The notes under the pieces were generated by a model. It did no database searches. It had not been told where the DNA came from and worked only from the letters and a program-made list of their open reading frames with translations. A program made the position numbers and the translations under genes. Of a stretch of DNA of 64,000 bases, positions 1 to 64,000 are shown piece after piece. Every line of letters begins with the position of its first letter. The first letter of the stretch is position 1. This DNA comes from Gammaproteobacteria bacterium (GTDB lineage: Bacteria > Pseudomonadota > Gammaproteobacteria > GRL18): positions 1 through 64,000 of the forward strand of contig JADGEM010000012.1 in NCBI GenBank assembly GCA_016744375.1. The letters are read 5' to 3'.

Positions 1-132
1 TATTTTAAACTGAAAATCAGGCAAACCTCCATTCCTGATGAGAAGAGTATGTTCTATTTTGGATAAAACCTCACTCATCAAAGCGGAGAACAACCATAAA
101 TTAACTAAATACAGGTTTTAAAATAACAATAT

Positions 133-161
133 ATAATGTTATATTACATATAACGTATTAT
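133..161. promoter_or_regulatory. Inverted repeat upstream of kfrA, possible operator
   Basis: GTTATA (138-143) and TATAAC (149-154) form an inverted repeat around a 5-base centre, and the flanks continue it imperfectly. It lies 35-50 bases before the preferred start of the KfrA-like gene. KfrA proteins are known to repress their own promoters, so an autoregulatory operator is a reasonable inference. Nothing else is recognised in bases 1-132. Confidence 0.4.
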
Positions 162-189
162 GTTATTAAAAAATCAGAGAGAAATAACT

Positions 190-1239
190 ATGGCCCGAAT
201 TGGTGTCACCTATCTAGATATTGCAAATGCTGCAGAAGCCATCAAAAAACAAGGCCAGATACCTACAGTTGATCGGGTTAGAGAACAACTTGGAACCGGC
301 AGTAAAAGTACAATAGCACCACATCTGAAACAGTGGAAAAGCAACAGCTCAGATTTGATAGATAACAATGGATTGCCCAGTGATTTGATTAAAGTTGTTA
401 AGTCATTACATGATCGGGTTCAGGGATCGGCGACGAATAAAATTGAACAAGCAAAAAATGCATTTAATGCTGAAATAGAAGTATTAAAAAAAGAGCTTAA
501 TGAAGCTAAAAAGATAAGTGAGTCATTATCCAGCAAGAATAACACGCTTGAACAGGCTTTAAAAAAATCAGGGGATAACAACCAATCTCTATTGCAATCC
601 AATTCTGATCTGCAAGGTTCAATTGAAAAAATAAGCTTTGAGCATCAACAAGCTCAGTCACACCTCAAGGAGCTGAAAGATACCAGACTAGAGTTAAAAC
701 AGGAAAACAAAGACATCCGGGAACATTTTGAACATTACCAGCAGCACATAGCTGGAGATCGCCAACTGGAACGTGAACAGTTTCAACTGACCATTGATCA
801 ATTACAACTTCAAAATACGGATTTATTGTTACGTAATAGCAAAAAGGAAAAATTGCTCACCGAGCTAAAAAATAAAGAACAAGTTGGGCAAGTAACGATT
901 GATTCCTTACAGAGTGACAATCAGCAGTTTCAATTAATAGAGAAAGAACAACAAAACGAAATTAAGCGATTAAGTGTTCAGGCCTTAGCCCAGGAAGAAC
1001 AATACCAGCAGGCAGATAATAACAATCAGAAAATTAGAGATAGCTTGTATACATTATCAACTCAACATGCCGAAACCAAACAGGAATTACAACTATTGAA
1101 GCAATCTTTGAACCAAACAAAAGCAGAATTATTTAAATCACAGGATAAAATAACGATCAAAGACAATGATTATAAAATCCTGTTGCAGGAAAAGTCAGTG
1201 ATTCAAGGGCAATTTAAGCAATTACAAAGCTCACTTTAA
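190..1239 (+). CDS. kfrA: KfrA-like plasmid DNA-binding coiled-coil protein
   Basis: Residues 1-60 match the KfrA N-terminal DNA-binding domain (MARIGVTYLDIANAAEAI, then GTGSKSTIAPHLKQWK). The rest, about residues 75-345, is a long Gln/Glu/Lys-rich coiled coil, as in KfrA of broad-host-range plasmids, where the protein binds its own promoter and supports plasmid stability. The start at 190 is preferred over the upstream in-frame ATG at 160 because AGAGAG lies just before it and because family members begin with this domain. It is transcribed alone, with a palindrome upstream. Coiled-coil proteins diverge quickly, so the family call rests on the N-terminus. It supports a plasmid origin for the window. 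Confidence 0.8.
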   Translation: MARIGVTYLDIANAAEAIKKQGQIPTVDRVREQLGTGSKSTIAPHLKQWKSNSSDLIDNNGLPSDLIKVVKSLHDRVQGSATNKIEQAKNAFNAEIEVLKKELNEAKKISESLSSKNNTLEQALKKSGDNNQSLLQSNSDLQGSIEKISFEHQQAQSHLKELKDTRLELKQENKDIREHFEHYQQHIAGDRQLEREQFQLTIDQLQLQNTDLLLRNSKKEKLLTELKNKEQVGQVTIDSLQSDNQQFQLIEKEQQNEIKRLSVQALAQEEQYQQADNNNQKIRDSLYTLSTQHAETKQELQLLKQSLNQTKAELFKSQDKITIKDNDYKILLQEKSVIQGQFKQLQSSL

Positions 1240-1444
1240 TATGAGATTAAAAGAGTAAATTAACAAGCACATCAGTATCGTTACTACTGACCTCCTAGTA
1301 ACGCCATCCTCATCATTTCTTAAAATACAACCTGCCCCTCCTCTAAAAAATACGAAAATCTTAACATAGTTTAATGAGAAAGCATTTCTTATGCATCAAT
1401 ATATGTACCATTCCATATACGCAATCACTTAAAAGGGAGTTTTT

Positions 1445-2131
1445 ATGTCAGATCTGCCACCAATCCCCTGGGAAGGCACTAAAGATAAACAACGGTCGCT
1501 GAACAAGAAACGCGTCGGGATGGTTGTTGATTTGCGGCGCTGTATCGGCTGCCACGCTTGTAGTATTGCCTGTAAAACCGAGAATGAAATACCACTAGGC
1601 AGTTTTCGTAACCGAGTACGCTATCTTGAACAACCCGAAACGGAAACCCTCTCCTTCTTACCTCTATTGTGTATGCATTGTCAGGATGCGCCCTGCCTGG
1701 GTGCCTGTCCAACACAAGCACCAACACGATTAGCTGATGGTCGGGTGGTTATTAATCAGGATAAGTGTTGCGGCATGAAGGCCTGTATTTCAGCTTGTCC
1801 ATATGGTGCTATATATATAGATACCCAATCTGGTCGAGCTGATAAATGTGATCTCTGTACACATCGTACATCATTAGATTTAGAGCCAGCCTGTGTTGCT
1901 TCCTGCCCTACCGATACTTTACGTTACGGCGACCTGGGCGATCCGAATGACCCTCTCGCAAAATATGCTAAAGAGCATAATGCCAAACCTTTTAAAGAAG
2001 ATGCTGGTACGCACCCCTCCATTCTTTATGTGAAACATGAGAAATGGATGGAGCAGAGTGCTGCTACGGGTGTACAGCTTTCTCCTGAGGATAATGAAAT
2101 AATTTACGAACAGAATAAGGGGCAATCATGA
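1445..2131 (+). CDS. Molybdoenzyme iron-sulfur subunit (DmsB/PsrB/TtrB type)
   Basis: This 228-residue electron-transfer subunit carries four cysteine groups for 4Fe-4S clusters: C33/C36/C39/C43, C76/C79/C84/C88, C108-C109/C114/C118 and C135/C138/C150/C154. In the third group Met111 stands where the second cysteine of a CxxCxxC motif is expected; some relatives share this change. It should pass electrons between the catalytic subunit at 3029-5779 and the membrane subunit at 2128-3006. AAGGGAG precedes the ATG. It has no signal peptide of its own, so export on the Tat signal of the catalytic partner is inferred. It is the first gene of a B-C-A-D operon, the order seen in ttrBCA-like loci. Confidence 0.88.
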   Translation: MSDLPPIPWEGTKDKQRSLNKKRVGMVVDLRRCIGCHACSIACKTENEIPLGSFRNRVRYLEQPETETLSFLPLLCMHCQDAPCLGACPTQAPTRLADGRVVINQDKCCGMKACISACPYGAIYIDTQSGRADKCDLCTHRTSLDLEPACVASCPTDTLRYGDLGDPNDPLAKYAKEHNAKPFKEDAGTHPSILYVKHEKWMEQSAATGVQLSPEDNEIIYEQNKGQS

Positions 2132-3006
2132 ATTCCTACGACGCATTTACCCCCTTTGGCTGGCCAATTGTTATCTATTTGACACTGGCTGGACTGGCAT
2201 GTGGTGCCACGTTTTGTGCCATATTCTTTTTGCACTTGAAAGAACGAGCCCGGGAAGGACAGTCTTACGAAATTGTTAAAACATCTTTATATCTGGCCAT
2301 TGGCGCTATTCTGGTCGGCATTTTGTTATTGGTGTTTGATTTAAAAAGCAGTGACCGCTTCTATCTGAACTTTATGGAGTTCAACCCCACATCTGCTATT
2401 GCCTGGGGAACACGAATTATTACTCTTTTTGTCATGTTGTGTGTGTTTAGTCTGGTTTTGCTCAGTACAGTAAATGATAACGATAAGAGCAATCCTATTG
2501 GTCCGGTGTTGACTGGTTTTTTGATCTTTTTTGCACTGGCAATAGGTATTTATCCTGCTCTGGTATTAGGACAGGCAACGATTGCCAGACCCCTGTGGGA
2601 ACCTTACTTGCTGATGCCGCTTTTTCTTCTGCTCGGTTTGCACAGTGGTTTTGCGCTGGTTCAATTACTGACATTGGATAAATGGACTGACAAGAGTCTT
2701 GAGCAAATCAGAAAGCTGGATTTGGGCGCTATTGGAATACAGATTGTTTTATTTGCTCTGTTAATCATCGCCACCACTTTTTCCTCTGCTGGAAAAGATC
2801 AGCTTTTCTTTGGTGAGTTTGCCTTATGGTTCTGGGTCGGCGTTGTTTTCATTGGCTGGGCATTACCGTTTATTGCCAGCTCAGGTTCTTTACCCAGTAA
2901 AAACGCAATAATACTCACTCAACTCTGTTTTATTTTTGGCGCATTTGCACTCAGAACGGTCATTGTTTTTAGTGGTCAGGGTACACAAGCATTTATTGGC
3001 ACTTGA
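2128..3006 (+). CDS. NrfD/PsrC-family membrane quinone-interacting subunit
   Basis: This 292-residue protein is made almost entirely of hydrophobic helices, about eight, and its N-terminus (FGWPIVIYLTLAGLACGA) is typical of the NrfD/PsrC/TtrC family. Such subunits anchor the complex in the inner membrane and exchange electrons with the quinone pool. Its ATG overlaps the stop of the iron-sulfur subunit by 4 bases, and the catalytic subunit follows after 22 bases, so translational coupling within one operon is expected. The direction of electron flow (reductase or quinone-reducing dehydrogenase) cannot be read from the sequence. Confidence 0.87.
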   Translation: MNSYDAFTPFGWPIVIYLTLAGLACGATFCAIFFLHLKERAREGQSYEIVKTSLYLAIGAILVGILLLVFDLKSSDRFYLNFMEFNPTSAIAWGTRIITLFVMLCVFSLVLLSTVNDNDKSNPIGPVLTGFLIFFALAIGIYPALVLGQATIARPLWEPYLLMPLFLLLGLHSGFALVQLLTLDKWTDKSLEQIRKLDLGAIGIQIVLFALLIIATTFSSAGKDQLFFGEFALWFWVGVVFIGWALPFIASSGSLPSKNAIILTQLCFIFGAFALRTVIVFSGQGTQAFIGT

Positions 3007-3028
3007 ATAGATAAGGATGTTTAATTAA

Positions 3029-5779
3029 ATGAATCAAAGCAATAACGAACAAAATGAAAGCAAGCTAAGCCGACGGGATTTCCTTAAACTAGGGGGGGCT
3101 CTTACTATAGGCGTCACTACGCTAGGGCTGGCTGCGCCACTATTTAAGCAGTTAAGTGGTGAGCAAATTCAGCTTGATCTTGATAAGTTTATCTCAACAC
3201 GAAAAAAAGATTTTATCGACTATACCCGTGCTAAGGCTACTCCAACTATTTGTTTTGGCTGCACCAATCATTGTGGTGTTATAGGCTGGGTACAGGATGG
3301 CAAGGTTCGGCGTATAGAGGGTAACCCCCTCGATCCCAACAGTATGGGCAACACCTGTTCTAAAACCCATGGCATGATTAGTTATACCTATTACCCCGAG
3401 CGCTTGTTGTATCCAATAAAACGAGTTGGCAAACGAGGCGAAGGCAAATGGCGACGGATCAGTTGGCAAGAAGCCACTCAGGAAGTGGGTGATCGCTTGA
3501 AAACATGTCGTGACTCAGGTCATCCTGAACGCTTTATATTCCATTACGGTCGCGATAAAACAAAGGGATTTACCAAACGTTTTACCAATGCCTTTGGTAC
3601 CCCTAATCGTTTAAACAGACGAGCAATTTGCAGTTCAAATCGTCGTGTGCCGTTAATGAGTTTTTTCGGTCGTGATTTTGAGTGGGAAACTCAGGATATG
3701 GAGAATACAAAATATATTCTCAATTTTGGCGCTAATCCCATGGAAGCCTACCAGGGCGGTCTGTTCATGATGCACCGTATGCAAAAGGCGCGTGTCGATA
3801 ATGGTGCCAAAATGGTGTCTTTTGAAGTCAGACCTACGGCGACAGTCAACTGCTCTGAGGAATATTTCAAAGTAATGCCCGGCTCTGATGGCGCCATTGG
3901 TTTTGCCATGGCCAACGTCATTATCGATGAAGGTTTGGTTGATAACGCCTTCTGGAAACGTTGGGCTAATATTCCATTAGCTGAAATTAAACAGCACATT
4001 AAAGACTGGACACCTGAACATGCTGAAAAACTCAGTGGTGTTCCAGCAAAAGACATCCGTCGCATCGCTATTGAATTTGCACAAGCAGCACCGCATTGCA
4101 CCACCATGACTGCACGGGGTTCAGCGAAACATTATAATGGTACTCAGGGCGATCGCGGCCTGAGAATGCTGGATGTGTTAGTCGGTAACGTAGGTCGTGA
4201 AGGGGGTTTGTGCCTCAGTAGTGGCAGGATGTGGGGCGGCGGTAAATATGGTCAGGAAGGATTGCCATCTGTGTCACAGCCAAAACCCAAACCTCCCAAG
4301 CCAAAGGCGTTTACACCAGGCACTGCAGCTTATGAAGATTTGCCTGCCGACATTAAAGAAAAAGTAGCACAACTGGATCCAAAATGGCAAAAAAAATATC
4401 AGGGTGAACTGGCAACCCCTGCTGAATATCCTTTGGCATGGCACTGGTATGGTATGAAAGTAGGACAGCTGGTACAACCTTATATTCGTGAAGGTCGGGC
4501 AAAGGTTGATGTTTATATGTCCTTTGCCTACGGTGCAGCTTATGGTTATCCTGAAGCTAAAGTCTGTCGTGATGTTTTACTGGATGAAAAGCTGGTACCT
4601 TTTCATGTCGCAATAGATATTGGCTATAGCGAACATGCTGCACTAGCTGATATTATCCTGCCAGAAGCAACCAGCCTGGAACGCTGGGATCCACACTCAA
4701 CCAACTGTTATGGACTGGTTCCCTATACCGGCATCCGCCAGCCACTGGTTAAGCCTTTGGGAGAAGCACGGGAAATCCAGATAATTTTCCGCGACCTGGC
4801 ACGTCATATTGGCGGCGGTATGGAGCAATACTTTGACTATGAAAATGTCGAAGACTTTTATAAGGAATGGTACAAGAACATCTCGGCACGTATCCCTGGA
4901 GGCTGGGAAGAATTTAAACGTCGAGGAATTTGGCAGGATCCCGATCGTGAAAAAGACTATGAGCTATACGAACGCCCTGTTCCTTACGAAGAGTTGGTTG
5001 ATAGTACGATTGACCCCGAGACACAAGTTATTACTAAGGTCATTAAAGGAAAGAAACGCTCGGTAGGTATCATGATGACCGATGCTGATACGGGTGAAAT
5101 GAAACCGGTTCGAGGCTTTCCGACACCATCCAGAAAAATACAGGTGTATGATCCTATATTTCCATTGGCGGCAAAAAGTGCCAGGCTACCGGAAGGTGAT
5201 CCAAATGGTAATGCTTTACCTACTCTTTTTTCTATTCCGGGATTTGATGATTTAAAAGAAGATGACATGATTCTGACTACGTTTAAATGGAACGTACACA
5301 CTCAAGGTCGTTCTTCGCAGTGGAAATTTAATGCCGAAATAGTACATACTAATCAGTTGTTTATAAACCCAAAAACCGCTGAGCGAATGGGGTTAAAAAC
5401 AGGAGATGAAGTAGAAGTAACGGTACAACGGCCCAAGGGATTAACCTATCGAGGTGGAATCAACGAAGTCGTTGGCGTTGTCAAAAATAAAGTTCGTCTT
5501 CTCAATGGCGTACATGAACGGGTGATCTGCTTTGCCCATGCGGGCGGTCACTGGGAGCATGGTGCTGTTGCGCGTGCGGAGAATAAAGAAAGTTTGCCAA
5601 TAAAAGAGCCTAATAGTGGCCTGGAAAAAAGCGTTTCAAATGAGATATGGTGGTCAAAAGAACGGGGGGGTACCGGAAATGGAGCAGCAATGAATGACGT
5701 TTTACCAATCAATCCATCTCCTTTAGTTGGTGGACAAAACTGGTTTGACAATATATGTCAGATACGTAAAATTTCATGA
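3029..5779 (+). CDS. Tat-exported molybdopterin oxidoreductase catalytic subunit (Psr/Phs/Ttr type)
   Basis: This 916-residue protein begins with a twin-arginine signal (SRRDFLKLGG, residues 14-23) and a hydrophobic stretch, so it is exported folded to the periplasm. C75, C78, C82 and C110 form the 4Fe-4S motif, and C201 (RAICSSNRR) is the likely molybdenum ligand. Bis-MGD cofactor domains follow, with the dinucleotide-binding C-terminal domain near residues 740-880. The substrate is most likely an inorganic sulfur compound (polysulfide, thiosulfate, tetrathionate or sulfite), inferred from the B-C-A-D order and from the TauE/SafE exporter elsewhere in the window. Arsenic oxyanions are an alternative. 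AAGGAT precedes the start. Its last 4 bases overlap the chaperone gene. Confidence 0.87.
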   Translation: MNQSNNEQNESKLSRRDFLKLGGALTIGVTTLGLAAPLFKQLSGEQIQLDLDKFISTRKKDFIDYTRAKATPTICFGCTNHCGVIGWVQDGKVRRIEGNPLDPNSMGNTCSKTHGMISYTYYPERLLYPIKRVGKRGEGKWRRISWQEATQEVGDRLKTCRDSGHPERFIFHYGRDKTKGFTKRFTNAFGTPNRLNRRAICSSNRRVPLMSFFGRDFEWETQDMENTKYILNFGANPMEAYQGGLFMMHRMQKARVDNGAKMVSFEVRPTATVNCSEEYFKVMPGSDGAIGFAMANVIIDEGLVDNAFWKRWANIPLAEIKQHIKDWTPEHAEKLSGVPAKDIRRIAIEFAQAAPHCTTMTARGSAKHYNGTQGDRGLRMLDVLVGNVGREGGLCLSSGRMWGGGKYGQEGLPSVSQPKPKPPKPKAFTPGTAAYEDLPADIKEKVAQLDPKWQKKYQGELATPAEYPLAWHWYGMKVGQLVQPYIREGRAKVDVYMSFAYGAAYGYPEAKVCRDVLLDEKLVPFHVAIDIGYSEHAALADIILPEATSLERWDPHSTNCYGLVPYTGIRQPLVKPLGEAREIQIIFRDLARHIGGGMEQYFDYENVEDFYKEWYKNISARIPGGWEEFKRRGIWQDPDREKDYELYERPVPYEELVDSTIDPETQVITKVIKGKKRSVGIMMTDADTGEMKPVRGFPTPSRKIQVYDPIFPLAAKSARLPEGDPNGNALPTLFSIPGFDDLKEDDMILTTFKWNVHTQGRSSQWKFNAEIVHTNQLFINPKTAERMGLKTGDEVEVTVQRPKGLTYRGGINEVVGVVKNKVRLLNGVHERVICFAHAGGHWEHGAVARAENKESLPIKEPNSGLEKSVSNEIWWSKERGGTGNGAAMNDVLPINPSPLVGGQNWFDNICQIRKIS

Positions 5780-6351
5780 GCGAGACGACATTATACTCGC
5801 AAAAAGCCATTATTTTTGCACTACTCGGGCGTATTTTTATTACTGAACTTGACAGGGAAAGTCTGGAAGCTCTGCAAGAACAGCAGATATTATCCGTTTT
5901 TGAAAAACTCCAAACGGGTTGTAAAAATTACCTGATGAATACGCAATGGGATGATAAGCAGATAGAACTACTTGCTTCTGAATACTGCCATTTATTTATC
6001 TTGCCAAAAAAGTCGGGCTTATCATTAAGGGCAAGCCACTGGATGACAAATGATGACTCCAGCCATTTAGCACAACTTGAAACCATTATCAGCAATCTTG
6101 ATACTTCGGTTATCAACTCTGGTGTTACAAATTTACCGGGGGATCATCTGGGTGTATTACTTTACTTTTTAAGTGCTGTCTACAGCTCAGATAATAAAGA
6201 AATTAATAAACTAGGAGCTTCATTAACAAAACTTTCCCTACTACCCTGGATTGCCAGGTTTAATGAAAAATTGTCAGAGAGCAGCACCAATCCACTGTAT
6301 CTTGCCAGTGGGGAACTCCTGTTGCAGATGTTAGATTATGAAGAGCATTAA
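5776..6351 (+). CDS. TorD/DmsD-family molybdoenzyme chaperone
   Basis: This is a 191-residue, mostly helical cytoplasmic protein. The ATG overlaps the end of the catalytic gene by 4 bases, which implies coupled translation. TorD-like chaperones hold the Tat-bearing catalytic subunit until the molybdenum cofactor is inserted. Here size, position, helical composition and a central stretch like the family pattern (LPGDHLGVLLYFLSAVY, about residues 117-133) support the call. No transcript-ending hairpin is obvious in the 140 bases after it. Confidence 0.75.
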   Translation: MSETTLYSQKAIIFALLGRIFITELDRESLEALQEQQILSVFEKLQTGCKNYLMNTQWDDKQIELLASEYCHLFILPKKSGLSLRASHWMTNDDSSHLAQLETIISNLDTSVINSGVTNLPGDHLGVLLYFLSAVYSSDNKEINKLGASLTKLSLLPWIARFNEKLSESSTNPLYLASGELLLQMLDYEEH

Positions 6352-6494
6352 ATCTGTACAAGAGCTGTGCATTCAAATTTTAATCCTATGAAAAACTTAT
6401 GAAAAAATCTGAAGACAGCAAAAATTATTCAGGTCTACAAATGACATCTATATGACTCATAGCTTAAAAAAATAAAAGTGATAATCTTTGCAAT

Positions 6495-6746
6495 TTAATC
6501 ATCATCTTTCAATTTTTTAATAGCTTCTATGCCCTTCTTTCGTTGAGCACAAAGTATCGCCAACTCCTTTTTAATCTGTTTTCGATTTTTGTCATTATTT
6601 TCTTTTTTAAGTTTATCCTTAAGAGAATTTTCTTTTTTCTTAAGCTTTTTTAAGATCTCTTTGAAGCGTTTAGTCTGCTCATATTGTTTTTCTTTATCAG
6701 CAGATAAAAATCTATTGACAATTTTTAACAGCTTAGGTGCTTTCAT
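6495..6746 (-). CDS. Small lysine-rich coiled-coil protein, function unknown
   Basis: An 83-residue, strongly basic protein dominated by Lys and Glu heptads (EILKKLKKKENSLKDKLKKE) and probably one long helix. GAGGT lies 6 bases before the ATG. It starts 9 bases after the stop of the Na/phosphate transporter on the same strand, so it probably belongs to the operon ATPase - transporter - small protein (10752 to 6495). It has no signal peptide or membrane segment. A role bound to the transporter's cytoplasmic PhoU-like domain or to membrane lipids would be speculation. Confidence 0.55.
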   Translation of the reverse strand: MKAPKLLKIVNRFLSADKEKQYEQTKRFKEILKKLKKKENSLKDKLKKENNDKNRKQIKKELAILCAQRKKGIEAIKKLKDDD

Positions 6747-6755
6747 TATATACCT

Positions 6756-8558
6756 CTAATTTTGTGTATCTTGTTGTGATTCCATAATTTCCTGCATTTC
6801 ATCCTCATCAAGAGCAAGGCTGCGCTCTGCTAATTTCATATCAAGATCACCTGTTGCAAATAAAATTTCGCCCATTTGTAACAGATTTTTTATGACATCT
6901 TGAGCATAAGATATATCATTCATAAGAGATGTCGCCATTTGAGCGCTGATCTTACTTTCATGGATGAGTTTTTCCATCATACCATTTGCAGTGGTATCAT
7001 TTAATTTCAATTCAAGCTTGCGACTATCCAGTGAGAGAATATCTCCCCCTCCCCTGGCTTCATTCAGACTTCGTAGTACAGACATCAGGTTTTTCCGAAT
7101 TTTATTGTATTCATTACGAATATATTGATTATCTGAAATGATATAAGTCGACAGATTCTTATGCAGATGCTTGGTATCTTTAATGGCTTCAACAATATCT
7201 CTGCCAACAGAGCGTAACTCAAATAATTCTTCACCTTGCTCCGATGTCATCTGGGCTTGTGCCCGACTAACAAATAAAACAATCTCACTATAAAGTCCTT
7301 TTATATTACGATTATATTCATCATCAATATCAATAGGTGTCGGCTTATTAGTATCATTAATAATATCACTCAAATCGCGCTCAGAAAGAATATCATGTCT
7401 GTGCAAACTCAAACCGTGGGCAATAATGGCAAAAGCATTATCATATAAGTGAATAATTTCCTTACGGACGGATTCAATGGCAACATCTGGAATAGCTTGA
7501 GAAGCTTCAGACAGATATTTTGGAGTCGCAATTGAGACCACTTTTTCCGGCATAACACGAGTAAGAAAATTAACTAAGTAACTGGTAAAAGGAATCATTA
7601 CCAAAATACCGATACTATTAAAAATAGTATGAAAAACCGCTAGTTTTAGTGTAAAGTCATCCGATGCGATACCAACAGCACTGGAAATAACATCGACTCC
7701 AGCCATGAGTTGATAAATAAATAAAATAGCAATAAGAGCTGTGACTAAATTAAAGATAAGATGTGCCCCAGCTAATCGCTTACCCTGCACATTTGAACTC
7801 ATAGAACCAATAATTGCAGTAATCGTCGTGCCCACGTTTGCACCAATTGCTAAAGCCAGACCATTTTCATAGGTTATTTGTTGAACTGATAAAGCCGTAA
7901 TAATAATAACCAATGTAGCATGACTTGACTGCATGATAACCGTTGCAGCAACACCTAATAAAGCAAATAAAAACAGCCCGGGATAACCACTCACTGCAAA
8001 AGCTTTCAAATCGATAGTTGTTCTAAACGCCTCGAACCCCTCTTTCATATGATGAATACCAAGGAAAAGAAATCCTAATCCCGCAAGAATATAACCAACA
8101 CCTCTAAGATGCTTTGATTTTTGAAAAACTAAAATAATGCCAAAGACCAGCATAGGCATTGCATAAGCAGAAATTTTAACTTTAAGTCCAAAACCAGCAA
8201 TCAACCAAGCACCTGTGGTTGTCCCAAGATTAGCGCCAATAATAATACCAATACCTGCAGCAAGACTGATTAATCCAGCACTAAGGAATGAAATAGTAAT
8301 CACTGACACTAATGAACTGGACTGCATCAGCGTCGTGGATACAACACCAAAGCTGACACTTTTCCACAACTTGTTGGTCGTCTTTTGCAGCAGCTTTTCC
8401 AGTAAGCCTCCAGTAAAGGCTTTAAAGCCATCTTCCAAAAATAGCATACCAAATAGAAAAATGGCAACACCTGAGGATATTTCCTTAAAATCTGGACTGA
8501 TCCAGAAACCATAGGCAAGAATAAATAGAATCGATGGTAAAAATATTTTTCTTATCAT
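6756..8558 (-). CDS. Na+/phosphate cotransporter (PNaS family) with PhoU-like tail
   Basis: The 600-residue protein has an N-terminal membrane domain with the two inverted PNaS repeats, each with the QSS signature (LMQSSSLVS near residue 79 and IMQSSHATL near residue 209), and a C-terminal helical PhoU-like domain from about residue 345. NptA/YjbB-type proteins move phosphate with sodium. The gene follows the CPx-less P-type ATPase by 43 bases on the same strand and is followed by a small basic coiled-coil protein, so the three form one transcription unit. The pairing suggests that the ATPase acts on phosphate-linked or cation physiology, but this is inference. Confidence 0.85.
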   Translation of the reverse strand: MIRKIFLPSILFILAYGFWISPDFKEISSGVAIFLFGMLFLEDGFKAFTGGLLEKLLQKTTNKLWKSVSFGVVSTTLMQSSSLVSVITISFLSAGLISLAAGIGIIIGANLGTTTGAWLIAGFGLKVKISAYAMPMLVFGIILVFQKSKHLRGVGYILAGLGFLFLGIHHMKEGFEAFRTTIDLKAFAVSGYPGLFLFALLGVAATVIMQSSHATLVIIITALSVQQITYENGLALAIGANVGTTITAIIGSMSSNVQGKRLAGAHLIFNLVTALIAILFIYQLMAGVDVISSAVGIASDDFTLKLAVFHTIFNSIGILVMIPFTSYLVNFLTRVMPEKVVSIATPKYLSEASQAIPDVAIESVRKEIIHLYDNAFAIIAHGLSLHRHDILSERDLSDIINDTNKPTPIDIDDEYNRNIKGLYSEIVLFVSRAQAQMTSEQGEELFELRSVGRDIVEAIKDTKHLHKNLSTYIISDNQYIRNEYNKIRKNLMSVLRSLNEARGGGDILSLDSRKLELKLNDTTANGMMEKLIHESKISAQMATSLMNDISYAQDVIKNLLQMGEILFATGDLDMKLAERSLALDEDEMQEIMESQQDTQN

Positions 8559-8601
8559 ATTTTGCTGGAATCCATTAATATAAGATGATGGTAAATAAAA
8601 T

Positions 8602-10752
8602 TTAGTTTTTGGCCTGCTCTATTTCAGCTATTGCCTGCTTATTTTCATGTTTTACTAGCGGCAACATGGCATTCGTCAACCCCACCATTTTTGAACTGAA
8701 ATAGACAAGCATACTGCCAACGAGCCCCATATTGAAGAGAAACACACCCACCAGAGTAATTGCACCAGGTATTATTGAGGTTAAATAATTGGTACGCATA
8801 TTAGCTTCAAAAAATTTGGAAATTTCGAATAAGGGTTTTAATTTCTTTAAATCACCATCCATCAAAATAATCTGGGCGGTATCAGTGGCGACACTTGAAG
8901 CACCGCGTAGCGAGATGGATACATTGGCCTGTTTTAGGGCGATGGCATCGTTAATTCCATCACCGACATAAGCAACAAATTTTCCATCTTCACGTAGCTT
9001 GGCAATCAGCTCTGCTTTTTTATCAGGCAGTGTTTCAGAAAAATAATGTTCTATGCCTAATTCATTGGCAAGTTGGCGAGTCGGTTGCTCGTGATCGCCT
9101 GAAATAATGATGACTGAAATGCCCTGGGCTTTTACATATTTGATAATTTCTTTGGCTTCTGGGCGAACACAAGGTTGTAATTCCAACATTCCGGCTAGTG
9201 TTCCATCGACAGCAACATACACAAGCGAATGTCCCCTGGCGTCAGATTCAGTTTTTAAGCTCTGAATCTGATCTGAAAAATGTATATCCTGTTGTTCCAT
9301 ATACTTCGCACTGCCTACCTGTACAAGCTTTGTGTCAATTTTGACTTCAATACCATATCCAACCTTGTATGCAGTTTCTTTAATGTTGGGCAAATCCATC
9401 CCACGTTGTTCTGCAGCAGTGAGTATAGCCTTGGCAATGGGATGGGTTTGTCGATATTCAGCTGCCGCAGCGTAAGATAACAGAGTTGCTTCATCAAAAG
9501 GTTCAAGTGGATGAAGATGGCTAAGCTGTGGTTGCTCCATGGTCAATGTGCCGGTTTTATCAAAAACCAGGGTGTCCACTTTTTGCAACATTTCCAGTGA
9601 GCGGCCATCCTTTATCAATATGCCATTTGCGGCCATAATATGTAAAAAGTTCAATACACTGATCGGCCCGTACAGCTTCATATTGTAACCAAAAGCAGTC
9701 CAGATAATAGCCATTGCCGCACTTGGACCAAGCAAGGGCAAGGTTAAGCCACTAACAACCAGGGTTGGCGCAATAAAATCATCCGCTATCTGTTTTCCTC
9801 GTAAGCGCAGACTTTCTTTATACTCCTGTGTTTTTTCCAGGATGAGTCCAATTTTTGCTGCATTGGTATCGGAACCAGTCTGTTCTACTTCAATTAGAAT
9901 TCGCCCGCCTAATATCAGGGTAGAGGCAAAAACCTTTCCTCCAACTTCTTTCTCTATCGATTTTGATTCGCCTGTCAGACCATGCTGGTCAATACTTGCC
10001 AATCCCTCGATTATCACGCCATCAACCGGAATAGTCTCACCTGCATTGACTACTAATATATCCTGTTTTTTTATCGCCGCCAAAGGTATCTCAACTTCAG
10101 AACCTTCTTTTACCACCCATACAGATTGTTGCTTTTGACTAAAACTATTAATTAATTGTTTATGTGAATGCTGTTCGGTTCGAGTCAGCAGTTTCTGGCA
10201 CAACAAACTTGTAAAAGTGATGAAAATAGCCAAAAAGAAAAATCCTGATGCTAGAAGACTAATCACAGAAATAATTTCAATAAGTTCGGTGGTTATATGC
10301 CCTTTCTTCAAATTTTGAAATAATTTTTTAAATACAGGAGTAAAAATATAGAGCGTGGCAACGCCAGCTATGGGCAACAAAGGAGCATAGAACCAGGTGC
10401 CTATCAGGGATAGACCCATTAAGCCTATCGATCCTTTAATGCTATTGTTCAGTTTTCTTTCAGAAGCAGCAGCAGAGGCATCCAACTGATGAGGTTCATC
10501 CCCGATAGACATCTGTTTAATGTGTTGATCACGCAACTCACCACCACTCGTGGAAATCTTAATTACTTCTTTAGCCGCAAGTAGGCCCGTTTTGGTTTTT
10601 TGATAGAGACTGGATAACCTGATTTTCTGTTTGGGTTTAGAAGGCTGGCTTTTGTTTAATGTGTCATTTATAAGTTGGCGATTTTGAAGATATCGGGTAC
10701 TTCTTGTGCCAAAAACCACACCGCCGCCGAATAACAATATTTGAGTTAGCAT
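8602..10752 (-). CDS. P1B-like P-type ATPase lacking the CPx metal site
   Basis: 716 residues. One N-terminal membrane anchor (residues 1-18) and a basic linker precede the ATPase core. The catalytic parts are intact: actuator motif LTGESKS, phosphorylated Asp398 in DKTGTLT, THP (the P1B HP motif) and GDGIND. The transport helix before the phosphorylation site reads AFGYNMKLYGPIS where metal pumps have CPC or SPC, and the usual NDAPAL after GDGIND is NDAIAL. There is no HMA or His-rich metal-binding domain. It is therefore derived from heavy-metal pumps but probably does not carry a soft metal through that site. It leads an operon with the Na/phosphate transporter. Paralogues: 14154-16280, 43119-45149 and 50767-52827. 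Confidence 0.85.
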   Translation of the reverse strand: MLTQILLFGGGVVFGTRSTRYLQNRQLINDTLNKSQPSKPKQKIRLSSLYQKTKTGLLAAKEVIKISTSGGELRDQHIKQMSIGDEPHQLDASAAASERKLNNSIKGSIGLMGLSLIGTWFYAPLLPIAGVATLYIFTPVFKKLFQNLKKGHITTELIEIISVISLLASGFFFLAIFITFTSLLCQKLLTRTEQHSHKQLINSFSQKQQSVWVVKEGSEVEIPLAAIKKQDILVVNAGETIPVDGVIIEGLASIDQHGLTGESKSIEKEVGGKVFASTLILGGRILIEVEQTGSDTNAAKIGLILEKTQEYKESLRLRGKQIADDFIAPTLVVSGLTLPLLGPSAAMAIIWTAFGYNMKLYGPISVLNFLHIMAANGILIKDGRSLEMLQKVDTLVFDKTGTLTMEQPQLSHLHPLEPFDEATLLSYAAAAEYRQTHPIAKAILTAAEQRGMDLPNIKETAYKVGYGIEVKIDTKLVQVGSAKYMEQQDIHFSDQIQSLKTESDARGHSLVYVAVDGTLAGMLELQPCVRPEAKEIIKYVKAQGISVIIISGDHEQPTRQLANELGIEHYFSETLPDKKAELIAKLREDGKFVAYVGDGINDAIALKQANVSISLRGASSVATDTAQIILMDGDLKKLKPLFEISKFFEANMRTNYLTSIIPGAITLVGVFLFNMGLVGSMLVYFSSKMVGLTNAMLPLVKHENKQAIAEIEQAKN

Positions 10753-10893
10753 TACAGGAAATCCGGAGTAAAAGGGGATACTCTACAGCCATAACCATCG
10801 TGATATTGGGTTAAACAAATATTATCATCTTTTTTTTCCATGGTTCGACCTTTATCATGATGGTCCCATATAATAAAACATGAAGGCTGTTAA

Positions 10894-11035
10894 GTACACT
10901 CTATATTTACAGTCATATATAATACCTCTGACACTTGTTAACCTAGATTAACGAAAAGATCTTTAGCACTTGTTATATTCCATATATCTTAAATTCAGGC
11001 TAGGGGATTCTGATGATTCCCTCCATCGTTCTTGT
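10894..11035 (+). repeat. Leader copy A, duplicated with 11768-11915
   Basis: This upstream region resembles the leader of the DoxX fusion gene at roughly 70% by eye. Shared blocks include TCATATATA (10913-10921), TAGATTAA, CACTTGTTATATT and the coding start TGATGATTCCCT. It ends in a tiny reading frame (11013-11066, MIPSIVLVLLSIILNNH) whose first residues match MIPFIVLAPL of the DoxX fusion protein, so the tiny frame is probably a relic of a duplicated gene start. It may now serve as promoter and leader for the DUF2892 gene at 11090. Bases 10753-10893 show nothing further. Confidence 0.6.
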
Positions 11036-11089
11036 GCTATTATCTATTATATTGAACAACCATTAAATTAAGATGAGGAGAACTAATCA

Positions 11090-11293
11090 ATGACTATTGA
11101 AAGAATGATTACCGCTATGGCAGGTTTATTTATTTTGATCAGCTTACTTTTAGCCTATTTTGCAAGCCCCTACTGGCTATTCTTCACTGCATTCGTAGGT
11201 TTAAATCTGTTTCAATCATCATTTACAGGGTTTTGTCCTGCAGCAATGATCTTTAAAGCAATGGGATTTAAATCTGCCGCTGAGATGGCTTAA
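11090..11293 (+). CDS. DUF2892 (YgaP-like transmembrane domain) protein
   Basis: This 67-residue protein has the DUF2892 pattern: a short N-terminus, two transmembrane helices and FCPAAMIFKAMGF at the end. In YgaP the domain anchors a rhodanese; stand-alone copies are common in sulfur-metabolising and metal-stressed bacteria, with no known function. GAGGAG lies before the ATG. It sits downstream of a duplicated copy of the promoter of the DoxX fusion gene, so the two may be expressed under the same conditions. The family call is firm and the function is not known. Confidence 0.8.
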   Translation: MTIERMITAMAGLFILISLLLAYFASPYWLFFTAFVGLNLFQSSFTGFCPAAMIFKAMGFKSAAEMA

Positions 11294-11767
11294 TCTCAGG
11301 TATTTTATACCCATCCAAAAAACATGACTGCTCTTTTTATGAGAGCAGATATATTCAGAACAGTGACATAATAAGTTACACGAGTTATGTTGTCTTTTTG
11401 GTACAACCAGCCTTGAAATATATTGGCGGTGTACCCTTGCGCTCACGGTATTAGTAAATCCATTCACGTCACTTTCCAGTAAACCTTGCCCTCATTAACA
11501 GGCCTAGTAGGTAGATATTTACCCGTCCTGAAAAAAGGCATCATCCCCTCCCTTTTTCTCATAGAGACAACACCATCACATGAGCTATTTTCCACCACCA
11601 ACTGTGCTACGAGTTCTATCTTAAGAATCACACCCAAAACAGCAGGATGGGTATTTTACAACCTCACTCTGAATTATAACTATATTGATACAAACAAATA
11701 TAATTATCTATTTTTTTTTAGTTAATCCTTTCTCCTAGTTGTTTTTTGCAGTAAGATAGAAGACCTG
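11294..11767. other. Gene-poor stretch with split GGATGGGTAT inverted repeat
   Basis: No convincing gene was found. ATACCCATCC (11307-11316) and GGATGGGTAT (11644-11653) are inverted copies of the arms of the intact hairpin at 13059-13087. They are separated here by about 330 bases of unrecognised sequence. A hairpin split by an insertion would explain this, but the ends carry no further inverted repeat or target duplication that I can see. Confidence 0.35.
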
Positions 11768-11915
11768 TGAGTACAGTCTATCTCTATAATCATATATAGT
11801 TTAGTTTTATTGATTTCTTTTTTATTAATTTAGATTAATGAGAATATCTTTATCACTTGTTATATTTATTAATACTTTTATTTTAATAGGAAGTGCTGAT
11901 GATTCCCTTTATTGT
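11768..11915 (+). repeat. Leader copy B, promoter region of the DoxX fusion gene
   Basis: Second copy of the leader described at 10894-11035. It carries CATATATAG (11791-11799), TTTAGATTAATGAGAA, TATCACTTGTTATATT and the ribosome site AGGAAG, and runs into the first codons of the gene at 11899. A similar TATATAG-TAGATTA block also precedes the small gene at 18300, which suggests a shared promoter or operator type. Confidence 0.55.
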
Positions 11916-13032
11916 TCTTGCGCCTCTGGCTATAGCCGGGGGAGGACTGTTCGGACTGGCGGAGGAGCACTTTCGTCGCAAACGTCTGGCCACGCAACCC
12001 TCTTCCCAACCAACCCCAGACTCACCCCATTCCGATACCGAAGAACAGGACGCACCGGTCATGGCCAGTGGCGAACCTATCCAAATAAAGCGCTCAGCGC
12101 TTGCTGCACGTACCGCTCTGGGTCTGTCGGCAGCAGGAATATGGTATCCCCCGCTGATGCTCGTCTCTGTGCCGGTTATTGGCTACAGCGCATACAACTG
12201 GCTACGCACCCGGTATCTATTCGAGAAACCTTTACACAAATCGCCCTTGAGGATCCTGGCAAGCCTTGCGCTATTAGGCTCCTTGGCAACAGGAAACTGG
12301 TTGATGGCATCACTGGTATTAAGTGTCGACTTGTCAGGACGAAAATGGATATCCAAGTGGACCGAGGGTTCACATTTAATTGATAATGATACCGGAAAAG
12401 AAGTCATTCCTTCCGGTTTTATGTCACGAATTAAATATCTAATACGAGTGATGCTGAAGGGAGAGCCTCGCTGGGAATGGTTTCCAGCTCTGTTGGCACG
12501 AGTATCGATGGGACTGTTCTTTGCAATTTCCGGCTGGAACAAGCTATTCATGGTTTCGCATTGGAAAGGCCTGTTAGCTGCAATGATTGCGACAGGCTTA
12601 CCCTTTCCAAAATTAATGTCTCTTGTTCTAGCCTGGCTCGAACTTGCCGGCGGTGCCCTTCTTACCATCGGTTTCATGTCAACATTCTTTTCCATTGCGC
12701 TGGCATTTGCAATGATCGTAGCCATTGTAACAGTTGAGATCCCCTTCGTAATTCCGCCAGGACTCGGTCCTCTCGACTGGCTGGATTGGTTCTTATATTT
12801 ACCTCAGGTCTTATATGTTCTCATTTTCTTATGGCTAATCATCAAAGGCCCTGGTCCTTACAGTGCCGATGCTGTTATTGCGCGCAAACTTGGGTTTGAC
12901 AAGGACTCCGAAGAAGATCCCAATATGGATTCTGAAAAGAGCACCCCGCAAGACCCTGAGACTGATTCCGAGAAAAGTCCCGATAAGGAATCCGGCCTCG
13001 GAGGAGGCAGTTGGACTCCACAGTACACTTAA
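11899..13032 (+). CDS. DoxX-family membrane protein with a P-type ATPase-like N-terminal half
   Basis: 377 residues. The first ~130 look like the N-terminus of the ATPases in this window: a membrane anchor (MIPFIVLAPLAIAGG), a basic then acidic linker, and a helix pair (ALGLSAAGIWYPPLMLVSVP, then SAYNWLRTRYLFEK) followed by two more helices. No actuator or phosphorylation domain follows. Instead residues ~192-310 are a DoxX-type four-helix unit (FPALLARVSMGLFFAISGWNK), the fold of thiosulfate:quinone oxidoreductase small subunits and related redox membrane proteins. The tail is acidic with DSEKSP-like repeats. The ATG at 11899 follows AGGAAG. The truncated ATPase at 56057-56824 starts in the same way. 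Confidence 0.7.
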   Translation: MIPFIVLAPLAIAGGGLFGLAEEHFRRKRLATQPSSQPTPDSPHSDTEEQDAPVMASGEPIQIKRSALAARTALGLSAAGIWYPPLMLVSVPVIGYSAYNWLRTRYLFEKPLHKSPLRILASLALLGSLATGNWLMASLVLSVDLSGRKWISKWTEGSHLIDNDTGKEVIPSGFMSRIKYLIRVMLKGEPRWEWFPALLARVSMGLFFAISGWNKLFMVSHWKGLLAAMIATGLPFPKLMSLVLAWLELAGGALLTIGFMSTFFSIALAFAMIVAIVTVEIPFVIPPGLGPLDWLDWFLYLPQVLYVLIFLWLIIKGPGPYSADAVIARKLGFDKDSEEDPNMDSEKSTPQDPETDSEKSPDKESGLGGGSWTPQYT

Positions 13033-13058
13033 GCCGCTAGCAGAGGTGCATAACACAG

Positions 13059-13087
13059 TGGATGGGTATATTATATATACCCATCCA
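13059..13087 (+). terminator. Hairpin after the DoxX fusion gene
   Basis: TGGATGGGTATA (13059-13070) and TATACCCATCCA (13076-13087) form a perfect 12-base stem with a 5-base loop, 26 bases after the stop codon. No uridine run follows, so it could be a processing or protective structure rather than an intrinsic terminator. The arms recur at 11306 and 11644. Confidence 0.5.
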
Positions 13088-13243
13088 AATACAACGTTTG
13101 TTATGCATTAGGTCGTTATTATCATTGAGGTGCAAAACCTAGAGTTTAATAATTCAGCGGTTGCTCTCAGTCCGGGTAAATAATACAAGCAGCCCAGATT
13201 GAAGTAGTAGATTATAATAATTTATCACATGAGGAAGGATAAA

Positions 13244-13675
13244 ATGGGTTTTAAAAGCAGTTTATTAAAAAGCAAGCTATTAAAACGAACAGTAAAAGTA
13301 GGAGCAAAGCTAACACCTAAAATACTAGTCGTATCGGTAGCTAATATCATTCTTAAAGGCATTGCAGAATTTTCAGAGATTCTTTATGACCTGGACAAAC
13401 GCACAGCCTTTGTAAATGTCACACTTTATGGAGAAGAAGAACCGATTGAGATTGCCCTGGATGGTTTTGAAATCTTAGGCGATGAGGAAAATTATCAATT
13501 TATTCTACATAAAGCACAATCGAATAAACCTTGGATGAATAATATACTTTCCCGTATCGTCGGGAAAGCTTGGGATATTCCTTCAATACCACAATATAAA
13601 GATGAAATTGGGTTTGTTGCCAGCCTTCTTGAAGCCGAAAATCCTGAACAAGAAACAGTTAATGAGATTGCCTGA
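13244..13675 (+). CDS. Hypothetical protein, 143 residues
   Basis: I do not recognise a family. The N-terminus is basic (KSSLLKSKLLKRTVKVGAKL) and leads into one moderately hydrophobic helix (PKILVVSVANIILKGIAEF). It is followed by a compact acidic domain that looks like a small beta-rich fold (RTAFVNVTLYGEEEPIEIAL). The start at 13244 is chosen because GGAAGG lies just before it; the in-frame ATG at 13229 would place that site inside the gene. It is probably a peripheral membrane protein. The basic anchor-plus-domain layout resembles other small proteins here, but no homology is claimed. Confidence 0.6.
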   Translation: MGFKSSLLKSKLLKRTVKVGAKLTPKILVVSVANIILKGIAEFSEILYDLDKRTAFVNVTLYGEEEPIEIALDGFEILGDEENYQFILHKAQSNKPWMNNILSRIVGKAWDIPSIPQYKDEIGFVASLLEAENPEQETVNEIA

Positions 13676-14039
13676 TTGTAATCGTTCAAACATTAACTCA
13701 TAACTTATCATATTGGTTCTAAATGCCTTTAAAAAGTACGGTCTTAACTCATGTCATTGCTCCACACCGTACGACAATATTAAACCGGTAAGCAGCTTCT
13801 TATCGGTTATCCCCACCATAAAAGTTGATGAATTATAATTATTGACTATCAGTCCAGATACACACCAGAGCAAAATGATCTTCCAGGAAGTCTGAACTTT
13901 GTCCATGGCTATCCATATACTGTTTATCAATATACATTTCTGTACAGTATCGTAAAATATCTTCAACCATAGAAAAGACTTTGGATGAGGAACAGCATTT
14001 GAGTTGAGAATAAATACGGCTGGGTAAACTTTTTCAATA
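13676..14039. other. Intergenic stretch without recognised features
   Basis: No supported gene. A 70-codon frame on the minus strand (13754-13966) lacks a ribosome site and family features. Up to the hairpin at 14040 I see nothing else. Confidence 0.5.
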
Positions 14040-14069
14040 AGTTATTATATCAGCGCTAATATAATAACT
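14040..14069 (+). terminator. Hairpin terminator between convergent genes
   Basis: AGTTATTATAT (14040-14050) pairs perfectly with ATATAATAACT (14059-14069) around an 8-base loop. CTTATTTTATTTTTT follows on the plus strand. It lies 85 bases beyond the stop of the minus-strand ATPase and may serve both directions. Confidence 0.6.
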
Positions 14070-14153
14070 CTTATTTTATTTTTTGGAAAAAAAGACTGTT
14101 TTACTATACAGAATACCTGTTTTCACTTCTGTCTAACACTCTATCATCACACC

Positions 14154-16280
14154 CTACTTATGAATGTATATATACTTAATAAGTTTTTTGACTGTCGACT
14201 TATCTTCTTCTTCAGCTTCATTTTCTATATGCTCAAGTTTGCTTTTTTCATCAGTTTTTTTATCTACTTTGTCACTTATTTCAGTATAGGGCAGCATTCC
14301 ATTTGCAGCAGCAATCAGGTTGAAGCCATTATTCAAAACCAGTGAAGCTTTTAGTCCAAAAAATCCCATAAAGGCGCCGACAATACAAACTGTGTTCGGA
14401 ATTGCAATCATCAGAAAGCTTCTTTTTACATTGGTTTGCAGATTGGCAGCAACCTCAAACAGATAATGAAATTTGGTAAGCGTACCGTCCATGAAGATCA
14501 CATCAGCAACATCAACTGCGATGGTTGATGCGCCTTTTAAAGAGACACCAATTTCAGCATGAGAAAGGGCAGCAGAATCATTAATTCCATCGCCAACCAT
14601 CATTACTTTTTTGCCTTCATCCTGCAGTAATTTCACATAATCGGCTTTTTCATTAGGCAGTACTCCGGCAAAATAGCGATCAATATTGAGCTGACGCGCA
14701 AGCTCTTTGGTAGGTGCTTCACTATCACCTGAAATAACAACAATTTCTTTAATACCTAAGCGCCTTAAATCAGCTATGACATCAGCAGCTTCTTCTCTCA
14801 CTGTGGATTGCAGTTCAATCATGCCCGCTACTTTGTTATTGATCGCTGTCAATATCGCTGATTGCCCACGTTCATCGGCCTCTTTTAAAGCGGCTTTAAT
14901 TTTTTCTGGAAACTCGATATTCTCATTTTCCATATAGCGGGCACTGCCCACTTTGATCCAGTCCTGACCAATTTCTACTTCAATACCTAAACCAACATGA
15001 TATTGGGACTCATCATATTCTGCTAATTCTATATTTTCATCCCTGGCTTTCTGCAAAATAGCAGCAGCAATTGGGTGAGAAAATTTTTGTTCGGCTGTAG
15101 CTGTGCAAAACAGGATTTTTTCTTCACTATACGTTTCATCCGCCGTTACAATTCTAGAGACAGTAGGCACTTCTTTGGTCAAAGTACCCGTTTTATCAAA
15201 TAGTACAACATCAATATCTTTTAGTTTTTCGACGACTTCACTATGTTTAATCAGGATGCCATTTTTTGCGGCGTTACCCAATGAAGCCAGTAATGCGATG
15301 GGAGCTGCTATCCGGATACCAGTACCGTAATCAGCATTTATTATGGCAAGTAACGCACCTGGCCCGACCATTGCGTAACCCAGAGCTCCCATACCCATGG
15401 TAGGTATAACCATTTTATCGGCTATTTTTTCACCGACGGACTGTAACTTGACATCATAATTGGAAGCTTCATTGATAATTGATATAACTTGAGATGCCAA
15501 GGTATTCTCACCCGTTTCCTGCACTTTAACCTTGATCTTTCCGGCAACTATCACAGTAGTAGCAAAAACCTGTTCATTCTCATGTTTATCTGCCGGGACA
15601 GATTCACCAGTGAGACTTTGCTGATCAATCATAGCCCCACCTTCAATGATAATCCCGTCTACGGGTACTTGTTCGCCTGTACCAACAATGACAATATCAT
15701 TTTGTTTCAAGTCCTTTACTTCGATTTGGACTTCTGTACCATCAACGAGCAACCAGGCAAAACGAGGCTGTTCACCAAATATGTCGGTTATATAGTTACG
15801 TGATTTCTTGGTGGTTTTTTGTAGCAACATATCTGCAAGATCAATAATCCAGACCATAAATGCCGCCGCAGCAATTTGCCCAAAGAGTAGGGTCAGCAAA
15901 ATCACCCCAGTATCAAGCATATCAACTTTGATTTTCTTTTCTTTGAATAGAGCATTTGTCGCTTCTTGAAAAATATTGAACGAAAAATAACCAATTAATA
16001 GACAGGTGACAGGCATAAGCCAGACCAAACTGGTTTGGGCTAATACAGCAATACCCATGGTTCCTGTAGTCATAAGAAAACGATATTTATGTCGTTCTTC
16101 ATTAGCTTCAATGTCTTCAATAGCTAATTCGGTCTGTGTTTCATGCAATGTATTCGTACTTGATGAACCAGCTATTTTTTTAATCTCTCGTTTACTTTTA
16201 GCTTTAGTCAGCACTTTTTTTACATAAGGCGCAGCAGTTGCACCAACAAAAACCAGTATCATTCCACCAATTTGAATCAT
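14154..16280 (-). CDS. P1B-like P-type ATPase lacking the CPx metal site
   Basis: 708 residues with the same plan as the other CPx-less paralogues: an N-terminal anchor (MIQIGGMILVFVGATAAPYV), a basic linker, then the ATPase core. LTGESVPADK, Asp362 of DKTGTLT, SHP and GDGIND are all present. The transport-helix motif is ADYGTGIRIAAPIAL instead of CPC, and the segment after GDGIND is NDSAAL. The C-terminus adds a highly charged tail (DKVDKKTDEKSKLEHIENEA). AAGGAC precedes the ATG. The gene follows a dicarboxylate-type symporter by 72 bases on the same strand, so the two are probably co-transcribed. The substrate is unknown; loss of the metal ligands argues against a classical Cu or Zn pump. 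Confidence 0.85.
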   Translation of the reverse strand: MIQIGGMILVFVGATAAPYVKKVLTKAKSKREIKKIAGSSSTNTLHETQTELAIEDIEANEERHKYRFLMTTGTMGIAVLAQTSLVWLMPVTCLLIGYFSFNIFQEATNALFKEKKIKVDMLDTGVILLTLLFGQIAAAAFMVWIIDLADMLLQKTTKKSRNYITDIFGEQPRFAWLLVDGTEVQIEVKDLKQNDIVIVGTGEQVPVDGIIIEGGAMIDQQSLTGESVPADKHENEQVFATTVIVAGKIKVKVQETGENTLASQVISIINEASNYDVKLQSVGEKIADKMVIPTMGMGALGYAMVGPGALLAIINADYGTGIRIAAPIALLASLGNAAKNGILIKHSEVVEKLKDIDVVLFDKTGTLTKEVPTVSRIVTADETYSEEKILFCTATAEQKFSHPIAAAILQKARDENIELAEYDESQYHVGLGIEVEIGQDWIKVGSARYMENENIEFPEKIKAALKEADERGQSAILTAINNKVAGMIELQSTVREEAADVIADLRRLGIKEIVVISGDSEAPTKELARQLNIDRYFAGVLPNEKADYVKLLQDEGKKVMMVGDGINDSAALSHAEIGVSLKGASTIAVDVADVIFMDGTLTKFHYLFEVAANLQTNVKRSFLMIAIPNTVCIVGAFMGFFGLKASLVLNNGFNLIAAANGMLPYTEISDKVDKKTDEKSKLEHIENEAEEEDKSTVKKLIKYIYIHK

Positions 16281-16352
16281 GGTATAATGTCCTTTAATTA
16301 ATAATAGAAATGATGAGTAATCTTCTACAATATTCTGGAAGATTAAACAGCA

Positions 16353-17567
16353 TTAATATCGCTTGTTAAGAATAATGGCGCATAAACACTCATCAGTGGA
16401 ATTAGCCCCAGTTCGAAATGAATCCGGCAATCCAATCTGAAGGCCAATATACAAACTCAAATAGACGGGCATTAACTCAGGAGATACTCCCATGGAAAGC
16501 GCCATTGGGCCAGCAAAAAGTATTAATTCACCAGGCATACCAGGCACTCCATAACCAATTAAAAAAACAATGGGTATACTAAGTAGCAATTGAATGAGTG
16601 ATATATCAACATTTAATATCGCTGCTACAAGCCCGGTCATAATAAACACATTGACTATTGTGCCATTAATATTAAGAAATGAACCAGTGCCGATGACAAA
16701 TTGGCGAACTTCATCAGGGATAGTCGGACAAAATTTCTTCACCATGTTCAGATTTAGCGGCGTTGCTAACGCTTCTGAAGAGGTTGCCCAAAGCATGGGG
16801 TACACTTTTATCCAATAAACAGAAAAGTATTCTTTCAGAGAAAAATCTGGTTTTGCACGTTTAACTAAAAAGATTAAGCCAAGATGCCAGATAGCAGAAA
16901 CAAACCCGGTTAGTAAGGCTCCCAGGACATAAAGAAAAAGCATGCCCAATGATGATGCAATATCGATACTGAAACCAAATATTGATACAGTATTAGCCCT
17001 GATATTGGCGGCATCAGGCCCTAGACTTTTTTCAAGAATCTCTGGCAAAATAGTGACATATGCACCCACTGCAATCATCATGAAAGGGATAATCGGTATT
17101 ATAAATTGGCCTAAAAATTCAATCAGTTCAACACCTTTTCCTAAAGTATTTGCTGCCTTGGTAAATCTTAATGCAACAGCTGTTGTAATAATGGACGCAT
17201 AAATAGCATAAAAATACTCACTATGAGTCAACATGTATCCAAGGGAAGTCACAGATTCTTTTAGGGCATCTTTAAATCCGTCAAGTGATGAATACACTGG
17301 TATATCAAAAGCAATGACTGTCCAGATTACACCATATACACAAGCAATAAGCCTGGCGACTGCATACCATTTAATAGTATGCTTGGCAAAACTTTTCCCC
17401 CGCGTTTCGCTTATCATAAGCTTAATAAGAGTAGGGGTCAGAATCAAATAAATTGCTACAGGAGCAAAATAGCTATAGCCATCTATAAGGCCTTCCATTG
17501 CATCACTTACTAAATAGGCAAATGCTGGAGATTGATCAGCCCAGAATGTTCCTGTTAATAAGGACAC
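16353..17567 (-). CDS. Dicarboxylate/amino acid:cation symporter (DAACS family)
   Basis: About 404 residues with the family's re-entrant loop region (GTGSFLNINGTIVNVFIMTGLVA and the matching first half) and eight or so membrane segments. Relatives import C4-dicarboxylates or acidic amino acids with Na+ or H+. The usual signature residues are altered in places (SSEALATPLNLNMVKK), so substrate choice is uncertain. The start is unclear: the first standard codon is GTG at 17567 with no ribosome site, yet the frame stays open for 18 further codons to about 17621 and encodes a plausible start of the first helix after GGGGTGA, with only ATT or CTG codons available. It is followed by the ATPase at 14154-16280. 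Confidence 0.75.
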   Translation of the reverse strand: MSLLTGTFWADQSPAFAYLVSDAMEGLIDGYSYFAPVAIYLILTPTLIKLMISETRGKSFAKHTIKWYAVARLIACVYGVIWTVIAFDIPVYSSLDGFKDALKESVTSLGYMLTHSEYFYAIYASIITTAVALRFTKAANTLGKGVELIEFLGQFIIPIIPFMMIAVGAYVTILPEILEKSLGPDAANIRANTVSIFGFSIDIASSLGMLFLYVLGALLTGFVSAIWHLGLIFLVKRAKPDFSLKEYFSVYWIKVYPMLWATSSEALATPLNLNMVKKFCPTIPDEVRQFVIGTGSFLNINGTIVNVFIMTGLVAAILNVDISLIQLLLSIPIVFLIGYGVPGMPGELILFAGPMALSMGVSPELMPVYLSLYIGLQIGLPDSFRTGANSTDECLCAIILNKRY

Positions 17568-18299
17568 CAGTGATAACCACCACAGGTGTCGCTCTATTAA
17601 TTCTATAAAATTTTTAATAATTCACCCCACTCAAGTTATTATAAATAGATATCAAAATGTGCACTAGAAATAAGAATCTATATATATTCTAGCGTATATA
17701 TTATCCATTTATTTTTCATTTTTAACAAGCATAATCAAACCCATCTACTGGAATATGTTAAAAATCCACCACACAGACTTTTCTTTATCTGACTTGTGTC
17801 ACTGTTTTCAATAGCAGATCCGCCGTTAATGCTATAATTCCAAATCTTAGATGGTATATGGTATATGGGTTTTCAGGCTAACCCACTTTTCATTTTTTTC
17901 TGCTTGTTTAGATTTTGACTTCTTTTTTGTTATTTCTCTTATATCAAAAACCGTTGGATCTCTGGAAATGTGGCCAACAATTCTATCTTGATATAAAACT
18001 TTATTATATTCGATCCAACAAATATATTTTAGAAAAATCAGAAAACATTCGGAAAATGTCCATTCTTCTGGAATATCACTTTTTCTTTCCAAACCAGAAA
18101 TACCTATTATCTGAATATCTGTGTGTAACTGGTCTATTAATTGACCGGTTATCAGCATATGAAATTCAGCTTTAACATATGCAATAAAAAAGCTATTTAT
18201 TTGCAGTTATCTTACTATATATGTTATAAAGTATATATAGTTAGCTAGATTAGCACAATCTATATATGATTTTATATTTACAAACCTCAGGAGATTGAT
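17568..18299. other. Intergenic region with AT-rich promoter-like sequence
   Basis: Near 17674-17690 an AT-rich imperfect palindrome (AGAATCTATATATATTCT) lies upstream of the symporter. Near 18231-18254, TATATATAGTTAGCTAGATTA lies upstream of the small gene at 18300 and resembles the leaders at 10894 and 11768. A 103-codon minus-strand frame (17847-18158) has no ribosome site and no recognisable family, and I do not call it. Confidence 0.4.
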
Positions 18300-18497
18300 A
18301 TGCCCGTTATCCCTTTTTTACTTGGAATAGTCACTGGTTCAGCTATTACTTATGTTGTGAAAGATGAATCAAGCAAGCAGTTACTTGAAGATACAGGTGG
18401 TAAAATTACATCTGGTGTTGGTACCCTGACAAAAAAAATTACTAGTATGTTTAAGAAAGCTGAGGGATCAGCAGAAGAAGTCACGGAAACAGCATAA
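18300..18497 (+). CDS. Small single-pass membrane protein (YtxH-like)
   Basis: 65 residues: one N-terminal membrane helix (MPVIPFLLGIVTGSAITYVV), then a cytoplasmic amphipathic segment rich in Lys, Gly and Thr, and an acidic end. The layout is that of YtxH-type proteins. It is also like the PacL membrane chaperones that accompany P1B ATPases in mycobacteria, though no sequence homology is claimed. AGGAG precedes the ATG by 6-7 bases. The upstream region shares an AT-rich motif with the DoxX fusion gene. It is monocistronic. Confidence 0.6.
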   Translation: MPVIPFLLGIVTGSAITYVVKDESSKQLLEDTGGKITSGVGTLTKKITSMFKKAEGSAEEVTETA

Positions 18498-19412
18498 AAT
18501 AAACATAAACACCCCCGCCCACTCACTGGGTGTAACTTCCATAATTACTTCCAGTGAGTAAGGCTATTAAATAACCACATAAAACAATAGTTATTGTGAA
18601 TATTTATTTTGCCCTATAATTCTGTCAACCCTGGTTTTAACATAAGCAATCACCGTATATAATCGTTGATCGGATTTCTCAAAACGGTTAATCCCTCATC
18701 CAGAACAAATTCAGTTTCATCCAAAGACAGCATATTACCTTCAATGGTAGTCAATCTATATGTCCATTCATCACGTAATTAATTTAGAAAAGTCTGCTGT
18801 AATTCGCTGTTCAATTACTCCAGAAATTTTATTAGAGTCACAAAATAGTTCTGCTTATAAGGACTATGAATAATGATCAGGGTTTTTCTGATAATACATT
18901 AAAAGTAATATTACTATTTTTTGTTCTTTTTCTTCTGGATTTTTTGTTAATGGAATCTCTTTTAAATGTCTCTCAAGTAAAATATTTTTGCTATTGATAT
19001 TTTCAATGACACCATGCAGATCATCATTAGTGGATTTCATAGTCCCATACTCAGTCATCAACTCATTGTGACATCCCTGGAACGGTACTAGGATGAGACC
19101 CATGTTTACCCTGAAGCGTATTGAGATTAATATCCAATCTTTTTCACTTCTTTATCATGCAACTCCCGCTAATCATTGAGATGTCGTCTTATAACGCTCT
19201 GCTTTATGGTGAGTATTATACTGTCTCTCTAGTACTAGCCTGTGTAAAGCCAGACAGAGGAGATTACTACTAATCTCCGTGTTATCCCCTCCCCCTGATG
19301 AACCAGTTATTGGTGCTTATTTTATAAATTGGATCTAAAGCAGAAAACCATATCAGTATCCATAAATTTCAAATCAATAAAAGAATAACTCATATTATAT
19401 AAAAATTATTAC
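18498..19412. other. Gene-poor region with decayed coding sequence
   Basis: ACTCACTGG (18521-18529) and CCAGTGAGT (18551-18559) form a long-loop hairpin after the small gene. GGAGATTA and TAATCTCC (19259-19278) form another. Neither has a T run. The interval 18655-19103 on the minus strand contains broken coding-like sequence described separately. Nothing else is recognised. Confidence 0.4.
18655..19103 (-). pseudogene. Possible decayed gene, family unknown
   Basis: A 79-codon frame (18864-19103, helical, with NDDLHGVIENINSKN) is followed on the same strand by frame-shifted segments that still read like protein (AELFCDSNKISGVIEQRI, then LTTIEGNMLSLDETEFVLDE). They are separated by stops and frame changes. 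This fits one gene broken by several mutations. No ribosome site is clear and I cannot name the family. Confidence 0.3.
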
Positions 19413-20414
19413 TTACTGCATTTGACAATATAATTGTTTTTTTAAACCTGCTAGAAGTTTACCAATAGTTTCCTTGTTTTTATTTTCAGATTTATTTGAA
19501 TATTTAATGTTTTTATTAGCTAATTTTTTTTCTAATGGTTGATTGTTTATTTTTTTTATTTGTTGATTAAAAGGTTTTTCAGAAGGTAGAGATTCATTTT
19601 TCTGCTTTTTTTCACTTTTTATAATGGAATTGATATAAATTTTATAGGTATTATTCTGTATCTTTTTTAGCATGATATTCAAACGAAACTTTAAATCGTT
19701 TGTATGCCACCCATCTTTATTAAGATCAAATAACATTTGGGTGATAGTGTTTTTGATAGTTTTATATCCCATATTAAATGGTAAGTTTTTAAAACGCTTT
19801 AAAATATAAAATAAATTTTGTTTCGGTATGGTTAGTTGGTAGTTATTTTTTTTTGTCAAAAAAATTATCATAGCTAATAATTCTTCTATCTGATCTTGAT
19901 CTAATAATAGCTCAACATTTTTGTTGTCCTGTAAAGTATTTTTCTTCTGTGTGTAATGATCAGTTTTGTTGTTTTCAGGTAAATTTTTTTCAGCGTTATT
20001 CACAGATGAACGGTTTTCTTGGGATAATGCTTCTCTAGCAACAGCATCAGGTAATATAAACTCTATCCCTGTTATTGGGGTCAAGATTTGGCCAGACTTT
20101 TTTATAGTTGTTAAGATCTTTCTTATTAAACCTGCTGCCTCCAGTGAGCGGAGATAACGTCGGATTGTTTCAATGCTTCGCCCATACTTATTGGATAAGT
20201 TCTGAACAGTCACTGTCAGGCGGTTATTGTTGCTACCTTTTCTCCAGTGTTCTAGAAAGTCAAAAAAAAGTTCGTAAATAAAATATCGTTCTTTATCATT
20301 AATATTTGCTGAACGGATAATGTCACGATATATCTTAGGAAGTGAAAAAAATGCTTTAGTTTCAAGGAGTTCAATGATTGCATGGTCACTGACTGCTCGT
20401 TGTTCTGTTATCAT
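19413..20414 (-). CDS. Plasmid replication-type winged-helix protein
   Basis: 333 residues from the ATG at 20414, which follows AAGGAT; the longer frame to 20447 is rejected. Residues ~55-110 form a winged-helix unit (RLTVTVQNLSNKYGRSIETI, RRYLRSLEAAGLIRKI). The middle is Asn/Lys-rich and linker-like, and the C-terminus is basic. The position, divergent from parA-parB across an intergenic region with hairpins, is that of a replication initiator or replication regulator. The protein is not clearly a member of a named Rep family, so a transcription factor is possible. The lysine-rich tail and low GC differ from neighbouring metabolic genes. Confidence 0.55.
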   Translation of the reverse strand: MITEQRAVSDHAIIELLETKAFFSLPKIYRDIIRSANINDKERYFIYELFFDFLEHWRKGSNNNRLTVTVQNLSNKYGRSIETIRRYLRSLEAAGLIRKILTTIKKSGQILTPITGIEFILPDAVAREALSQENRSSVNNAEKNLPENNKTDHYTQKKNTLQDNKNVELLLDQDQIEELLAMIIFLTKKNNYQLTIPKQNLFYILKRFKNLPFNMGYKTIKNTITQMLFDLNKDGWHTNDLKFRLNIMLKKIQNNTYKIYINSIIKSEKKQKNESLPSEKPFNQQIKKINNQPLEKKLANKNIKYSNKSENKNKETIGKLLAGLKKQLYCQMQ

Positions 20415-20893
20415 AATATAATCCTTATGGTGATAACAGACATGCAAGTATTCGTTATATCAAATAAAGACTGGATTAAACTGAGTAACTATTGACTTTT
20501 GTTCAATTATTTTGTATCTTTTATTCAGGCAATAAGATATCGTCTCTGCTATAACAGAGCTTGGTCTTTACTTAACACAGGGCTACCGCAAGTCTGGTGT
20601 TAAATTATAATGAAGGCAGTGTTGGTGCACTGCCTTTGTTGTTTCTGGTGTTTTCTCTGGCGATTACTTCTATATGGCCAGTCCCCCTCTTTTAATTCTT
20701 ATATTTTTTTTTAGAGACTTTAATAAGTCTTTAAGTAGGTCTCTCTTTACATTACATATCATTAACGATCTCTCCTGTATGTGTCAATACTGTTATATAA
20801 AATAACTAAATTGAAACATTTAATTGTAATTTGTTTTAAAAACAATATAATCAATTTATATCACCATTACATTTAACTATATTAGGAAAAATA
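20415..20893. promoter_or_regulatory. rep-par intergenic region with hairpin
   Basis: AAGGCAGTG (20613-20621) and CACTGCCTT (20628-20636) form a perfect 9-base stem with a 6-base loop, followed by a T-rich stretch. It could end a short transcript or form part of a counter-transcribed RNA controlling replication. No tandem iterons were found by eye. The 100 bases before parA are strongly AT-rich and probably contain its promoter. Confidence 0.4.
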
Positions 20894-22081
20894 ATGTACA
20901 TACCTCCCGTAACCAAAAAAGAGATCCGTGATCTGGTAGAGCGCCAGGTTATTCTTCAGCAGGAACTTAAAAAAGTATTTAATTCTCCTGATTCTGATAA
21001 GGTATTGACCAAGCGTTATAAACCAGCTGAAGTTGCAGAATTAGTGGGTCGATCAAAAAGTCATATTAATAGGGAAGAAAAAAATCCAGATAATGACTTA
21101 TCCCCTCCCCCGCTTGTAAGTAATAATCGGCGTGAAGGTTATACTCAGGAACAGATCCAAAAGTTAAGGGATTATTTTGGCACAAATAAAAAGCTGTCTG
21201 AAGAAGATGAACCAATAATTCTTTCCATTCAGAATTTTAAAGGTGGGGTTTCCAAGACAACAATTGCTATTCATTTGGCGATGTACTTGTCATTGCAGGG
21301 ATATAAAACCTTATTGATTGATCTGGACTCTCAGGCAAGTACCACACATTCTCTGGGTAAGATCCCGGATTTTGATATCATGGAAGAAGAAACCCTGTAC
21401 AGTTTTTTCCATGATGTTCTTGAAGGTGAAGATGTGAATTTTGGTGATTATGTCCAGCCTACTCATTGGATGAACTTGGATTATGTACCTTCTAATCTGG
21501 CTCTTTATAATAGTGAATATGAAATTGCTGCAGTAGATCTTGGGGCAGAAAAATTTGCTCTGCTTTATTCTGGTATTGAACAGGTTATAGACAATTATCA
21601 TATTGTGATCATTGATACCCCCCCAGCTTTAGGTATGTTATCACTGAATGCACTGTATGCAGCGACAGCTTGTATTATTCCCTGCCCGCCAAGGATGCTG
21701 GATTTCACATCAACGATGCAGTTTTTCAAAATGCTGGATAATGTAATGGGGGTTCTGGGAGAAGATATTTCCTATAAGTTTTTAAAAATCCTCCCTACTA
21801 GAAAAAAAGCCAGAACTCAAAAAAATGAAAATATTGATGTTATGGAAGACAATGTTCTTGAGCTGGCTTATAAGCATTTTGGTGAATATATGCTGGAAAG
21901 TATATTTTATGAGACTGCAGCATTGGATTGGGTATCAGGAGAAAATAAAACACTTTTTGAAGTCGATAAACCAAAAGGTAGTCCTCAGACACATCGGAAT
22001 GCTATTAAAAATATGAATGCTATCTGTAAGGAAATAGAAAAACTGATCTGTAAAACCTGGTCATCAACCGAAGAAATGTAA
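20894..22081 (+). CDS. parA: ParA-type partition ATPase with N-terminal DNA-binding domain
   Basis: 395 residues. A MerR-like helix-turn-helix (about residues 45-75, KRYKPAEVAELVGRSKSHIN) precedes the ATPase. The deviant Walker A, KGGVSKTT, lies at about residues 116-123, and IIDTPPALG is the Walker B region. This is the architecture of type Ia plasmid ParA (P1 ParA, SopA), which both moves plasmids and represses its own operon through the N-terminal domain. ParB begins 13 bases downstream. Gene order, size and motifs all agree. Confidence 0.92.
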   Translation: MYIPPVTKKEIRDLVERQVILQQELKKVFNSPDSDKVLTKRYKPAEVAELVGRSKSHINREEKNPDNDLSPPPLVSNNRREGYTQEQIQKLRDYFGTNKKLSEEDEPIILSIQNFKGGVSKTTIAIHLAMYLSLQGYKTLLIDLDSQASTTHSLGKIPDFDIMEEETLYSFFHDVLEGEDVNFGDYVQPTHWMNLDYVPSNLALYNSEYEIAAVDLGAEKFALLYSGIEQVIDNYHIVIIDTPPALGMLSLNALYAATACIIPCPPRMLDFTSTMQFFKMLDNVMGVLGEDISYKFLKILPTRKKARTQKNENIDVMEDNVLELAYKHFGEYMLESIFYETAALDWVSGENKTLFEVDKPKGSPQTHRNAIKNMNAICKEIEKLICKTWSSTEEM

Positions 22082-22094
22082 AGGATAAAATGTC

Positions 22095-23150
22095 ATGGGA
22101 AGCAAAAAAAGCCTTTTTGGTAATCTGGTTGAAAATGCCAGGGAAAATAAAAAAACTGTAGATGAAGAAGAGCTGCATCATAGTAGTACCATCAGTAGTA
22201 TTATTAAAACTAAACGTCCACGTTCAAGAACAAATGTTTTAAATAAGATTGCTGATTCAGGAGATTCTGAAAAAAAACAGGAAAGACAGTATATTGATGA
22301 TCTTGATCCCCGATCATGTCAAATATGGCATCGTCAAAGTCGTTATTTTGATTTATTGGATGAACAGCAATGTAATGATCTGATCTCTGACTTTAAAAGT
22401 CACATCGGTCAGAAAACTCCTATTGTAATCCGTGAAATTCCCAGAGATGTAAAAAAGAATTCTCCTGAAATTCGATACGAAGTAGTTGCCGGCTCAAGAC
22501 GTTTATGGTCTTCGCTTTATGTTGTTAATCAGTTTAATGACAAGTTTCGTTTGAAAGCAATTATTAAAATTCTGGATGACAAGCAGGCTGCTATTGAATG
22601 TGAAAAAGAGAATGACCGTGAAGAATTATCTGCTTTTGAAAGGGGAATGTATTATCATCGTTTGTTAGAGCAGGGGGTTTTTGATTCTCACAGACAGTTA
22701 GCGGATTCATTAAATATTCCAAAAACATCATTACAGGAATTACTTGAATTTGGTAAACTTGATAAAAAAATTGTTGAGGTTTTTTCTGATCCCAGGACGA
22801 TCAAAAAATCATGGGCAAAGTCCATTAATCAGCTTTGTGCTAATCAGATTTCACGGCAGTCTATACTTAAGAAGACTGAGGATATTGCAGAATCTGATTT
22901 GGATTACACTTCTCAGAAGATATTTAATTTATTACAAAAATCTGGAAGAATGGCTGTTGACCTTCCGTCAACTTCTAAGTTTGAGGCAATTAGTAAAGAG
23001 ATTAAAGATTCTCAAACGAGGAGGGTGGCTATTAAAATGGAACGCACCCGAACAAATAAAATTAGGATTTCTATTGATAATAAAATATCAATGAGCAAGA
23101 AAGATATTATCAAGAATATGGAAGACTTTCTTGATGAATGCAGTAAATAA
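22095..23150 (+). CDS. parB: ParB partition protein (type Ia plasmid)
   Basis: 351 residues. The basic N-terminal region should contact ParA. Residues ~85-185 carry a ParB nuclease-like domain (YEVVAGSRRLWSSLYVVNQF), followed by a helix-turn-helix (SHRQLADSLNIPKTSLQELL) and a C-terminal dimer domain ending SKKDIIKNMEDFLDE. It follows ParA by 13 bases in the same operon. Its site is not obvious; the palindrome at 23269 lies 120 bases downstream and may serve this protein or the second ParB. Confidence 0.88.
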   Translation: MGSKKSLFGNLVENARENKKTVDEEELHHSSTISSIIKTKRPRSRTNVLNKIADSGDSEKKQERQYIDDLDPRSCQIWHRQSRYFDLLDEQQCNDLISDFKSHIGQKTPIVIREIPRDVKKNSPEIRYEVVAGSRRLWSSLYVVNQFNDKFRLKAIIKILDDKQAAIECEKENDREELSAFERGMYYHRLLEQGVFDSHRQLADSLNIPKTSLQELLEFGKLDKKIVEVFSDPRTIKKSWAKSINQLCANQISRQSILKKTEDIAESDLDYTSQKIFNLLQKSGRMAVDLPSTSKFEAISKEIKDSQTRRVAIKMERTRTNKIRISIDNKISMSKKDIIKNMEDFLDECSK

Positions 23151-23268
23151 TGACTGGCTTAAATAAAGTGGCCGGATTCCGGCCATAGGGTAAAATACGA
23201 TATAACATGTTGATTTATATATAAAAATAACAAATAAAAAATTTTAAAAAAATCAAAAATTAATATAA

Positions 23269-23288
23269 AATGTTCTACGTAGAACATT
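23269..23288. promoter_or_regulatory. parS: parS-like 20-base perfect palindrome
   Basis: The core TGTTCTACGTAGAACA (23271-23286) matches the chromosomal parS consensus TGTTTCACGTGAAACA at 12 of 16 positions, and the four differences are symmetric. With one more base pair on each side it is a perfect palindrome in a very AT-rich stretch, 40 bases before the second ParB gene. A ParB binding site and/or operator is the natural reading. Confidence 0.65.
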
Positions 23289-23327
23289 GAGAAACATAAA
23301 TAACGAAAAATAAAGGGATTTTAAATC

Positions 23328-24116
23328 ATGCCTGAATTAAAAAAAATAGCTATAGATTTACTTCGTCCAGGCCCCTATCAACCCAGAAGAGAATTTGATA
23401 AAGATAAACTTTCGGAATTGGCTCAGTCAATAAAAACTTCATCAGGAGCCATTGAACCAATCGTTGTCAAATCAAATGATGAGCAGAATGGGTATCTAAT
23501 TATTGCAGGGGAGCGTCGTTGGAGAGCAACTCAAATTGCCGGTTTTGATTCAATAGAATGTGTTGTTCGTGATGGACTGAGTGAAGCAGATTATTACTTT
23601 ATGTCTCTGGCTGAGAACGTCCAGAGGACGGATTTAAACCCAATAGAAGAGGCGGATCAATTTGTTAAATTATCTGAAATCTTTTCTATTACTCAGGCGG
23701 ATTTAGCAGAGAAAATTGGGAAATCGAGAGTTTATGTTACAAATAAAATGAGATTATTGAAACTGCCACAGGTGATCCAGGAACACATCAAAAAAGGGGA
23801 ACTATCAGAAGGCCATGGTAAGGCTTTGCTAAAGTCTGAAGGCTGGCAGTTGTTGTCGGTTGCTCAACAGGCGGTAAAATATGATTGGTCAGTTAGAAAG
23901 CTGGAACAGGTAATCGCTGGTGTTTTTCCTGATAAAAAAACTAAAGCCAATGATGTGGATATAAAAGCCCATGCCTGGGAATTGACACAACTACTGGGTA
24001 ATGAAGTTCACCTGAATTATTCTGAGGAAAGCGGTAAGGGAAAAATGACTGTTAATTTTTATTCTCTGGAAGAACTGGAAGGGATTGTTGATAGAATTAA
24101 GAGAAGGGCAGGGTGA
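23328..24116 (+). CDS. Second ParB/RepB/Spo0J-family protein
   Basis: 262 residues with a canonical ParB N-terminal domain (LRPGPYQPRREFD, then IIAGERRWRATQIAGF and the SLAENVQRTDLNPIEEA motif) and a central helix-turn-helix (ITQADLAEKIGKSRVYVTNK). Unlike the protein at 22095 it resembles Spo0J/KorB rather than P1/F ParB. It has its own upstream region with a parS-like palindrome, and no ParA follows. It might use the ParA at 20894, act as a KorB-like global repressor, or be a leftover of a second partition system. AAGGGA precedes the ATG. Confidence 0.88.
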   Translation: MPELKKIAIDLLRPGPYQPRREFDKDKLSELAQSIKTSSGAIEPIVVKSNDEQNGYLIIAGERRWRATQIAGFDSIECVVRDGLSEADYYFMSLAENVQRTDLNPIEEADQFVKLSEIFSITQADLAEKIGKSRVYVTNKMRLLKLPQVIQEHIKKGELSEGHGKALLKSEGWQLLSVAQQAVKYDWSVRKLEQVIAGVFPDKKTKANDVDIKAHAWELTQLLGNEVHLNYSEESGKGKMTVNFYSLEELEGIVDRIKRRAG

Positions 24117-24336
24117 GTCAATTTTGTTCTAATTGAGATAATATATTGTGATAGTTTTGTTAAAGCAGGATTTTCAGAAATTATTCACAAATTTATCCAC
24201 ATGGGCTTTTTTTCTGTGCGTAAAAAAGAGAATATTTTTACATCAGGCTGTTCGAGATAACGCATCCGGTTGCGAAAATGCCTATTTAAAGTATCGTACT
24301 TTTTTAGACTCAGGGAACAGGTTATTTATTTGATAA
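24117..24336. other. Candidate origin region with two DnaA boxes
   Basis: TTATTCACA (24181-24189) and TTATCCACA (24193-24201) are adjacent DnaA-box sequences in the same orientation, 3 bases apart; the second is the exact consensus. They lie just after the partition genes in AT-rich, apparently non-coding DNA. A 61-codon frame across them has no ribosome site. No iterons were recognised, so the origin call is tentative. Confidence 0.4.
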
Positions 24337-24627
24337 TTATTTGGCTGTAGACCATGGATTAAAGCGGGCCATTTTTTTAAGAGATGATGAGAGTGGCGCT
24401 ATTGGCCCGCTCTCTGCTTTATTAGTCGCTTTGATATCAGCTATTTGTTTTTTCAGATATTTTAGTTCATTACTGAGTTCACTGGTTTTAGTTTGTAGCT
24501 GTGCCTGCTTGTACCAGAGTCGCCAAACAACAATCCCGCTAATTAGAATCACAGAACCCGGCAATAATGATGCTGATGTGCTCGCTAATTTACTTGTAGT
24601 TATTTTAATTGCAGTATTTTCAAACAT
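24337..24627 (-). CDS. Small membrane-anchored coiled-coil protein
   Basis: 96 residues from the ATG at 24627, which follows GGAGA; the longer frame to 24714 is rejected. An N-terminal helix (LLPGSVILISGIVVWRLWY) is followed by a coiled coil (QLQTKTSELSNELKYLKKQI) and a polar tail. The family is not recognised. The layout (one anchor, cytoplasmic helix) repeats that of other small proteins in this window. Its upstream region contains CCATATATGAAATAAAGAAT, which closely resembles the sequence before the gene at 45443. Confidence 0.55.
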   Translation of the reverse strand: MFENTAIKITTSKLASTSASLLPGSVILISGIVVWRLWYKQAQLQTKTSELSNELKYLKKQIADIKATNKAESGPIAPLSSSLKKMARFNPWSTAK

Positions 24628-24937
24628 AAAGAATCTCCGGCAACGAAGTGATAATTTAAGGTATTGCTGTAACAGCCTGTGTAAAGGATATATGATTAAT
24701 ATCAAACAGTCCATATATGAAATAAAGAATGTATACTAGAAGATGGCGCTCCTGCTGCCGCTGCCTATTCCCTCTAAATTGTAACTGAACTTTTAAGACT
24801 CAGTTATGCATACTTGATGCGTAAAAACTTAAAATCAAACTAAACGTACTTTGTCCGAAGAGGGCAGTTTATTATACCGTAAAGATTTACTAAACAGTAT
24901 GATTACAGTGAGCCTATATCGGTACCCGGTAACTCAT
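24628..24937. other. Intergenic region between two minus-strand genes
   Basis: It holds the CATATATGAAATAAAGAAT element near 24706-24730, upstream of the small gene. Otherwise no gene, hairpin or repeat is recognised. Confidence 0.4.
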
Positions 24938-25999
24938 TCACATTGGTAGAAAGAAAAAACCGATGGCTAATATTAGATAGACACCCAGCAACATCACGCC
25001 TTCCATCCAGTGTGATTCTCCATCGATCATTAAGCTTCTGTTGATCAAAACTGCGATGACAATGGCGACGACTTCAAATGGTACAAAGTGTAAATCCAGC
25101 GGCTTAGGGCCGATAAAGTAACTGGCAAAAATCAGTACAGGAGTGACAAACATCACCACTTGAGTGCTTGCACCAACGGAAATTCCCATAGACAAATCCA
25201 TTTGATCTTTTCTGGCAAATCTCACCGAATTCGCCATATCTGCGATATTTCCGAAAAGGGCTAGAAAAATTACACCGGCAAATATTGGCGTTAATCCAAG
25301 GCTTTCAGCCGCTGGTTCAATGGCTCCTGTTAAGGCTTCACTCATAATGGTAATCCCGATCGTGACGACCACTAAAATTATAATAGTCTGTTTTTTCTTC
25401 CATAGCTTTTTTTCCACTTTCCTGGCTTCGCGCCCGTCAGTTGCTTTTACAGCTTGAGCCTGAAATAAATGACGATGAGTCTTTAAGGTAAACACGAGAC
25501 TTAAGATGTATGCTACGAAGAGCACGACCGAAATTTCAGTACTGAGTTCTCTTCCCTGATCAGCTGTAAAATGGAAAATGGCTGGTACAATAAGCCCGAC
25601 ACTTGCAAGCAGTAAGAGCCCTGAACTCATCCCGGCAGAGATCCGATTAAATTTTAGTTTTACCTTATCCAGACCACCGATAAATATTGCAAGCCCCATC
25701 CCGAGCAGAAGATTTCCCACGATGGATCCGGTGATGGCGGCTTTGACCATGTCATGGAGACCTGCTTTCAGTGCAAATAGCGAAATAATTAATTCTGGGG
25801 CATTACCCATTGTAGCTGCAAGCAATCCCCCAAGAGTTTCGCCGATAAAAACTGAAAGACTTTCTGTTGCTTTCCCTAACAAACCAGCCAACGGAACAAT
25901 GGCCAGACCTGAGGATGCGAAGACAAGAGTCGGGTCTGCTTCGAACCAGTTAAGACCCAATGTTATTGGGATGAAAACCAAAAGGAAATTGTAGTTCAT
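24938..25999 (-). CDS. Ca2+/H+ (CAX-type) cation antiporter
   Basis: 353 residues with about eleven membrane helices and both CAX repeat signatures: GNAPELIISLFALKAG in the first half, and the second acidic motif in the helix region ending GNIADMANSVRFARKDQMD. CAX proteins expel Ca2+ or other divalent cations in exchange for protons. The second repeat reads GNIAD where most CAX have GNAAEH, a conservative change. A polar loop with a basic cluster (DGREARKVEKKLWKKK) separates the halves. It is followed upstream by an unrelated coiled-coil gene on the same strand 76 bases away. It adds to the cation-transport theme of the window. Confidence 0.85.
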   Translation of the reverse strand: MNYNFLLVFIPITLGLNWFEADPTLVFASSGLAIVPLAGLLGKATESLSVFIGETLGGLLAATMGNAPELIISLFALKAGLHDMVKAAITGSIVGNLLLGMGLAIFIGGLDKVKLKFNRISAGMSSGLLLLASVGLIVPAIFHFTADQGRELSTEISVVLFVAYILSLVFTLKTHRHLFQAQAVKATDGREARKVEKKLWKKKQTIIILVVVTIGITIMSEALTGAIEPAAESLGLTPIFAGVIFLALFGNIADMANSVRFARKDQMDLSMGISVGASTQVVMFVTPVLIFASYFIGPKPLDLHFVPFEVVAIVIAVLINRSLMIDGESHWMEGVMLLGVYLILAIGFFFLPM

Positions 26000-26075
26000 G
26001 CTGCTCCTCTCTGATTAACCAATACAATAATGTAAGTTTCTATCTGTGATAGCATGCGATGTGGTGCATGCCATA

Positions 26076-27206
26076 TTACTCATTCTTATTAATCTTCTTG
26101 CAGGTTTCCTGCATCTGTTGCCATTGCCCACGTTTCTCATAAATGGCATCAATTGCCTTTTCCAATTGCCCAGCCTTTTTAAGTAATTTGTCTACCTCTT
26201 TAGGCAGTGCAATAAAACTGCCAGACAGGGCCTGTAGATTTGCGTTTAACGAATCAAGCCCTGGGATTGATAATAGTTTCGTTTTAAAATGCAAGGATTT
26301 TAGCATGGGTTTAAGAAAGGTATTCATTTCATTTTTAAGAATATCCTCCACGGGCTTAAATATACCGCTCAAGCCTGAGATAATTTGTTCAATAGAAAAC
26401 TTTGCATGAACCGTATGCCATCCACAGGGATAGGAAATACCCCACTTCTTACAGTACCTGAAGGCTTTCTCATAGGGTACGCTAATCATATGGGAGAGGG
26501 CAATCTTAAGGGGGTTTAATGGTACTGTAATGAGGTTCAGTTCGGAGATAATTTTATTGATGGGTTCAGAGATCTCCTCTAGGAGTTTCAGTCTTTTATC
26601 TATTCGCCCCACTTCTTTATTGATTCGATCAAGGCTATCATCAAGAAGTACCAACAGTTTGATAGCATTTTTAACCTGTGTATCAACTACCACTGAAGCC
26701 TGGATCATTTCATTATATTGCTTCTCCCTGGGATCCCCTGCCGAAATGTTGCTAATGCACTGCACGGTTTGATTGACTAAGGTATTAAACTTCGCTACTT
26801 TATCTCTCTTTACTTCCATTTCATAATCCAGCTCCTGGATTTTGACTTTTAGCGTAGTCACTGCCGTAAGTGCATCATTCGTCAGGATGTCGTAGTCAGA
26901 CAAAACAAGGTTGGCTTTATGGATCGGCATCTTTATCATATCAATCTCTTTTTTCAGTTCACACCCTCCTATGGTGATCTGCGGAATGATTATGATAGTG
27001 TCTAGTATTTCATCCAGGGTATTCAGGGATTCATCCAGGTTTTTCAGGTTTGCCACCAGCTTCTCCGGTATCTCCAGGTCTTGTTCCAGACTTTCCATAT
27101 CCAGAACGAATTGATCACCCCCAAGCTCCAGATTCAGGGTGGTTTTTTGCAGATCTTTTATATGTGATTCCAGATGTGCTACTGATTTTTCATTTTTCAT
27201 GCTCAT
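26076..27206 (-). CDS. Long coiled-coil protein, function unknown
   Basis: 376 residues, mainly helical heptads with no membrane helix, signal peptide or catalytic motif that I can identify. A segment with conserved-looking aromatic and cysteine residues (RYCKKWGISYPCGWH, about residues 244-258) interrupts the coils. The start is either of two ATGs at 27206 and 27200, and no strong ribosome site is seen. It lies on the same strand as the CAX gene and the TMEM175-like gene. Similar helical-bundle proteins often work as cytoplasmic scaffolds, but no function is assigned. Confidence 0.6.
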   Translation of the reverse strand: MSMKNEKSVAHLESHIKDLQKTTLNLELGGDQFVLDMESLEQDLEIPEKLVANLKNLDESLNTLDEILDTIIIIPQITIGGCELKKEIDMIKMPIHKANLVLSDYDILTNDALTAVTTLKVKIQELDYEMEVKRDKVAKFNTLVNQTVQCISNISAGDPREKQYNEMIQASVVVDTQVKNAIKLLVLLDDSLDRINKEVGRIDKRLKLLEEISEPINKIISELNLITVPLNPLKIALSHMISVPYEKAFRYCKKWGISYPCGWHTVHAKFSIEQIISGLSGIFKPVEDILKNEMNTFLKPMLKSLHFKTKLLSIPGLDSLNANLQALSGSFIALPKEVDKLLKKAGQLEKAIDAIYEKRGQWQQMQETCKKINKNE

Positions 27207-27319
27207 AATGATGTCAACTGCGTTTTCTAGGATAAAAAGAAAAAGACTTTCAAAAGCCCGGATTTACAGGTGTGTAACACACTGCTTTAGTCTGTGTGCA
27301 GAGAGTACAAACTTCAGCA

Positions 27320-27949
27320 TCAAGTTTTGCCATTACCCTTTACCTGATTGTACACAAATAAAGCCAAAGGCTCTATCAACCACACAGAAACGCCTTCCAA
27401 TGGGTGTTGCTTATATGCTAAAAATACAGCAACAGCTCCAATTACGGGAGTAACCGTAGTCAGATAGATAACACGGTTTTTTAAAATCATTATCTGCCCA
27501 CGTTCTCTGTGCAAATGCTCATTACGAATTCCATAGGCTGCCAGCGCGGCGACAAGCAACCCGTTCACCACCATTAGAACGGAAAAAATAAGAACGACAA
27601 TTGGAGTATTGGGATATTTTCCAACCAGGTTAGAGCCAAAGGGAATGAGTGAACATGCTGCCAGAAGAAAAAATGTAAGAATGATGGACCAGCGGTCACA
27701 CCCGGATATGTACACCCAGATTACGTGCTGCTCCTGCCAAATTCGGGCGATCATAAAGAAGCTGATGATCCAGGCAACAATCTCTGGAATCTGTTCTCTT
27801 AAGGCATCACGAAGAAGGAGTTCGGCACCATCCACCTGAACTTCGGGTAGCTTCAACTCAAGGACCAGCAGTGTAATGGCAATGGCGATAACGCCGTCAA
27901 AAAGAGCGGAAAGGCGCTCATTAGTATTAAGCAAAAATTTACTATTCAT
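27320..27949 (-). CDS. TMEM175/DUF1211-family potassium channel-like protein
   Basis: About 209 residues with six membrane helices. The N-terminal signature NERLSALFDGVIAIAITLLVLELKLP matches the pore-lining helix of bacterial TMEM175 channels (RxxxFxDxVxAIAxTLL), which conduct K+ as tetramers. I chose the ATG at 27949; a GTG at 27967 sits too close to the only AAGAGG ribosome site. It shares orientation with its two downstream neighbours but is separated by more than 100 bases. Confidence 0.8.
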   Translation of the reverse strand: MNSKFLLNTNERLSALFDGVIAIAITLLVLELKLPEVQVDGAELLLRDALREQIPEIVAWIISFFMIARIWQEQHVIWVYISGCDRWSIILTFFLLAACSLIPFGSNLVGKYPNTPIVVLIFSVLMVVNGLLVAALAAYGIRNEHLHRERGQIMILKNRVIYLTTVTPVIGAVAVFLAYKQHPLEGVSVWLIEPLALFVYNQVKGNGKT

Positions 27950-28386
27950 CTTATATCTTTTTTTCACCTCTTATTGCGAGATTCTATTTTTAATGAGATC
28001 ATTCAGGAAATATCTATGGAAAGAAAAACACGAGATATCCCCGTTATATTTGGAAATGCAGTCAGGTATAATTTTTCTCTTCGGTGTTTTTCTGCTCTGT
28101 CTATCAATGGTATACTCATAATCGGCTCGGCTCGTTTTGAAATCAATTGTTGTGGTGACTATATGCTCTCATATTTTCGACCAGGCTGCTTACCTTTTTG
28201 ATCGATTATCAGGAACAGTTATTTAGACTATAAATAGCTGCAGTCTATGTTCCTCCATGACAACAACTAAATATAAGCCAACGGTTTGCAATATGGTCTT
28301 CCGGGTATGTTAGTGTCTTAGGTGCCATCCAGGATCAAATTAAGCTCATGACCTGCTGTTTTTTTATTTAATCTGAAGACAAAAAA
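27950..28386. other. Divergent intergenic region
   Basis: Separates the minus-strand channel gene from the plus-strand TauE/SafE gene and probably holds both promoters. Short frames here lack ribosome sites or recognisable products. No hairpin or repeat was noted. Confidence 0.4.
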
Positions 28387-29136
28387 ATGTTAATAATACT
28401 TACATTGCTCATATTTATTTTAGCTTTTATATTTTCCATGCTGGGACTTGGTGGGGCGATGTTATATATTCCGGTATTTACATGGTTTGGCTTTGATCTC
28501 AAAGAGGTTGCCATTCCAACTGGACTCTTTCTTAATAGTATTACAGCCTTATCTGCCGCTATCTATTATTATCGTGCCAAAATGATCGATGTTAAAGGGG
28601 CAGCGCCCATGATCATCACAGCCATTATAGGAGCACCCATAGGTGCTCATTTTACTCATCTTCTTCCAACAGATATTCTGATAACATTATTTTCCATTGC
28701 TATGATCACTGCTGGTTCAAAAATGCTATACAGTGCTTCTGATAAGGAACCAACCAGCTTACTTGCCTTTAAAAAACGAGCAATCATCACAGGTACTGCC
28801 GGCTTATTCATTGGTTTTACTTCGGGATTATTAGGCACTGGCGGCGGTTTTCTATTTGTGCCTATGATGATAGCAGTCGGCTACCCGACCAAACACGCTG
28901 CTGCTACCTCAGCATTTATTGTACTGTTTTCCTCTTTTTCTGGTTTTTTAGGTCATGCGGCTCAAGGCCATTTTAATTGGCAAGTGCTGATTTTCTGTAC
29001 CATTGCTGTCATTATAGGTGCTCAAATCGGTGGTAAAGTGATGAAAGAGAAAATGAAAGCCCAACGGATAAAGCAAATATTTGGTGTTTTACTGATTTTT
29101 GTGGCTATTAAGTTCTCCTGGAATCTTTTCTTTTAA
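28387..29136 (+). CDS. TauE/SafE-family sulfite/anion permease
   Basis: 249 residues and eight predicted helices arranged as the two TauE repeats (FSMLGLGGAMLYIPVFTWFG and FTSGLLGTGGGFLFVPMMIA). The family exports or imports sulfite, sulfoacetate, taurine-derived or similar organosulfur anions. Together with the molybdoenzyme operon and the thiol-histidine genes this suggests sulfur metabolism, but the substrate cannot be read from sequence. It is transcribed alone and converges on the aminotransferase gene 41 bases away. Confidence 0.85.
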   Translation: MLIILTLLIFILAFIFSMLGLGGAMLYIPVFTWFGFDLKEVAIPTGLFLNSITALSAAIYYYRAKMIDVKGAAPMIITAIIGAPIGAHFTHLLPTDILITLFSIAMITAGSKMLYSASDKEPTSLLAFKKRAIITGTAGLFIGFTSGLLGTGGGFLFVPMMIAVGYPTKHAAATSAFIVLFSSFSGFLGHAAQGHFNWQVLIFCTIAVIIGAQIGGKVMKEKMKAQRIKQIFGVLLIFVAIKFSWNLFF

Positions 29137-29177
29137 TTCATTCTAAGCAGAACTTTAAAATAGCCTTTTCCTCAACG

Positions 29178-30386
29178 TCATTTTACAATTTCACGTATGG
29201 CTTCCGCAAGCTGATCCAGTTCTTCTTCGGTATTGTAAAAGCCAGTCGAAATCCTGGCAGGAGCAGGTAACTGGTGCTCTGGCTCAGGGCGGATCATAAA
29301 ATTCCGCTTATTGAGAGCGCTGCACAGATTAGACGGACTCCAACCCTCGGCAAGAAATTCGATCATACCAGCCTCTTTGCCCTGTGGTGTAATGATCTGA
29401 ATCCCTGGTATATCGCTGATCAGGGATTGCATATGACGGGCCAGATCTTGAATTCGAGTGAATATCCACTCCATCCCTACATGATCCAGTAGATACTCCA
29501 AAGATTTCTGAAAGCCTAACAAAGTGGGCATGTACATGGCTGTGGCCAGTTGGTAGCGGGCGGCAAAGGGGGCCGGGATAACATAAGGGGATAGTATATC
29601 AAGGTCTGAACGTCGGTTGACTGAGGCGGGACTGATAAAAGTAGGGTCTACTTCTGGTATCCTTTCTTTGGCAATATACAATACGCCAATCCCTTCAGGG
29701 CCACAAAGCCATTTGCGTCCGGCCATAGCGTAGAAGTCAACACCCAGTTCGTGCATATTAACCGGGATTGCACCCACAGCCTGTGCACCATCCGCCAAAA
29801 CATACACATTATGAGCATGGCAGATCTCGATGAGCTTTTTGAGGGGGAAAGTAATACCGGTTGAAGTTGACACATGGGATACAACAAATAACCGGGTTCG
29901 GGGCGTGATCATCCTTTCTACTGCAGATACGAACTCTTCCTCGTCATATTCTTCACCGTATTTAACATTGACGTATTTCACAACGATGCCATAACGAGAT
30001 TTGATTAAAGCCAGAGGCGCCAGAGCGGCAACGTGTTCCAGGCTGGTTGTAACCACCTCATCACCAGGTTGCATACGGAGTCCCCACAGGACTATATTCA
30101 AGGCCTCTGTGGTGCTATGGGTCAGAGCAATTTCATCATAGGATGCGCCGATAATACGGGCCAGAAGATTTCTAGTGGTATCCATTTCAGCATAAAGCTC
30201 TTCGATAAACGGTAAATATCTACCCTGTAAAAATTCTTTCTCCGCTTCTGCCTTCATGGCGTCAGCCGCCATCTTTGGCAGCGGTCCATTGGTTCCCGTA
30301 TTCAGGTAGTGAACAGCAGTTGTTGCTGGCATTTGTTCGCGTATTGTTTTTAGCTTTTCTTTATCTTCATTCAACTTAGTCATCAT
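29178..30386 (-). CDS. Class V PLP-dependent aminotransferase, EgtE-like
   Basis: 402 residues from the ATG at 30386, preceded by AAGGAAAG; the in-frame extension to 30446 lacks a site. PLP-fold landmarks are visible: the substrate-side NTGTNGPLP start, TSLEHVAALAPL, ADGAQAVGAIPVN with the cofactor-binding Asp, and the Schiff-base Lys in AGRKWLCGPEG. Such enzymes include the C-S lyase EgtE, which finishes ergothioneine, as well as cysteine desulfurases and isopenicillin-N-epimerase-like proteins. The neighbourhood (a second such enzyme, two EgtB) favours EgtE. CCAAACT-CA-AGTTTGG (30428-30443) just upstream is a small palindrome that may be an operator. Confidence 0.7.
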   Translation of the reverse strand: MMTKLNEDKEKLKTIREQMPATTAVHYLNTGTNGPLPKMAADAMKAEAEKEFLQGRYLPFIEELYAEMDTTRNLLARIIGASYDEIALTHSTTEALNIVLWGLRMQPGDEVVTTSLEHVAALAPLALIKSRYGIVVKYVNVKYGEEYDEEEFVSAVERMITPRTRLFVVSHVSTSTGITFPLKKLIEICHAHNVYVLADGAQAVGAIPVNMHELGVDFYAMAGRKWLCGPEGIGVLYIAKERIPEVDPTFISPASVNRRSDLDILSPYVIPAPFAARYQLATAMYMPTLLGFQKSLEYLLDHVGMEWIFTRIQDLARHMQSLISDIPGIQIITPQGKEAGMIEFLAEGWSPSNLCSALNKRNFMIRPEPEHQLPAPARISTGFYNTEEELDQLAEAIREIVK

Positions 30387-30670
30387 TATTCTTTCCTTCA
30401 AACTATGAAAACGGATTCGTTTAGCTCCCAAACTCAAGTTTGGCAACGAGAATATGGAAAAGTATAGGCCAAATTAAAAATATTAGTTATTTTAGAACTT
30501 TAATCAGTATAAACTGAATACTCGATCCTCATCTAATTATCCGATAGGATTGTCATGCCGCGTGTCCGCACAATCATGTGATATGACCTTAACAGAGAAA
30601 TACTGGCGCGATCACATCTTTTATATACCGAACAGAAATTAGAATTTTAAGCTAACTGGCTGGAGCTTTT

Positions 30671-32032
30671 ATGAAAAATGCTAAAAAAAATCGACCTGAA
30701 CTTTTAAAGGGTCAAAGTGATTTTACTCAACTTCCCAAAGAGTTTATCTACATGAATAATGGCACGGAAGGTTCAATGCCTGGTAGTGTTATCAAAGCGC
30801 TACATAAAACTTTAAAAAAGTGGGCAAATAACCCAACCGATGCTTATGAAACTGATCCAGTGCTGGGTAAACGGCAGAAAAAAAACCGCGAGGCAATGGC
30901 CCAATTTCTGGGAGTTCAGCTTAATAATATATGTCAGACGGACAACACGACCATGGGTTTGAATATGGTTATTATGGGTCTGGACTTCAAACCGGAAGAT
31001 ACGCTGGTTATAACCGATCATGAGCATCCATCTATCACTTCACCAATGTGGATTTTAAAGGAAAAACTCGGGCTCCAGGTTGAGGTTCGTGACTTTCCTC
31101 AGCCCATAGAACTCAGTAAGATGAATGCTGAGCAACTGATCAATCATTTATTTCCCAACATCCCCTCACTGCAAAATGCAAAAGCCCTGTGTATTTCTCA
31201 TACCTACAATACAACCGGGATTCGTCTGCCCCTTGATAAAATAAAACAGAGAGCCGATGAGCTTAATATTCGCTACCTGATCGTGGATGGTGCTCAGGGC
31301 ATGGGTATGGTTGATTTTAACAAGCCGGAAAACCGGGTGGATAACTGTGATTTTTATGCCGCACCCACCCATAAATGGATGAATGGTCCACCGGGAACTG
31401 GTGTGCTTTATATAAAGGATGAATACATTCGTCCTCCAGAGTTTTATCCTCCGCTGAGCCAGAAAATGGCTGCTTACATGAGTGAAGACGATATCCAGTC
31501 ACATCTTCCCATGGCTGAAGCACTTACGGTAAGGGGTTGCAGTATTATTCCTGCGTATGTAGCTATTACTAAATTGTTAAAGTTCTTTAAAAAAATAGGG
31601 GGGCAGGCAAAAGTAGAGCAGCATATATTGGGTTTATCCAGCATTGTGAGGGATTTCATTGCTGAAAAATCTCCAGCTGGTCTGATTTCAGCAACTGCCC
31701 CTGAACTGCAATCTGGCCTGGTTTCTTTTTACCCTTTTAACTGGAAACAGCCGCAAACTTGCTTTAAAGATAAAGATACCGTGATTGGGGTAGTTGATAA
31801 ATTACTCGAAAAAGGAGTGCAGGTGCGCTATGTACCTTTTCCTACCGTAGACTTTTCGGATCAATGTAAACTTCAGTGCCATGAACCAGATTCGGCCAGG
31901 GATTGTTCAGGTGAGCCGATAGAGCAAACTTTCGCGATCAGGGTTTCTACTGGTTATTTTAATACGCTCTCAGATGTTAAAATATTTAAAAAAACCCTGA
32001 AAAAGGTATTAATAGATCTTGGTGAACAGTAA
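30671..32032 (+). CDS. Second class V PLP-dependent enzyme, EgtE-like
   Basis: 453 residues; GGAG precedes the ATG. It opens with YMNNGTEGSMPGSVI, keeps the cofactor Asp in VDGAQGMGMVDF, and has the Schiff-base Lys in APTHKWMNGPPG. It is clearly different from the enzyme at 29178-30386, with a longer C-terminal part containing a cysteine-bearing insert (CKLQCHEPDSARDCSGEP). It is divergently transcribed from that gene and lies directly upstream of EgtB-1. A second sulfoxide lyase, or a lyase or desulfurase feeding sulfur, is the leading interpretation. Which of the two acts as EgtE cannot be told from sequence. Confidence 0.7.
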   Translation: MKNAKKNRPELLKGQSDFTQLPKEFIYMNNGTEGSMPGSVIKALHKTLKKWANNPTDAYETDPVLGKRQKKNREAMAQFLGVQLNNICQTDNTTMGLNMVIMGLDFKPEDTLVITDHEHPSITSPMWILKEKLGLQVEVRDFPQPIELSKMNAEQLINHLFPNIPSLQNAKALCISHTYNTTGIRLPLDKIKQRADELNIRYLIVDGAQGMGMVDFNKPENRVDNCDFYAAPTHKWMNGPPGTGVLYIKDEYIRPPEFYPPLSQKMAAYMSEDDIQSHLPMAEALTVRGCSIIPAYVAITKLLKFFKKIGGQAKVEQHILGLSSIVRDFIAEKSPAGLISATAPELQSGLVSFYPFNWKQPQTCFKDKDTVIGVVDKLLEKGVQVRYVPFPTVDFSDQCKLQCHEPDSARDCSGEPIEQTFAIRVSTGYFNTLSDVKIFKKTLKKVLIDLGEQ

Positions 32033-32114
32033 TGTAAAACAGTTCATAAAGTTACCCATACGATAAAAAACCAGCCTATAAGGAAACTCTTTTTTGATAC
32101 TGATGTATCATCTG

Positions 32115-32169
32115 GACTACGAAGTATCAATATTAATTGCATCCTTTTCACTAGTTAATCGTCTTCTTA
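32115..32169 (+). repeat. 55-base element upstream of egtB-1
   Basis: This element recurs in inverted orientation at 35121-35175 with 52 of 55 bases identical. Because the two egtB genes face each other, each copy points in the same direction towards the egtB it precedes. Here it ends 145 bases before the start codon. A shared promoter or operator is likely. Confidence 0.75.
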
Positions 32170-32314
32170 AATGTAGTGTTAGGGGTAGTTTTTTTTGAAA
32201 TGGTTATATGAGGTGGTATTATATGAGATACAACTATATGAGGTATGGTTATTTGCTTGAGGTTAGATTTTCTTCTTCCTGCCTAACATCACATAATAAT
32301 CATGGAGATGTGGT

Positions 32315-33631
32315 ATGAAACAATTAATAGACAAGCATTTCATTCTTCCAAAATCTGATTTGATTGAACAAGTCAAAGAGACACGAAACCGAACCTTGTC
32401 TCTTATAGAAGATTTAAGTGATGACCAATTGAATGTCCCTATAATGGAAATTGTTAATCCATTTCGCTGGGAATTGGGGCATATTGCTTTTTTTTATGAT
32501 GCTTTTATTTGCCAGACCCTTGATGGAATTCCACCTCTGATGGATGATGGGAATGACTTATTTAATTCCTTTGAAGTTGATCATTCTGACCGATGGGGTC
32601 TGGAACTTCCAAATCGTGATGGAATTTTGGATTATATGTCGAAGGTTTTTAATAAAACAATCGACAGACTTGATTCGCATACTCCATCTTCTCAAGAAAC
32701 TTATCTTTACTTACTGGCTATTTCACATGAAGACATGCATGCGGAAGCCTTCACCTATATGCGCCAAACTTTAGGCTACCCTAAACCAATTCATGAGCAC
32801 TCAAAGGCTTCACCATCAGGTGATCTTCCAGGTGATGTTGAAATTCCTGGAGGAACCTTTATGTTGGGTGCAAAACCTGGTGATTCTTTTGTCTTTGACA
32901 ATGAAAAATGGGCTCATCCTGTTGCAGTTGCGCCTTTTAAAATTGCACGTGCACCAGTGACCAATTCACAATTCAAAGAATTTACTGAAGATAAAGGATA
33001 TTTAAGAAAAGAATTTTGGAGTACCCAGGGTTGGATCTGGCGTACTAAAAAGGGTGTTGAATCGCCAATCTATTGGTCAAAAGGTCAGAATAACTGGTTG
33101 TGTCGAAGTTTTGATACTTACGTTGACCTCGAACCGAACTATCCTGTTTCTCATGTTACATGGTATGAGGCTGAAGCGTATTGTAATTGGGCTAATCGCA
33201 GGCTTCCAACAGAAGCAGAGTGGGATTTGGCTGCTTCGGGAGAACCTGCGGGTGATGGCAAAGGAATCTCTGAGGTTAAACGAAAATATCCCTGGGGCGA
33301 TCGAAGCAATGATGGAAATTATGCAAATCTTGACTCTGCATTAATGGGATGCGTTGACGTTGCCGCGTTTCCAGAAGGTGATAGTGCCTTTGGGTGTCGG
33401 CAGATGCTTGGCAATGTTTGGGAGTGGACTGCCGATCCTTTTTATCCGTTACCAGGTTTTGTCATTGATTTTCCCTATAAAGAATATTCGGCTCCCTGGT
33501 TTGGCTATCGCAAAGTACTTAAAGGTGGTGCCTGGGCGACCCGAACAAGGCTGGCAACTAATAAATACAGAAATTACTTCCAACCTTATCGTAATGACAT
33601 CATTTCAGGATTCAGAACTTGTCCAAAATAA
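32315..33631 (+). CDS. egtB: EgtB-type iron-dependent sulfoxide synthase (copy 1)
   Basis: 438 residues with a DinB-like helical N-terminal domain and a formylglycine-generating-enzyme-like (FGE-sulfatase) C-terminal domain. The three iron-binding histidines are H56 (ELGHIAFF) and H138/H142 in HEDMHAE, spaced as in characterised EgtB. The C-terminal domain ends with GGAWATRTRLATNKYRNYF and SGFRTCPK. The enzyme joins a cysteine sulfur to trimethylhistidine (hercynine) using O2. No EgtA or EgtC is present in the window, so free cysteine is the likelier sulfur donor. It faces a second EgtB with a 78-base gap, and the two are about one-third identical by eye. Confidence 0.85.
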   Translation: MKQLIDKHFILPKSDLIEQVKETRNRTLSLIEDLSDDQLNVPIMEIVNPFRWELGHIAFFYDAFICQTLDGIPPLMDDGNDLFNSFEVDHSDRWGLELPNRDGILDYMSKVFNKTIDRLDSHTPSSQETYLYLLAISHEDMHAEAFTYMRQTLGYPKPIHEHSKASPSGDLPGDVEIPGGTFMLGAKPGDSFVFDNEKWAHPVAVAPFKIARAPVTNSQFKEFTEDKGYLRKEFWSTQGWIWRTKKGVESPIYWSKGQNNWLCRSFDTYVDLEPNYPVSHVTWYEAEAYCNWANRRLPTEAEWDLAASGEPAGDGKGISEVKRKYPWGDRSNDGNYANLDSALMGCVDVAAFPEGDSAFGCRQMLGNVWEWTADPFYPLPGFVIDFPYKEYSAPWFGYRKVLKGGAWATRTRLATNKYRNYFQPYRNDIISGFRTCPK

Positions 33632-33665
33632 GATCGAGCCTGTAATGTTACTTTGTAACGGAAAA

Positions 33666-33684
33666 GGCGCCTGGTAAAGGCGCC
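33666..33684. terminator. Hairpin between the convergent egtB genes
   Basis: GGCGCC (33666-33671) and GGCGCC (33679-33684) pair around a 7-base loop, with AAAA before the stem and an AT-rich stretch after it. The position between two convergent stop codons fits a bidirectional terminator. Confidence 0.6.
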
Positions 33685-33709
33685 AATATTTACCTGGGTT
33701 CCGAACTGA

Positions 33710-35047
33710 CTATTTTGCGCAGGTGCGGAATCCCACAAAAACATCGGTTCGATTGGGGAGGTATGCCTGGCGGTAGGTTCCACGAGTCAGAATAGAGGAT
33801 GTTGCGCAGGATCCTCCTTTGGTGACCTTGTGATAGCCAAACTGCAGGGTTGACATAAAGGGGTACATATCAATCTTGAAACCGTCATAGGGCAGGTATT
33901 GACTGGATGTCCATTCCCAGGCCGTTCCAAGCATTTGTCGGCAACCAAAGACACTTTCTCCATCCGCATAAGCTGTTACCGGAACATGGGCTACATAGGT
34001 TCCATCCAGATCCGCTTTGCCAGCATCCATTGTATTACCCCAGGGGAGCTTCTTGAAGACCTGTCCTTTCTTGTTTCCCAGAGCAGCTACTTCCCACTCA
34101 TATTCTGTCGGCAGTCTGCGGTCCGCCCAGTTACAAAAGGCCTCAGCTTCAAAGAAGCTCACATGCATCACGGGGTAGTCTGGATTTATTGGTTGCCACT
34201 GATCGAAGTAACGCTCCAGCCACTGTCCGTTTTCCTGCTTCCAGTAAACAGGGTGTTGGGGATGTAACATCTGTTTTTCAGGAGGGATGCCAAAGTTATG
34301 TTCTTTGTTCAGCCATTTTTTGCCGCCCCAGCTCCATAGTTCTTCTTTTTCATAGCCGCCATCTTTGATGAATTCAAGGAATTCCCGGTTAGAAACCAGC
34401 GTTTTTGAAATTTTAAAGCTGTCCAGTTCTGCTTCAAACCTGGGTTTTTCATTATCAAAGGCAAAGTCATCCGTTGCAAAGTTCTCAGAATCTGCCGGCA
34501 TTCCAATTAGATAATGTCCTGCTGGAATTTCTGCATCGCCTAAAGATGGCTGATCGGTGCCCACTGGGGTACTTTCATTTTCTCCAGGATTGAAATCCAT
34601 CTTCTTATAACCATAGGTCTGGCGTGACCAGATCAAAGATTCGACATGCATGTTTTGATGGAAAATTGCATATTTGTACAAATACAAATCTTGCTGTGAG
34701 AGTTCATTGTCTTCGATACGGGCTAGAATTGTTTTATAGGTCGTATTGATGTACTCCAGAGTACTTTCTTTTGAAGGGATTACACCGGGGTTCCAGCGGT
34801 CTTCATGATCGATATTAAAAGAATCCCATACAGGATTCATTGATGGATCATACATGTCTGCATTATCAAGAGCGTTGAGAATGAATAGCTCAAAGAAAAA
34901 TGCGGAATGGCCTATTTCCCAAAGGGGGGGATTGGCTCCTTTGTGATAGGGGATGGTTAATTCGTCATCACTTAAAGTGTTGGTTAAATCTACAATTTTT
35001 TGCTGAGAGTTTTTTAACTCAAGAATCAAACTCTGTTTGTCATTCAT
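33710..35047 (-). CDS. egtB: EgtB-type iron-dependent sulfoxide synthase (copy 2)
   Basis: 445 residues with the same two-domain plan as the facing gene. Iron ligands are H47 (WEIGHSAFFF) and H130/H134 in HQNMHVE. The C-terminal end differs (GGSCATSSILTRGTYRQAY, FVGFRTCAK), and the sulfur-substrate pocket is therefore probably different. GAGG precedes the ATG. An upstream 55-base element matches the one before copy 1, and an ECF sigma gene lies 211 bases upstream on the same strand. One of the two copies may work on another substrate (another histidine derivative, or selenium as in SenA-type enzymes), but there is no SenB or SenC here to support selenoneine. Confidence 0.83.
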   Translation of the reverse strand: MNDKQSLILELKNSQQKIVDLTNTLSDDELTIPYHKGANPPLWEIGHSAFFFELFILNALDNADMYDPSMNPVWDSFNIDHEDRWNPGVIPSKESTLEYINTTYKTILARIEDNELSQQDLYLYKYAIFHQNMHVESLIWSRQTYGYKKMDFNPGENESTPVGTDQPSLGDAEIPAGHYLIGMPADSENFATDDFAFDNEKPRFEAELDSFKISKTLVSNREFLEFIKDGGYEKEELWSWGGKKWLNKEHNFGIPPEKQMLHPQHPVYWKQENGQWLERYFDQWQPINPDYPVMHVSFFEAEAFCNWADRRLPTEYEWEVAALGNKKGQVFKKLPWGNTMDAGKADLDGTYVAHVPVTAYADGESVFGCRQMLGTAWEWTSSQYLPYDGFKIDMYPFMSTLQFGYHKVTKGGSCATSSILTRGTYRQAYLPNRTDVFVGFRTCAK

Positions 35048-35120
35048 TTTATTGGCCTCATTTTTAGTGATTTTAAATAGTGAGCAATTAGAGCAGTGTC
35101 CTTTACTCGTTACACTATAA

Positions 35121-35175
35121 TAAGAAGACGATTAATTAGCGAAAAGGATGCAATTAATATCGATACTTCGTAGTC
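35121..35175 (-). repeat. 55-base element upstream of egtB-2
   Basis: Inverted copy of 32115-32169 (3 mismatches). It ends 73 bases before the egtB-2 start codon and lies between the ECF sigma gene and egtB-2. It contains blocks such as ATTAATTGCATCC and CGATACTTCGTAG; I cannot assign -35 and -10 boxes with confidence. Confidence 0.75.
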
Positions 35176-35257
35176 TAGACCAAGTGATACTTATAATCCC
35201 AAAGTATGTGACTTCCTCGTTTATAATTTTTATACAACTAATGATATCATCCACTGC

Positions 35258-35806
35258 CTAAAGGTGTGGGTTTACTGATCTTCTATCAGGGACTTTAAAG
35301 CAACATACTGTACCCTGCTCATTGAATGCCACCTGGCAACTGCTCTGGAGTCGGGTTTTTAGCTTCTTTCGGGCGCGTTGAATGCGAGATTTTGCACCAG
35401 AAACGGTCATGTTTTTTAAACTAGCGTATTCTGTCTGGTGCAGACCTTCCAGATCACATAGTTTGATAATTTCCTGATCCTCTGTAGACAGGTTTGTTAA
35501 TACGAATGGCAGGCACTTTGACAGATTTGCCACTGGTGCAGATTTATCGTTCTGTACCGAGTGTTGATCAGATACTTTAACATGATTTTTACAGGTGCGC
35601 TGGAAATCAATTAGACGGTTTTTGGCCACTCGAAATAACCAGGCTTTAGTATTTTTTAACTGACAGAATGTCTTGCGGTTAGCCAGCGCCTTGACGAACA
35701 CATCCTGTAATAAATCGTCGGTGCAATGAACATCTCTAAGACGTCCCCGGAGAAAGCTCCTGAGTTCATCTTCGTGATTATTCCAGGCCTGGATGATGCA
35801 TTTCAT
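35258..35806 (-). CDS. ECF-type RNA polymerase sigma factor
   Basis: 182 residues with sigma region 2 (DDLLQDVFVKALAN, AWLFRVAKNRLIDFQR) and region 4 (LSTEDQEIIKLCDLEGLHQT, SGAKSRIQRARKKLKTRL). The C-terminal extension carries two cysteines (GTVCCFKVP), as in SigZ-like or anti-sigma-free ECFs. AGGAT precedes the ATG. No anti-sigma gene is adjacent. The duplicated 55-base elements before both egtB genes are candidate target promoters, which is inference from position only. Confidence 0.88.
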   Translation of the reverse strand: MKCIIQAWNNHEDELRSFLRGRLRDVHCTDDLLQDVFVKALANRKTFCQLKNTKAWLFRVAKNRLIDFQRTCKNHVKVSDQHSVQNDKSAPVANLSKCLPFVLTNLSTEDQEIIKLCDLEGLHQTEYASLKNMTVSGAKSRIQRARKKLKTRLQSSCQVAFNEQGTVCCFKVPDRRSVNPHL

Positions 35807-36395
35807 TTGTATTTATCCTGTTACCCAGCAGTCCCATTGCTTCAAGAAGGATTTGCTTATTTTTTGTCAATAGGTCCTCTCTTTTAAAATTCAATCTTTT
35901 GTTAGGGAGTGGAGCTTTATAAAGGGTCAGGAGCAATGTGCCGCATCTACTCACTGAGTAGTTGATTATATATTATTAATTGTTAATTTATTTTAACATG
36001 GGTTAGGTATAATCAAAAAATATCATATACAAAATTATTACCCACTTCTTCAGAAGTGGGGGAGTATAGTTACCTGTTCAGAACAACCTAATGTGTAACT
36101 ATAACAGTAGAAATGATAAAAGGGGAAGCATGAAAGTTAAAAAACGAATGGAAAATTGATCGTAGTCTATCCCCTTGGACAAGCTAAATCTTGTAATAAA
36201 AAGTACTTTCTATTAATAATCGCTGGTTCAGGTTATAGTGACATTACTGTCTGGCTGAACGATTCCCCCCGGTTTTCTATTAGAATATAGAGGGATCTAA
36301 ATTACTCTACATTTATTTTATCGTAAATTTGCTGCCAGTAGTGCTGCTAAAGCTAATTCCGCTGTCAGGGTAATTTCTTGGAGATATAAAAATTA
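35807..36395. other. Intergenic region with hairpin
   Basis: CCCACTTCT (36041-36049) and AGAAGTGGG (36052-36060) form a perfect stem with a 2-base loop, not followed by a T run. The region separates the sigma gene (minus) from the hypothetical gene at 36396 (plus) and should contain both promoters. No gene is supported. Confidence 0.4.
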
Positions 36396-37364
36396 ATGGG
36401 TGGTAACAGTAAAATTGATCTTCCAGATCTAGAGATGGAAGGAATGAAAGAAATCTATGCCTGCCTTGAGGCCTTTGGATTGAATGATGGAGAATTTACA
36501 TTTGCTCCAGCCATAGGTGGCGTCCTGGTATATGACATGAATACAGGCTTTATCTGGTTTCCAATGATAGTAATGGAAGCGTTGGGAGTATCCATTCTTG
36601 AATCACAAGTAACTGAATCTATAGGAAATTATGCAGGAAAGCTCGGGGGAATGTATGTAGGCGGGGCGGCAGGTGGAGCAGCAGGTGGGGCTGTAGCTGC
36701 TGGAGCAATGTTAATGCTTAGCAATACATTAAGAATGATTCTAAGAAGGACGTTGGGAAGTGCTGTAGGAAGTGCTGCGGGAGTAGCAAAAGGTACTGCG
36801 ATGGTTCTGGGATTTTCCGGAGGATTTCTTGCTATTTCAGTATTAGGAGGAGCCTATCTCGGAGGGCTGTTTGGAACGAAAGTCGTTCGAAAATTGGGTT
36901 TTCGAGATCCACCTGAAGAACTTACACCGTATCCAGAACAAATAATTCACCACATAGATATATTAGCGCCATCTGTATTCACAAAATCTTTAGAAGCTTC
37001 TAAAAAAGCAAAGGATAAAATCATTTCAGTTATTACAAAGGAAGATATTGAAGACAGGGATTCACTTGTTTTATGCATAGTCACACGGTTTAAACCACAA
37101 ACTGGTGAACTAAGATCTTTAGTTGATCGAATTAAGAGTGAAACAAAAGAACAGGAAAAAAGCAGACCGGTGCTTTTGAAGCCAGCTTCAAAACTATGGG
37201 GATCAAGCAAGGAGTTGCTTGTCAATGCCAGGGTAGGGTATTTTAATCTCTCAAAATACGTCGATGCAATCCGGTTTAAGAACGCTGAAGTTCTGCAACC
37301 ATTGATAAATACAATAAAGGCTCAAGGAATTCCTCTTGTTATAAAATATACAGGCAAATCATAA
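36396..37364 (+). CDS. Hypothetical protein with glycine-zipper membrane region
   Basis: 322 residues. An acidic soluble N-terminus (about 1-85) is followed by glycine/alanine-rich membrane stretches (MYVGGAAGGAAGGAVAAGAM, then GSAVGSAAGVAKGTAMVLGF and GGAYLGGLFGTKVVRKLGF) of glycine-zipper type, and then a soluble C-terminal half with no recognised fold. Glycine-zipper segments can form oligomeric membrane channels or insert into lipid bilayers. GGAGA lies 11 bases before the ATG. It stands alone on its strand. I do not recognise a family. Confidence 0.6.
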   Translation: MGGNSKIDLPDLEMEGMKEIYACLEAFGLNDGEFTFAPAIGGVLVYDMNTGFIWFPMIVMEALGVSILESQVTESIGNYAGKLGGMYVGGAAGGAAGGAVAAGAMLMLSNTLRMILRRTLGSAVGSAAGVAKGTAMVLGFSGGFLAISVLGGAYLGGLFGTKVVRKLGFRDPPEELTPYPEQIIHHIDILAPSVFTKSLEASKKAKDKIISVITKEDIEDRDSLVLCIVTRFKPQTGELRSLVDRIKSETKEQEKSRPVLLKPASKLWGSSKELLVNARVGYFNLSKYVDAIRFKNAEVLQPLINTIKAQGIPLVIKYTGKS

Positions 37365-37489
37365 TCCTGGTAAGCACCCTGAAAAGAGCACTAGAAGTTT
37401 TGCTAACGTATGTTCTTTTATCGCCAAATCAGCTTCAACATAGATATATAAGTTATCGTTGTGTCTCTCTGGTTTTCTGCCCATCCGTA

Positions 37490-38611
37490 TTAGCTGCTGG
37501 CTGCTGCAGATAGATCTGCCGAATCATGATCATGGTCATCTTTTGCTTCATGCTCTTCATGGTCTTCATGTTCTTCATGTTCTTCATGTTCGTCCATATC
37601 CGCTGAGTGGAGTAGATCCTCCGCTCCATGATCATGGTTATCTCCTGGTTCGTGTTCGTGGTTGATTGCTCCGTCATCGTCCTCATGCCCGTATTGTATG
37701 ACAGCCACACTGTGACCGTGACCCTCATGGTCGTGCCCACCTGGTTCAAAAAAACTAACGGCAACAGATATCGACAATCCGAAGATTAAGGCGGTGGAGA
37801 GTTCGGCTCGATCATGTGCGTGGAATTGTAGCTCCGGCAAGAGATCACTCAGTGATATGCTTAAGAATGCGCCCGCTGAGAATGCCAGGGCATATGCGAC
37901 CAGGTTGACGCCTTCACTGACCTGGGAAAGACCGAGATAGAACAAGGCCACACCCAGAGGGATCACCAGAGCGAACAAGGCATTGACGAGGTGTATCGTG
38001 GACCTCCTCCATGCGCCCACAGCCATCAAGGTGGTAATTGTCATTGCATCGAAGGGCTTGTGTAGAAAGATGACAAAAAACGTACCAAAACCGGCCAGAG
38101 CGACCAGGTTATCGCCCTGGCTTCCTGCCTCCACGCTGGCGGCTAGTGCGATACCGGCGATGATGGTGTGTAATATGAGTCCGGTTGCGGCGCCTACCCA
38201 GTTCATATGGTGAGCTTTGTAGGAGATGTCCCCAACATCATCTTGCGCTCCGGTGTGGGAATGCTCATGACCATGATGATGCTTTTCGACAGCCACTCCT
38301 GCCGGTTCATTCGTGGGAGCAATATTGGGTGCATCGTGATGATGGAAGCAGAAGAACCGTTCGATGAAAAAAATGCTAAGAATTCCTGCAAGCACCAGCA
38401 TGAGGATCACCCCGGTTTGACCCGGTGCCTCGATTAAAGCATGCGGCAGCATGTGCAGAAGCCCCACACCGAGCATTACGCCAGCGACCAGGCTGACTAA
38501 TAATTGCATACGTCGGTGTGTCATGCGAAGCTTCAGGGGAACCAGGCCTCCCGCTAAGGAGGCTAATAGAATCAGTGTGCAATATACGAGCAATAACAGC
38601 CAGGTTGACAT
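37490..38611 (-). CDS. ZIP-family metal transporter with His-rich loop and tail
   Basis: 373 residues and eight membrane helices of the ZIP fold (HMLPHAL in helix II, GLILHTIIAGIALAAS with the HxxxxG/A metal-site pattern). An internal loop (EKHHHGHEHSHTGA) and a C-terminal tail of His/Glu repeats (DEHEEHEEHEDHEEHE, then DDHDHD) should bind Zn2+ or similar ions. The coding DNA of the tail is a near-perfect tandem repeat. ZIPs move metal into the cytoplasm. GAGGG precedes the ATG. The gene follows the DUF697-ATPase fusion by 130 bases on the same strand, so joint expression is likely. Confidence 0.85.
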   Translation of the reverse strand: MSTWLLLLVYCTLILLASLAGGLVPLKLRMTHRRMQLLVSLVAGVMLGVGLLHMLPHALIEAPGQTGVILMLVLAGILSIFFIERFFCFHHHDAPNIAPTNEPAGVAVEKHHHGHEHSHTGAQDDVGDISYKAHHMNWVGAATGLILHTIIAGIALAASVEAGSQGDNLVALAGFGTFFVIFLHKPFDAMTITTLMAVGAWRRSTIHLVNALFALVIPLGVALFYLGLSQVSEGVNLVAYALAFSAGAFLSISLSDLLPELQFHAHDRAELSTALIFGLSISVAVSFFEPGGHDHEGHGHSVAVIQYGHEDDDGAINHEHEPGDNHDHGAEDLLHSADMDEHEEHEEHEDHEEHEAKDDHDHDSADLSAAASS

Positions 38612-38741
38612 AAGTATGGCCCTCTTTTTTTGGAATTACGTTTCGCCCGTGCGACTCTGTACATCCTCAGAGGGACTTACGTCACTCTGCTTGGAACTCT
38701 GGGTCAAGCACGAGGCATTTGTTATTAATTATGTTGTTGCA

Positions 38742-41510
38742 TTAAGCCTTTTGCGTGACGTTGATGGGTTTTTTTTCATCCTTTTGCGTGACGTTGATGG
38801 GGCTTTGTTCATTCTCTTGCGTGGCTTTGATGGTGCTTTTTTCACCCAGCCTTTTGGGCTTGCCCTTTGTGCGGAACAAACTCATAATAGAAATATTGTT
38901 TTTGACCCGTTCAATGCTTTTTTGTGTACTGGCTTTTTTACCCTTTCTGGTTAAAACTTCATCGGGTTTATAAGTGATCAGCCGTGATGAATTAAGCAAT
39001 ACCCCTGCAGTTGAAGTATTGTGTAAAACCACAGCGATAAATGGGTTGATCATACCGAAGGCGGCAGCCACCAGTCCGCCTGCATTGATTACCAGAGCCA
39101 TACCATAGTTCTGGCGAATGGTTTTGATGGTTTTATTACTAATTTGCAGCATTTCGTCCAGTTTACGGAAATCGTCACTGGATAAAGCGATATCCGCTGA
39201 CTCAATGGCTACATCTGAACATCCCGTACCTAACGCAATACCCACATCGGCTATGGCCAGTGCAGGGGCATCATTAATACCATCTCCAACCATAATTACT
39301 TTAAGCCCCTGTGCTTGAAGCTCTCGTATGATGTGGTATTTTTCTTCTGGCATCAGCTCGGCGTGCCATTCATCAATGCCCGCAGCCCTGACTACCTGTT
39401 TTGCAGAATAAGCCTGGTCGCCTGTTAGCATGATGGTTTTCTGGATACCACGCTGGCGTATTTTATCGAGGGTTTCTAACACGTGGGGACGCACAGTATT
39501 GCGTATTCCAATCAAACCGATACACTGCTCATGGTCGGCAATATACAGCATTGTTTCACCTTCAAGGCTGTATTTTCGATGTTGTTCTTTAGCCTTGGCG
39601 GGAATCTGTAGTCCAAATTTTTCCATTAATTTCTGATTGCCAACATATATAGAAGCACCAGCCGGAGTACCAGCCAGAGTGGCCTGCATTCCGCAACTAT
39701 CTATATTTTGATAGGATTCCGGCTGTGTGAATGTGATATTGTTATCTTTTGCATGAGCCAGGATTGCACTGCCCAGAGGATGGTTGGAATGAACTTCGGT
39801 TGATGCTGCCAGTGCAATAAGATCATTCGCATCGTATTTTTTATCATATGAAATAACCCTGCTCACATTGGGTATGCCGTTGGTTAATGTGCCGGTTTTA
39901 TCAAACACCATGACATCAGCCTGGGCGGCTGATTCAAGAAAGGTGCCGCCGCGGATCAATATCCCCCGTTTGGCACTATTACCCACGGATGCACTGACTG
40001 AAGTTGGGGTGGATAAACCGACTGCACAGGGGCAGGCGATGAGCAACATGGTCAGGGCGCGCGTAGGGTCAAGTGTCAGTAAAAATACACCGCCCGATAT
40101 TGCAAAAGAGAAGGGCACGAAACGCTTGGAAAATTGTTCTCCCACAGTCTGGATGGGAGGACGTGATTCCTCGGCCTTATGCACACGTTCGATAATATGT
40201 CCAACCACGGTATCATGCCCGATTTTTTCAACCGAAATGACTAGCTTTCCCACTGATAAAATGGAACCGGCATAAACATGATCACCGATAGCAAGCTCTA
40301 CAGGGAGTTCTTCTCCGGTTACAGGGGCCTGGTTGACTCGAGCCTCACCTTCTGCAACAGCACCATCCACGGGAATCCGCTGACCCGCATAAACCGCCAA
40401 TTTATCACCGGGCTTAATGCTGGACAGACGTTGTCGGGTTTCTACCACTTTTCCATCATCTGCCGTGCTGACCAGCCAGACTTCTTCGTTAGCGTCTATT
40501 TCCAGTAAATCTTTGATGGCTTTCTGGGTTTTTCGCAATGTGACTGCTTCAAAACGTTCACCGATATTAAGCAGGAGCAAAACGGATAGTGCGGTTAAAC
40601 CATTGCCCATTGCAAGACTGGCAAGAGTTGCGCTGCCAACCAGGGTATCAGAATTGATTTTACGTTTGGTAATTGAACGCCATAGTCCACCTATATAGCT
40701 TGAACCCGTTATGACTGTTACCGTACCTGCGACGATAAAGACAGGTAGATGACCGGCAACCAAAGCAGGTAAAAATAATCGTTGCGCGCCCAGGCCAAGC
40801 AATGTGGTGCTGCCTAGAATAATATTGCGTTTGTATTTTTCTAATGTTGCATCATCATGTGAGTGCTCATGGCCGCAGCTATCGTCCCCGCATGAAGCGC
40901 CATGCGTATGCTTGTGATCATGGGAATGATGATCGTGGTCATGATTGTGAGTGTGGCTGTGATCATCATCGGTCATATGATAATGAGGGTATTCATGTTT
41001 GTGTTGGCCATGATGCCCTTTGTTTTTTTGTAGTTTTGAAACAAATTTCTTGCCAGCTTTCATCTCTTTAGAAAACGTGCCTTTTACTGCTTTAGGAGAA
41101 AGCTCTTCCAGGCTTTTTCCGCTTTCAAAATGTTGTGTGAGCACTTTTCCCAGAGCATAGGTCGAGGCCCCACCTATGGTAACCATACTGGTTGTACCGA
41201 CCACGGTGCCTACACCGGGAACCAGTTTAACCAGGCTTGCCATACGCAAGAATGTGTACGGAAGAGCCCCACCTAACATAGAGGTAATGAATGTCCTACT
41301 ATGATTTTCTGAAAATTTTTGCTCATAAAGCTTGGAGAAACTATGGATCATCTTGAACTGAAGCCCACTCAAAGCAGCAAAATCTGCCAATGGTACGGGT
41401 ATTAAACCGATTGTCATCGACGCAACGGTATATTCATTTAGTATGATTCCTGCTTTGTGCGCTTTGCTGATATGTACCGAGCTTCCAAGATCACTTTTAT
41501 TTGCTGGCAT
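38742..41510 (-). CDS. DUF697-P1B ATPase fusion with His-rich linker (CPC retained)
   Basis: 922 residues. Residues 1-~165 are a DUF697 domain (TIGLIPVPLADFAALSGLQF, KLVPGVGTVVG, QHFESGKSLEELSP). Residues ~165-225 are a His-rich stretch with a CGDDSCGHEH cluster. Then comes a P1B core with TGEE, CPC at C493/C495, Asp537 of DKTGTLT, NHP and GDGINDAPAL. The TM8-like HNTSTAGVLLNSSRL resembles CtpC-type (Mn/Zn-linked) pumps more than Cu or Zn/Cd types. The C-terminus has three 11-residue repeats ending in VTQ. This is the only member of the ATPase group with an intact metal site. AGGGGG precedes the ATG by 11 bases. ZIP follows in the same direction, and a CDF gene diverges. Confidence 0.88.
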   Translation of the reverse strand: MPANKSDLGSSVHISKAHKAGIILNEYTVASMTIGLIPVPLADFAALSGLQFKMIHSFSKLYEQKFSENHSRTFITSMLGGALPYTFLRMASLVKLVPGVGTVVGTTSMVTIGGASTYALGKVLTQHFESGKSLEELSPKAVKGTFSKEMKAGKKFVSKLQKNKGHHGQHKHEYPHYHMTDDDHSHTHNHDHDHHSHDHKHTHGASCGDDSCGHEHSHDDATLEKYKRNIILGSTTLLGLGAQRLFLPALVAGHLPVFIVAGTVTVITGSSYIGGLWRSITKRKINSDTLVGSATLASLAMGNGLTALSVLLLLNIGERFEAVTLRKTQKAIKDLLEIDANEEVWLVSTADDGKVVETRQRLSSIKPGDKLAVYAGQRIPVDGAVAEGEARVNQAPVTGEELPVELAIGDHVYAGSILSVGKLVISVEKIGHDTVVGHIIERVHKAEESRPPIQTVGEQFSKRFVPFSFAISGGVFLLTLDPTRALTMLLIACPCAVGLSTPTSVSASVGNSAKRGILIRGGTFLESAAQADVMVFDKTGTLTNGIPNVSRVISYDKKYDANDLIALAASTEVHSNHPLGSAILAHAKDNNITFTQPESYQNIDSCGMQATLAGTPAGASIYVGNQKLMEKFGLQIPAKAKEQHRKYSLEGETMLYIADHEQCIGLIGIRNTVRPHVLETLDKIRQRGIQKTIMLTGDQAYSAKQVVRAAGIDEWHAELMPEEKYHIIRELQAQGLKVIMVGDGINDAPALAIADVGIALGTGCSDVAIESADIALSSDDFRKLDEMLQISNKTIKTIRQNYGMALVINAGGLVAAAFGMINPFIAVVLHNTSTAGVLLNSSRLITYKPDEVLTRKGKKASTQKSIERVKNNISIMSLFRTKGKPKRLGEKSTIKATQENEQSPINVTQKDEKKPINVTQKA
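38748..38846 (-). repeat. Three tandem 33-base repeats inside the fusion ATPase 3' end
   Basis: Units 38748-38780, 38781-38813 and 38814-38846 are in frame and encode 11-residue repeats (ending ATQ, VTQ, VTQ). The first two share a 19-base block (CTTTTGCGTGACGTTGATG) exactly. They extend a charged C-terminal tail, and the copy number may vary between strains. Confidence 0.75.
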
Positions 41511-41995
41511 GTGAATATAATCCCCCTAAACTTTAATACTTGTTGCGGACTGTCTTGTTGTATGAACTATTTATATAATTGTCTCGATTTATGATTATGA
41601 TTTTTTCCGATAAAATACAATTACATTGAGTATTTGTCAGATCAAGTGACAATTTCGGTGTCTATAGAATCTTAATATATACCTTTTCGTATATAATAAG
41701 CTAGTTTTATTTACACTGGAAGCCTTTATCTATAAACTAAAAAGAATTCTACGATTATATTTTGTTTCTCTTATATTTACATTATATATGTTTTAACAAG
41801 TATATGCTGCAACTCCCCATAGTTTCATATTTAAACCCAGCGCAGCACGTGCATTACAAAATGCACAGCTTGTATTCTGGTCAGAAGAAAATTTAGCGGT
41901 ATTCCTGGAAAAAGGGCAGGAATAAGTTCCGGTTATAAATATTCACCCGGTTTCCTTGGTTTTGAATTTTGTATCTTTCACAACAACAGGAGTAC
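41511..41995. promoter_or_regulatory. Divergent promoter region between fusion ATPase and CDF transporter
   Basis: AT-rich around 41575-41800 with ATATATACC near 41681 and CGTATATAATAAGCTAG near 41688. No gene is seen. The two divergent cation-transport genes probably share control here. Upstream of the CDF start, CAACAACAGGAG is the ribosome site. Confidence 0.4.
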
Positions 41996-42904
41996 ATGAT
42001 GTCAGGCAATCACCAGATAAAAAATTATAATCGGGCATTTGCCTTTGGTATTTTGCTAAACGTCACGTTCGTAATTATCGAAGCAAGCTATGGTGTCATT
42101 TCTGGATCTTTGGCCCTGATAGCAGATGCTGGACACAATTTAAGTGATGTCTTAGGCTTGTTGCTTGCGTGGGGTGCTATCTGGCTGGCCTCAAAAAAAG
42201 CAACAGAGAAAAGAACCTATGGTTTTCGCAAGGGAACGGTATTAGCATCCTTGGGCAGTGCGCTATTACTGCTTTTTTCACTTGCTATCATTACATGGGA
42301 AGCAATTGGCCGGTTTTCTGATCCACAGCCAGTTCAGGGAATGACGATTATTGTTGTTGCTGCCATTGGTGTAGTGATTAACACCATCACCGCGCTATTA
42401 TTCAGATCAGGACAGAAGGATGATCTGAATATCAAGGGGGCATACCTTCACATGGCCGCAGATGCAGGTGTTTCCCTGGGTGTGGTTGTCGCGGGGATCC
42501 TTGTTATGCAGACAGGCTGGTCGTTGGTTGACCCTGTTACCAGCTTAATTATCGTTGTTATTATTTTTATTGGGGGCTGGTCTTTGCTCAGAGATTCTAT
42601 CAATCTGGCGCTGGACTCTGTTCCTGAAGGTATTGATATGCCTGGAATAAGAAACTATTTAAGCGAGATTGAACACGTCATCCAAATACATGATCTGCAT
42701 GTCTGGCCCATTAGCACAACGGAAGTCGCACTGACGGTTCATTTAATACTGGATAATGACAACAAGCCGCAGAAAAATTTCCTGTCACAAATCCAACAGC
42801 AGCTCCATGATGTTTTTGACATTGAACATTCAACAATACAGATCGAAACACAGAATGATGAAAGCTGCATGCTAGATCCTCAGGAGACGACTGTCAAAGA
42901 ATAG
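41996..42904 (+). CDS. Cation diffusion facilitator (CzcD/ZitB-type) efflux protein
   Basis: 302 residues from the ATG at 41996, preceded by AGGAG; the frame to 41969 lacks a site. Six helices and the two family metal-site motifs are present: ADAGHNLSDVLG in helix II and HMAADAGVSLGVV in helix V (HxxxD pattern). The C-terminal cytoplasmic domain has IHDLHVWPISTTEVALTVHL, typical of Zn exporters. It moves Zn2+ (or Co2+/Cd2+) out in exchange for protons. Divergent from the fusion ATPase and ZIP, it completes a small metal-balance set. A CPx-less ATPase gene follows 214 bases downstream on the same strand. Confidence 0.88.
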   Translation: MMSGNHQIKNYNRAFAFGILLNVTFVIIEASYGVISGSLALIADAGHNLSDVLGLLLAWGAIWLASKKATEKRTYGFRKGTVLASLGSALLLLFSLAIITWEAIGRFSDPQPVQGMTIIVVAAIGVVINTITALLFRSGQKDDLNIKGAYLHMAADAGVSLGVVVAGILVMQTGWSLVDPVTSLIIVVIIFIGGWSLLRDSINLALDSVPEGIDMPGIRNYLSEIEHVIQIHDLHVWPISTTEVALTVHLILDNDNKPQKNFLSQIQQQLHDVFDIEHSTIQIETQNDESCMLDPQETTVKE

Positions 42905-43118
42905 TAGTATTGAGTTTTAACTCACAATTTTTTAACTGCTCAAAATTCAACTTTAATGTGGATAGCTCCCGACACTCGCGCTTAATGGATAATCCTAGCG
43001 TTTATACTATACTAGGAGCCTACCCGAACACAGGTGCAACTGCTTGAATTTTCGTTATGACTCCCTGTTTTTGGCAGGACTTCTGGTCATTTGATCAGCT
43101 AAATGGAGGCATTTGCTT

Positions 43119-45149
43119 ATGTTATTTAGAATTGGCGTTCTTTTGGCTACTTTCATTGGAGTGAAAATTTATGATAAATATACCAACAATCGGGGTGATT
43201 CAAAAAAGAAAGAAAAACTTGCTGTAAAATCCCAGAAGTCATTAGCCCGGATGACTAACATCGGTGAATCAAAAAAATTGTGTGATCATTATTTTAAGGT
43301 GAGCACGATTTCTTTAGGTCTTGCAGTTTTGACAGGATCCTTCCCATTACTCTATATTGTAAGCCTCGGAGCCATTCTTTACTCCTGTATCCCCATTTTG
43401 AAACGCGGTCTAAGACAACTGTTGGAAAGGCGCACCATCGGGCATGATGTGCTTTATAGTATTTACATTATCCTGGCTTTTCTGACCCATCAGGAAATAT
43501 TTATCGCATTGGGCGTCTTTTTTTATCATTCTGGTGCAAAAATGCTGGCCATGAACCAAGCCATGTCCAAGCCTATGATAAGCAATCTTGTCAAACAGTT
43601 ACCTGATAAAATATGGGTTTTAAAAGATGGTATTGAAATTGAAACACCGCTTGACGAGGTCATGATCAGTGATACTGTTGTTATCAGGGCTGGAGAAATT
43701 ATTTCAGTCGATGGCACTATTACTGAAGGCATCGCAATGATAGACCAGCATGCTCTGACTGGCGAGTCGCAAGCGGTGGAAAAAGAAAGCGGTGCTCAGG
43801 TATTCTCTTCAACACTTATAGTCAGCGGCCAGATCCATGTAAAAGTAACAAAGGCCGGTAGTGATACAAACATTTCAAAAATCACTGAAATTCTTAATAA
43901 TACCTCGGCTTATACATCATCTATTCAATTAAAAGGAGAGAAATGGGCAAATATTATTGCCATGCCTATTGTTGCACTGACGATGTTGGCAATTCCAACC
44001 CGGGGACTTATGACCGCCACTACGGTTGTGCATAGTACTTTTGGCAACCGCCTGAGAATCGTTGCTCCTCTTGGAACCCTGAACTATATCCATTCCGCCT
44101 TAAATAAAGGCATACTAATCAAAGATGGACGAGTTATTGAGGAATTAGGCAGAGTAGACACGGTGTTGTTCGATAAAACCGGAACCTTAACTCATGACCA
44201 GCTTGAGGTTGGCAAAATTATCAGCAGTAGTGATCAATACAGCAGCAATGAAATTTTAACCTATGCCGCTACGGCTGAACACAAACTCACCCATCCACTG
44301 GCTCAGGCCATTCTCAAGAAAGCTGAAGAATCCGGCCTCGTGTTACCCTCTATTGAGGATTCCAGTTTTACCATGGGTTATGGGATTTCGGTCACTATTA
44401 ATAATCAGCTTATTCGTGTCGGCAGTGCCCGTTTTATGGAAATGGAGAATATTGTTATTCCCCAGCTTATACAGGCTGCCATAGAGCAATCCCATCTTGA
44501 AGGGCACTCAGTAGTTCTTGTTGCTGTCAATGCTGATATTGCTGGCGCGATTCAACTCGTGTCTACGCTTCGTCCAGAGGTCAAGGCCGTATTGAGTGGA
44601 TTGCGCAAACGCGGCATTAAACATATATCGATTGTCTCTGGCGATCATAAAATCCCAACCCAGAAGTTAGCGGAGTCTCTGGGTATAGACAGTTATTTTT
44701 ATGAAGTCCTGCCTCAGCAAAAAGCTGATATCGTCAGGCAATTACAACAACAGGGCAAAAAAGTCTGTTTTGTTGGCGATGGCATCAATGATGCCATCGC
44801 GATGAACACCGCCAATGTATCTGTCTCTTTGAGTGGTGCCACGTCTATTGCCACGGATACGGCGCAGGCCATTTTAATGGATGGCAGCTTAACCCATTTA
44901 TGTGATTTATTTGATATTTCACACAAGCTGAAAAATAATTTATGGCGCAGTCTGGTGCTTATTACTATACCTACCGTCGTTAGTTTAGGTGGTGCACTTT
45001 TCATGGGCTTAAGATTGGGCGGCTCTTTTCTTATTATTTATTCTAGTTTTACCTTAGCCTTGTTCAATGCCATGCTGCCGATTCTTGAATATAAAGGTGT
45101 AAAAAAATCTAAAAAAATCAATCATATAGAGTCAGCCCAAAGAAAGTAG
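43119..45149 (+). CDS. P1B-like P-type ATPase lacking the CPx metal site
   Basis: 676 residues from the ATG at 43119, preceded by GGAGG; the TTG at 43113 is rejected. A single N-terminal anchor (MLFRIGVLLATFIGVKIY) and a lysine-rich linker come first. Preserved are LTGESQAVEKE, Asp352 of DKTGTLT, THP and GDGIND. The transport-helix motif is HSTFGNRLRIVAPLG in place of CPC, and NDAIAM replaces NDAPAL. It is closest in feel to the member at 8602-10752. It follows the CDF gene in the same direction, but with a 214-base gap containing its own AT-rich TATACTATACT promoter near 43002-43012. Confidence 0.85.
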   Translation: MLFRIGVLLATFIGVKIYDKYTNNRGDSKKKEKLAVKSQKSLARMTNIGESKKLCDHYFKVSTISLGLAVLTGSFPLLYIVSLGAILYSCIPILKRGLRQLLERRTIGHDVLYSIYIILAFLTHQEIFIALGVFFYHSGAKMLAMNQAMSKPMISNLVKQLPDKIWVLKDGIEIETPLDEVMISDTVVIRAGEIISVDGTITEGIAMIDQHALTGESQAVEKESGAQVFSSTLIVSGQIHVKVTKAGSDTNISKITEILNNTSAYTSSIQLKGEKWANIIAMPIVALTMLAIPTRGLMTATTVVHSTFGNRLRIVAPLGTLNYIHSALNKGILIKDGRVIEELGRVDTVLFDKTGTLTHDQLEVGKIISSSDQYSSNEILTYAATAEHKLTHPLAQAILKKAEESGLVLPSIEDSSFTMGYGISVTINNQLIRVGSARFMEMENIVIPQLIQAAIEQSHLEGHSVVLVAVNADIAGAIQLVSTLRPEVKAVLSGLRKRGIKHISIVSGDHKIPTQKLAESLGIDSYFYEVLPQQKADIVRQLQQQGKKVCFVGDGINDAIAMNTANVSVSLSGATSIATDTAQAILMDGSLTHLCDLFDISHKLKNNLWRSLVLITIPTVVSLGGALFMGLRLGGSFLIIYSSFTLALFNAMLPILEYKGVKKSKKINHIESAQRK

Positions 45150-45442
45150 ATCGTAATAATGCCTCACCTCCGGGAACCTGAAAGGCATACGCCTGGCAAA
45201 AAATAAATGAATGCTTGATCCTTAGTGAGTTTTTGCAGATCCAATAGATTAGAAAGGTTGCTCAAGACATTAAATAGTTTATATATGAAATGAAGAATAT
45301 ATTAACTTGCTACGTAATTTAATGGTTGTTAATATATAAAGTCTGATTTGTTTGCCAGGAATTGTGCAGAAAAAACTTCGAGTATAATTGCTTGAAAGTT
45401 AATGCATCTCAGGAACAAGAGTGAATAGTTTAGGAAACGATA

Positions 45443-46381
45443 ATGCAAGATTTTGTTTTAGATGGGATGATTATGACGGATGTTAGCAATGAGTATGACA
45501 ATACCGCAGGAGACCACCAGCAATTGAATGATGGAGTTGCTCCAGACAGAAAGGTGGAAAAAGATCCCGAAATCGGGCTGCCTGAGAATCGGGTTATCCG
45601 CAAAAGGCTTGCTGCCAGAACCATTGCCATTCACCTGAGTGCTTTACCGCCTGAACTGCAGGCATTGAAAGATATCAATGATACTACCGACAATGCTTAC
45701 CTGACCAAACAAGATCTGCCTGATGAAATTCATTTGACTTCCCCTTCAGGGGAAGTCAAGGTGCTGTCAAGGGATGAAGCCTGGGAATTCGCTGATGAGG
45801 CTGGTTCACAACTGGAATGGCATATGCTTCCTGACACCATGCCAGGCAAGGCTGCCGCATTATTTTCCACGACCGGTCAAGGGGTATATGCCAATTATGG
45901 TCGCCCAACCATGGATTTTTCCGGTTTCTTCTATGACTCCATCCGCGCCTCTCGAAAAGTCCCGAGAGGCGCCATTGCTCCCCAAGAGAGTATCTTACTG
46001 GGGCCGTTATTTATTACTGTGGATGCTATCAGTGCTGCGGGTTTCACGGCACTTGGCCACATTACACGAGATGCTTCACTAACGAATAAAACCGTGCTTA
46101 CTGATATTGTCTCCACCGGTATATATGAAGGAAGTGCATCCTGGACATCAGCCAGACTCGGTGTCTTTACCGGAGCCAGGGCAATACGTCTTGCCGCTGC
46201 ACTACCCATCCCTGGTGCCCATCTTGCGGCAATTCCAGTCGGCTTCCTGGCGGGTGCTGTTACCGCTATTTTTGCCAAGCGTTTTGCCAATCAGTATAAG
46301 GATAAGGCCATTGATGCCACCTATCGGTCTGGAAAACGTGCCAGAACTTCTGGGGTGTCCCGGGAGGTTATTCCAGTATAA
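45443..46381 (+). CDS. Hypothetical protein with membrane-associated C-terminus
   Basis: 312 residues; AGGAAAC lies just before the ATG. The first half is soluble and acidic, with a middle region containing DEIHLTSPSGEVKVLSRDEA and a long linker. The second half has amphipathic or weakly hydrophobic helices (ESILLGPLFITVDAISAAGF, then ALPIPGAHLAAIPVGFLAGA). The ALPIPGAHLAAIP stretch resembles the IPIPGAD pattern of DUF697 proteins but the rest does not align by eye. The stop codon overlaps the end of egtD, which is convergent, by 14 bases. No function is assigned. Confidence 0.6.
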   Translation: MQDFVLDGMIMTDVSNEYDNTAGDHQQLNDGVAPDRKVEKDPEIGLPENRVIRKRLAARTIAIHLSALPPELQALKDINDTTDNAYLTKQDLPDEIHLTSPSGEVKVLSRDEAWEFADEAGSQLEWHMLPDTMPGKAAALFSTTGQGVYANYGRPTMDFSGFFYDSIRASRKVPRGAIAPQESILLGPLFITVDAISAAGFTALGHITRDASLTNKTVLTDIVSTGIYEGSASWTSARLGVFTGARAIRLAAALPIPGAHLAAIPVGFLAGAVTAIFAKRFANQYKDKAIDATYRSGKRARTSGVSREVIPV

Positions 46382-47387
46382 TCGTTTGCACGCGAAACAA
46401 ATGGATACTAAATAAATTGTCTGCATCGACCCATAGTGCAACGGATTGAAAGCCCGCTTCTTGTGCCAGTTTTATAAATTCCTGCGTGCTGTATTTATAG
46501 GAATTTTCGCTATGGATTGTCTCACCCTTGGTGAATTCAAATCTGCTTTGTCCGATGCTAACCTGTTGCTCTCGTAAACTGACCAGATGCATCTCGATAC
46601 GCCCAGCCTGTTCATTATAAATTGCTTTATGCTGCCAGCCCGAAAGATCAAAATCGGCATCCAGTTCGTAGTTAATGCGTTGCAGCAGATTGAGGTTAAA
46701 CTGTGCCGTAATGCCGAGGGCATCGTTATAGGCGGCGCGCAGGATGCTCTTGTCCTTTTTCAGATCAACACCGATTAACAGGTAGCCCTCCGACTTCACC
46801 AACTGCGCAATTGAGGTCAGAAATTCCACAGCGCCTCTGGGATCAAAGTTACCGATGCTCGAACCTGGGAAAAAAGCCACCCTTGTACCCTCTGCTTTCT
46901 CTAGAGCAGTTGGCGGTAATGCCATGCTTTGAGTAAAATCTGTGCAGGTAGCATGGATCTCCAGCCAGGGAAAGACAGTGGCCAGTTCTTCTGTCGCCAG
47001 TTGCAGGTGCTGACTGGAGATATCCATTGGTACATAAGCCATCGGTCTCAGGCCTTCCAGCAGTATATGCACCTTGGCGCAACTGCCGCCGCCAGGTTCA
47101 ATCAACAGGCTATCTGTGCCCACATGGTGAGCAATCTCATCTGCGTTATTCTGTAAAATAGCTATTTCGGTACGGGTTTGATAATACTCGGGCAGTTCGG
47201 TAATGGCATCAAATAGTTGTGAGCCTTTGGCATCGTAAAAATATTTTGGTGGGATGGAGGCGGGTCGTTTATCCAGGCCCTGCAACACATCGCTGGCGAA
47301 CTCGCTGGTCGTTGAATGCAGGTCATGAAACCAGAGTTTATTATTATTCAAAGGGCTTCTTGTGTTTATTGGTGACTGCGTAAGCAA
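46368..47387 (-). CDS. egtD: L-histidine N-alpha-methyltransferase EgtD
   Basis: About 339 residues. The family hallmarks are clear: KYFYDAKGSQLFDAITELPEYY near the start, the SAM-binding IEPGGGSCAKVHILLEG, MDISSQHL, FFPGSSIGNF, LIGVDLKKDKSIL and the closing KYSTQEFIKLAQEAGF. EgtD trimethylates histidine to hercynine, the substrate of EgtB, so ergothioneine synthesis is encoded (EgtB at 32315 and 33710; EgtE candidates at 29178 and 30671). It lies 11 kb from the egtB pair. The start is uncertain: only TTG at 47387 is in frame upstream of the conserved region, with no good ribosome site. Its 3' end overlaps the convergent gene at 45443. Confidence 0.85.
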   Translation of the reverse strand: MLTQSPINTRSPLNNNKLWFHDLHSTTSEFASDVLQGLDKRPASIPPKYFYDAKGSQLFDAITELPEYYQTRTEIAILQNNADEIAHHVGTDSLLIEPGGGSCAKVHILLEGLRPMAYVPMDISSQHLQLATEELATVFPWLEIHATCTDFTQSMALPPTALEKAEGTRVAFFPGSSIGNFDPRGAVEFLTSIAQLVKSEGYLLIGVDLKKDKSILRAAYNDALGITAQFNLNLLQRINYELDADFDLSGWQHKAIYNEQAGRIEMHLVSLREQQVSIGQSRFEFTKGETIHSENSYKYSTQEFIKLAQEAGFQSVALWVDADNLFSIHLFRVQTIILE

Positions 47388-47480
47388 TATTGTCCATTAT
47401 TTCAAATGTCACTCCATCCTTCAAATGTTTTTCATTTTTGGCTAATAATTTTAATTATTAGCAGGGTGTTATCATGAATT

Positions 47481-47590
47481 GATTAATTCTGCGATATTTT
47501 TATTGATGTATTCACTGCCATTATCTGAATAAAAGCTGATTGGCTTTCAGGGTTTGGCTTGTGGTGCTTGCCAAACACTCTGTAAGCTCG
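47481..47590 (-). pseudogene. Relic of an rve-type (DDE) transposase
   Basis: On the minus strand the sequence reads FYSDNGSEYINKNIAELI (47481-47537), the conserved block around the second catalytic Asp of the IS3/IS481-type integrase core. It is preceded after a stop by SVWQAPQAKP-like residues. The rest of the element is gone and no inverted repeats are visible in 47388-47762. The remaining bases of that gap show no other feature. Confidence 0.6.
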
Positions 47591-47762
47591 TTCGTAGAGT
47601 GTCTCCAAAATTAGCCTATTTCAAACTCACTCCATGTTAGACAAGGCTAAATTCCAACATTAATACCAGGATCGTGTACAATTATTGGTACTTACCCGTT
47701 TATAAGAGCAATCTATATCGCCATTGATAATGAAATCTCAGGTGTTATAACGTGACAGACTA

Positions 47763-48233
47763 ATGAAGAAACCCCCATCAAAACAGGCTCTGTCAGGACA
47801 GGCAAACAAACTCATAAAAAAATACGCTTTTGGCTCCGGTTTATTCGGCTATATCCCTTTTCCTGTAGTGGATGCTCTTGGCATTATGGCTGTTCAGCGC
47901 AAGATGTTATTTCATCTTGCGAGGATCTATGACATACCGTTCTCACGCAGTCTGGCAAAAGACCTGTTAAGAATACTGGCAGGAGGTATTGCCTCACGAG
48001 CAGCTGTTCCCATGGCAATAAAAATAATTCCCGGAATCAATGTCTTGTTTGGCAGTACTGGCATGGCTGCAATAGGTAGCGCTTCAACCTATGCGGTTGG
48101 AAAAACCTTTAAGCGACACTTTGACGAAGGTGGAACCCTGGAGGATTTTAACCCTGTTGAGGAAAAAGAAATCTTTGAGGAAGAACTAAAAAAAGGAATA
48201 ATTTTGTCACAGAAAAAAAGAAAAAAGTCATAA
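47763..48233 (+). CDS. Stand-alone DUF697 protein
   Basis: 156 residues, almost entirely a DUF697 domain: FGYIPFPVVDALGIMAVQRK, then a helical pair, then IIPGINVLFGSTGMAAIGSA, and ending in RHFDEGGTLEDFNPVEEKE with a basic tail. The HFxxGGTLEDFNP ending is shared with the protein at 56841-57431 and closely with the N-terminal domain of the ATPase fusion at 38742-41510. DUF697 occurs at the C-terminus of some GTPases (YcjF-like) and alone; it is probably membrane-embedded. No clear ribosome site precedes the ATG, so start confidence is lower. Confidence 0.75.
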   Translation: MKKPPSKQALSGQANKLIKKYAFGSGLFGYIPFPVVDALGIMAVQRKMLFHLARIYDIPFSRSLAKDLLRILAGGIASRAAVPMAIKIIPGINVLFGSTGMAAIGSASTYAVGKTFKRHFDEGGTLEDFNPVEEKEIFEEELKKGIILSQKKRKKS

Positions 48234-48852
48234 GGAGCATGCAGGTCAGAGTTTAAAGTGATAAAACAGTTTATGGGGGGTATAGCTGGATACTCTGTTA
48301 TATTCATGGCTGCCTTCAGTATTTGCAGAGACTTTCTGAAGACCTCACTTTGTGCCTCTTTAATTTTGAAAGCGGGTATGCAAGACACGGCAACTTCTTT
48401 ATAGGTCACTCTGTCAAGCCGTTTATTTGGATAATTCGATATATTATTTCTGAAACTCCAGCCATGAAATTGCCCTTTTTTTACAACATTAAGTTAAATA
48501 ATAACAGGCAATAGGCTTATTTATGTTAATATATATGGCATTGGTAATATTAATAGCTTTACTTATTCTTTTCTGTTGTTATGATAAAGACCAAGTTGGC
48601 TGCTCTACTACTGGTTCTTTTTATTCATGCTGGACAAGTAACTCGACTGGCTAATCAAGTACGGCCTGGTTCTAATAACTATTTCTAATAACTATGATGA
48701 AACCAGCCTGAGGCTATAGATTCGTTTGTTCATATGTTTAATAATGAAGTCTATAATATGAAAAACTTCCTCTGCGGTGGCAGGCATGATCAGACACAAG
48801 AGAGAAAAGCCGGGGAAATCCATGATATCAACGAATACTAAAGGAGTATTGT
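48234..48852. other. Gene-poor region between two DUF697 genes
   Basis: Apart from the short membrane peptide frame at 48523-48654, it contains a 27-codon frame at 48758-48841 (MKNFLCGGRHDQ...) just before the next gene, which is too short to judge. No hairpin or repeat was noted. Confidence 0.4.
48523..48654 (+). CDS. Possible small membrane peptide (43 residues)
   Basis: A frame too short for usual cut-offs encodes one hydrophobic helix (MLIYMALVILIALLILFCCY) followed by a polar, cysteine-containing tail (CSTTGSFYSCWTSNS). AGG lies about 7 bases before the ATG. Short single-pass peptides regulate P-type ATPases in many systems, and this one sits inside an ATPase/DUF697 cluster; the coding status is unproven. 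Confidence 0.3.
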   Translation: MLIYMALVILIALLILFCCYDKDQVGCSTTGSFYSCWTSNSTG

Positions 48853-49377
48853 ATGACAGCTACAGATATACCAACAACACTAGATGGTACCTTGGAGAAT
48901 GTGAAACACAAGTATCGGATGACACGAGCCAATAAACTTGTCAGAAACCATTGTGTGCTGAGTGCTGCTATGGGGGTGGTACCCATACCACCATTAACTA
49001 TGGCCCTTATTCTAGCCAATAATCTAAAAATGCTACACAAGTTATCTTCTATCTATGGTGTTAAATTCAGAAAAGATGCTGGAAAAGCGGCTATTAGTAG
49101 TTTTTTAGGGGGTTGCGGAACCGTCTCTATTTCAGGCAGACTGATCTGGGGGCTTAGTACGGCACTTCCCGTGGCAGCACCTGTAATCAGCATTGTGACT
49201 GTACCTTTATTTGGAGCTGCAACAACCTATGCGATAGGACACTTGTTTATTCAGCATTTTGAATCAGGTGGTACCTTCCTGACCTTCGATCCTGAGAAAG
49301 TCAGGGGGCATTATGCAGAGCTGTTCGCTGAAGGTGAGAAACTTGCAGAAGGCGAGGAGGAACTTGCCAAAGCATGA
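48853..49377 (+). CDS. Stand-alone DUF697 protein
   Basis: 174 residues. AAGGAG precedes the ATG by 6 bases. After a charged N-terminus the domain shows AAMGVVPIPPLTMALILANN, a glycine-rich helix pair (SSFLGGCGTVSISGRLIWGL) and QHFESGGTFLTFDPEKVRGH, with an acidic C-terminal helix. It shares the HFESGG ending with the fusion ATPase N-terminus. It lies upstream of the sulfotransferase and the ATPase at 50767 on the same strand. Confidence 0.75.
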   Translation: MTATDIPTTLDGTLENVKHKYRMTRANKLVRNHCVLSAAMGVVPIPPLTMALILANNLKMLHKLSSIYGVKFRKDAGKAAISSFLGGCGTVSISGRLIWGLSTALPVAAPVISIVTVPLFGAATTYAIGHLFIQHFESGGTFLTFDPEKVRGHYAELFAEGEKLAEGEEELAKA

Positions 49378-49572
49378 TTAAGGTGCCGTTCTGTGTTTCG
49401 ATTTGAAGGAAGTTATTACTCCTTCCTTTGGAAAGATAAACACTGGAGCGGGTATACGGAAGCCCGGTAAAACGTGGCAGTAAGTGCCTGGTTTTGTACC
49501 TCGACCCGGCACTCCTAATAATGAAGCTATTCAGGTTGCTATCCGGAAACCCTGTTAACCTATCCACAAAAG

Positions 49573-50670
49573 ATGAAAATGAAAGTAGAAAACCTTGAAC
49601 AGTCTGTACCTGAACTCTTTCAGGTTGCTAATAAAAAATACCTTCAGCCTGAACAGGCCATTGAAATAATCAAGCAAAATAGCGGAGTTATTCCCGTTGC
49701 CATTACGGCAGAGCACAGAGTCATCTGGATGAATGTGGGGGACTATCCGTATAGAGAGTGGAAGTTTCGCTACGCCACCCAAAACCTGATTGAAAAGCAG
49801 GGATTCGGTGACTGTTTTACGACAGACATTCAAGTGCTGTCCAGTGAGGAGCTTAGTTTGGACACTCTTCAGGATCCGGCTGGCTTTGTCTTTCATATGT
49901 CCAAATGTGGTTCTACCCTGATGTCCAAAGTACTGGATCAGCCCGAAACCCAGATGATTATTAAGGAAGCTACCCCGCTGCATGAAAACCTTTGGCAATA
50001 TCTGACTAATGACTGGCAAGAACCGGTTGCCCCGACAGTAGAAAATCTGCGTCTGATCCGTAACTTGATACAACTACTGGGCAGACCCCGATTACCCAGA
50101 CAGAAATCTTACTACGTCCGCTTTAGAAGCTGGGGTATTGCCTTTGTGGAAATTATCCAGCAGGCATTTCCAGAGACCCCTTCCCTGTTCATGTACCGTG
50201 ATCCTGTGAAAGTCATGGCATCCATTTTGAATAAGCCCACAACAGGGCTGCCCAGGCTAAATGACTCGGATGCTGCGGCCTTTATTACGGGACACTCCAG
50301 GCAGGCACTTAATGAAATGGATACACTGCATTATTTCACTAGTTTCTACAAACAATACCTGCATTTAAGTTTGACTAAAATGAAGAATACCCATTATTTG
50401 AATTACCGACAGATGAATAAGCAAAATATCGACCAGATCTTGCGTATCGGGTATGGCTATGCAGCGGCAGAGGCCGATTTGCCCTCGATGCAGGCGCAGT
50501 TTGATACCTATTCCAAGGATGATACAGGAACCGTTCGTTTTGTTTCGGACAGCAAGGAAAAGCAGAAACAGGTGACACCCCAGATGCGTGAAGCTGCTGA
50601 AGAATATTTGATGGCTATGTATCAGCAACTGGAAGACAGTGATAATAATCTGAATAAAGTCTTATTCTAA
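49573..50670 (+). CDS. Sulfotransferase-family protein
   Basis: 365 residues. HMSKCGSTLMSKVL (about residues 108-121) is the P-loop-like 5'-phosphosulfate-binding motif (family form xxRSGSTLL), and MYRDPVKVMASIL (about 207-219) is the 3'-phosphate-binding motif. The middle contains FRSWGIAFVEIIQQAFPE. These enzymes transfer sulfuryl groups from PAPS to alcohols or amines on small molecules or glycans. The C in place of R in the first motif is seen in several divergent bacterial subfamilies. No strong ribosome site is seen. It stands 97 bases upstream of a CPx-less ATPase in the same direction. Confidence 0.75.
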   Translation: MKMKVENLEQSVPELFQVANKKYLQPEQAIEIIKQNSGVIPVAITAEHRVIWMNVGDYPYREWKFRYATQNLIEKQGFGDCFTTDIQVLSSEELSLDTLQDPAGFVFHMSKCGSTLMSKVLDQPETQMIIKEATPLHENLWQYLTNDWQEPVAPTVENLRLIRNLIQLLGRPRLPRQKSYYVRFRSWGIAFVEIIQQAFPETPSLFMYRDPVKVMASILNKPTTGLPRLNDSDAAAFITGHSRQALNEMDTLHYFTSFYKQYLHLSLTKMKNTHYLNYRQMNKQNIDQILRIGYGYAAAEADLPSMQAQFDTYSKDDTGTVRFVSDSKEKQKQVTPQMREAAEEYLMAMYQQLEDSDNNLNKVLF

Positions 50671-50766
50671 ATAAAGCAGTTGTGAGTTCTGTCCACCACG
50701 GAATGCAGGCGTCAATACATATGATAATAAATAAATGGGCAAAGAGCTGCTATAACGGAGAAAAGC

Positions 50767-52827
50767 ATGATTCTTGAAGTAATCAGTGCCACTACTTTGG
50801 GCACATATCTCTATCGGTATGTGAAAAAAAATAAAAAAACACTCCACAAGGCACGAGCTAGAAAGTCTAAAAAGGAGCGTATTACACCCTTTACAGGCAA
50901 TGTACGTGATCAGCAGATCAAGGAGTTTTCTGCTGGCAACCTAGACAAAAAGAATCCACAACAGAAACTAACCGATCGTAATATGGCGATTTCTGTGGCT
51001 TCTTTGGGCCTGGCAATTACCGGTAAGCTATTTTATTTTCCCATTGCATTACTGAGTTTGCCGGGAATTTTGTACATTACCCATTTTGCGATTATGCAGG
51101 CCTTTAAGGGATTGTTTAAAGAAAAAAAACTGACGGTTGATTTTCTCTCAGCAACGATGAAAGTATTACTGTTGATTAATGGCTACCTGGTTTTTGCCAG
51201 CTTCTCAGTTTTTATGTTCAGCCTGAATCGTAAATTACTCTCTAAAATCACTGATAACTCAAAGAAAAATATTATTGATGTCTTTAAGCAGCAACCCAGT
51301 ACTGTATGGGTGGTTCATGATAATATTGAACGGGAAATACCTTTTGAAGAGCTAAAAACTGGCGATAGGGTGATGGTCAGCGCAGGCAGTACAATTCCTG
51401 TCGATGGTGAGATTATTGAAGGCTCTGCTTCTGTTGATCAGCATATTCTAACCGGTGAATTCCAACCCGTAGAAAAACATACAGGTGATGAGGTGTTTGC
51501 CCTGACGCTGGTGTTGTCTGGAAAAATCTATATTCATGCTCGTGAGACAGGTCAGCAAACATCAGCAGCACAAATTGCCAATATTCTTAATAACACCATT
51601 AGTACTAAAACCGATGTACAGCTGTGGTCCAGAGAAATCAGTGATAAAAGTGTGCTGCCTACTTTTGCAATAAGTGCGGTATCCTTGCCTTTTATAGGTC
51701 CGATTGGTGCCTTGGGTGTATTGAACTCCCACTTTAAATATCGGGCATCCATTGCTTCTGCGATTGGTGTGATGAACTATCTGGATATGGCTTCCCATAA
51801 TGGTATCCTGGTCAAGGATGGACACACCTTTGAGCTGCTGGAAAAAGTCGACACGGTTGTTTTTGACAAGACAGGCACTTTAACGGAAGCTCAACCTCGT
51901 GTAGAGAAAATTCATTTGTGTGGCGAGTACTCCGAACAGGAAGTGCTTCGTTACGCCGCTGCGGCTGAAAGCAAACAAAGCCACCCCATTGCCAAGGCCA
52001 TTATTCAACAGGCAATAGAACAACAATTGGAGTTGCCTGAGATAGAAGAAGCTGCCTACAAGCTGGGTTATGGTCTTACGGTTGGTGTTGAAGGACATGT
52101 TGTGCGTGTTGGCAGTCTGCGTTTTCTAGAGCAGGAAAATATCCATATTCCTGATGATATCCGTACAGCACAAACAGTCTGTCAAGAACAGGGATCTCCT
52201 ATGATTGCGGTTGCTATTGATGATAGTGCCGTGGGAACCATCGAACTGGCAGCTGCTATCCGTCCTGGTACAAAAGAGTTAATCCATGAGTTAACTCATG
52301 AATGCGGTATCAAGTCTACCTACATTATTTCTGGTGATCACGATGCCCCCACTCGTCAATTGGCTGATGAGCTGGGTATTAATCACTATTTTGCCGAAGT
52401 TCTGCCAGAACAAAAAGCAGAACTCATTAAACAGCTTCAGGCAGAAGGCAAATCCGTTTGTTATGTTGGTGACGGCATTAATGATTCTATTGCCTTACAG
52501 GAAGCTGATGTTTCCGTGTCTATCCGTGGTGCATCCACGGTGGCCACAGATGCGGCGCAAATTGTATTAATGGGCAAAACACTTAACCAACTGCCTTATC
52601 TGTTTGGCATGGGCCAACAATTTAATGGCCATATGAAAAAGGTAGTTGCCACCGTAATTACCCCCAGCGTAGTATCCGTCGGTGGATCGATTCTGTTCTT
52701 TAATCTTGGCTTGATACAGTCCTTTATTTTCCCTCAGGTTGGTTTACTGGCTGGTATCGCTGTGGCGATGCGTCCTGTTCTTGGGCATTGTAAAAGGGGT
52801 GAGAAAAAGCGCCTGTCACAAAAATAA
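50767..52827 (+). CDS. P1B-like P-type ATPase lacking the CPx metal site, TGES altered
   Basis: 686 residues, GGAG before the ATG. An N-terminal anchor (MILEVISATTLGTYLYRYV) and a strongly basic linker precede the core. Asp367 of DKTGTLT, SHP and GDGIND are present. The actuator motif reads LTGEFQPVEKH, so the catalytic Glu of TGE stays but the next Ser is Phe. The transport motif is NSHFKYRASIASAIG rather than CPC, and NDSIAL replaces NDAPAL. Closest paralogue by eye: 8602-10752. A decayed copy of its 3' half lies at 55117-55320. It follows the sulfotransferase gene and is followed by debris and the lone molybdoenzyme. Confidence 0.85.
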   Translation: MILEVISATTLGTYLYRYVKKNKKTLHKARARKSKKERITPFTGNVRDQQIKEFSAGNLDKKNPQQKLTDRNMAISVASLGLAITGKLFYFPIALLSLPGILYITHFAIMQAFKGLFKEKKLTVDFLSATMKVLLLINGYLVFASFSVFMFSLNRKLLSKITDNSKKNIIDVFKQQPSTVWVVHDNIEREIPFEELKTGDRVMVSAGSTIPVDGEIIEGSASVDQHILTGEFQPVEKHTGDEVFALTLVLSGKIYIHARETGQQTSAAQIANILNNTISTKTDVQLWSREISDKSVLPTFAISAVSLPFIGPIGALGVLNSHFKYRASIASAIGVMNYLDMASHNGILVKDGHTFELLEKVDTVVFDKTGTLTEAQPRVEKIHLCGEYSEQEVLRYAAAAESKQSHPIAKAIIQQAIEQQLELPEIEEAAYKLGYGLTVGVEGHVVRVGSLRFLEQENIHIPDDIRTAQTVCQEQGSPMIAVAIDDSAVGTIELAAAIRPGTKELIHELTHECGIKSTYIISGDHDAPTRQLADELGINHYFAEVLPEQKAELIKQLQAEGKSVCYVGDGINDSIALQEADVSVSIRGASTVATDAAQIVLMGKTLNQLPYLFGMGQQFNGHMKKVVATVITPSVVSVGGSILFFNLGLIQSFIFPQVGLLAGIAVAMRPVLGHCKRGEKKRLSQK

Positions 52828-52853
52828 ATAGAAGCTGGCATACAACAGGCCAG

Positions 52854-52904
52854 GCAGGTATTTTTTCATTTTAACAGCAGTTTCATAATTAATAATGCTG
52901 TTTC
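52854..52904. repeat. 51-base direct repeat, copy 1 (piece of the YflT-like gene)
   Basis: Identical to 55487-55537, which lies inside the gene at 55392-55910. Here only this fragment remains, 26 bases after the ATPase stop. It indicates that the ATPase-YflT junction was once duplicated on both sides of the molybdoenzyme gene. Confidence 0.85.
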
Positions 52905-52939
52905 CAGGAAAATAAGTGTAAGACTAAAAGGAAAGTTTA

Positions 52940-55036
52940 ATGCCATTAGCTACGGCTGCCCCCTCTAAAACCACCTGTTATCAATGCGAACTGGACTGTA
53001 CCTTTGACGTGCATTACGACAGCAATAATCAAGTCAAAAAATTAATAGGGCCTGATTGCCCGCGTAGTCAAATACAACTTGAAATGCAGAATCATCCCGA
53101 ACGTTTGCTGTACCCATTACAAAAGGTCAAAACAGCCAGTGGCACACGTTACCAACGTATTTCCTGGGATAAAGCGTTATCAATAACCGCTGACGCATTG
53201 AATACGGTGAAGCAAAAATCTGGCGCAGAATCCGTGGCTTTTTTCAGTGGTTATACCAAAGAAGCACGCTCATATCTCCAACGATTTACCCATCTTTTTG
53301 GTTCGCCAAACTATATGACCGAATCAGGTTGCTGCTTTACCTCGGCCCAGGTTAGTGAAGAATTGACTTACGGTTATCACTTCAAACATGCCAGCTTAAT
53401 GGCCGCCCCCGAAACCCGGTGTCGATTGATTTGGTCAACCAACCCAGTTCATTCTGTCGTGCCTTTTGATAAACACCCCATTATTGAGCCTAAAGAAGGG
53501 CTTAAAATGATTGTTGTTGACCCCAGACGCACTGAAACCGCTGAACGGGCGGATTTATATCTGCCTATTCGTCCAGGCACAGATGGCGCTTTGGCATTAG
53601 GTATTCATCATCTGCTGTTTGAAAATAACTGGGTTGATCACACCTTTCTTGAGCGTTGGTGTCATGGCGTCGAAGCATTTAAACAATACATTAAAGCGTT
53701 TACACCACAGCGAGTTGCCGATATTTGCCAGGTACCCGCCGAAGACATTTATACGGCCGCTAAATGGTATGGTACCTCAGGCCCGGCACAGTTAGTCATG
53801 TCAGCTTGTTCTACCACTCATCACACTAACGGCTTTCAAAATCATCGAGCAATGATATTACTGGCTGCCGCCACGGGTAATGTTGATATTCCCGGTGGAA
53901 ACCGCTTTTTCTTTCGCAATGCCAGCCCAAAATCCATTGACCTTTATAAAGAGACCATCGCTCAATTACCCCCTCGAATTGGTCATGATAAATTTCCGAT
54001 TTGGCTTAAATATGTTCAAGAAGCGCAACCTATGCTGCTTAAACGTGCGATTGAAGGAAAGGAATCAACCCAGATTCGAGCCATGTTTGCGTTAGGTATC
54101 AACCCCATCATGTGGCCCAATAGCAACCATTTAGCCGATGCGTTGAAAAAGCTCGATTTCTTTGCCTGTGTGGATTTTTTTCATAATCCAGCCACCCAAT
54201 TTGCTGATATCGTTTTTCCTGCTGCCACCTCACTTGAACGAGAAGCCCTGATTACCTCAACCCGTTGTCACTATCGAGGCACGGTACAATACCGAAGAGC
54301 CATCACAGCGCCAGAAGGCGAAGCCAGATCAGATGCCCAAATCCTATTAGATTTGGGCTGTCGTTTAGACATGCCGGAAAAATTTTGGCATGGAGACCTC
54401 CAGGCCAGTATTCAAGAACAAGCAGAAACCTTACATCCAGAACTTTGGCAAGACCTCCAGCATAAATCGGAAGGCATTGATCTATTTGGTTCAGTGGTGA
54501 TGGATGAGACACTGAATGGTCAAACTGAAAAAGTATACGAGAAAAAAGGGTTTTCAACCTTCAGTGGTAAAGTAGAGTTTGACTCCGATGAATTACGCAA
54601 TGCAGGTTATGACGGATTACCTATCTATCATGAACCGGCTGAAAGCCCGGTGAGCACACCAGATATTGCCAAAAAATATCCCCTTGTTTTAACTTCTGGC
54701 GGCCGTTCCATTGCTTATGTTCATTCCCAACAACGTAAGTTTAAACGGTTACGTGATTTAGACCCAAGCCCTCGTATCCAAATGCATCCCAAAGATGCCG
54801 AAAGTCGGAGAATAAAAAATGGTCAAACCGTCACTATATCCTCTCCCAGGGGCGCAATAGAAATGGTTGCAGAAGTGACGGATACCATGCTATCAGGCGC
54901 GGTTCATGCTTATCATGGTTGGGGCAATGCCAATATTAATGAATTAACCGATGACCAACACCTCGATCCTATTAGTGGGTTTCCTGCGTTTAAGTCCAGC
55001 TTGTGTCAAATTATTTTAGCTGAATCATCAATCTAG
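52940..55036 (+). CDS. Lone molybdopterin oxidoreductase, cytoplasmic
   Basis: 698 residues, with no Tat signal, so it is cytoplasmic. Iron-sulfur ligands are C13, C16, C20 and C48 (CYQCELDC, then DCPRS). The candidate metal ligand is a cysteine in ESGCCFTS (about residue 132). Bis-MGD domains follow, with the C-terminal dinucleotide fold near 570-690. AAGGAAA precedes the ATG. No Fe-S or membrane partner is adjacent, unlike 1445-5779. Soluble single-gene relatives include acetylene hydratase-like and NAD(P)-coupled formate dehydrogenase-like proteins; the substrate is not predictable. It is bordered on both sides by duplicated ATPase/YflT pieces, so it was probably inserted between repeats. 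Confidence 0.8.
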   Translation: MPLATAAPSKTTCYQCELDCTFDVHYDSNNQVKKLIGPDCPRSQIQLEMQNHPERLLYPLQKVKTASGTRYQRISWDKALSITADALNTVKQKSGAESVAFFSGYTKEARSYLQRFTHLFGSPNYMTESGCCFTSAQVSEELTYGYHFKHASLMAAPETRCRLIWSTNPVHSVVPFDKHPIIEPKEGLKMIVVDPRRTETAERADLYLPIRPGTDGALALGIHHLLFENNWVDHTFLERWCHGVEAFKQYIKAFTPQRVADICQVPAEDIYTAAKWYGTSGPAQLVMSACSTTHHTNGFQNHRAMILLAAATGNVDIPGGNRFFFRNASPKSIDLYKETIAQLPPRIGHDKFPIWLKYVQEAQPMLLKRAIEGKESTQIRAMFALGINPIMWPNSNHLADALKKLDFFACVDFFHNPATQFADIVFPAATSLEREALITSTRCHYRGTVQYRRAITAPEGEARSDAQILLDLGCRLDMPEKFWHGDLQASIQEQAETLHPELWQDLQHKSEGIDLFGSVVMDETLNGQTEKVYEKKGFSTFSGKVEFDSDELRNAGYDGLPIYHEPAESPVSTPDIAKKYPLVLTSGGRSIAYVHSQQRKFKRLRDLDPSPRIQMHPKDAESRRIKNGQTVTISSPRGAIEMVAEVTDTMLSGAVHAYHGWGNANINELTDDQHLDPISGFPAFKSSLCQIILAESSI

Positions 55037-55116
55037 CATGGGTATTTAGATCTTGCCAGGATGCAAAGAGCGCCAAGTTTGTTATGGGGTGCATGATCCT
55101 AAAGCTATTTAATTTG

Positions 55117-55320
55117 AGTATCCTGATCAAGGATGGGCATACCTTTGAGCTGCTGGAAAAGGTGATACGGTTGCTTTTTACAAGACATGGGACTTAACAG
55201 ATGCTCAAACTGGTGTAGAGAAAATTCATTTGTGTGACAAGTACTTCGAACAGGAAGTGTGGCGCTGCGTCCTGTTCTTGGGCATGGTAAACAAAATGAG
55301 AAAAAATGGCTTAAGGGGAA
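55117..55320 (+). pseudogene. Decayed 3' fragment of the CPx-less ATPase gene
   Basis: Bases 55117-55258 match 51798-51942 of the ATPase gene (the DKTGTLT region), with several substitutions and small indels. The phosphorylation motif is broken (the Asp-Lys codons are disrupted). At 55259 the match jumps to 52762-52826, the extreme 3' end, so about 800 bases are deleted. The rest of 55037-55391 shows nothing else. Confidence 0.85.
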
Positions 55321-55391
55321 AAATCCAGGTGATAGCATCATTATCAGGATGTTTCTATACAGGTCACAGAAACATCGTTAAATCAGCATTA

Positions 55392-55910
55392 TTATTTAGC
55401 TGTGTAGACAGCAACTTCAACTTCCTTGTCTGTGTTCAGAATATCTCTGGCGTGTTTTATTTCATCATGACTACCATGAACTATCAGCAGGTATTTTTTC
55501 ATTTTAACAGCAGTTTCATAATTAATAATGCTGTTTCTGGGCACACCAATACTGTAAAGACCAGCACCAAGGGCGGTAAGACTGCCTGTAAATATTGCCG
55601 TACTTAAACTACTGGCAACAGTGGTAAAAAGAAGTCCGCCAGCGGTCAGTGAACCAGCACCGGGAACGCAAAGAAAAGCAGGATTAAACACCACTCCCCA
55701 GAGACCACCCCAGAAAGCCCCCCGTTTACCCCAGAATTTTACCCGGTTAATACCGTTGTAATAACCGATGACATTTTCTTCCCGTTCATAGCCTTTACCA
55801 ATAATGGAGAGTTTTTTCATATCAAAACCGGCGTGTTCTAATACCACAATGGCTTGTTCAGCCTCCTGATGGGTTTTGAAAATGGTAATGCAACTATTTT
55901 TATTGCTCAT
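55392..55910 (-). CDS. YflT/general-stress-protein-17M-like membrane protein
   Basis: 172 residues from the ATG at 55910, preceded by AGGAG; the frame to 55955 lacks a site. The N-terminal domain (SCITIFKTHQEAEQAIVVLE and the MKKLSIIGKGY motif) matches the heat-shock-type YflT/DUF1269-like family. Two hydrophobic segments follow (GGLWGVVFNPAFLCVPGAGS, LSTAIFTGSLTALGAGLYSI), then a second alpha/beta piece (KKYLLIVHGSHDEIKHARDI). The role is unknown; relatives are induced by stress. A 51-base segment is duplicated upstream of the molybdoenzyme. Confidence 0.75.
   Translation of the reverse strand: MSNKNSCITIFKTHQEAEQAIVVLEHAGFDMKKLSIIGKGYEREENVIGYYNGINRVKFWGKRGAFWGGLWGVVFNPAFLCVPGAGSLTAGGLLFTTVASSLSTAIFTGSLTALGAGLYSIGVPRNSIINYETAVKMKKYLLIVHGSHDEIKHARDILNTDKEVEVAVYTAK
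55487..55537. repeat. 51-base direct repeat, copy 2
   Basis: Identical to 52854-52904. It lies within the coding region of the YflT-like gene (minus strand, encoding INYETAVKMKKYL), so this is the original copy and 52854-52904 the fragment. Confidence 0.85.
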
Positions 55911-56056
55911 GATGTTGTTCTCCTTGGTTTTTGCGTTACTATATGGGTGAGACATAATGATGTAGTATCACCACTAATTTTATGCTACTATATATGGATT
56001 GTCGAATAAAGCTTATAATCAGTTTTTTCCTTTCATTATCGCTGATAGAGGTCAAT

Positions 56057-56824
56057 ATGATACCAATGGCGTTATTCTTACCGTTAGTCATTAGTGGAGT
56101 TGCTAGTGCTTTATTGCGGGAACAGAAGCAAAAAAAGAGGGCATCTGTTGTACTCTCTCCTTATTTTCCACAACCTATTCTTTCCAGTGATGAGGAATCT
56201 CCAAACGAGACTGGCAAGGAAGTAACCGTTATAGATGATACTGCTGAGATTTTACATGGTCAGCGGGCTTCACTTATGGCCTTGGCTCTTGCAGGTTCTG
56301 GTGCGCTTGTTTTTTCACCTTTCACATTGGTAAGCATTCCTTTATTGAGCTACAGTACTTACTATTTTCTTAATACTATTCATCGCTCCAATGCCAAGCG
56401 TAAAAAATCAGCGTTAACTGTTTTTGAACTTGCCAGTGTTGCAGGAACAATTGTGACAGGCCGCTATCTGCTGTTATCTTCTTTACTTGCTTTTTCTTTC
56501 AGTATACGTAAATGGGCTTTACAGGCTGGAAACATAACATCTATTGGTATGGGTAAGGCGTTTGATCCAAGTTTTCAAAAAATCTGGGTATTACGTAATG
56601 AAAGTGAAGTAGAAATTGATAAGACTGAATTGCAGCATGATGATATTGCTGTGCTGCATACAGGGGACATTATTCGAATGAATGGAGAGGTTGTTAAAGG
56701 AGAAGGAATGGTAGAGCAATTTGCCTTGACCGGGTTTTTACAGGTTGTCCCAAAACAGAAGGGTGATCCTGTATTTATTTATACAGAAGTTGCTGCCGGT
56801 GATCTTTTTGTGAAATATAGTTAA
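56057..56824 (+). CDS. Truncated P1B-like ATPase, N-terminal half only
   Basis: 255 residues from the ATG at 56057, preceded by AGAGGT. It has the N-terminal anchor (MIPMALFLPLVISGVASALL), an acidic linker, helix pairs as in the paralogues (PFTLVSIPLLSYSTYYFLNT), then an actuator-like domain ending with ALTGFLQVVPKQKGDPVF where the others have ALTGESxxVEKE. The TGES Glu is lost and the gene stops just past the actuator, before any phosphorylation domain. The N-terminal MIP start matches the DoxX fusion at 11899. The stop is 16 bases from the convergent DUF697 gene. It may be a degenerate gene or a small regulatory partner; the good ribosome site and intact frame favour expression. Confidence 0.65.
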   Translation: MIPMALFLPLVISGVASALLREQKQKKRASVVLSPYFPQPILSSDEESPNETGKEVTVIDDTAEILHGQRASLMALALAGSGALVFSPFTLVSIPLLSYSTYYFLNTIHRSNAKRKKSALTVFELASVAGTIVTGRYLLLSSLLAFSFSIRKWALQAGNITSIGMGKAFDPSFQKIWVLRNESEVEIDKTELQHDDIAVLHTGDIIRMNGEVVKGEGMVEQFALTGFLQVVPKQKGDPVFIYTEVAAGDLFVKYS

Positions 56825-56825
56825 T

Positions 56826-56845
56826 CCTGATCCGCCAGGATCAGG
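56826..56845. terminator. Hairpin between truncated ATPase and DUF697 gene
   Basis: CCTGATCC (56826-56833) and GGATCAGG (56838-56845) pair perfectly around GCCA. It overlaps the last codons of the minus-strand DUF697 gene. No T run; a short bidirectional terminator-like structure. Confidence 0.5.
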
Positions 56846-57431
56846 CAGGATCTGAGCTGGTTTCTGAGTCGGATATTTTATCTTGTTTTTGTTCTTTTTG
56901 TTCTTTTAATTCCTGAATCAAATCTTTGGCTAATACTTTTCCTGCTTTGAACTGCTCACTGAAATATTCTTTTGCTGAGGCTGGATTAAAATCCTCTAAG
57001 GTTCCACCTTGCTCAAAATGTCTGATAAAAACCTGTCCCACTGCATAGCCGATAGCACCCGAAATAATGGCGACACTGCCACTACCTGCTAGTGATCCAA
57101 TCCCTGGTATACTTTTAATAAAGCTGCCTAGTCCAAGCATGGAAACAACAGGCAATGAACCAGTGATAAGAGAAGTGATCAGTGACTTATTAATATTGTC
57201 AGCTGGAATTTCATAATGTTCTGCCAGGGTCTGAATCATATGAAACTGAATATTAGTCAGACTGATCATGTCAAATAGAGGAACAGGGATTAATCCAGAT
57301 GCCATAGAGACAATGACATTAGTTTCTACAATATTCTGAGCTTCAGACAGTCTTAGTGCAGATGCTACGGTGTGCAGATTAGTTTCCAGTTCATCAATTG
57401 TTTCGGATAGCTTAGTAGTATCGGCATCCAT
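56841..57431 (-). CDS. Stand-alone DUF697 protein
   Basis: 196 residues, GGAGA before the ATG. After a helical N-terminus the domain reads SMASGLIPVPLFDMISLTNI, KSIPGIGSLAGSGSVAIISG and RHFEQGGTLEDFNPASAKEYF, with a Glu/Lys-rich tail (QELKEQKEQKQDK). The GLIPVPL..D core and HFEQGGTLEDFNP ending pair it with the N-terminal domain of the fusion ATPase at 38742-41510. It converges with the truncated ATPase gene. Membrane association is likely from the two hydrophobic hairpins; the biochemical role is unknown. Confidence 0.8.
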   Translation of the reverse strand: MDADTTKLSETIDELETNLHTVASALRLSEAQNIVETNVIVSMASGLIPVPLFDMISLTNIQFHMIQTLAEHYEIPADNINKSLITSLITGSLPVVSMLGLGSFIKSIPGIGSLAGSGSVAIISGAIGYAVGQVFIRHFEQGGTLEDFNPASAKEYFSEQFKAGKVLAKDLIQELKEQKEQKQDKISDSETSSDPA

Positions 57432-57649
57432 AAGTTGTCTCCAATCATTAGCGGTGTTTATAAATTATAACAAGTTTAGAATGTGCATGAAACAACTTCG
57501 GTACTCTAACGTGCTTTATTGCTCTCAGCTAAGCGTTCTCAATCATCGTGTAGAACAAGTATACTTCTCTTAAGTTCTTTTAATAATGAATGCTTCACTG
57601 AAAACAAGAGCCTAGTTATAGTTTCCGAAGTTATTCCATGTGCGTTCCT

Positions 57650-58810
57650 TTAGTATTCTTTTGGGCTGGTGGCAGAAAGCATCTGCCAGTTTTCATTATT
57701 CAATCTCTGAAAGAAATATGGCTTTTCCTGAATATTTCCCTCTTTATTAAAGCGATACATTCCTGAAACACCTGTCCAGGGAGGTGAGAAATGCACAATA
57801 GATGCCAATAAGGCAGGCTCCGTTGAGCGAGCTCTTTCCACCTTGTCAGCAAAAAGCATAACTGAATCATAACCCAGGGCCGCATCAGCATCAGGTAACT
57901 GATTGTATTTTTTTTGGTAATTAGCAATAAAAACCTGATTAACAGGATTTTTTGCCTGTACATTATAAGGCGTTGGAATAATGGTCTTATTTCCTGCAAC
58001 GCCTGCTGATGTTTTAAATATCTCAGAATCAAGATTTCTTGAACCCATGATAGGGATAGTCACCCCCATTTCTCTTGCCTGTTTACTTAATCTTGATGCC
58101 GTTTTTGTTTCACCAGAGAGAAAGATGACATCAGCATCTTTTTGTTTTAGAACCGATAAAATAGAACGGAAGTCTAGTGTTTCGTCAAGAAATGTATGAT
58201 TGAATACCAGCTCGAAATCATTTCGCGCCACCTCTTTAAGTCGCAGGGCAAATTTACGATGTTCATCTGCACGGGCATAGAGTACGGCTATTTTTTTGAA
58301 ACCCAGAGCCTTGCCTAGACTACACATCTGTTTTGCCAACTGTTTATTATCTGCAAGCATGCGAAAAGTATAGCCAAAACCATGTGAAGTTAATTCTTCT
58401 TCGCTAACAAAAGGGGAGAAAAAGAGTACCTGGGATTTTTCATAAATGGCAGAAGCGGGAAGCGCAACCATAGTATTCCGATGGCCCATGACGGCAGACA
58501 CTTTTGTATTAGAAACAATACGGCGAATAGTTGGTCTTGCTGTCATAAAATCAGGACTATCCTGTTCAACAAGTAATTTAAGAGGCCGACCTAATAAACC
58601 CTTTTGTTGGTTAATCTCCTCAACAGCCAACATAACTCCCTTGATGTAACGGCTATCGGCAGAACCCTGAAGAGCCACAATAACAATTTCTCCCTGATTT
58701 TTCTGAGCATATTTAACCCGTTGTGATGCCATCTTTTCATAGTCAACATTGCAGGCAGTCAACAAACAACAGGTGATAATTAATAGAAAAGAGCTTCTAA
58801 GAATCATCAC
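57650..58810 (-). CDS. Lipoprotein periplasmic binding protein (branched-chain amino acid type)
   Basis: 386 residues. A lipoprotein signal (SSFLLIITCCLLTAC, lipobox LTAC with Cys20) is followed by a type-I periplasmic-binding fold: a clear Leu/Ile/Val-binding-protein motif (IVIVALQGSADSRYIKGVML, LLVEQDSPDFMTARPTIRRI) and DAALGYDSVMLFADKVERA near the end. No permease or ATPase subunits of an ABC transporter are in the window, so it may serve as a sensor or work with distant transporters. The start (GTG 58810 or ATG 58807) overlaps the stop of the SPFH gene, implying coupling. An extracytoplasmic receptor paired with a membrane SPFH protein is the visible context. Confidence 0.8.
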   Translation of the reverse strand: MMILRSSFLLIITCCLLTACNVDYEKMASQRVKYAQKNQGEIVIVALQGSADSRYIKGVMLAVEEINQQKGLLGRPLKLLVEQDSPDFMTARPTIRRIVSNTKVSAVMGHRNTMVALPASAIYEKSQVLFFSPFVSEEELTSHGFGYTFRMLADNKQLAKQMCSLGKALGFKKIAVLYARADEHRKFALRLKEVARNDFELVFNHTFLDETLDFRSILSVLKQKDADVIFLSGETKTASRLSKQAREMGVTIPIMGSRNLDSEIFKTSAGVAGNKTIIPTPYNVQAKNPVNQVFIANYQKKYNQLPDADAALGYDSVMLFADKVERARSTEPALLASIVHFSPPWTGVSGMYRFNKEGNIQEKPYFFQRLNNENWQMLSATSPKEY

Positions 58811-59763
58811 TGCACAGGAGCCTGATTTAGTTGAGGGGAGGGTGCTTGTGAAGAAGATGTTGGGGTGTACGAAGGATTGGAAGAAAGGGTCGTCGTTGGT
58901 TTATTTATCTGAGTAGCTGATTCGGGTGTAGTAGTAAAAGCATTATCTCCGAGAATTAGTGGCAGACCATTCTTCCCCGAACCAATAACAACAATCTTGG
59001 CATTCTGTGATTTTGCTAGCTCCTGAGTGGCTTTAATACCTTTAAATGCCAGTATTTCAGGTGTCAGTGATTCACCGATAATACGCTGTGCCTGATTGAT
59101 ACCTTTGGCTTCGCTAATTTTACGCTGGGCTTCCTGGGTCGCAGTTTTCAATCGAAACTCGTAAGATCTCAAATATTCCTGCTGAGTTAGCTTGTCTTCT
59201 ATCGCTTTAACAATATTATCGGGCAAGGTGAGACTGCGGATAATAACATCATCGACGACAACATAATTACGTCCTACCTCATTAATTGCCAGAACAATAG
59301 CCTTGTTCAACAATCCATTTTCATTGGTATAAATCTGATCCGCATTATAGCGACCAAGCTGCCTACGCATGACGGACTCGATTTGTGGGAGGACGATGCG
59401 CTGCAGGTAATCAGGACCAACCTTCTGATGTAGTGTGGTCAACATGTCATACCGGGGACGATAACGAATGGCTATTGCCAGATGAATACGCAAACCTTTT
59501 ACCGATAACACATCAAATTCATGTAGAGCGATCTGGTTCCGGGTTTCATAGATCGTCATGATATCCAGGGGGCTGATGATATGGACACCCTCTTTATATA
59601 TTATATCAATCTCAGTACCACTAAAACGACGGAATAATACGCCTGCTTCACCTGCATAAGCAGTAATAACGACACGATGCCAAAGCAAAACGGTTAATAT
59701 CACGAGAATTAATAAGAAAATAATCAGGTAGTGTCTTTTCTTCCGAGGCCAACGAAATTGCAT
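58807..59763 (-). CDS. SPFH/prohibitin-family membrane protein
   Basis: 318 residues from the ATG at 59763, after AAAAGGGA; the upstream codon at 59805 lacks a site. One N-terminal membrane helix (YLIIFLLILVILTVLLW) is followed by the SPFH/band-7 core (EFDVLSVKGLRIHLAIAIRYRP, then QIESVMRRQLGRYNADQIYT) and a coiled coil (AQRKISEAKGINQAQRIIGE) ending in a Pro/Ser/Thr-rich tail. Such proteins form large membrane rings or microdomains (prohibitin, HflKC-like). Overlap with the lipoprotein gene suggests a joint complex across the membrane. Confidence 0.82.
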   Translation of the reverse strand: MQFRWPRKKRHYLIIFLLILVILTVLLWHRVVITAYAGEAGVLFRRFSGTEIDIIYKEGVHIISPLDIMTIYETRNQIALHEFDVLSVKGLRIHLAIAIRYRPRYDMLTTLHQKVGPDYLQRIVLPQIESVMRRQLGRYNADQIYTNENGLLNKAIVLAINEVGRNYVVVDDVIIRSLTLPDNIVKAIEDKLTQQEYLRSYEFRLKTATQEAQRKISEAKGINQAQRIIGESLTPEILAFKGIKATQELAKSQNAKIVVIGSGKNGLPLILGDNAFTTTPESATQINKPTTTLSSNPSYTPTSSSQAPSPQLNQAPVQ

Positions 59764-59923
59764 AGACCCTGTCCCTTTTAAAAAATTATATATTTTCACA
59801 GTCAACTCTTAGAATGCTGGATAAGAATAAGCTGGATTTGTATGAAGTGCATAACTTTGATAAGTAGCAGATCGTTATCCCCTGTAAATGAACAAGCCCT
59901 GAGATTACGATGCGAGGCGACAA

Positions 59924-60112
59924 ATGAGCTATAAGCACTTGAGTCTTAAAGTGAGACATTATATAGAATTTGAATGAAAAAAGGGAGTGTCAAAGAAATA
60001 GATCACCGAATTTCTTAGTCGTGATCCAAGCACACTATCCAGAGAGTTAAAGCGAAATATGCGGCTATCGGGATCAACAGACCAACTGCAATGAAGATCA
60101 AACAGGGTGGAC
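59924..60112 (+). pseudogene. IS30-family transposase relic
   Basis: With stops and a frameshift the plus strand still reads MSYKHLSLKVRHYIEFE, then KKGVSKK, then ITEFLSRDPSTLSRELKRN, and in the next frame GYRDQQ. This is the N-terminal helix-turn-helix of IS30-type transposases (family form IAxxLGRSPSTISRELKRN). No catalytic domain or terminal repeats remain. The rest of 59764-60227 shows nothing else. Confidence 0.75.
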
Positions 60113-60227
60113 ATTGACAAATAGTCTGTATTAGTCATTTGATAGATACTGATTGCTATTTATATGGCTTCAGGAGAATCAAACAGTAAGTTTTGTTCCC
60201 AATAATAATGATGATACTTAAATCAAT

Positions 60228-60428
60228 CTAGGCAGGAGCATCTTCTTCAGACTCAGATTCTTCAGCCATAATGATTTCTTCATCTTCATCTTCATTTAAC
60301 CAGTACTTATTAACCACATAATAAGCGCCAATACCAATTACGATGCCCAGACCAATCGGATGGGAACCTACTAAAGCCTTAATAGATGAGCTTGATTGTG
60401 AAAGGAGCCCTTGAGCTTGTGCAATCAT
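60228..60428 (-). CDS. Small single-pass protein with acidic tail
   Basis: 66 residues from the ATG at 60428, preceded by AAGGA; the frame to 60473 lacks a site. A short polar start, one membrane helix (SHPIGLGIVIGIGAYYVVNKYW) and a strongly acidic tail (NEDEDEEIIMAEESESEEDA). The family is not recognised. The single-anchor-plus-charged-tail layout parallels 18300-18497 and 24337-24627, and the acidic tail could bind cations or a basic linker such as those of the ATPases, which is speculation. Confidence 0.55.
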   Translation of the reverse strand: MIAQAQGLLSQSSSSIKALVGSHPIGLGIVIGIGAYYVVNKYWLNEDEDEEIIMAEESESEEDAPA

Positions 60429-60837
60429 GGATTTTTCCTTGTTTGATCGTGTTATTATAGAAACATCAAGCATACCACCCTGAATGAATATGCGTCAAGC
60501 TAATATCTGTTTTCGGTAATGTTTTGATTCTGATTAGCAATACAAGTATAATGACCGCGGTTCTCGCATGATTAGCTTATAGTAAAGCAGAAATGGCCTG
60601 TCTCACAGTAGGCTGGATGGTTTCTTCAATCCGATCAATAAATAGGTATTATCAGTAAAACGTATATTACCCAAGCAGAAATAACGATTCAGGATGCTGT
60701 GATGCCAGAGGAACAAGCAAAACGGTTCAATGAGCAACTATCCAGATCGGGCAAAGGATTACCCTCTAAATGACAGAAGTAAAGTCATTAGTTGATTTTA
60801 GTTTTACTGTTACTGTTAGTCTGTTACCCTGTATAGC
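60429..60837. other. Intergenic region with a short protein-like relic
   Basis: The plus-strand frame ending at 60773 reads TYITQAEITIQDAVMPEEQA, then KRFNEQLSRSGKGLPSK, which looks like the C-terminal end of a lost gene. It has no start or ribosome site. I cannot name a family. Nothing else is recognised. Confidence 0.3.
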
Positions 60838-62232
60838 ATGTTTATCACTTCATTACGACTACTAATCTTCTGTCTGCTATCAGGCTTATCTATCCGTGGC
60901 ATATGCCAGGAAATACCCCCGCCACCTGTGGGTAAAATTCCCGTTATCCATATTTATGCCGAAAACCTGTCCCCTCTGGAGATCGGTCTGGAAGTTGGTC
61001 GACAAAGCAAACAGTTATTTCCGGACATTGAATATCGCTATGACCGCTATTTAATGGCAAGCCTTAACCAGATGGGCTTTAATGACATGCTCAGAGATCG
61101 GTTACCCAAACTTAAAAGTCATATAGACAATGCCTATCAAAAAGAAATGGAAGGCATTGCAAGCAGTTGGACACTTGTCCATGACAATAAACTGGGTGAT
61201 GGCTATCTCTCATGGGATGAATATTGGGTATTAAATCTATTGGCAGATATTGGCTTGCCTGCCAACGGCACAGGATTTGGTGTATTAAACACAGTGTCCA
61301 GAGAAAAAAGCACGATCATTGGACGTAATCTGGATCTGAAAAGCACACCCGAATTGCGCGGTTTACAGGCAATCACGGTTTATCAATACAGCAGCCATGC
61401 TGTCGTTAATATTGGCTTCGCTGGTATTATCTCTGTACTGAGCGGTTTTAATGACAGCGGCTTGTTCGTTGCCCATTTTAACGCGGCTTCAGATTTATCC
61501 TATCAAAATCCATATCCAGCAAGACAAGACACAGGCAAAGCCATTCAAGCATATGGTTTTGCCATGCGAAAAACCCTGGAGACCATGACCTCTGTACGCA
61601 AGGCAACTAATACACTGGCAAAAAATACATACGGCATCAGCAGTAATATACTCATTGCTGATAAAAAGAATATACAAATACTGGAATACTCCTCAGTGGG
61701 AAAAGCACAGATACGAAGCTGGAAAAGTGAGACACATCCAAGCAAACAATGGAATAGCTCCTTACAAATGGCAGTAGTTGACTGCCACGTATTGAACAGT
61801 CGCTCAGGTAGCTGTGAAAGAGCCAAAGACACATACCGTTGGGAACGGCTACGCACACAGACAAAATTCACTAAAAATAAAAAGGCAGGGGTACAGGATA
61901 TAGCAGGGATAATGCTGGACACACATAATCAGTATTATGAAATACTGGCTTCCGATACCTTACAGTCAATGATTTACCTGCCCGGTACTGGGCACTTGTA
62001 CCTATACACTGCACCTGTTAATGCAACTAAAATACCACCGGCTTATAAAATATATTATCAGGATCTATTATCCAGTAAATTTCGTAATCTACAGAATAAA
62101 AATTATTACTTCTGGTGGATTTCAGGGCTCCTGGCCCTATTGGCAATTGCTTTATGGCTAATACGGCGATCAATAAGAGAGAAACCATACGGGAATAATA
62201 TCGGTCTCGATAACATTAATACAAATAGCTGA
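60838..62232 (+). CDS. C45-family (acyltransferase/ceramidase-like) protein with C-terminal anchor
   Basis: 464 residues. An N-terminal signal sequence (SLRLLIFCLLSGLSIRGICQ) is followed by an Ntn-hydrolase fold of the C45/acid-ceramidase type: DGYLSWDEYWVLNLLADIGL, IIGRNLDL and SGLFVAHFNAASDL are family landmarks. The usual self-cleavage Cys (as in CTSFxxW before GRNLDL) appears to be Gly-Thr-Gly-Phe (NGTGFGVLN), so the nucleophile may be missing. A membrane helix (WWISGLLALLAIALWLI) near the end anchors it. No ribosome site is evident before the ATG, so the start may be further off than it appears. Substrate unknown; relatives hydrolyse or form amide bonds. Confidence 0.7.
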   Translation: MFITSLRLLIFCLLSGLSIRGICQEIPPPPVGKIPVIHIYAENLSPLEIGLEVGRQSKQLFPDIEYRYDRYLMASLNQMGFNDMLRDRLPKLKSHIDNAYQKEMEGIASSWTLVHDNKLGDGYLSWDEYWVLNLLADIGLPANGTGFGVLNTVSREKSTIIGRNLDLKSTPELRGLQAITVYQYSSHAVVNIGFAGIISVLSGFNDSGLFVAHFNAASDLSYQNPYPARQDTGKAIQAYGFAMRKTLETMTSVRKATNTLAKNTYGISSNILIADKKNIQILEYSSVGKAQIRSWKSETHPSKQWNSSLQMAVVDCHVLNSRSGSCERAKDTYRWERLRTQTKFTKNKKAGVQDIAGIMLDTHNQYYEILASDTLQSMIYLPGTGHLYLYTAPVNATKIPPAYKIYYQDLLSSKFRNLQNKNYYFWWISGLLALLAIALWLIRRSIREKPYGNNIGLDNINTNS

Positions 62233-62284
62233 GCCTAATATTACAGAATACCAGGCATTAACCGCATCTCCATAGTGATTTCTG

Positions 62285-64000
62285 TCATTGGATAGGCTCC
62301 TGGATAATATCCAGTGCAAAAAGATGAGCCTTGCCACCGCCCCAGATATCCAGTACCGTTAATCTTAACAGCCGAATATTTGCCTGCTGGCAAGCTTGTA
62401 CATCCAGCCGCTGAACATTAAGTGTCTTGTGAATCAAGGTTTGCCAACTATTTTTATTTTCTGAATAATATTCAAGTAAATACTCTTTTATCATCATTGC
62501 TGGCATTTCTGCCTTGTTTTTCTTTAATGGATAACTACAGGGTAGGCGTTTAATATTTTTAAAATCACTATCATGAATCATCCTGACGCCATGAATATCC
62601 GATACCTCTTGCAGTTCAATTTCCAGGGGCTCACCTTTGGTAAGCCATAGTCCATTGTCTTTGCCATTCAAGCCCCGATCGATGCCATTGTATAAATTGG
62701 TTCCAGATTTATGTTTGACCTTCAAAGGCAAGGCCTCTTTATGCCGCCTTAACCTATCTGGCAAATAGCAATCCTGATCTAATAAGCGTGTTTGTAGTGC
62801 TTTTATTTTGTCTGGATTCTGATAAAGCAGTCTCGGTATAATAGAATACTCATTTGCTATGGCCGCTGCAGTACCAACTGCCTGACCCATCAGGGCGCAT
62901 GTGCCGATCACGCGAGCACTACCCAGAGCCATATGGCTGACAGAGACATTTCTACCGGCAAACATCAAGTTGTCAATATTGCTGGAATAGAGACATCGAA
63001 AAGGAATGCCATAAGGGCTGGGTGCTTTATTGAACACCGTAGGTCGTCCCGGATAAAAAATACCTTTTGGGTGATGATGATCCATGGGCCAGCCACCATA
63101 AGCTACTGTGTCTGCAAATTTTCCGCCTGATAGTATATCTTCCTGAGTTAATATCCAGTCACCTTTATAACGGATATTCTCCCGTTTTCCTGGTACAGAA
63201 CCTATCCACTCCAGCTCCCACTGGTGTCCCCTGCCATCAGGATGGTTCTTGATACAATCCCAGACACCATAGGCAATTTTTAGTAATTCATCCCGGATGC
63301 TTTCGGCATCAACAATGGTATCCTGCATGCCTCCAACTTCCAGCCACCAGAAATTACTGTTTGCCTGTGCCTTTAACCTGCGGTAGGGCAGGTCTTCTTC
63401 GGTAAAGTGGTAAGCCCATTCTGGCGGTATAAAAGGCACATGCTCATCGACTTCCCGTAATTGCAGCAAGATGGAGTTTCCCATACTGCAATTATCCGCT
63501 TTATCGACCGTCAGAGATTCATTAAATTCATCTATGCCTTCCCTGCCGCGGTAAAACTCGGCTCCACAGTAGCGTAAAATAGAATCGCCAGAACAATCAA
63601 TAAAATACTTTGCCTGGATCTCAGTCCATTTCTGTGTGCTTAATTGCCAGGCTCTGGCAGATTGAATCTGATTATTCCTGGTATGAGTATCAATTACACT
63701 GGTATTCAATAACAGCTTGAGATTTTCCTGATACTTAACCTTGGAATATAAAATATGATCCCAGAGGGTATATTTCAATCCAGGGTTTCGATACAGGTTT
63801 TCCAGCAATATCTCTTCAAGAATACCAGCTTCTTTCTGATCACTGCCCCGTGCGCCACTGATCCACATGCGAACCTCTGATGAGGCATTACCACCCAGCA
63901 TGGGACGATCCTGTACCAGCACAGTTTGTGCGCCATTTCTGGCGGATGCAATAGCAGCACAAATACCTGAGAAACCACCACCAACGACACAAACGTCTGT
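62285..64000 (-). CDS. FAD-dependent oxidoreductase, N-terminus beyond window end
   Basis: At least 571 codons; the frame remains open to base 64000. The dinucleotide-binding motif VGGGFSGICAAIASARNGAQ is in the last 80 bases, so the true start lies outside the window and a GTG at 63922 is not the start. Later landmarks include GGNASSEVRMWISGARGSDQ, YFIDCSGDSILRYCGAEFYR and NIDNLMFAGRNVSVSHMALG, typical of the PF12831 FAD-dependent oxidoreductase family. The C-terminal ~150 residues form a beta-rich appendage. These enzymes act on unknown substrates, often in polysaccharide or glycoside contexts. It converges with the C45 gene 52 bases away. Confidence 0.8.
   Translation of the reverse strand, partial: TDVCVVGGGFSGICAAIASARNGAQTVLVQDRPMLGGNASSEVRMWISGARGSDQKEAGILEEILLENLYRNPGLKYTLWDHILYSKVKYQENLKLLLNTSVIDTHTRNNQIQSARAWQLSTQKWTEIQAKYFIDCSGDSILRYCGAEFYRGREGIDEFNESLTVDKADNCSMGNSILLQLREVDEHVPFIPPEWAYHFTEEDLPYRRLKAQANSNFWWLEVGGMQDTIVDAESIRDELLKIAYGVWDCIKNHPDGRGHQWELEWIGSVPGKRENIRYKGDWILTQEDILSGGKFADTVAYGGWPMDHHHPKGIFYPGRPTVFNKAPSPYGIPFRCLYSSNIDNLMFAGRNVSVSHMALGSARVIGTCALMGQAVGTAAAIANEYSIIPRLLYQNPDKIKALQTRLLDQDCYLPDRLRRHKEALPLKVKHKSGTNLYNGIDRGLNGKDNGLWLTKGEPLEIELQEVSDIHGVRMIHDSDFKNIKRLPCSYPLKKNKAEMPAMMIKEYLLEYYSENKNSWQTLIHKTLNVQRLDVQACQQANIRLLRLTVLDIWGGGKAHLFALDIIQEPIQ

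Follow-up and report, generated by a model that had tools for sequence, protein, structure and literature searches.

Four P1B-derived ATPase genes that lack the CPx metal site lie within the window, the whole stretch of 64,000 nucleotides that was analysed. They belong to four orthologous groups, termed A to D, and are accompanied by the following genes.

6756..8558, minus strand: Na/Pi cotransporter; the group A ATPase lies 43 bp upstream of it
8602..10752, minus strand: CPx-less P1B-derived ATPase, group A, M4 FGYNMKLYGP (Pfam, motifs, tree, AlphaFold2)
11893..13032, plus strand: N-terminal membrane module of the family fused to DoxX (Pfam DoxX), in five genomes
14154..16280, minus strand: CPx-less ATPase, group B, M4 YGTGIRIAAP (motifs, Pfam, tree)
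16353-17567: SDF Pfam match, upstream of the group B ATPase
29178..30446, minus strand: class-V aminotransferase-like enzyme
32315..33631, plus strand: FGE-sulfatase and DinB_2 protein (Pfam)
33710..35047, minus strand: FGE-sulfatase and DinB_2 protein (Pfam)
38742..41510, minus strand: CPC-bearing P1B ATPase of the ordinary kind, not a family member; DUF697-like N-terminus, His-rich linker
41969..42904, plus strand: CDF cation transporter, upstream of the group C ATPase
43119..45149, plus strand: CPx-less ATPase, group C, M4 FGNRLRIVAP (alternative start TTG at 43113)
46368..47387, minus strand: EgtD-type methyltransferase (Methyltransf_33, Pfam)
47763..48233, plus strand: DUF697 membrane protein (Pfam), in six genomes
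48853..49377, plus strand: DUF697 membrane protein (Pfam)
49573..50670, plus strand: gene without Pfam match, followed after 96 bp by the group D ATPase
50767..52827, plus strand: CPx-less ATPase, group D, M4 FKYRASIAS, with TGEF (motifs, tree)
55982..56824, plus strand: half-ATPase comprising the MA-M2 membrane part and a partial A domain, with no P or N domain, in five genomes of the source genome's order
56841..57431, minus strand: DUF697 membrane protein adjoining the half-ATPase (Pfam)
58807..59805, minus strand: SPFH/Band 7 protein, with relatives near family ATPases at L133 and L203

All four ATPase reading frames are open and, as the preliminary description had it, each retains DKTGTLT, HP and GDGIND, displays YNMKLYGP, YGTGIRIAAP, FGNRLRIVAP or FKYRASIAS (in gene order) in place of the CPC/SPC of M4 and carries NDAIAL, NDSAAL, NDAIAM or NDSIAL, respectively, in place of NDAPAL. 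Pfam likewise matched no HMA domain, which P1B ATPases often but not always carry, in any of them. The basic linker ascribed to all four is indeed common to them, but the N-terminal anchor said to precede it is clear only in the 14154 and 43119 proteins, the hydrophobic stretch being marginal by Kyte-Doolittle in the 8602 (1.22) and 50767 (0.85) proteins. The 50767 ATPase has TGEF in place of TGES, with Glu retained. These intact motifs imply that the four are probably working enzymes. The four copies lie within 45 kb as located earlier, but the genome holds eight in total, five on the window's contig and three on another; the fifth (contig 64042-66042) lies beyond the end of the window. On the TIGR01525 heavy-metal ATPase model the four score 404, 443, 388 and 393 bits, above the cut-off of 346. 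The AlphaFold2 model of the 8602 ATPase (mean pLDDT 78.7) places M3 at 309-341 and M4 at 358-375, with a helix break (351-357) that overlaps the beginning of the replacement motif (354-363). Because this break falls at the replacement motif, alignment error is unlikely, and in view of the model and a consistent 73-protein alignment it was rejected as the cause of the missing CPx.

Several neighbours recur with the family elsewhere. The N-terminal module of the DoxX fusion aligns with the family N-terminus with an hhalign probability of 97.3; in genome G008 (L140) a relative of the 29178..30446 enzyme follows a family ATPase after 23 bp; and the EgtD-type gene is found ~1.2 kb from the group C ATPase in five own-order genomes. 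Relatives of 49573..50670 adjoin group D in all five genomes where group D was read. Near the MamK-like actin of G268 (L230) lies a relative of the 48853..49377 protein with 38% identity, and one of 56841..57431 with 43% identity lies one gene from a half-ATPase in a Thioploca-labelled MAG. The N-terminus of the CPC ATPase scores 26.4 bits on DUF697, under the cut-off of 27.7, and the two FGE-sulfatase and DinB_2 proteins are presumably EgtB-like. The window also holds a gene of the Na/Ca exchanger family, with a 50% identical relative near the G165 family copy. A defence-system reading of the island was dropped, since ten of its proteins gave no PADLOC match at E 1e-5.

Kinship, conservation and selection

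The family occurs in 7 of the 24 genomes of the source genome's order (absent from the other 17), in 9 of 369 sampled genomes of the class (two 369-genome sets that agree in the handles listed, treated as one) and in MAGs labelled Thioploca, Thiotrichaceae and Acidobacteriia. The alignment comprises 73 of 77 distinct members; the other four cross the borders of fetched pieces and have the M4 motifs of their groups. Neither cysteine column of the CPx motif (CPC/SPC/CPH) contains Cys in any aligned member (0/73), and TGE in the A domain and HP in the N domain are present in all 73. DKTGTLT is found in 72 (the remaining one has DKTSTLT) and GDG(I/V/L)ND in 71 (the others have GDGITD and GNGLND). 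M4-M6 contain no Cys in 31 members, one in 39 and two in three, and a basic K/R is present in M4 of 53. Of eleven regions, M4 varies least within orthologous groups (95.4% identity), but between groups its identity is only 29.8%, against 53-56% for the P domain.

Both trees, made by a quick method without bootstrap, gather the family into one clade: in the first, 76 members (a G016 member having been removed by the DKTGT filter) are split from all other rows by a branch with SH-aLRT 100, and in the second, whose 71 rows kept mainly one own-order genome, 57 of 57 fall together. The proposed distinct clade was thus recovered, separate from CPC pumps, with 38742-41510 outside it, and from the SCA rows, which we take to be P1B-6. 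The four genes are not mutual closest relatives but belong to four separate orthologous groups, out of about ten in the order, and group B (14154) splits off first in the midpoint-rooted drawing.

Cross-species orthologues keep each replacement motif. Decaying duplicates under relaxed selection would fit one G008 copy, which is split into two overlapping ORFs, as well as the few matches in Thioploca-labelled MAGs that are fragments or contain stops. However, decaying copies would have dN/dS near 1, and values of 0.06-0.17 were obtained in seven orthologous groups (group G has nearly saturated dS, 1.8-2.7), with M4 95% identical within groups. Because of the retained motifs and these ratios decay is strongly disfavoured and very improbable, and pseudogenes are ruled out by dN/dS. 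The sequences support a separate clade that is under purifying selection.

The closest known pumps are P1B-1 and P1B-2 (CopA, ZntA; best PDB matches 4bbj, 4umw and 7r0g), which share the fold, HP, DKTGT, TGE and M-domain layout. In contrast with them, the family forms a separate clade without CPC/SPC in M4, alters NDAPAL, adds an N-terminal hydrophobic stretch and basic linker, and in the four lacks HMA. P1B-6 pumps also carry a basic K/R in M4 (SCALKLATP versus FGYNMKLYGP), but the family lacks SC, lies on a separate branch and gives no DUF1490 or DUF6110 Pfam match, and the SC(A/G)(I/L)(K/R)L motif of P1B-6 does not occur in its M4 tallies. According to PMC9374683, the DUF6110 proteins whose genes accompany those of P1B-6 pumps are similar to PacL platform proteins. 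A PacL-type metal platform was set aside, as the four give no DUF1490 Pfam match. A cyanobacterial/Chloroflexi group (L025, L030, L167, L028) also lacks CPx, and its TGIRVSVP, TGIRVSMP and SGIRVAAP resemble TGIRIAAP of group B, but it forms its own branch with one or two copies in the three genomes searched; the Crocosphaera CPx-less ATPase has, judged by eye, what we take to be an HMA-like N-terminus. P5B polyamine ATPases (ATP13A2, named in the TIGR01657 description) are a P-type precedent for organic cargo, although they constitute a different subfamily, the four scoring 88-103 bits on TIGR01657 against a cut-off of 618. In their accessible sections, overviews treat P1B ATPases as metal exporters, with the P1B-7 substrate unknown (PMC10654040, PMC7558416), and PMC3573892 concerns mycobacterial pumps. 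A literature search covering few subscription journals found no description of this ATPase family.

It is unlikely, yet deserves weight, that these proteins are metal pumps with a new ligand set, made of backbone, Asn/Tyr/His or a metal-chelator complex supplied by neighbouring genes (metallophore-like). The P1B fold is closest to Cu/Zn pumps, the window neighbours include the CDF transporter and the CPC ATPase, many neighbouring enzymes could produce chelators, and a heavy-metal P-type ATPase is reported to lie within a cyanobacterial metallophore cluster (PMC12210259). Against this, the Cys-free CPx columns hold no single metal-ligand residue common to the 73 aligned members, the residues there being group-specific, and the four have no HMA domain.

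Neighbouring biosynthetic genes

NRPS condensation domains lie within 20 kb of 13 of 53 family genes (1.79 expected) and of 0 of 34 control P-type ATPases (Fisher p 0.0008); at 5 and 10 kb the family counts are 7 and 9 of 53 (0.68 and 1.08 expected). G016 is represented among the 53 genes, whereas the order's six core genomes are not. The control set consists of other P-type ATPase loci in these genomes, each gene counted once and G061-G063 omitted; two of the 34 are family-like (G055:C356, a half-ATPase, and G206:C189). Duplicate condensation-domain pieces and many G016 rows, none on a contig with a family gene, did not enter the test. Counting against the link, the 13 include three same-contig pairs, giving about ten independent places, and the 40 genes with no condensation domain within 20 kb count against an organic cargo. 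Within the order (G016 aside), 0 of 48 family matches share a contig with a condensation domain; such domains are absent altogether from G000, G007 and G021 and lie on other contigs in G005, G008 and G019. Across 18 genomes, 9 of the 11 strong PF10017 matches have a family ATPase no more than 2 kb away. When the two labels are traced over the second tree's 57 family rows, NRPS (12 rows) requires nine changes and EgtD (5 rows) five; these links were therefore not inherited once. A natural-product exporter would be expected within its product's gene cluster; the family is enriched near condensation domains and EgtD genes, with no NRPS near the own-order copies.

Operon-like runs with family genes present a variety of pathways. 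NRPS modules stand beside family genes at L149, L206, L212 and L220, and EgtD-type methyltransferases share operon-like runs with them at L131 and L196. An aromatic lyase and an AMP-binding/carrier enzyme form such a run at L197, TauD and an enolase-superfamily enzyme lie between two family genes at L155, a radical SAM/SPASM gene is a neighbour at L218, and methyltransferases are neighbours at L154, L132 and L021. In the source genome itself, saccharopine-dehydrogenase-like and decarboxylase genes lie beside a family ATPase (L019). Pfam was run on 50 chosen neighbours (10 own-order, 30 from outside and 10 further); 8 of the first 40 had no match, and five of the last 10 adjoin actin, not an ATPase.

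Several neighbours in the order are ordinary transporters or redox enzymes, which counts against organic cargo, and the own-genome copies adjoin inorganic-ion transporters (Na/Pi, CDF), which fits inorganic cargo too. Pumps for inorganic ions (alkali, alkaline-earth or proton/phosphate-linked) that serve inclusions of a mineral or vacuole-like kind are nevertheless improbable. The Na/Pi cotransporter in the group A operon, the Na/Ca exchanger gene with its relative near the G165 copy, and MamK above its cut-off in two family-positive genomes would suit them, but no acidic residue is found among M4-M6 columns conserved at ≥90%, and the NRPS and EgtD links would be left unexplained. Achromatium calcite bodies, raised by the exchanger gene, were set aside as an explanation and kept only within this alternative, because such a gene set is unmentioned in the accessible parts of the Achromatium papers (PMC4806510, PMC11773610) and the family is absent from those 17 own-order genomes.

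MamK-like actin, half-ATPases and the candidate cargo

In the class sample, a MamK-like actin clade is present in 5 of the 9 genomes with the family and in none of the 360 without it (p 2e-9), and it is missing from all 4 family-negative own-genus genomes tested. Its absence from the other four family-positive class genomes counts against a compartment link; by score it is also missing from G016, G058, G059 and G060, and G206, G058, G059 and G060 lack it though carrying four to six family genes. G058 has no MreB match either, and actin absence there may reflect incompleteness. Ten genomes are MamK-positive and family-negative; nine fall outside the clade, and the tenth, G149 (220 bits versus 378-385 for the clade), was not placed in the clade comparison. 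The associated actin matches 5ljw/5jyg, which we take to be MamK, and scores 383.6 bits on the NCBIfam MamK model NF040964, below the cut-off of 400, and belongs to a clade apart, sharing 36-41% identity with the eleven MamK-family proteins outside it that were compared.

The half-ATPases keep only the N-terminal membrane part and a partial A domain. TGF replaces TGE in 55982..56824, and half-ATPases without TGE occur in four lineages (own order, G057 and G058, G055). Three of four pairs present dN/dS of 0.11-0.24; the fourth pair is identical. The structure model (pLDDT 35) was not used. These proteins, together with the family-linked actin, would suit ATPases that organise membranes by moving lipids, acting as a scaffold or assembling a MamK-like-actin compartment, with solute transport secondary or absent. 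The strong co-occurrence, the DUF697 and SPFH neighbours and the N-terminal membrane module common to half-ATPase and DoxX fusion point the same way, but this is unlikely, as the strongly conserved group-specific M4-M6 residues and product-specific operons suggest distinct solutes, and the family is also present in genomes without actin.

Since the metal site is lost, the engine is kept, and biosynthetic neighbours and a magnetosome-like actin co-occur, the evidence suggests pumps for something other than metals; the clade, its intact motifs, lost ligands, purifying selection and gene association are supported. The different cargo proposed earlier is favoured by M4-M6 residues conserved within and divergent between groups and by the biosynthetic neighbours; activity, transport, the kind of substrate and the compartment are inferred, and the regulatory role proposed beside it may still apply. 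Our leading, tentative reading, somewhat short of even in our judgement, is that these are separate P1B-derived pumps moving amino-acid-derived organic solutes, each paralogue with its own pathway. Such ATPases would have abandoned transition metals by the CPx route and retained the usual phosphorylation cycle, which would move small betaine-, peptide- or polyamine-like compounds out of the cytoplasm, every paralogue pairing its own M4-M6 pocket with adjacent biosynthetic genes. The target membrane may in several lineages be that of an intracellular compartment, because these also carry MamK-like actin, DUF697 proteins and half-ATPases without TGE. The fuller version, in which scattered bacteria devote one pump paralogue to each pathway for an amino-acid-derived specialised metabolite, the pumps load an intracellular compartment organised by its own MamK-like actin and half-ATPases act as non-catalytic subunits, is rather unlikely.

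The NRPS and EgtD neighbourhoods, the family-linked MamK-like actin clade and the conserved half-ATPases are new here, and the last two of these point towards a membrane system in bacteria for which no description was found. The NCBIfam model would label these proteins heavy-metal pumps; the existence of a conserved family, present in several copies and devoid of the metal site, would mean that the P1B scaffold has been re-used for other cargo, and the neighbouring genes offer candidate substrates that can be tested directly.

Window ATPases and the CPx-less family

The four P1B-derived ATPase genes singled out in the preliminary description, in which the CPx metal motif (CPC/SPC) of transmembrane helix M4 is replaced, proved to be intact open reading frames, two of them on the minus strand, and reading the sequence confirmed their motifs.

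8602-10752, CPx-less ATPase, group A
14154-16280, CPx-less ATPase, group B
43119-45149, CPx-less ATPase, group C
50767-52827, CPx-less ATPase, group D

All four contain E1-E2 ATPase and HAD hydrolase domains and, as had been proposed, no HMA domain (Pfam). They also score over the cut-off of the NCBIfam heavy-metal ATPase model, so routine annotation would label them metal pumps. The M4 CPC of the window's CPC-bearing P1B ATPase (38742-41510) aligns with FGY, YGT, FGN and FKY of the four proteins. Of the eight CPx-less ATPases that the source genome encodes, a second contig carries three and the window's contig five, the last of these lying beyond the window end; the genome's four other P1B ATPases carry CPC (three) or an SCA motif (one, contig C110).

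Searches with these eight proteins (E threshold 1e-150 in genomes of the same order) located the family in 7 of 24 own-order genomes, leaving 17 negative. Six positives have 5 to 10 matches each and one a single copy; the ten of genome G008 count one split gene twice, once for each half. In that genome the group A gene (L136:179-2528) is broken into two overlapping reading frames. The family occurs in 9 of the 369 genomes of the class sample and in four metagenome-assembled genomes (MAGs), three labelled Thioploca or Thiotrichaceae and one Acidobacteriia. Each of these MAGs has 5 to 9 matches, which cover most of the model and contain stops in a few cases.

The distinct clade suggested from the window was recovered in a 105-protein tree, where one branch (SH-aLRT 100) divides the 76 family rows from all other rows, among them CPC pumps, P1B-6 pumps and a cyanobacterial CPx-less group; with 17 further members added, the family again grouped together (57/57). 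The window genes fall into four of about ten groups, each kept across species. A second CPx-less P1B group (loci L025, L030, L167 and L028), from cyanobacteria and a Chloroflexi MAG, displays TGIRVSVP-, TGIRVSMP- or SGIRVAAP-type M4 motifs.

Decay under relaxed selection, the alternative raised earlier, predicts dN/dS near 1, whereas pairwise values, mostly against the source genome, were 0.06 to 0.17 in seven family groups. M4 is the most conserved of eleven regions within groups (95.4% identity), while between groups it is 29.8% identical compared with 53-56% for the phosphorylation domain. In the alignment of 73 members, both columns of the CPx cysteines are free of Cys throughout, and a Lys or Arg follows the first CPx position at a distance of five residues in 53 members. 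Conservation within groups and divergence between them agrees with pumps whose binding sites are distinct and conserved. An AlphaFold2 model built from the 73-sequence alignment (mean pLDDT 78.7) locates the M4 helix break at the initial part of the replacement motif; its top Foldseek matches are Cu and Zn ATPases. At the level of sequence, these data establish a separate, selected CPx-less ATPase family with intact catalytic motifs.

The gene island and half-ATPases

The window and the second contig are part of a block whose genes are for the most part present in five own-order genomes (G000, G005, G007, G008 and G021); family ATPases are absent from 12 same-genus genomes. The island includes three DUF697 proteins, an SPFH protein, an EgtB/EgtD-like set, a half-ATPase and a DoxX fusion. 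By hhalign, the N-terminal membrane module of the family recurs in both the half-ATPase (probability 96.8) and the DoxX fusion (97.3). The set at 29178-35047 and 46368-47387, with two genes we take to be EgtB-like, two class-V aminotransferase-like genes and one EgtD-type gene, reads as a putative ergothioneine-like or related betaine pathway. Interspersed in the island, genes at 160-1239 and 20894-24116 presumably resemble KfrA, ParA and two ParB proteins, in what we take to be an arrangement as on a plasmid or chromid. The 187-aa protein of unknown function at 55392-55955 has a relative with 51% identity in the acidobacterial MAG (L204:12195-12752), where two family ATPases are close by.

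55982-56824, half-ATPase (N-terminal membrane part and partial A domain), 280 aa, TGE replaced, ends within the A domain

Relatives in four other own-order genomes (256-280 aa) share its end point within the A domain, and across the window copy and these relatives TGF, TGY or NGF stands in the TGE position. Thioploca-labelled MAGs encode half-ATPase-like proteins of 268 and 273 aa with TGI and TQD, one having a DUF697 relative one gene away, and genome G055 encodes a 266-aa form with AGN. Half-ATPases do not look like remnants, because in the window a convergent gene starts 16 bases past the stop and the genes are under purifying selection. Between G000 and G005 the half-ATPase has dN and dS of 0, against a dS of 0.23 or more for family ATPase genes of the same pair, which suggests recent exchange.

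A MamK-like actin in family genomes

L017:7218-8303 (67218-68303 of the window's contig, C61), MamK-like actin, 3.2 kb past the window end

One small gene separates this actin from the fifth ATPase (64042-66042). It scores 383.6 bits against the NCBIfam MamK cut-off of 400, and its best PDB matches are MamK structures. Relatives at 57-96% identity form one clade with it, apart from over-cut-off MamK and other MamK-family proteins (36-41% identity). Five of the 9 family-positive genomes in the class sample have the clade, and none of the 360 family-negative ones does (Fisher p 2e-9); as G000 and G007 belong to the same genus, the five represent four families of bacteria. It is further present in G005, G008, G019, G021 and G057. 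By score it is missing from the family-positive genomes G016, G058, G059 and G060 and from the four family-negative members of the source genus that were tested. In G145 an NRPS gene adjoins the actin, as does a phosphopantetheinyl transferase; in G268 its neighbours are a DUF697 relative and a further phosphopantetheinyl transferase, and a condensation domain is no more than 10 kb away. Family-positive G357 and G145 (L233, L234) encode MamK above the cut-off, with CDF-like genes, judged by eye, around that of L233; both look like magnetotactic bacteria.

In part of the family genomes, gene content thus demonstrates an association with MamK-like actin and half-ATPases. The ATPases may serve membrane organisation; we infer that a compartment is involved.

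Biosynthetic gene neighbours and possible cargo

Outside the order, operon-like neighbours of family ATPases include NRPS modules, an aromatic amino-acid lyase with a carrier-protein enzyme, a TauD dioxygenase with enolase-superfamily enzymes, EgtD-type methyltransferases, radical SAM/SPASM proteins, O-methyltransferases and others; the neighbours scanned with Pfam were picked by hand, and some had no match or were regulators or ordinary enzymes. As an unselected test of the NRPS link, condensation domains were located within 20 kb of 13 of 53 family genes, against 1.79 expected from coverage, a count that 20,000 simulations never reached. For the remaining P-type ATPases in these genomes the figure was 0 of 34, and for own-order family matches 0 of 48. 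Across 18 genomes there are 11 strong matches to PF10017 (EgtD-type methyltransferases). Nine have a family gene no more than 2 kb away, and five of these represent one own-order arrangement; the two without such a neighbour are both from the acidobacterial MAG. NRPS and EgtD labels change 9 and 5 times on the tree, respectively, indicating that the links arose repeatedly.

Repeated links to biosynthetic genes are therefore established, by gene neighbourhood, for part of the family. The ATPases may transport metal chelates or inorganic ions; we infer that they would pump organic solutes.
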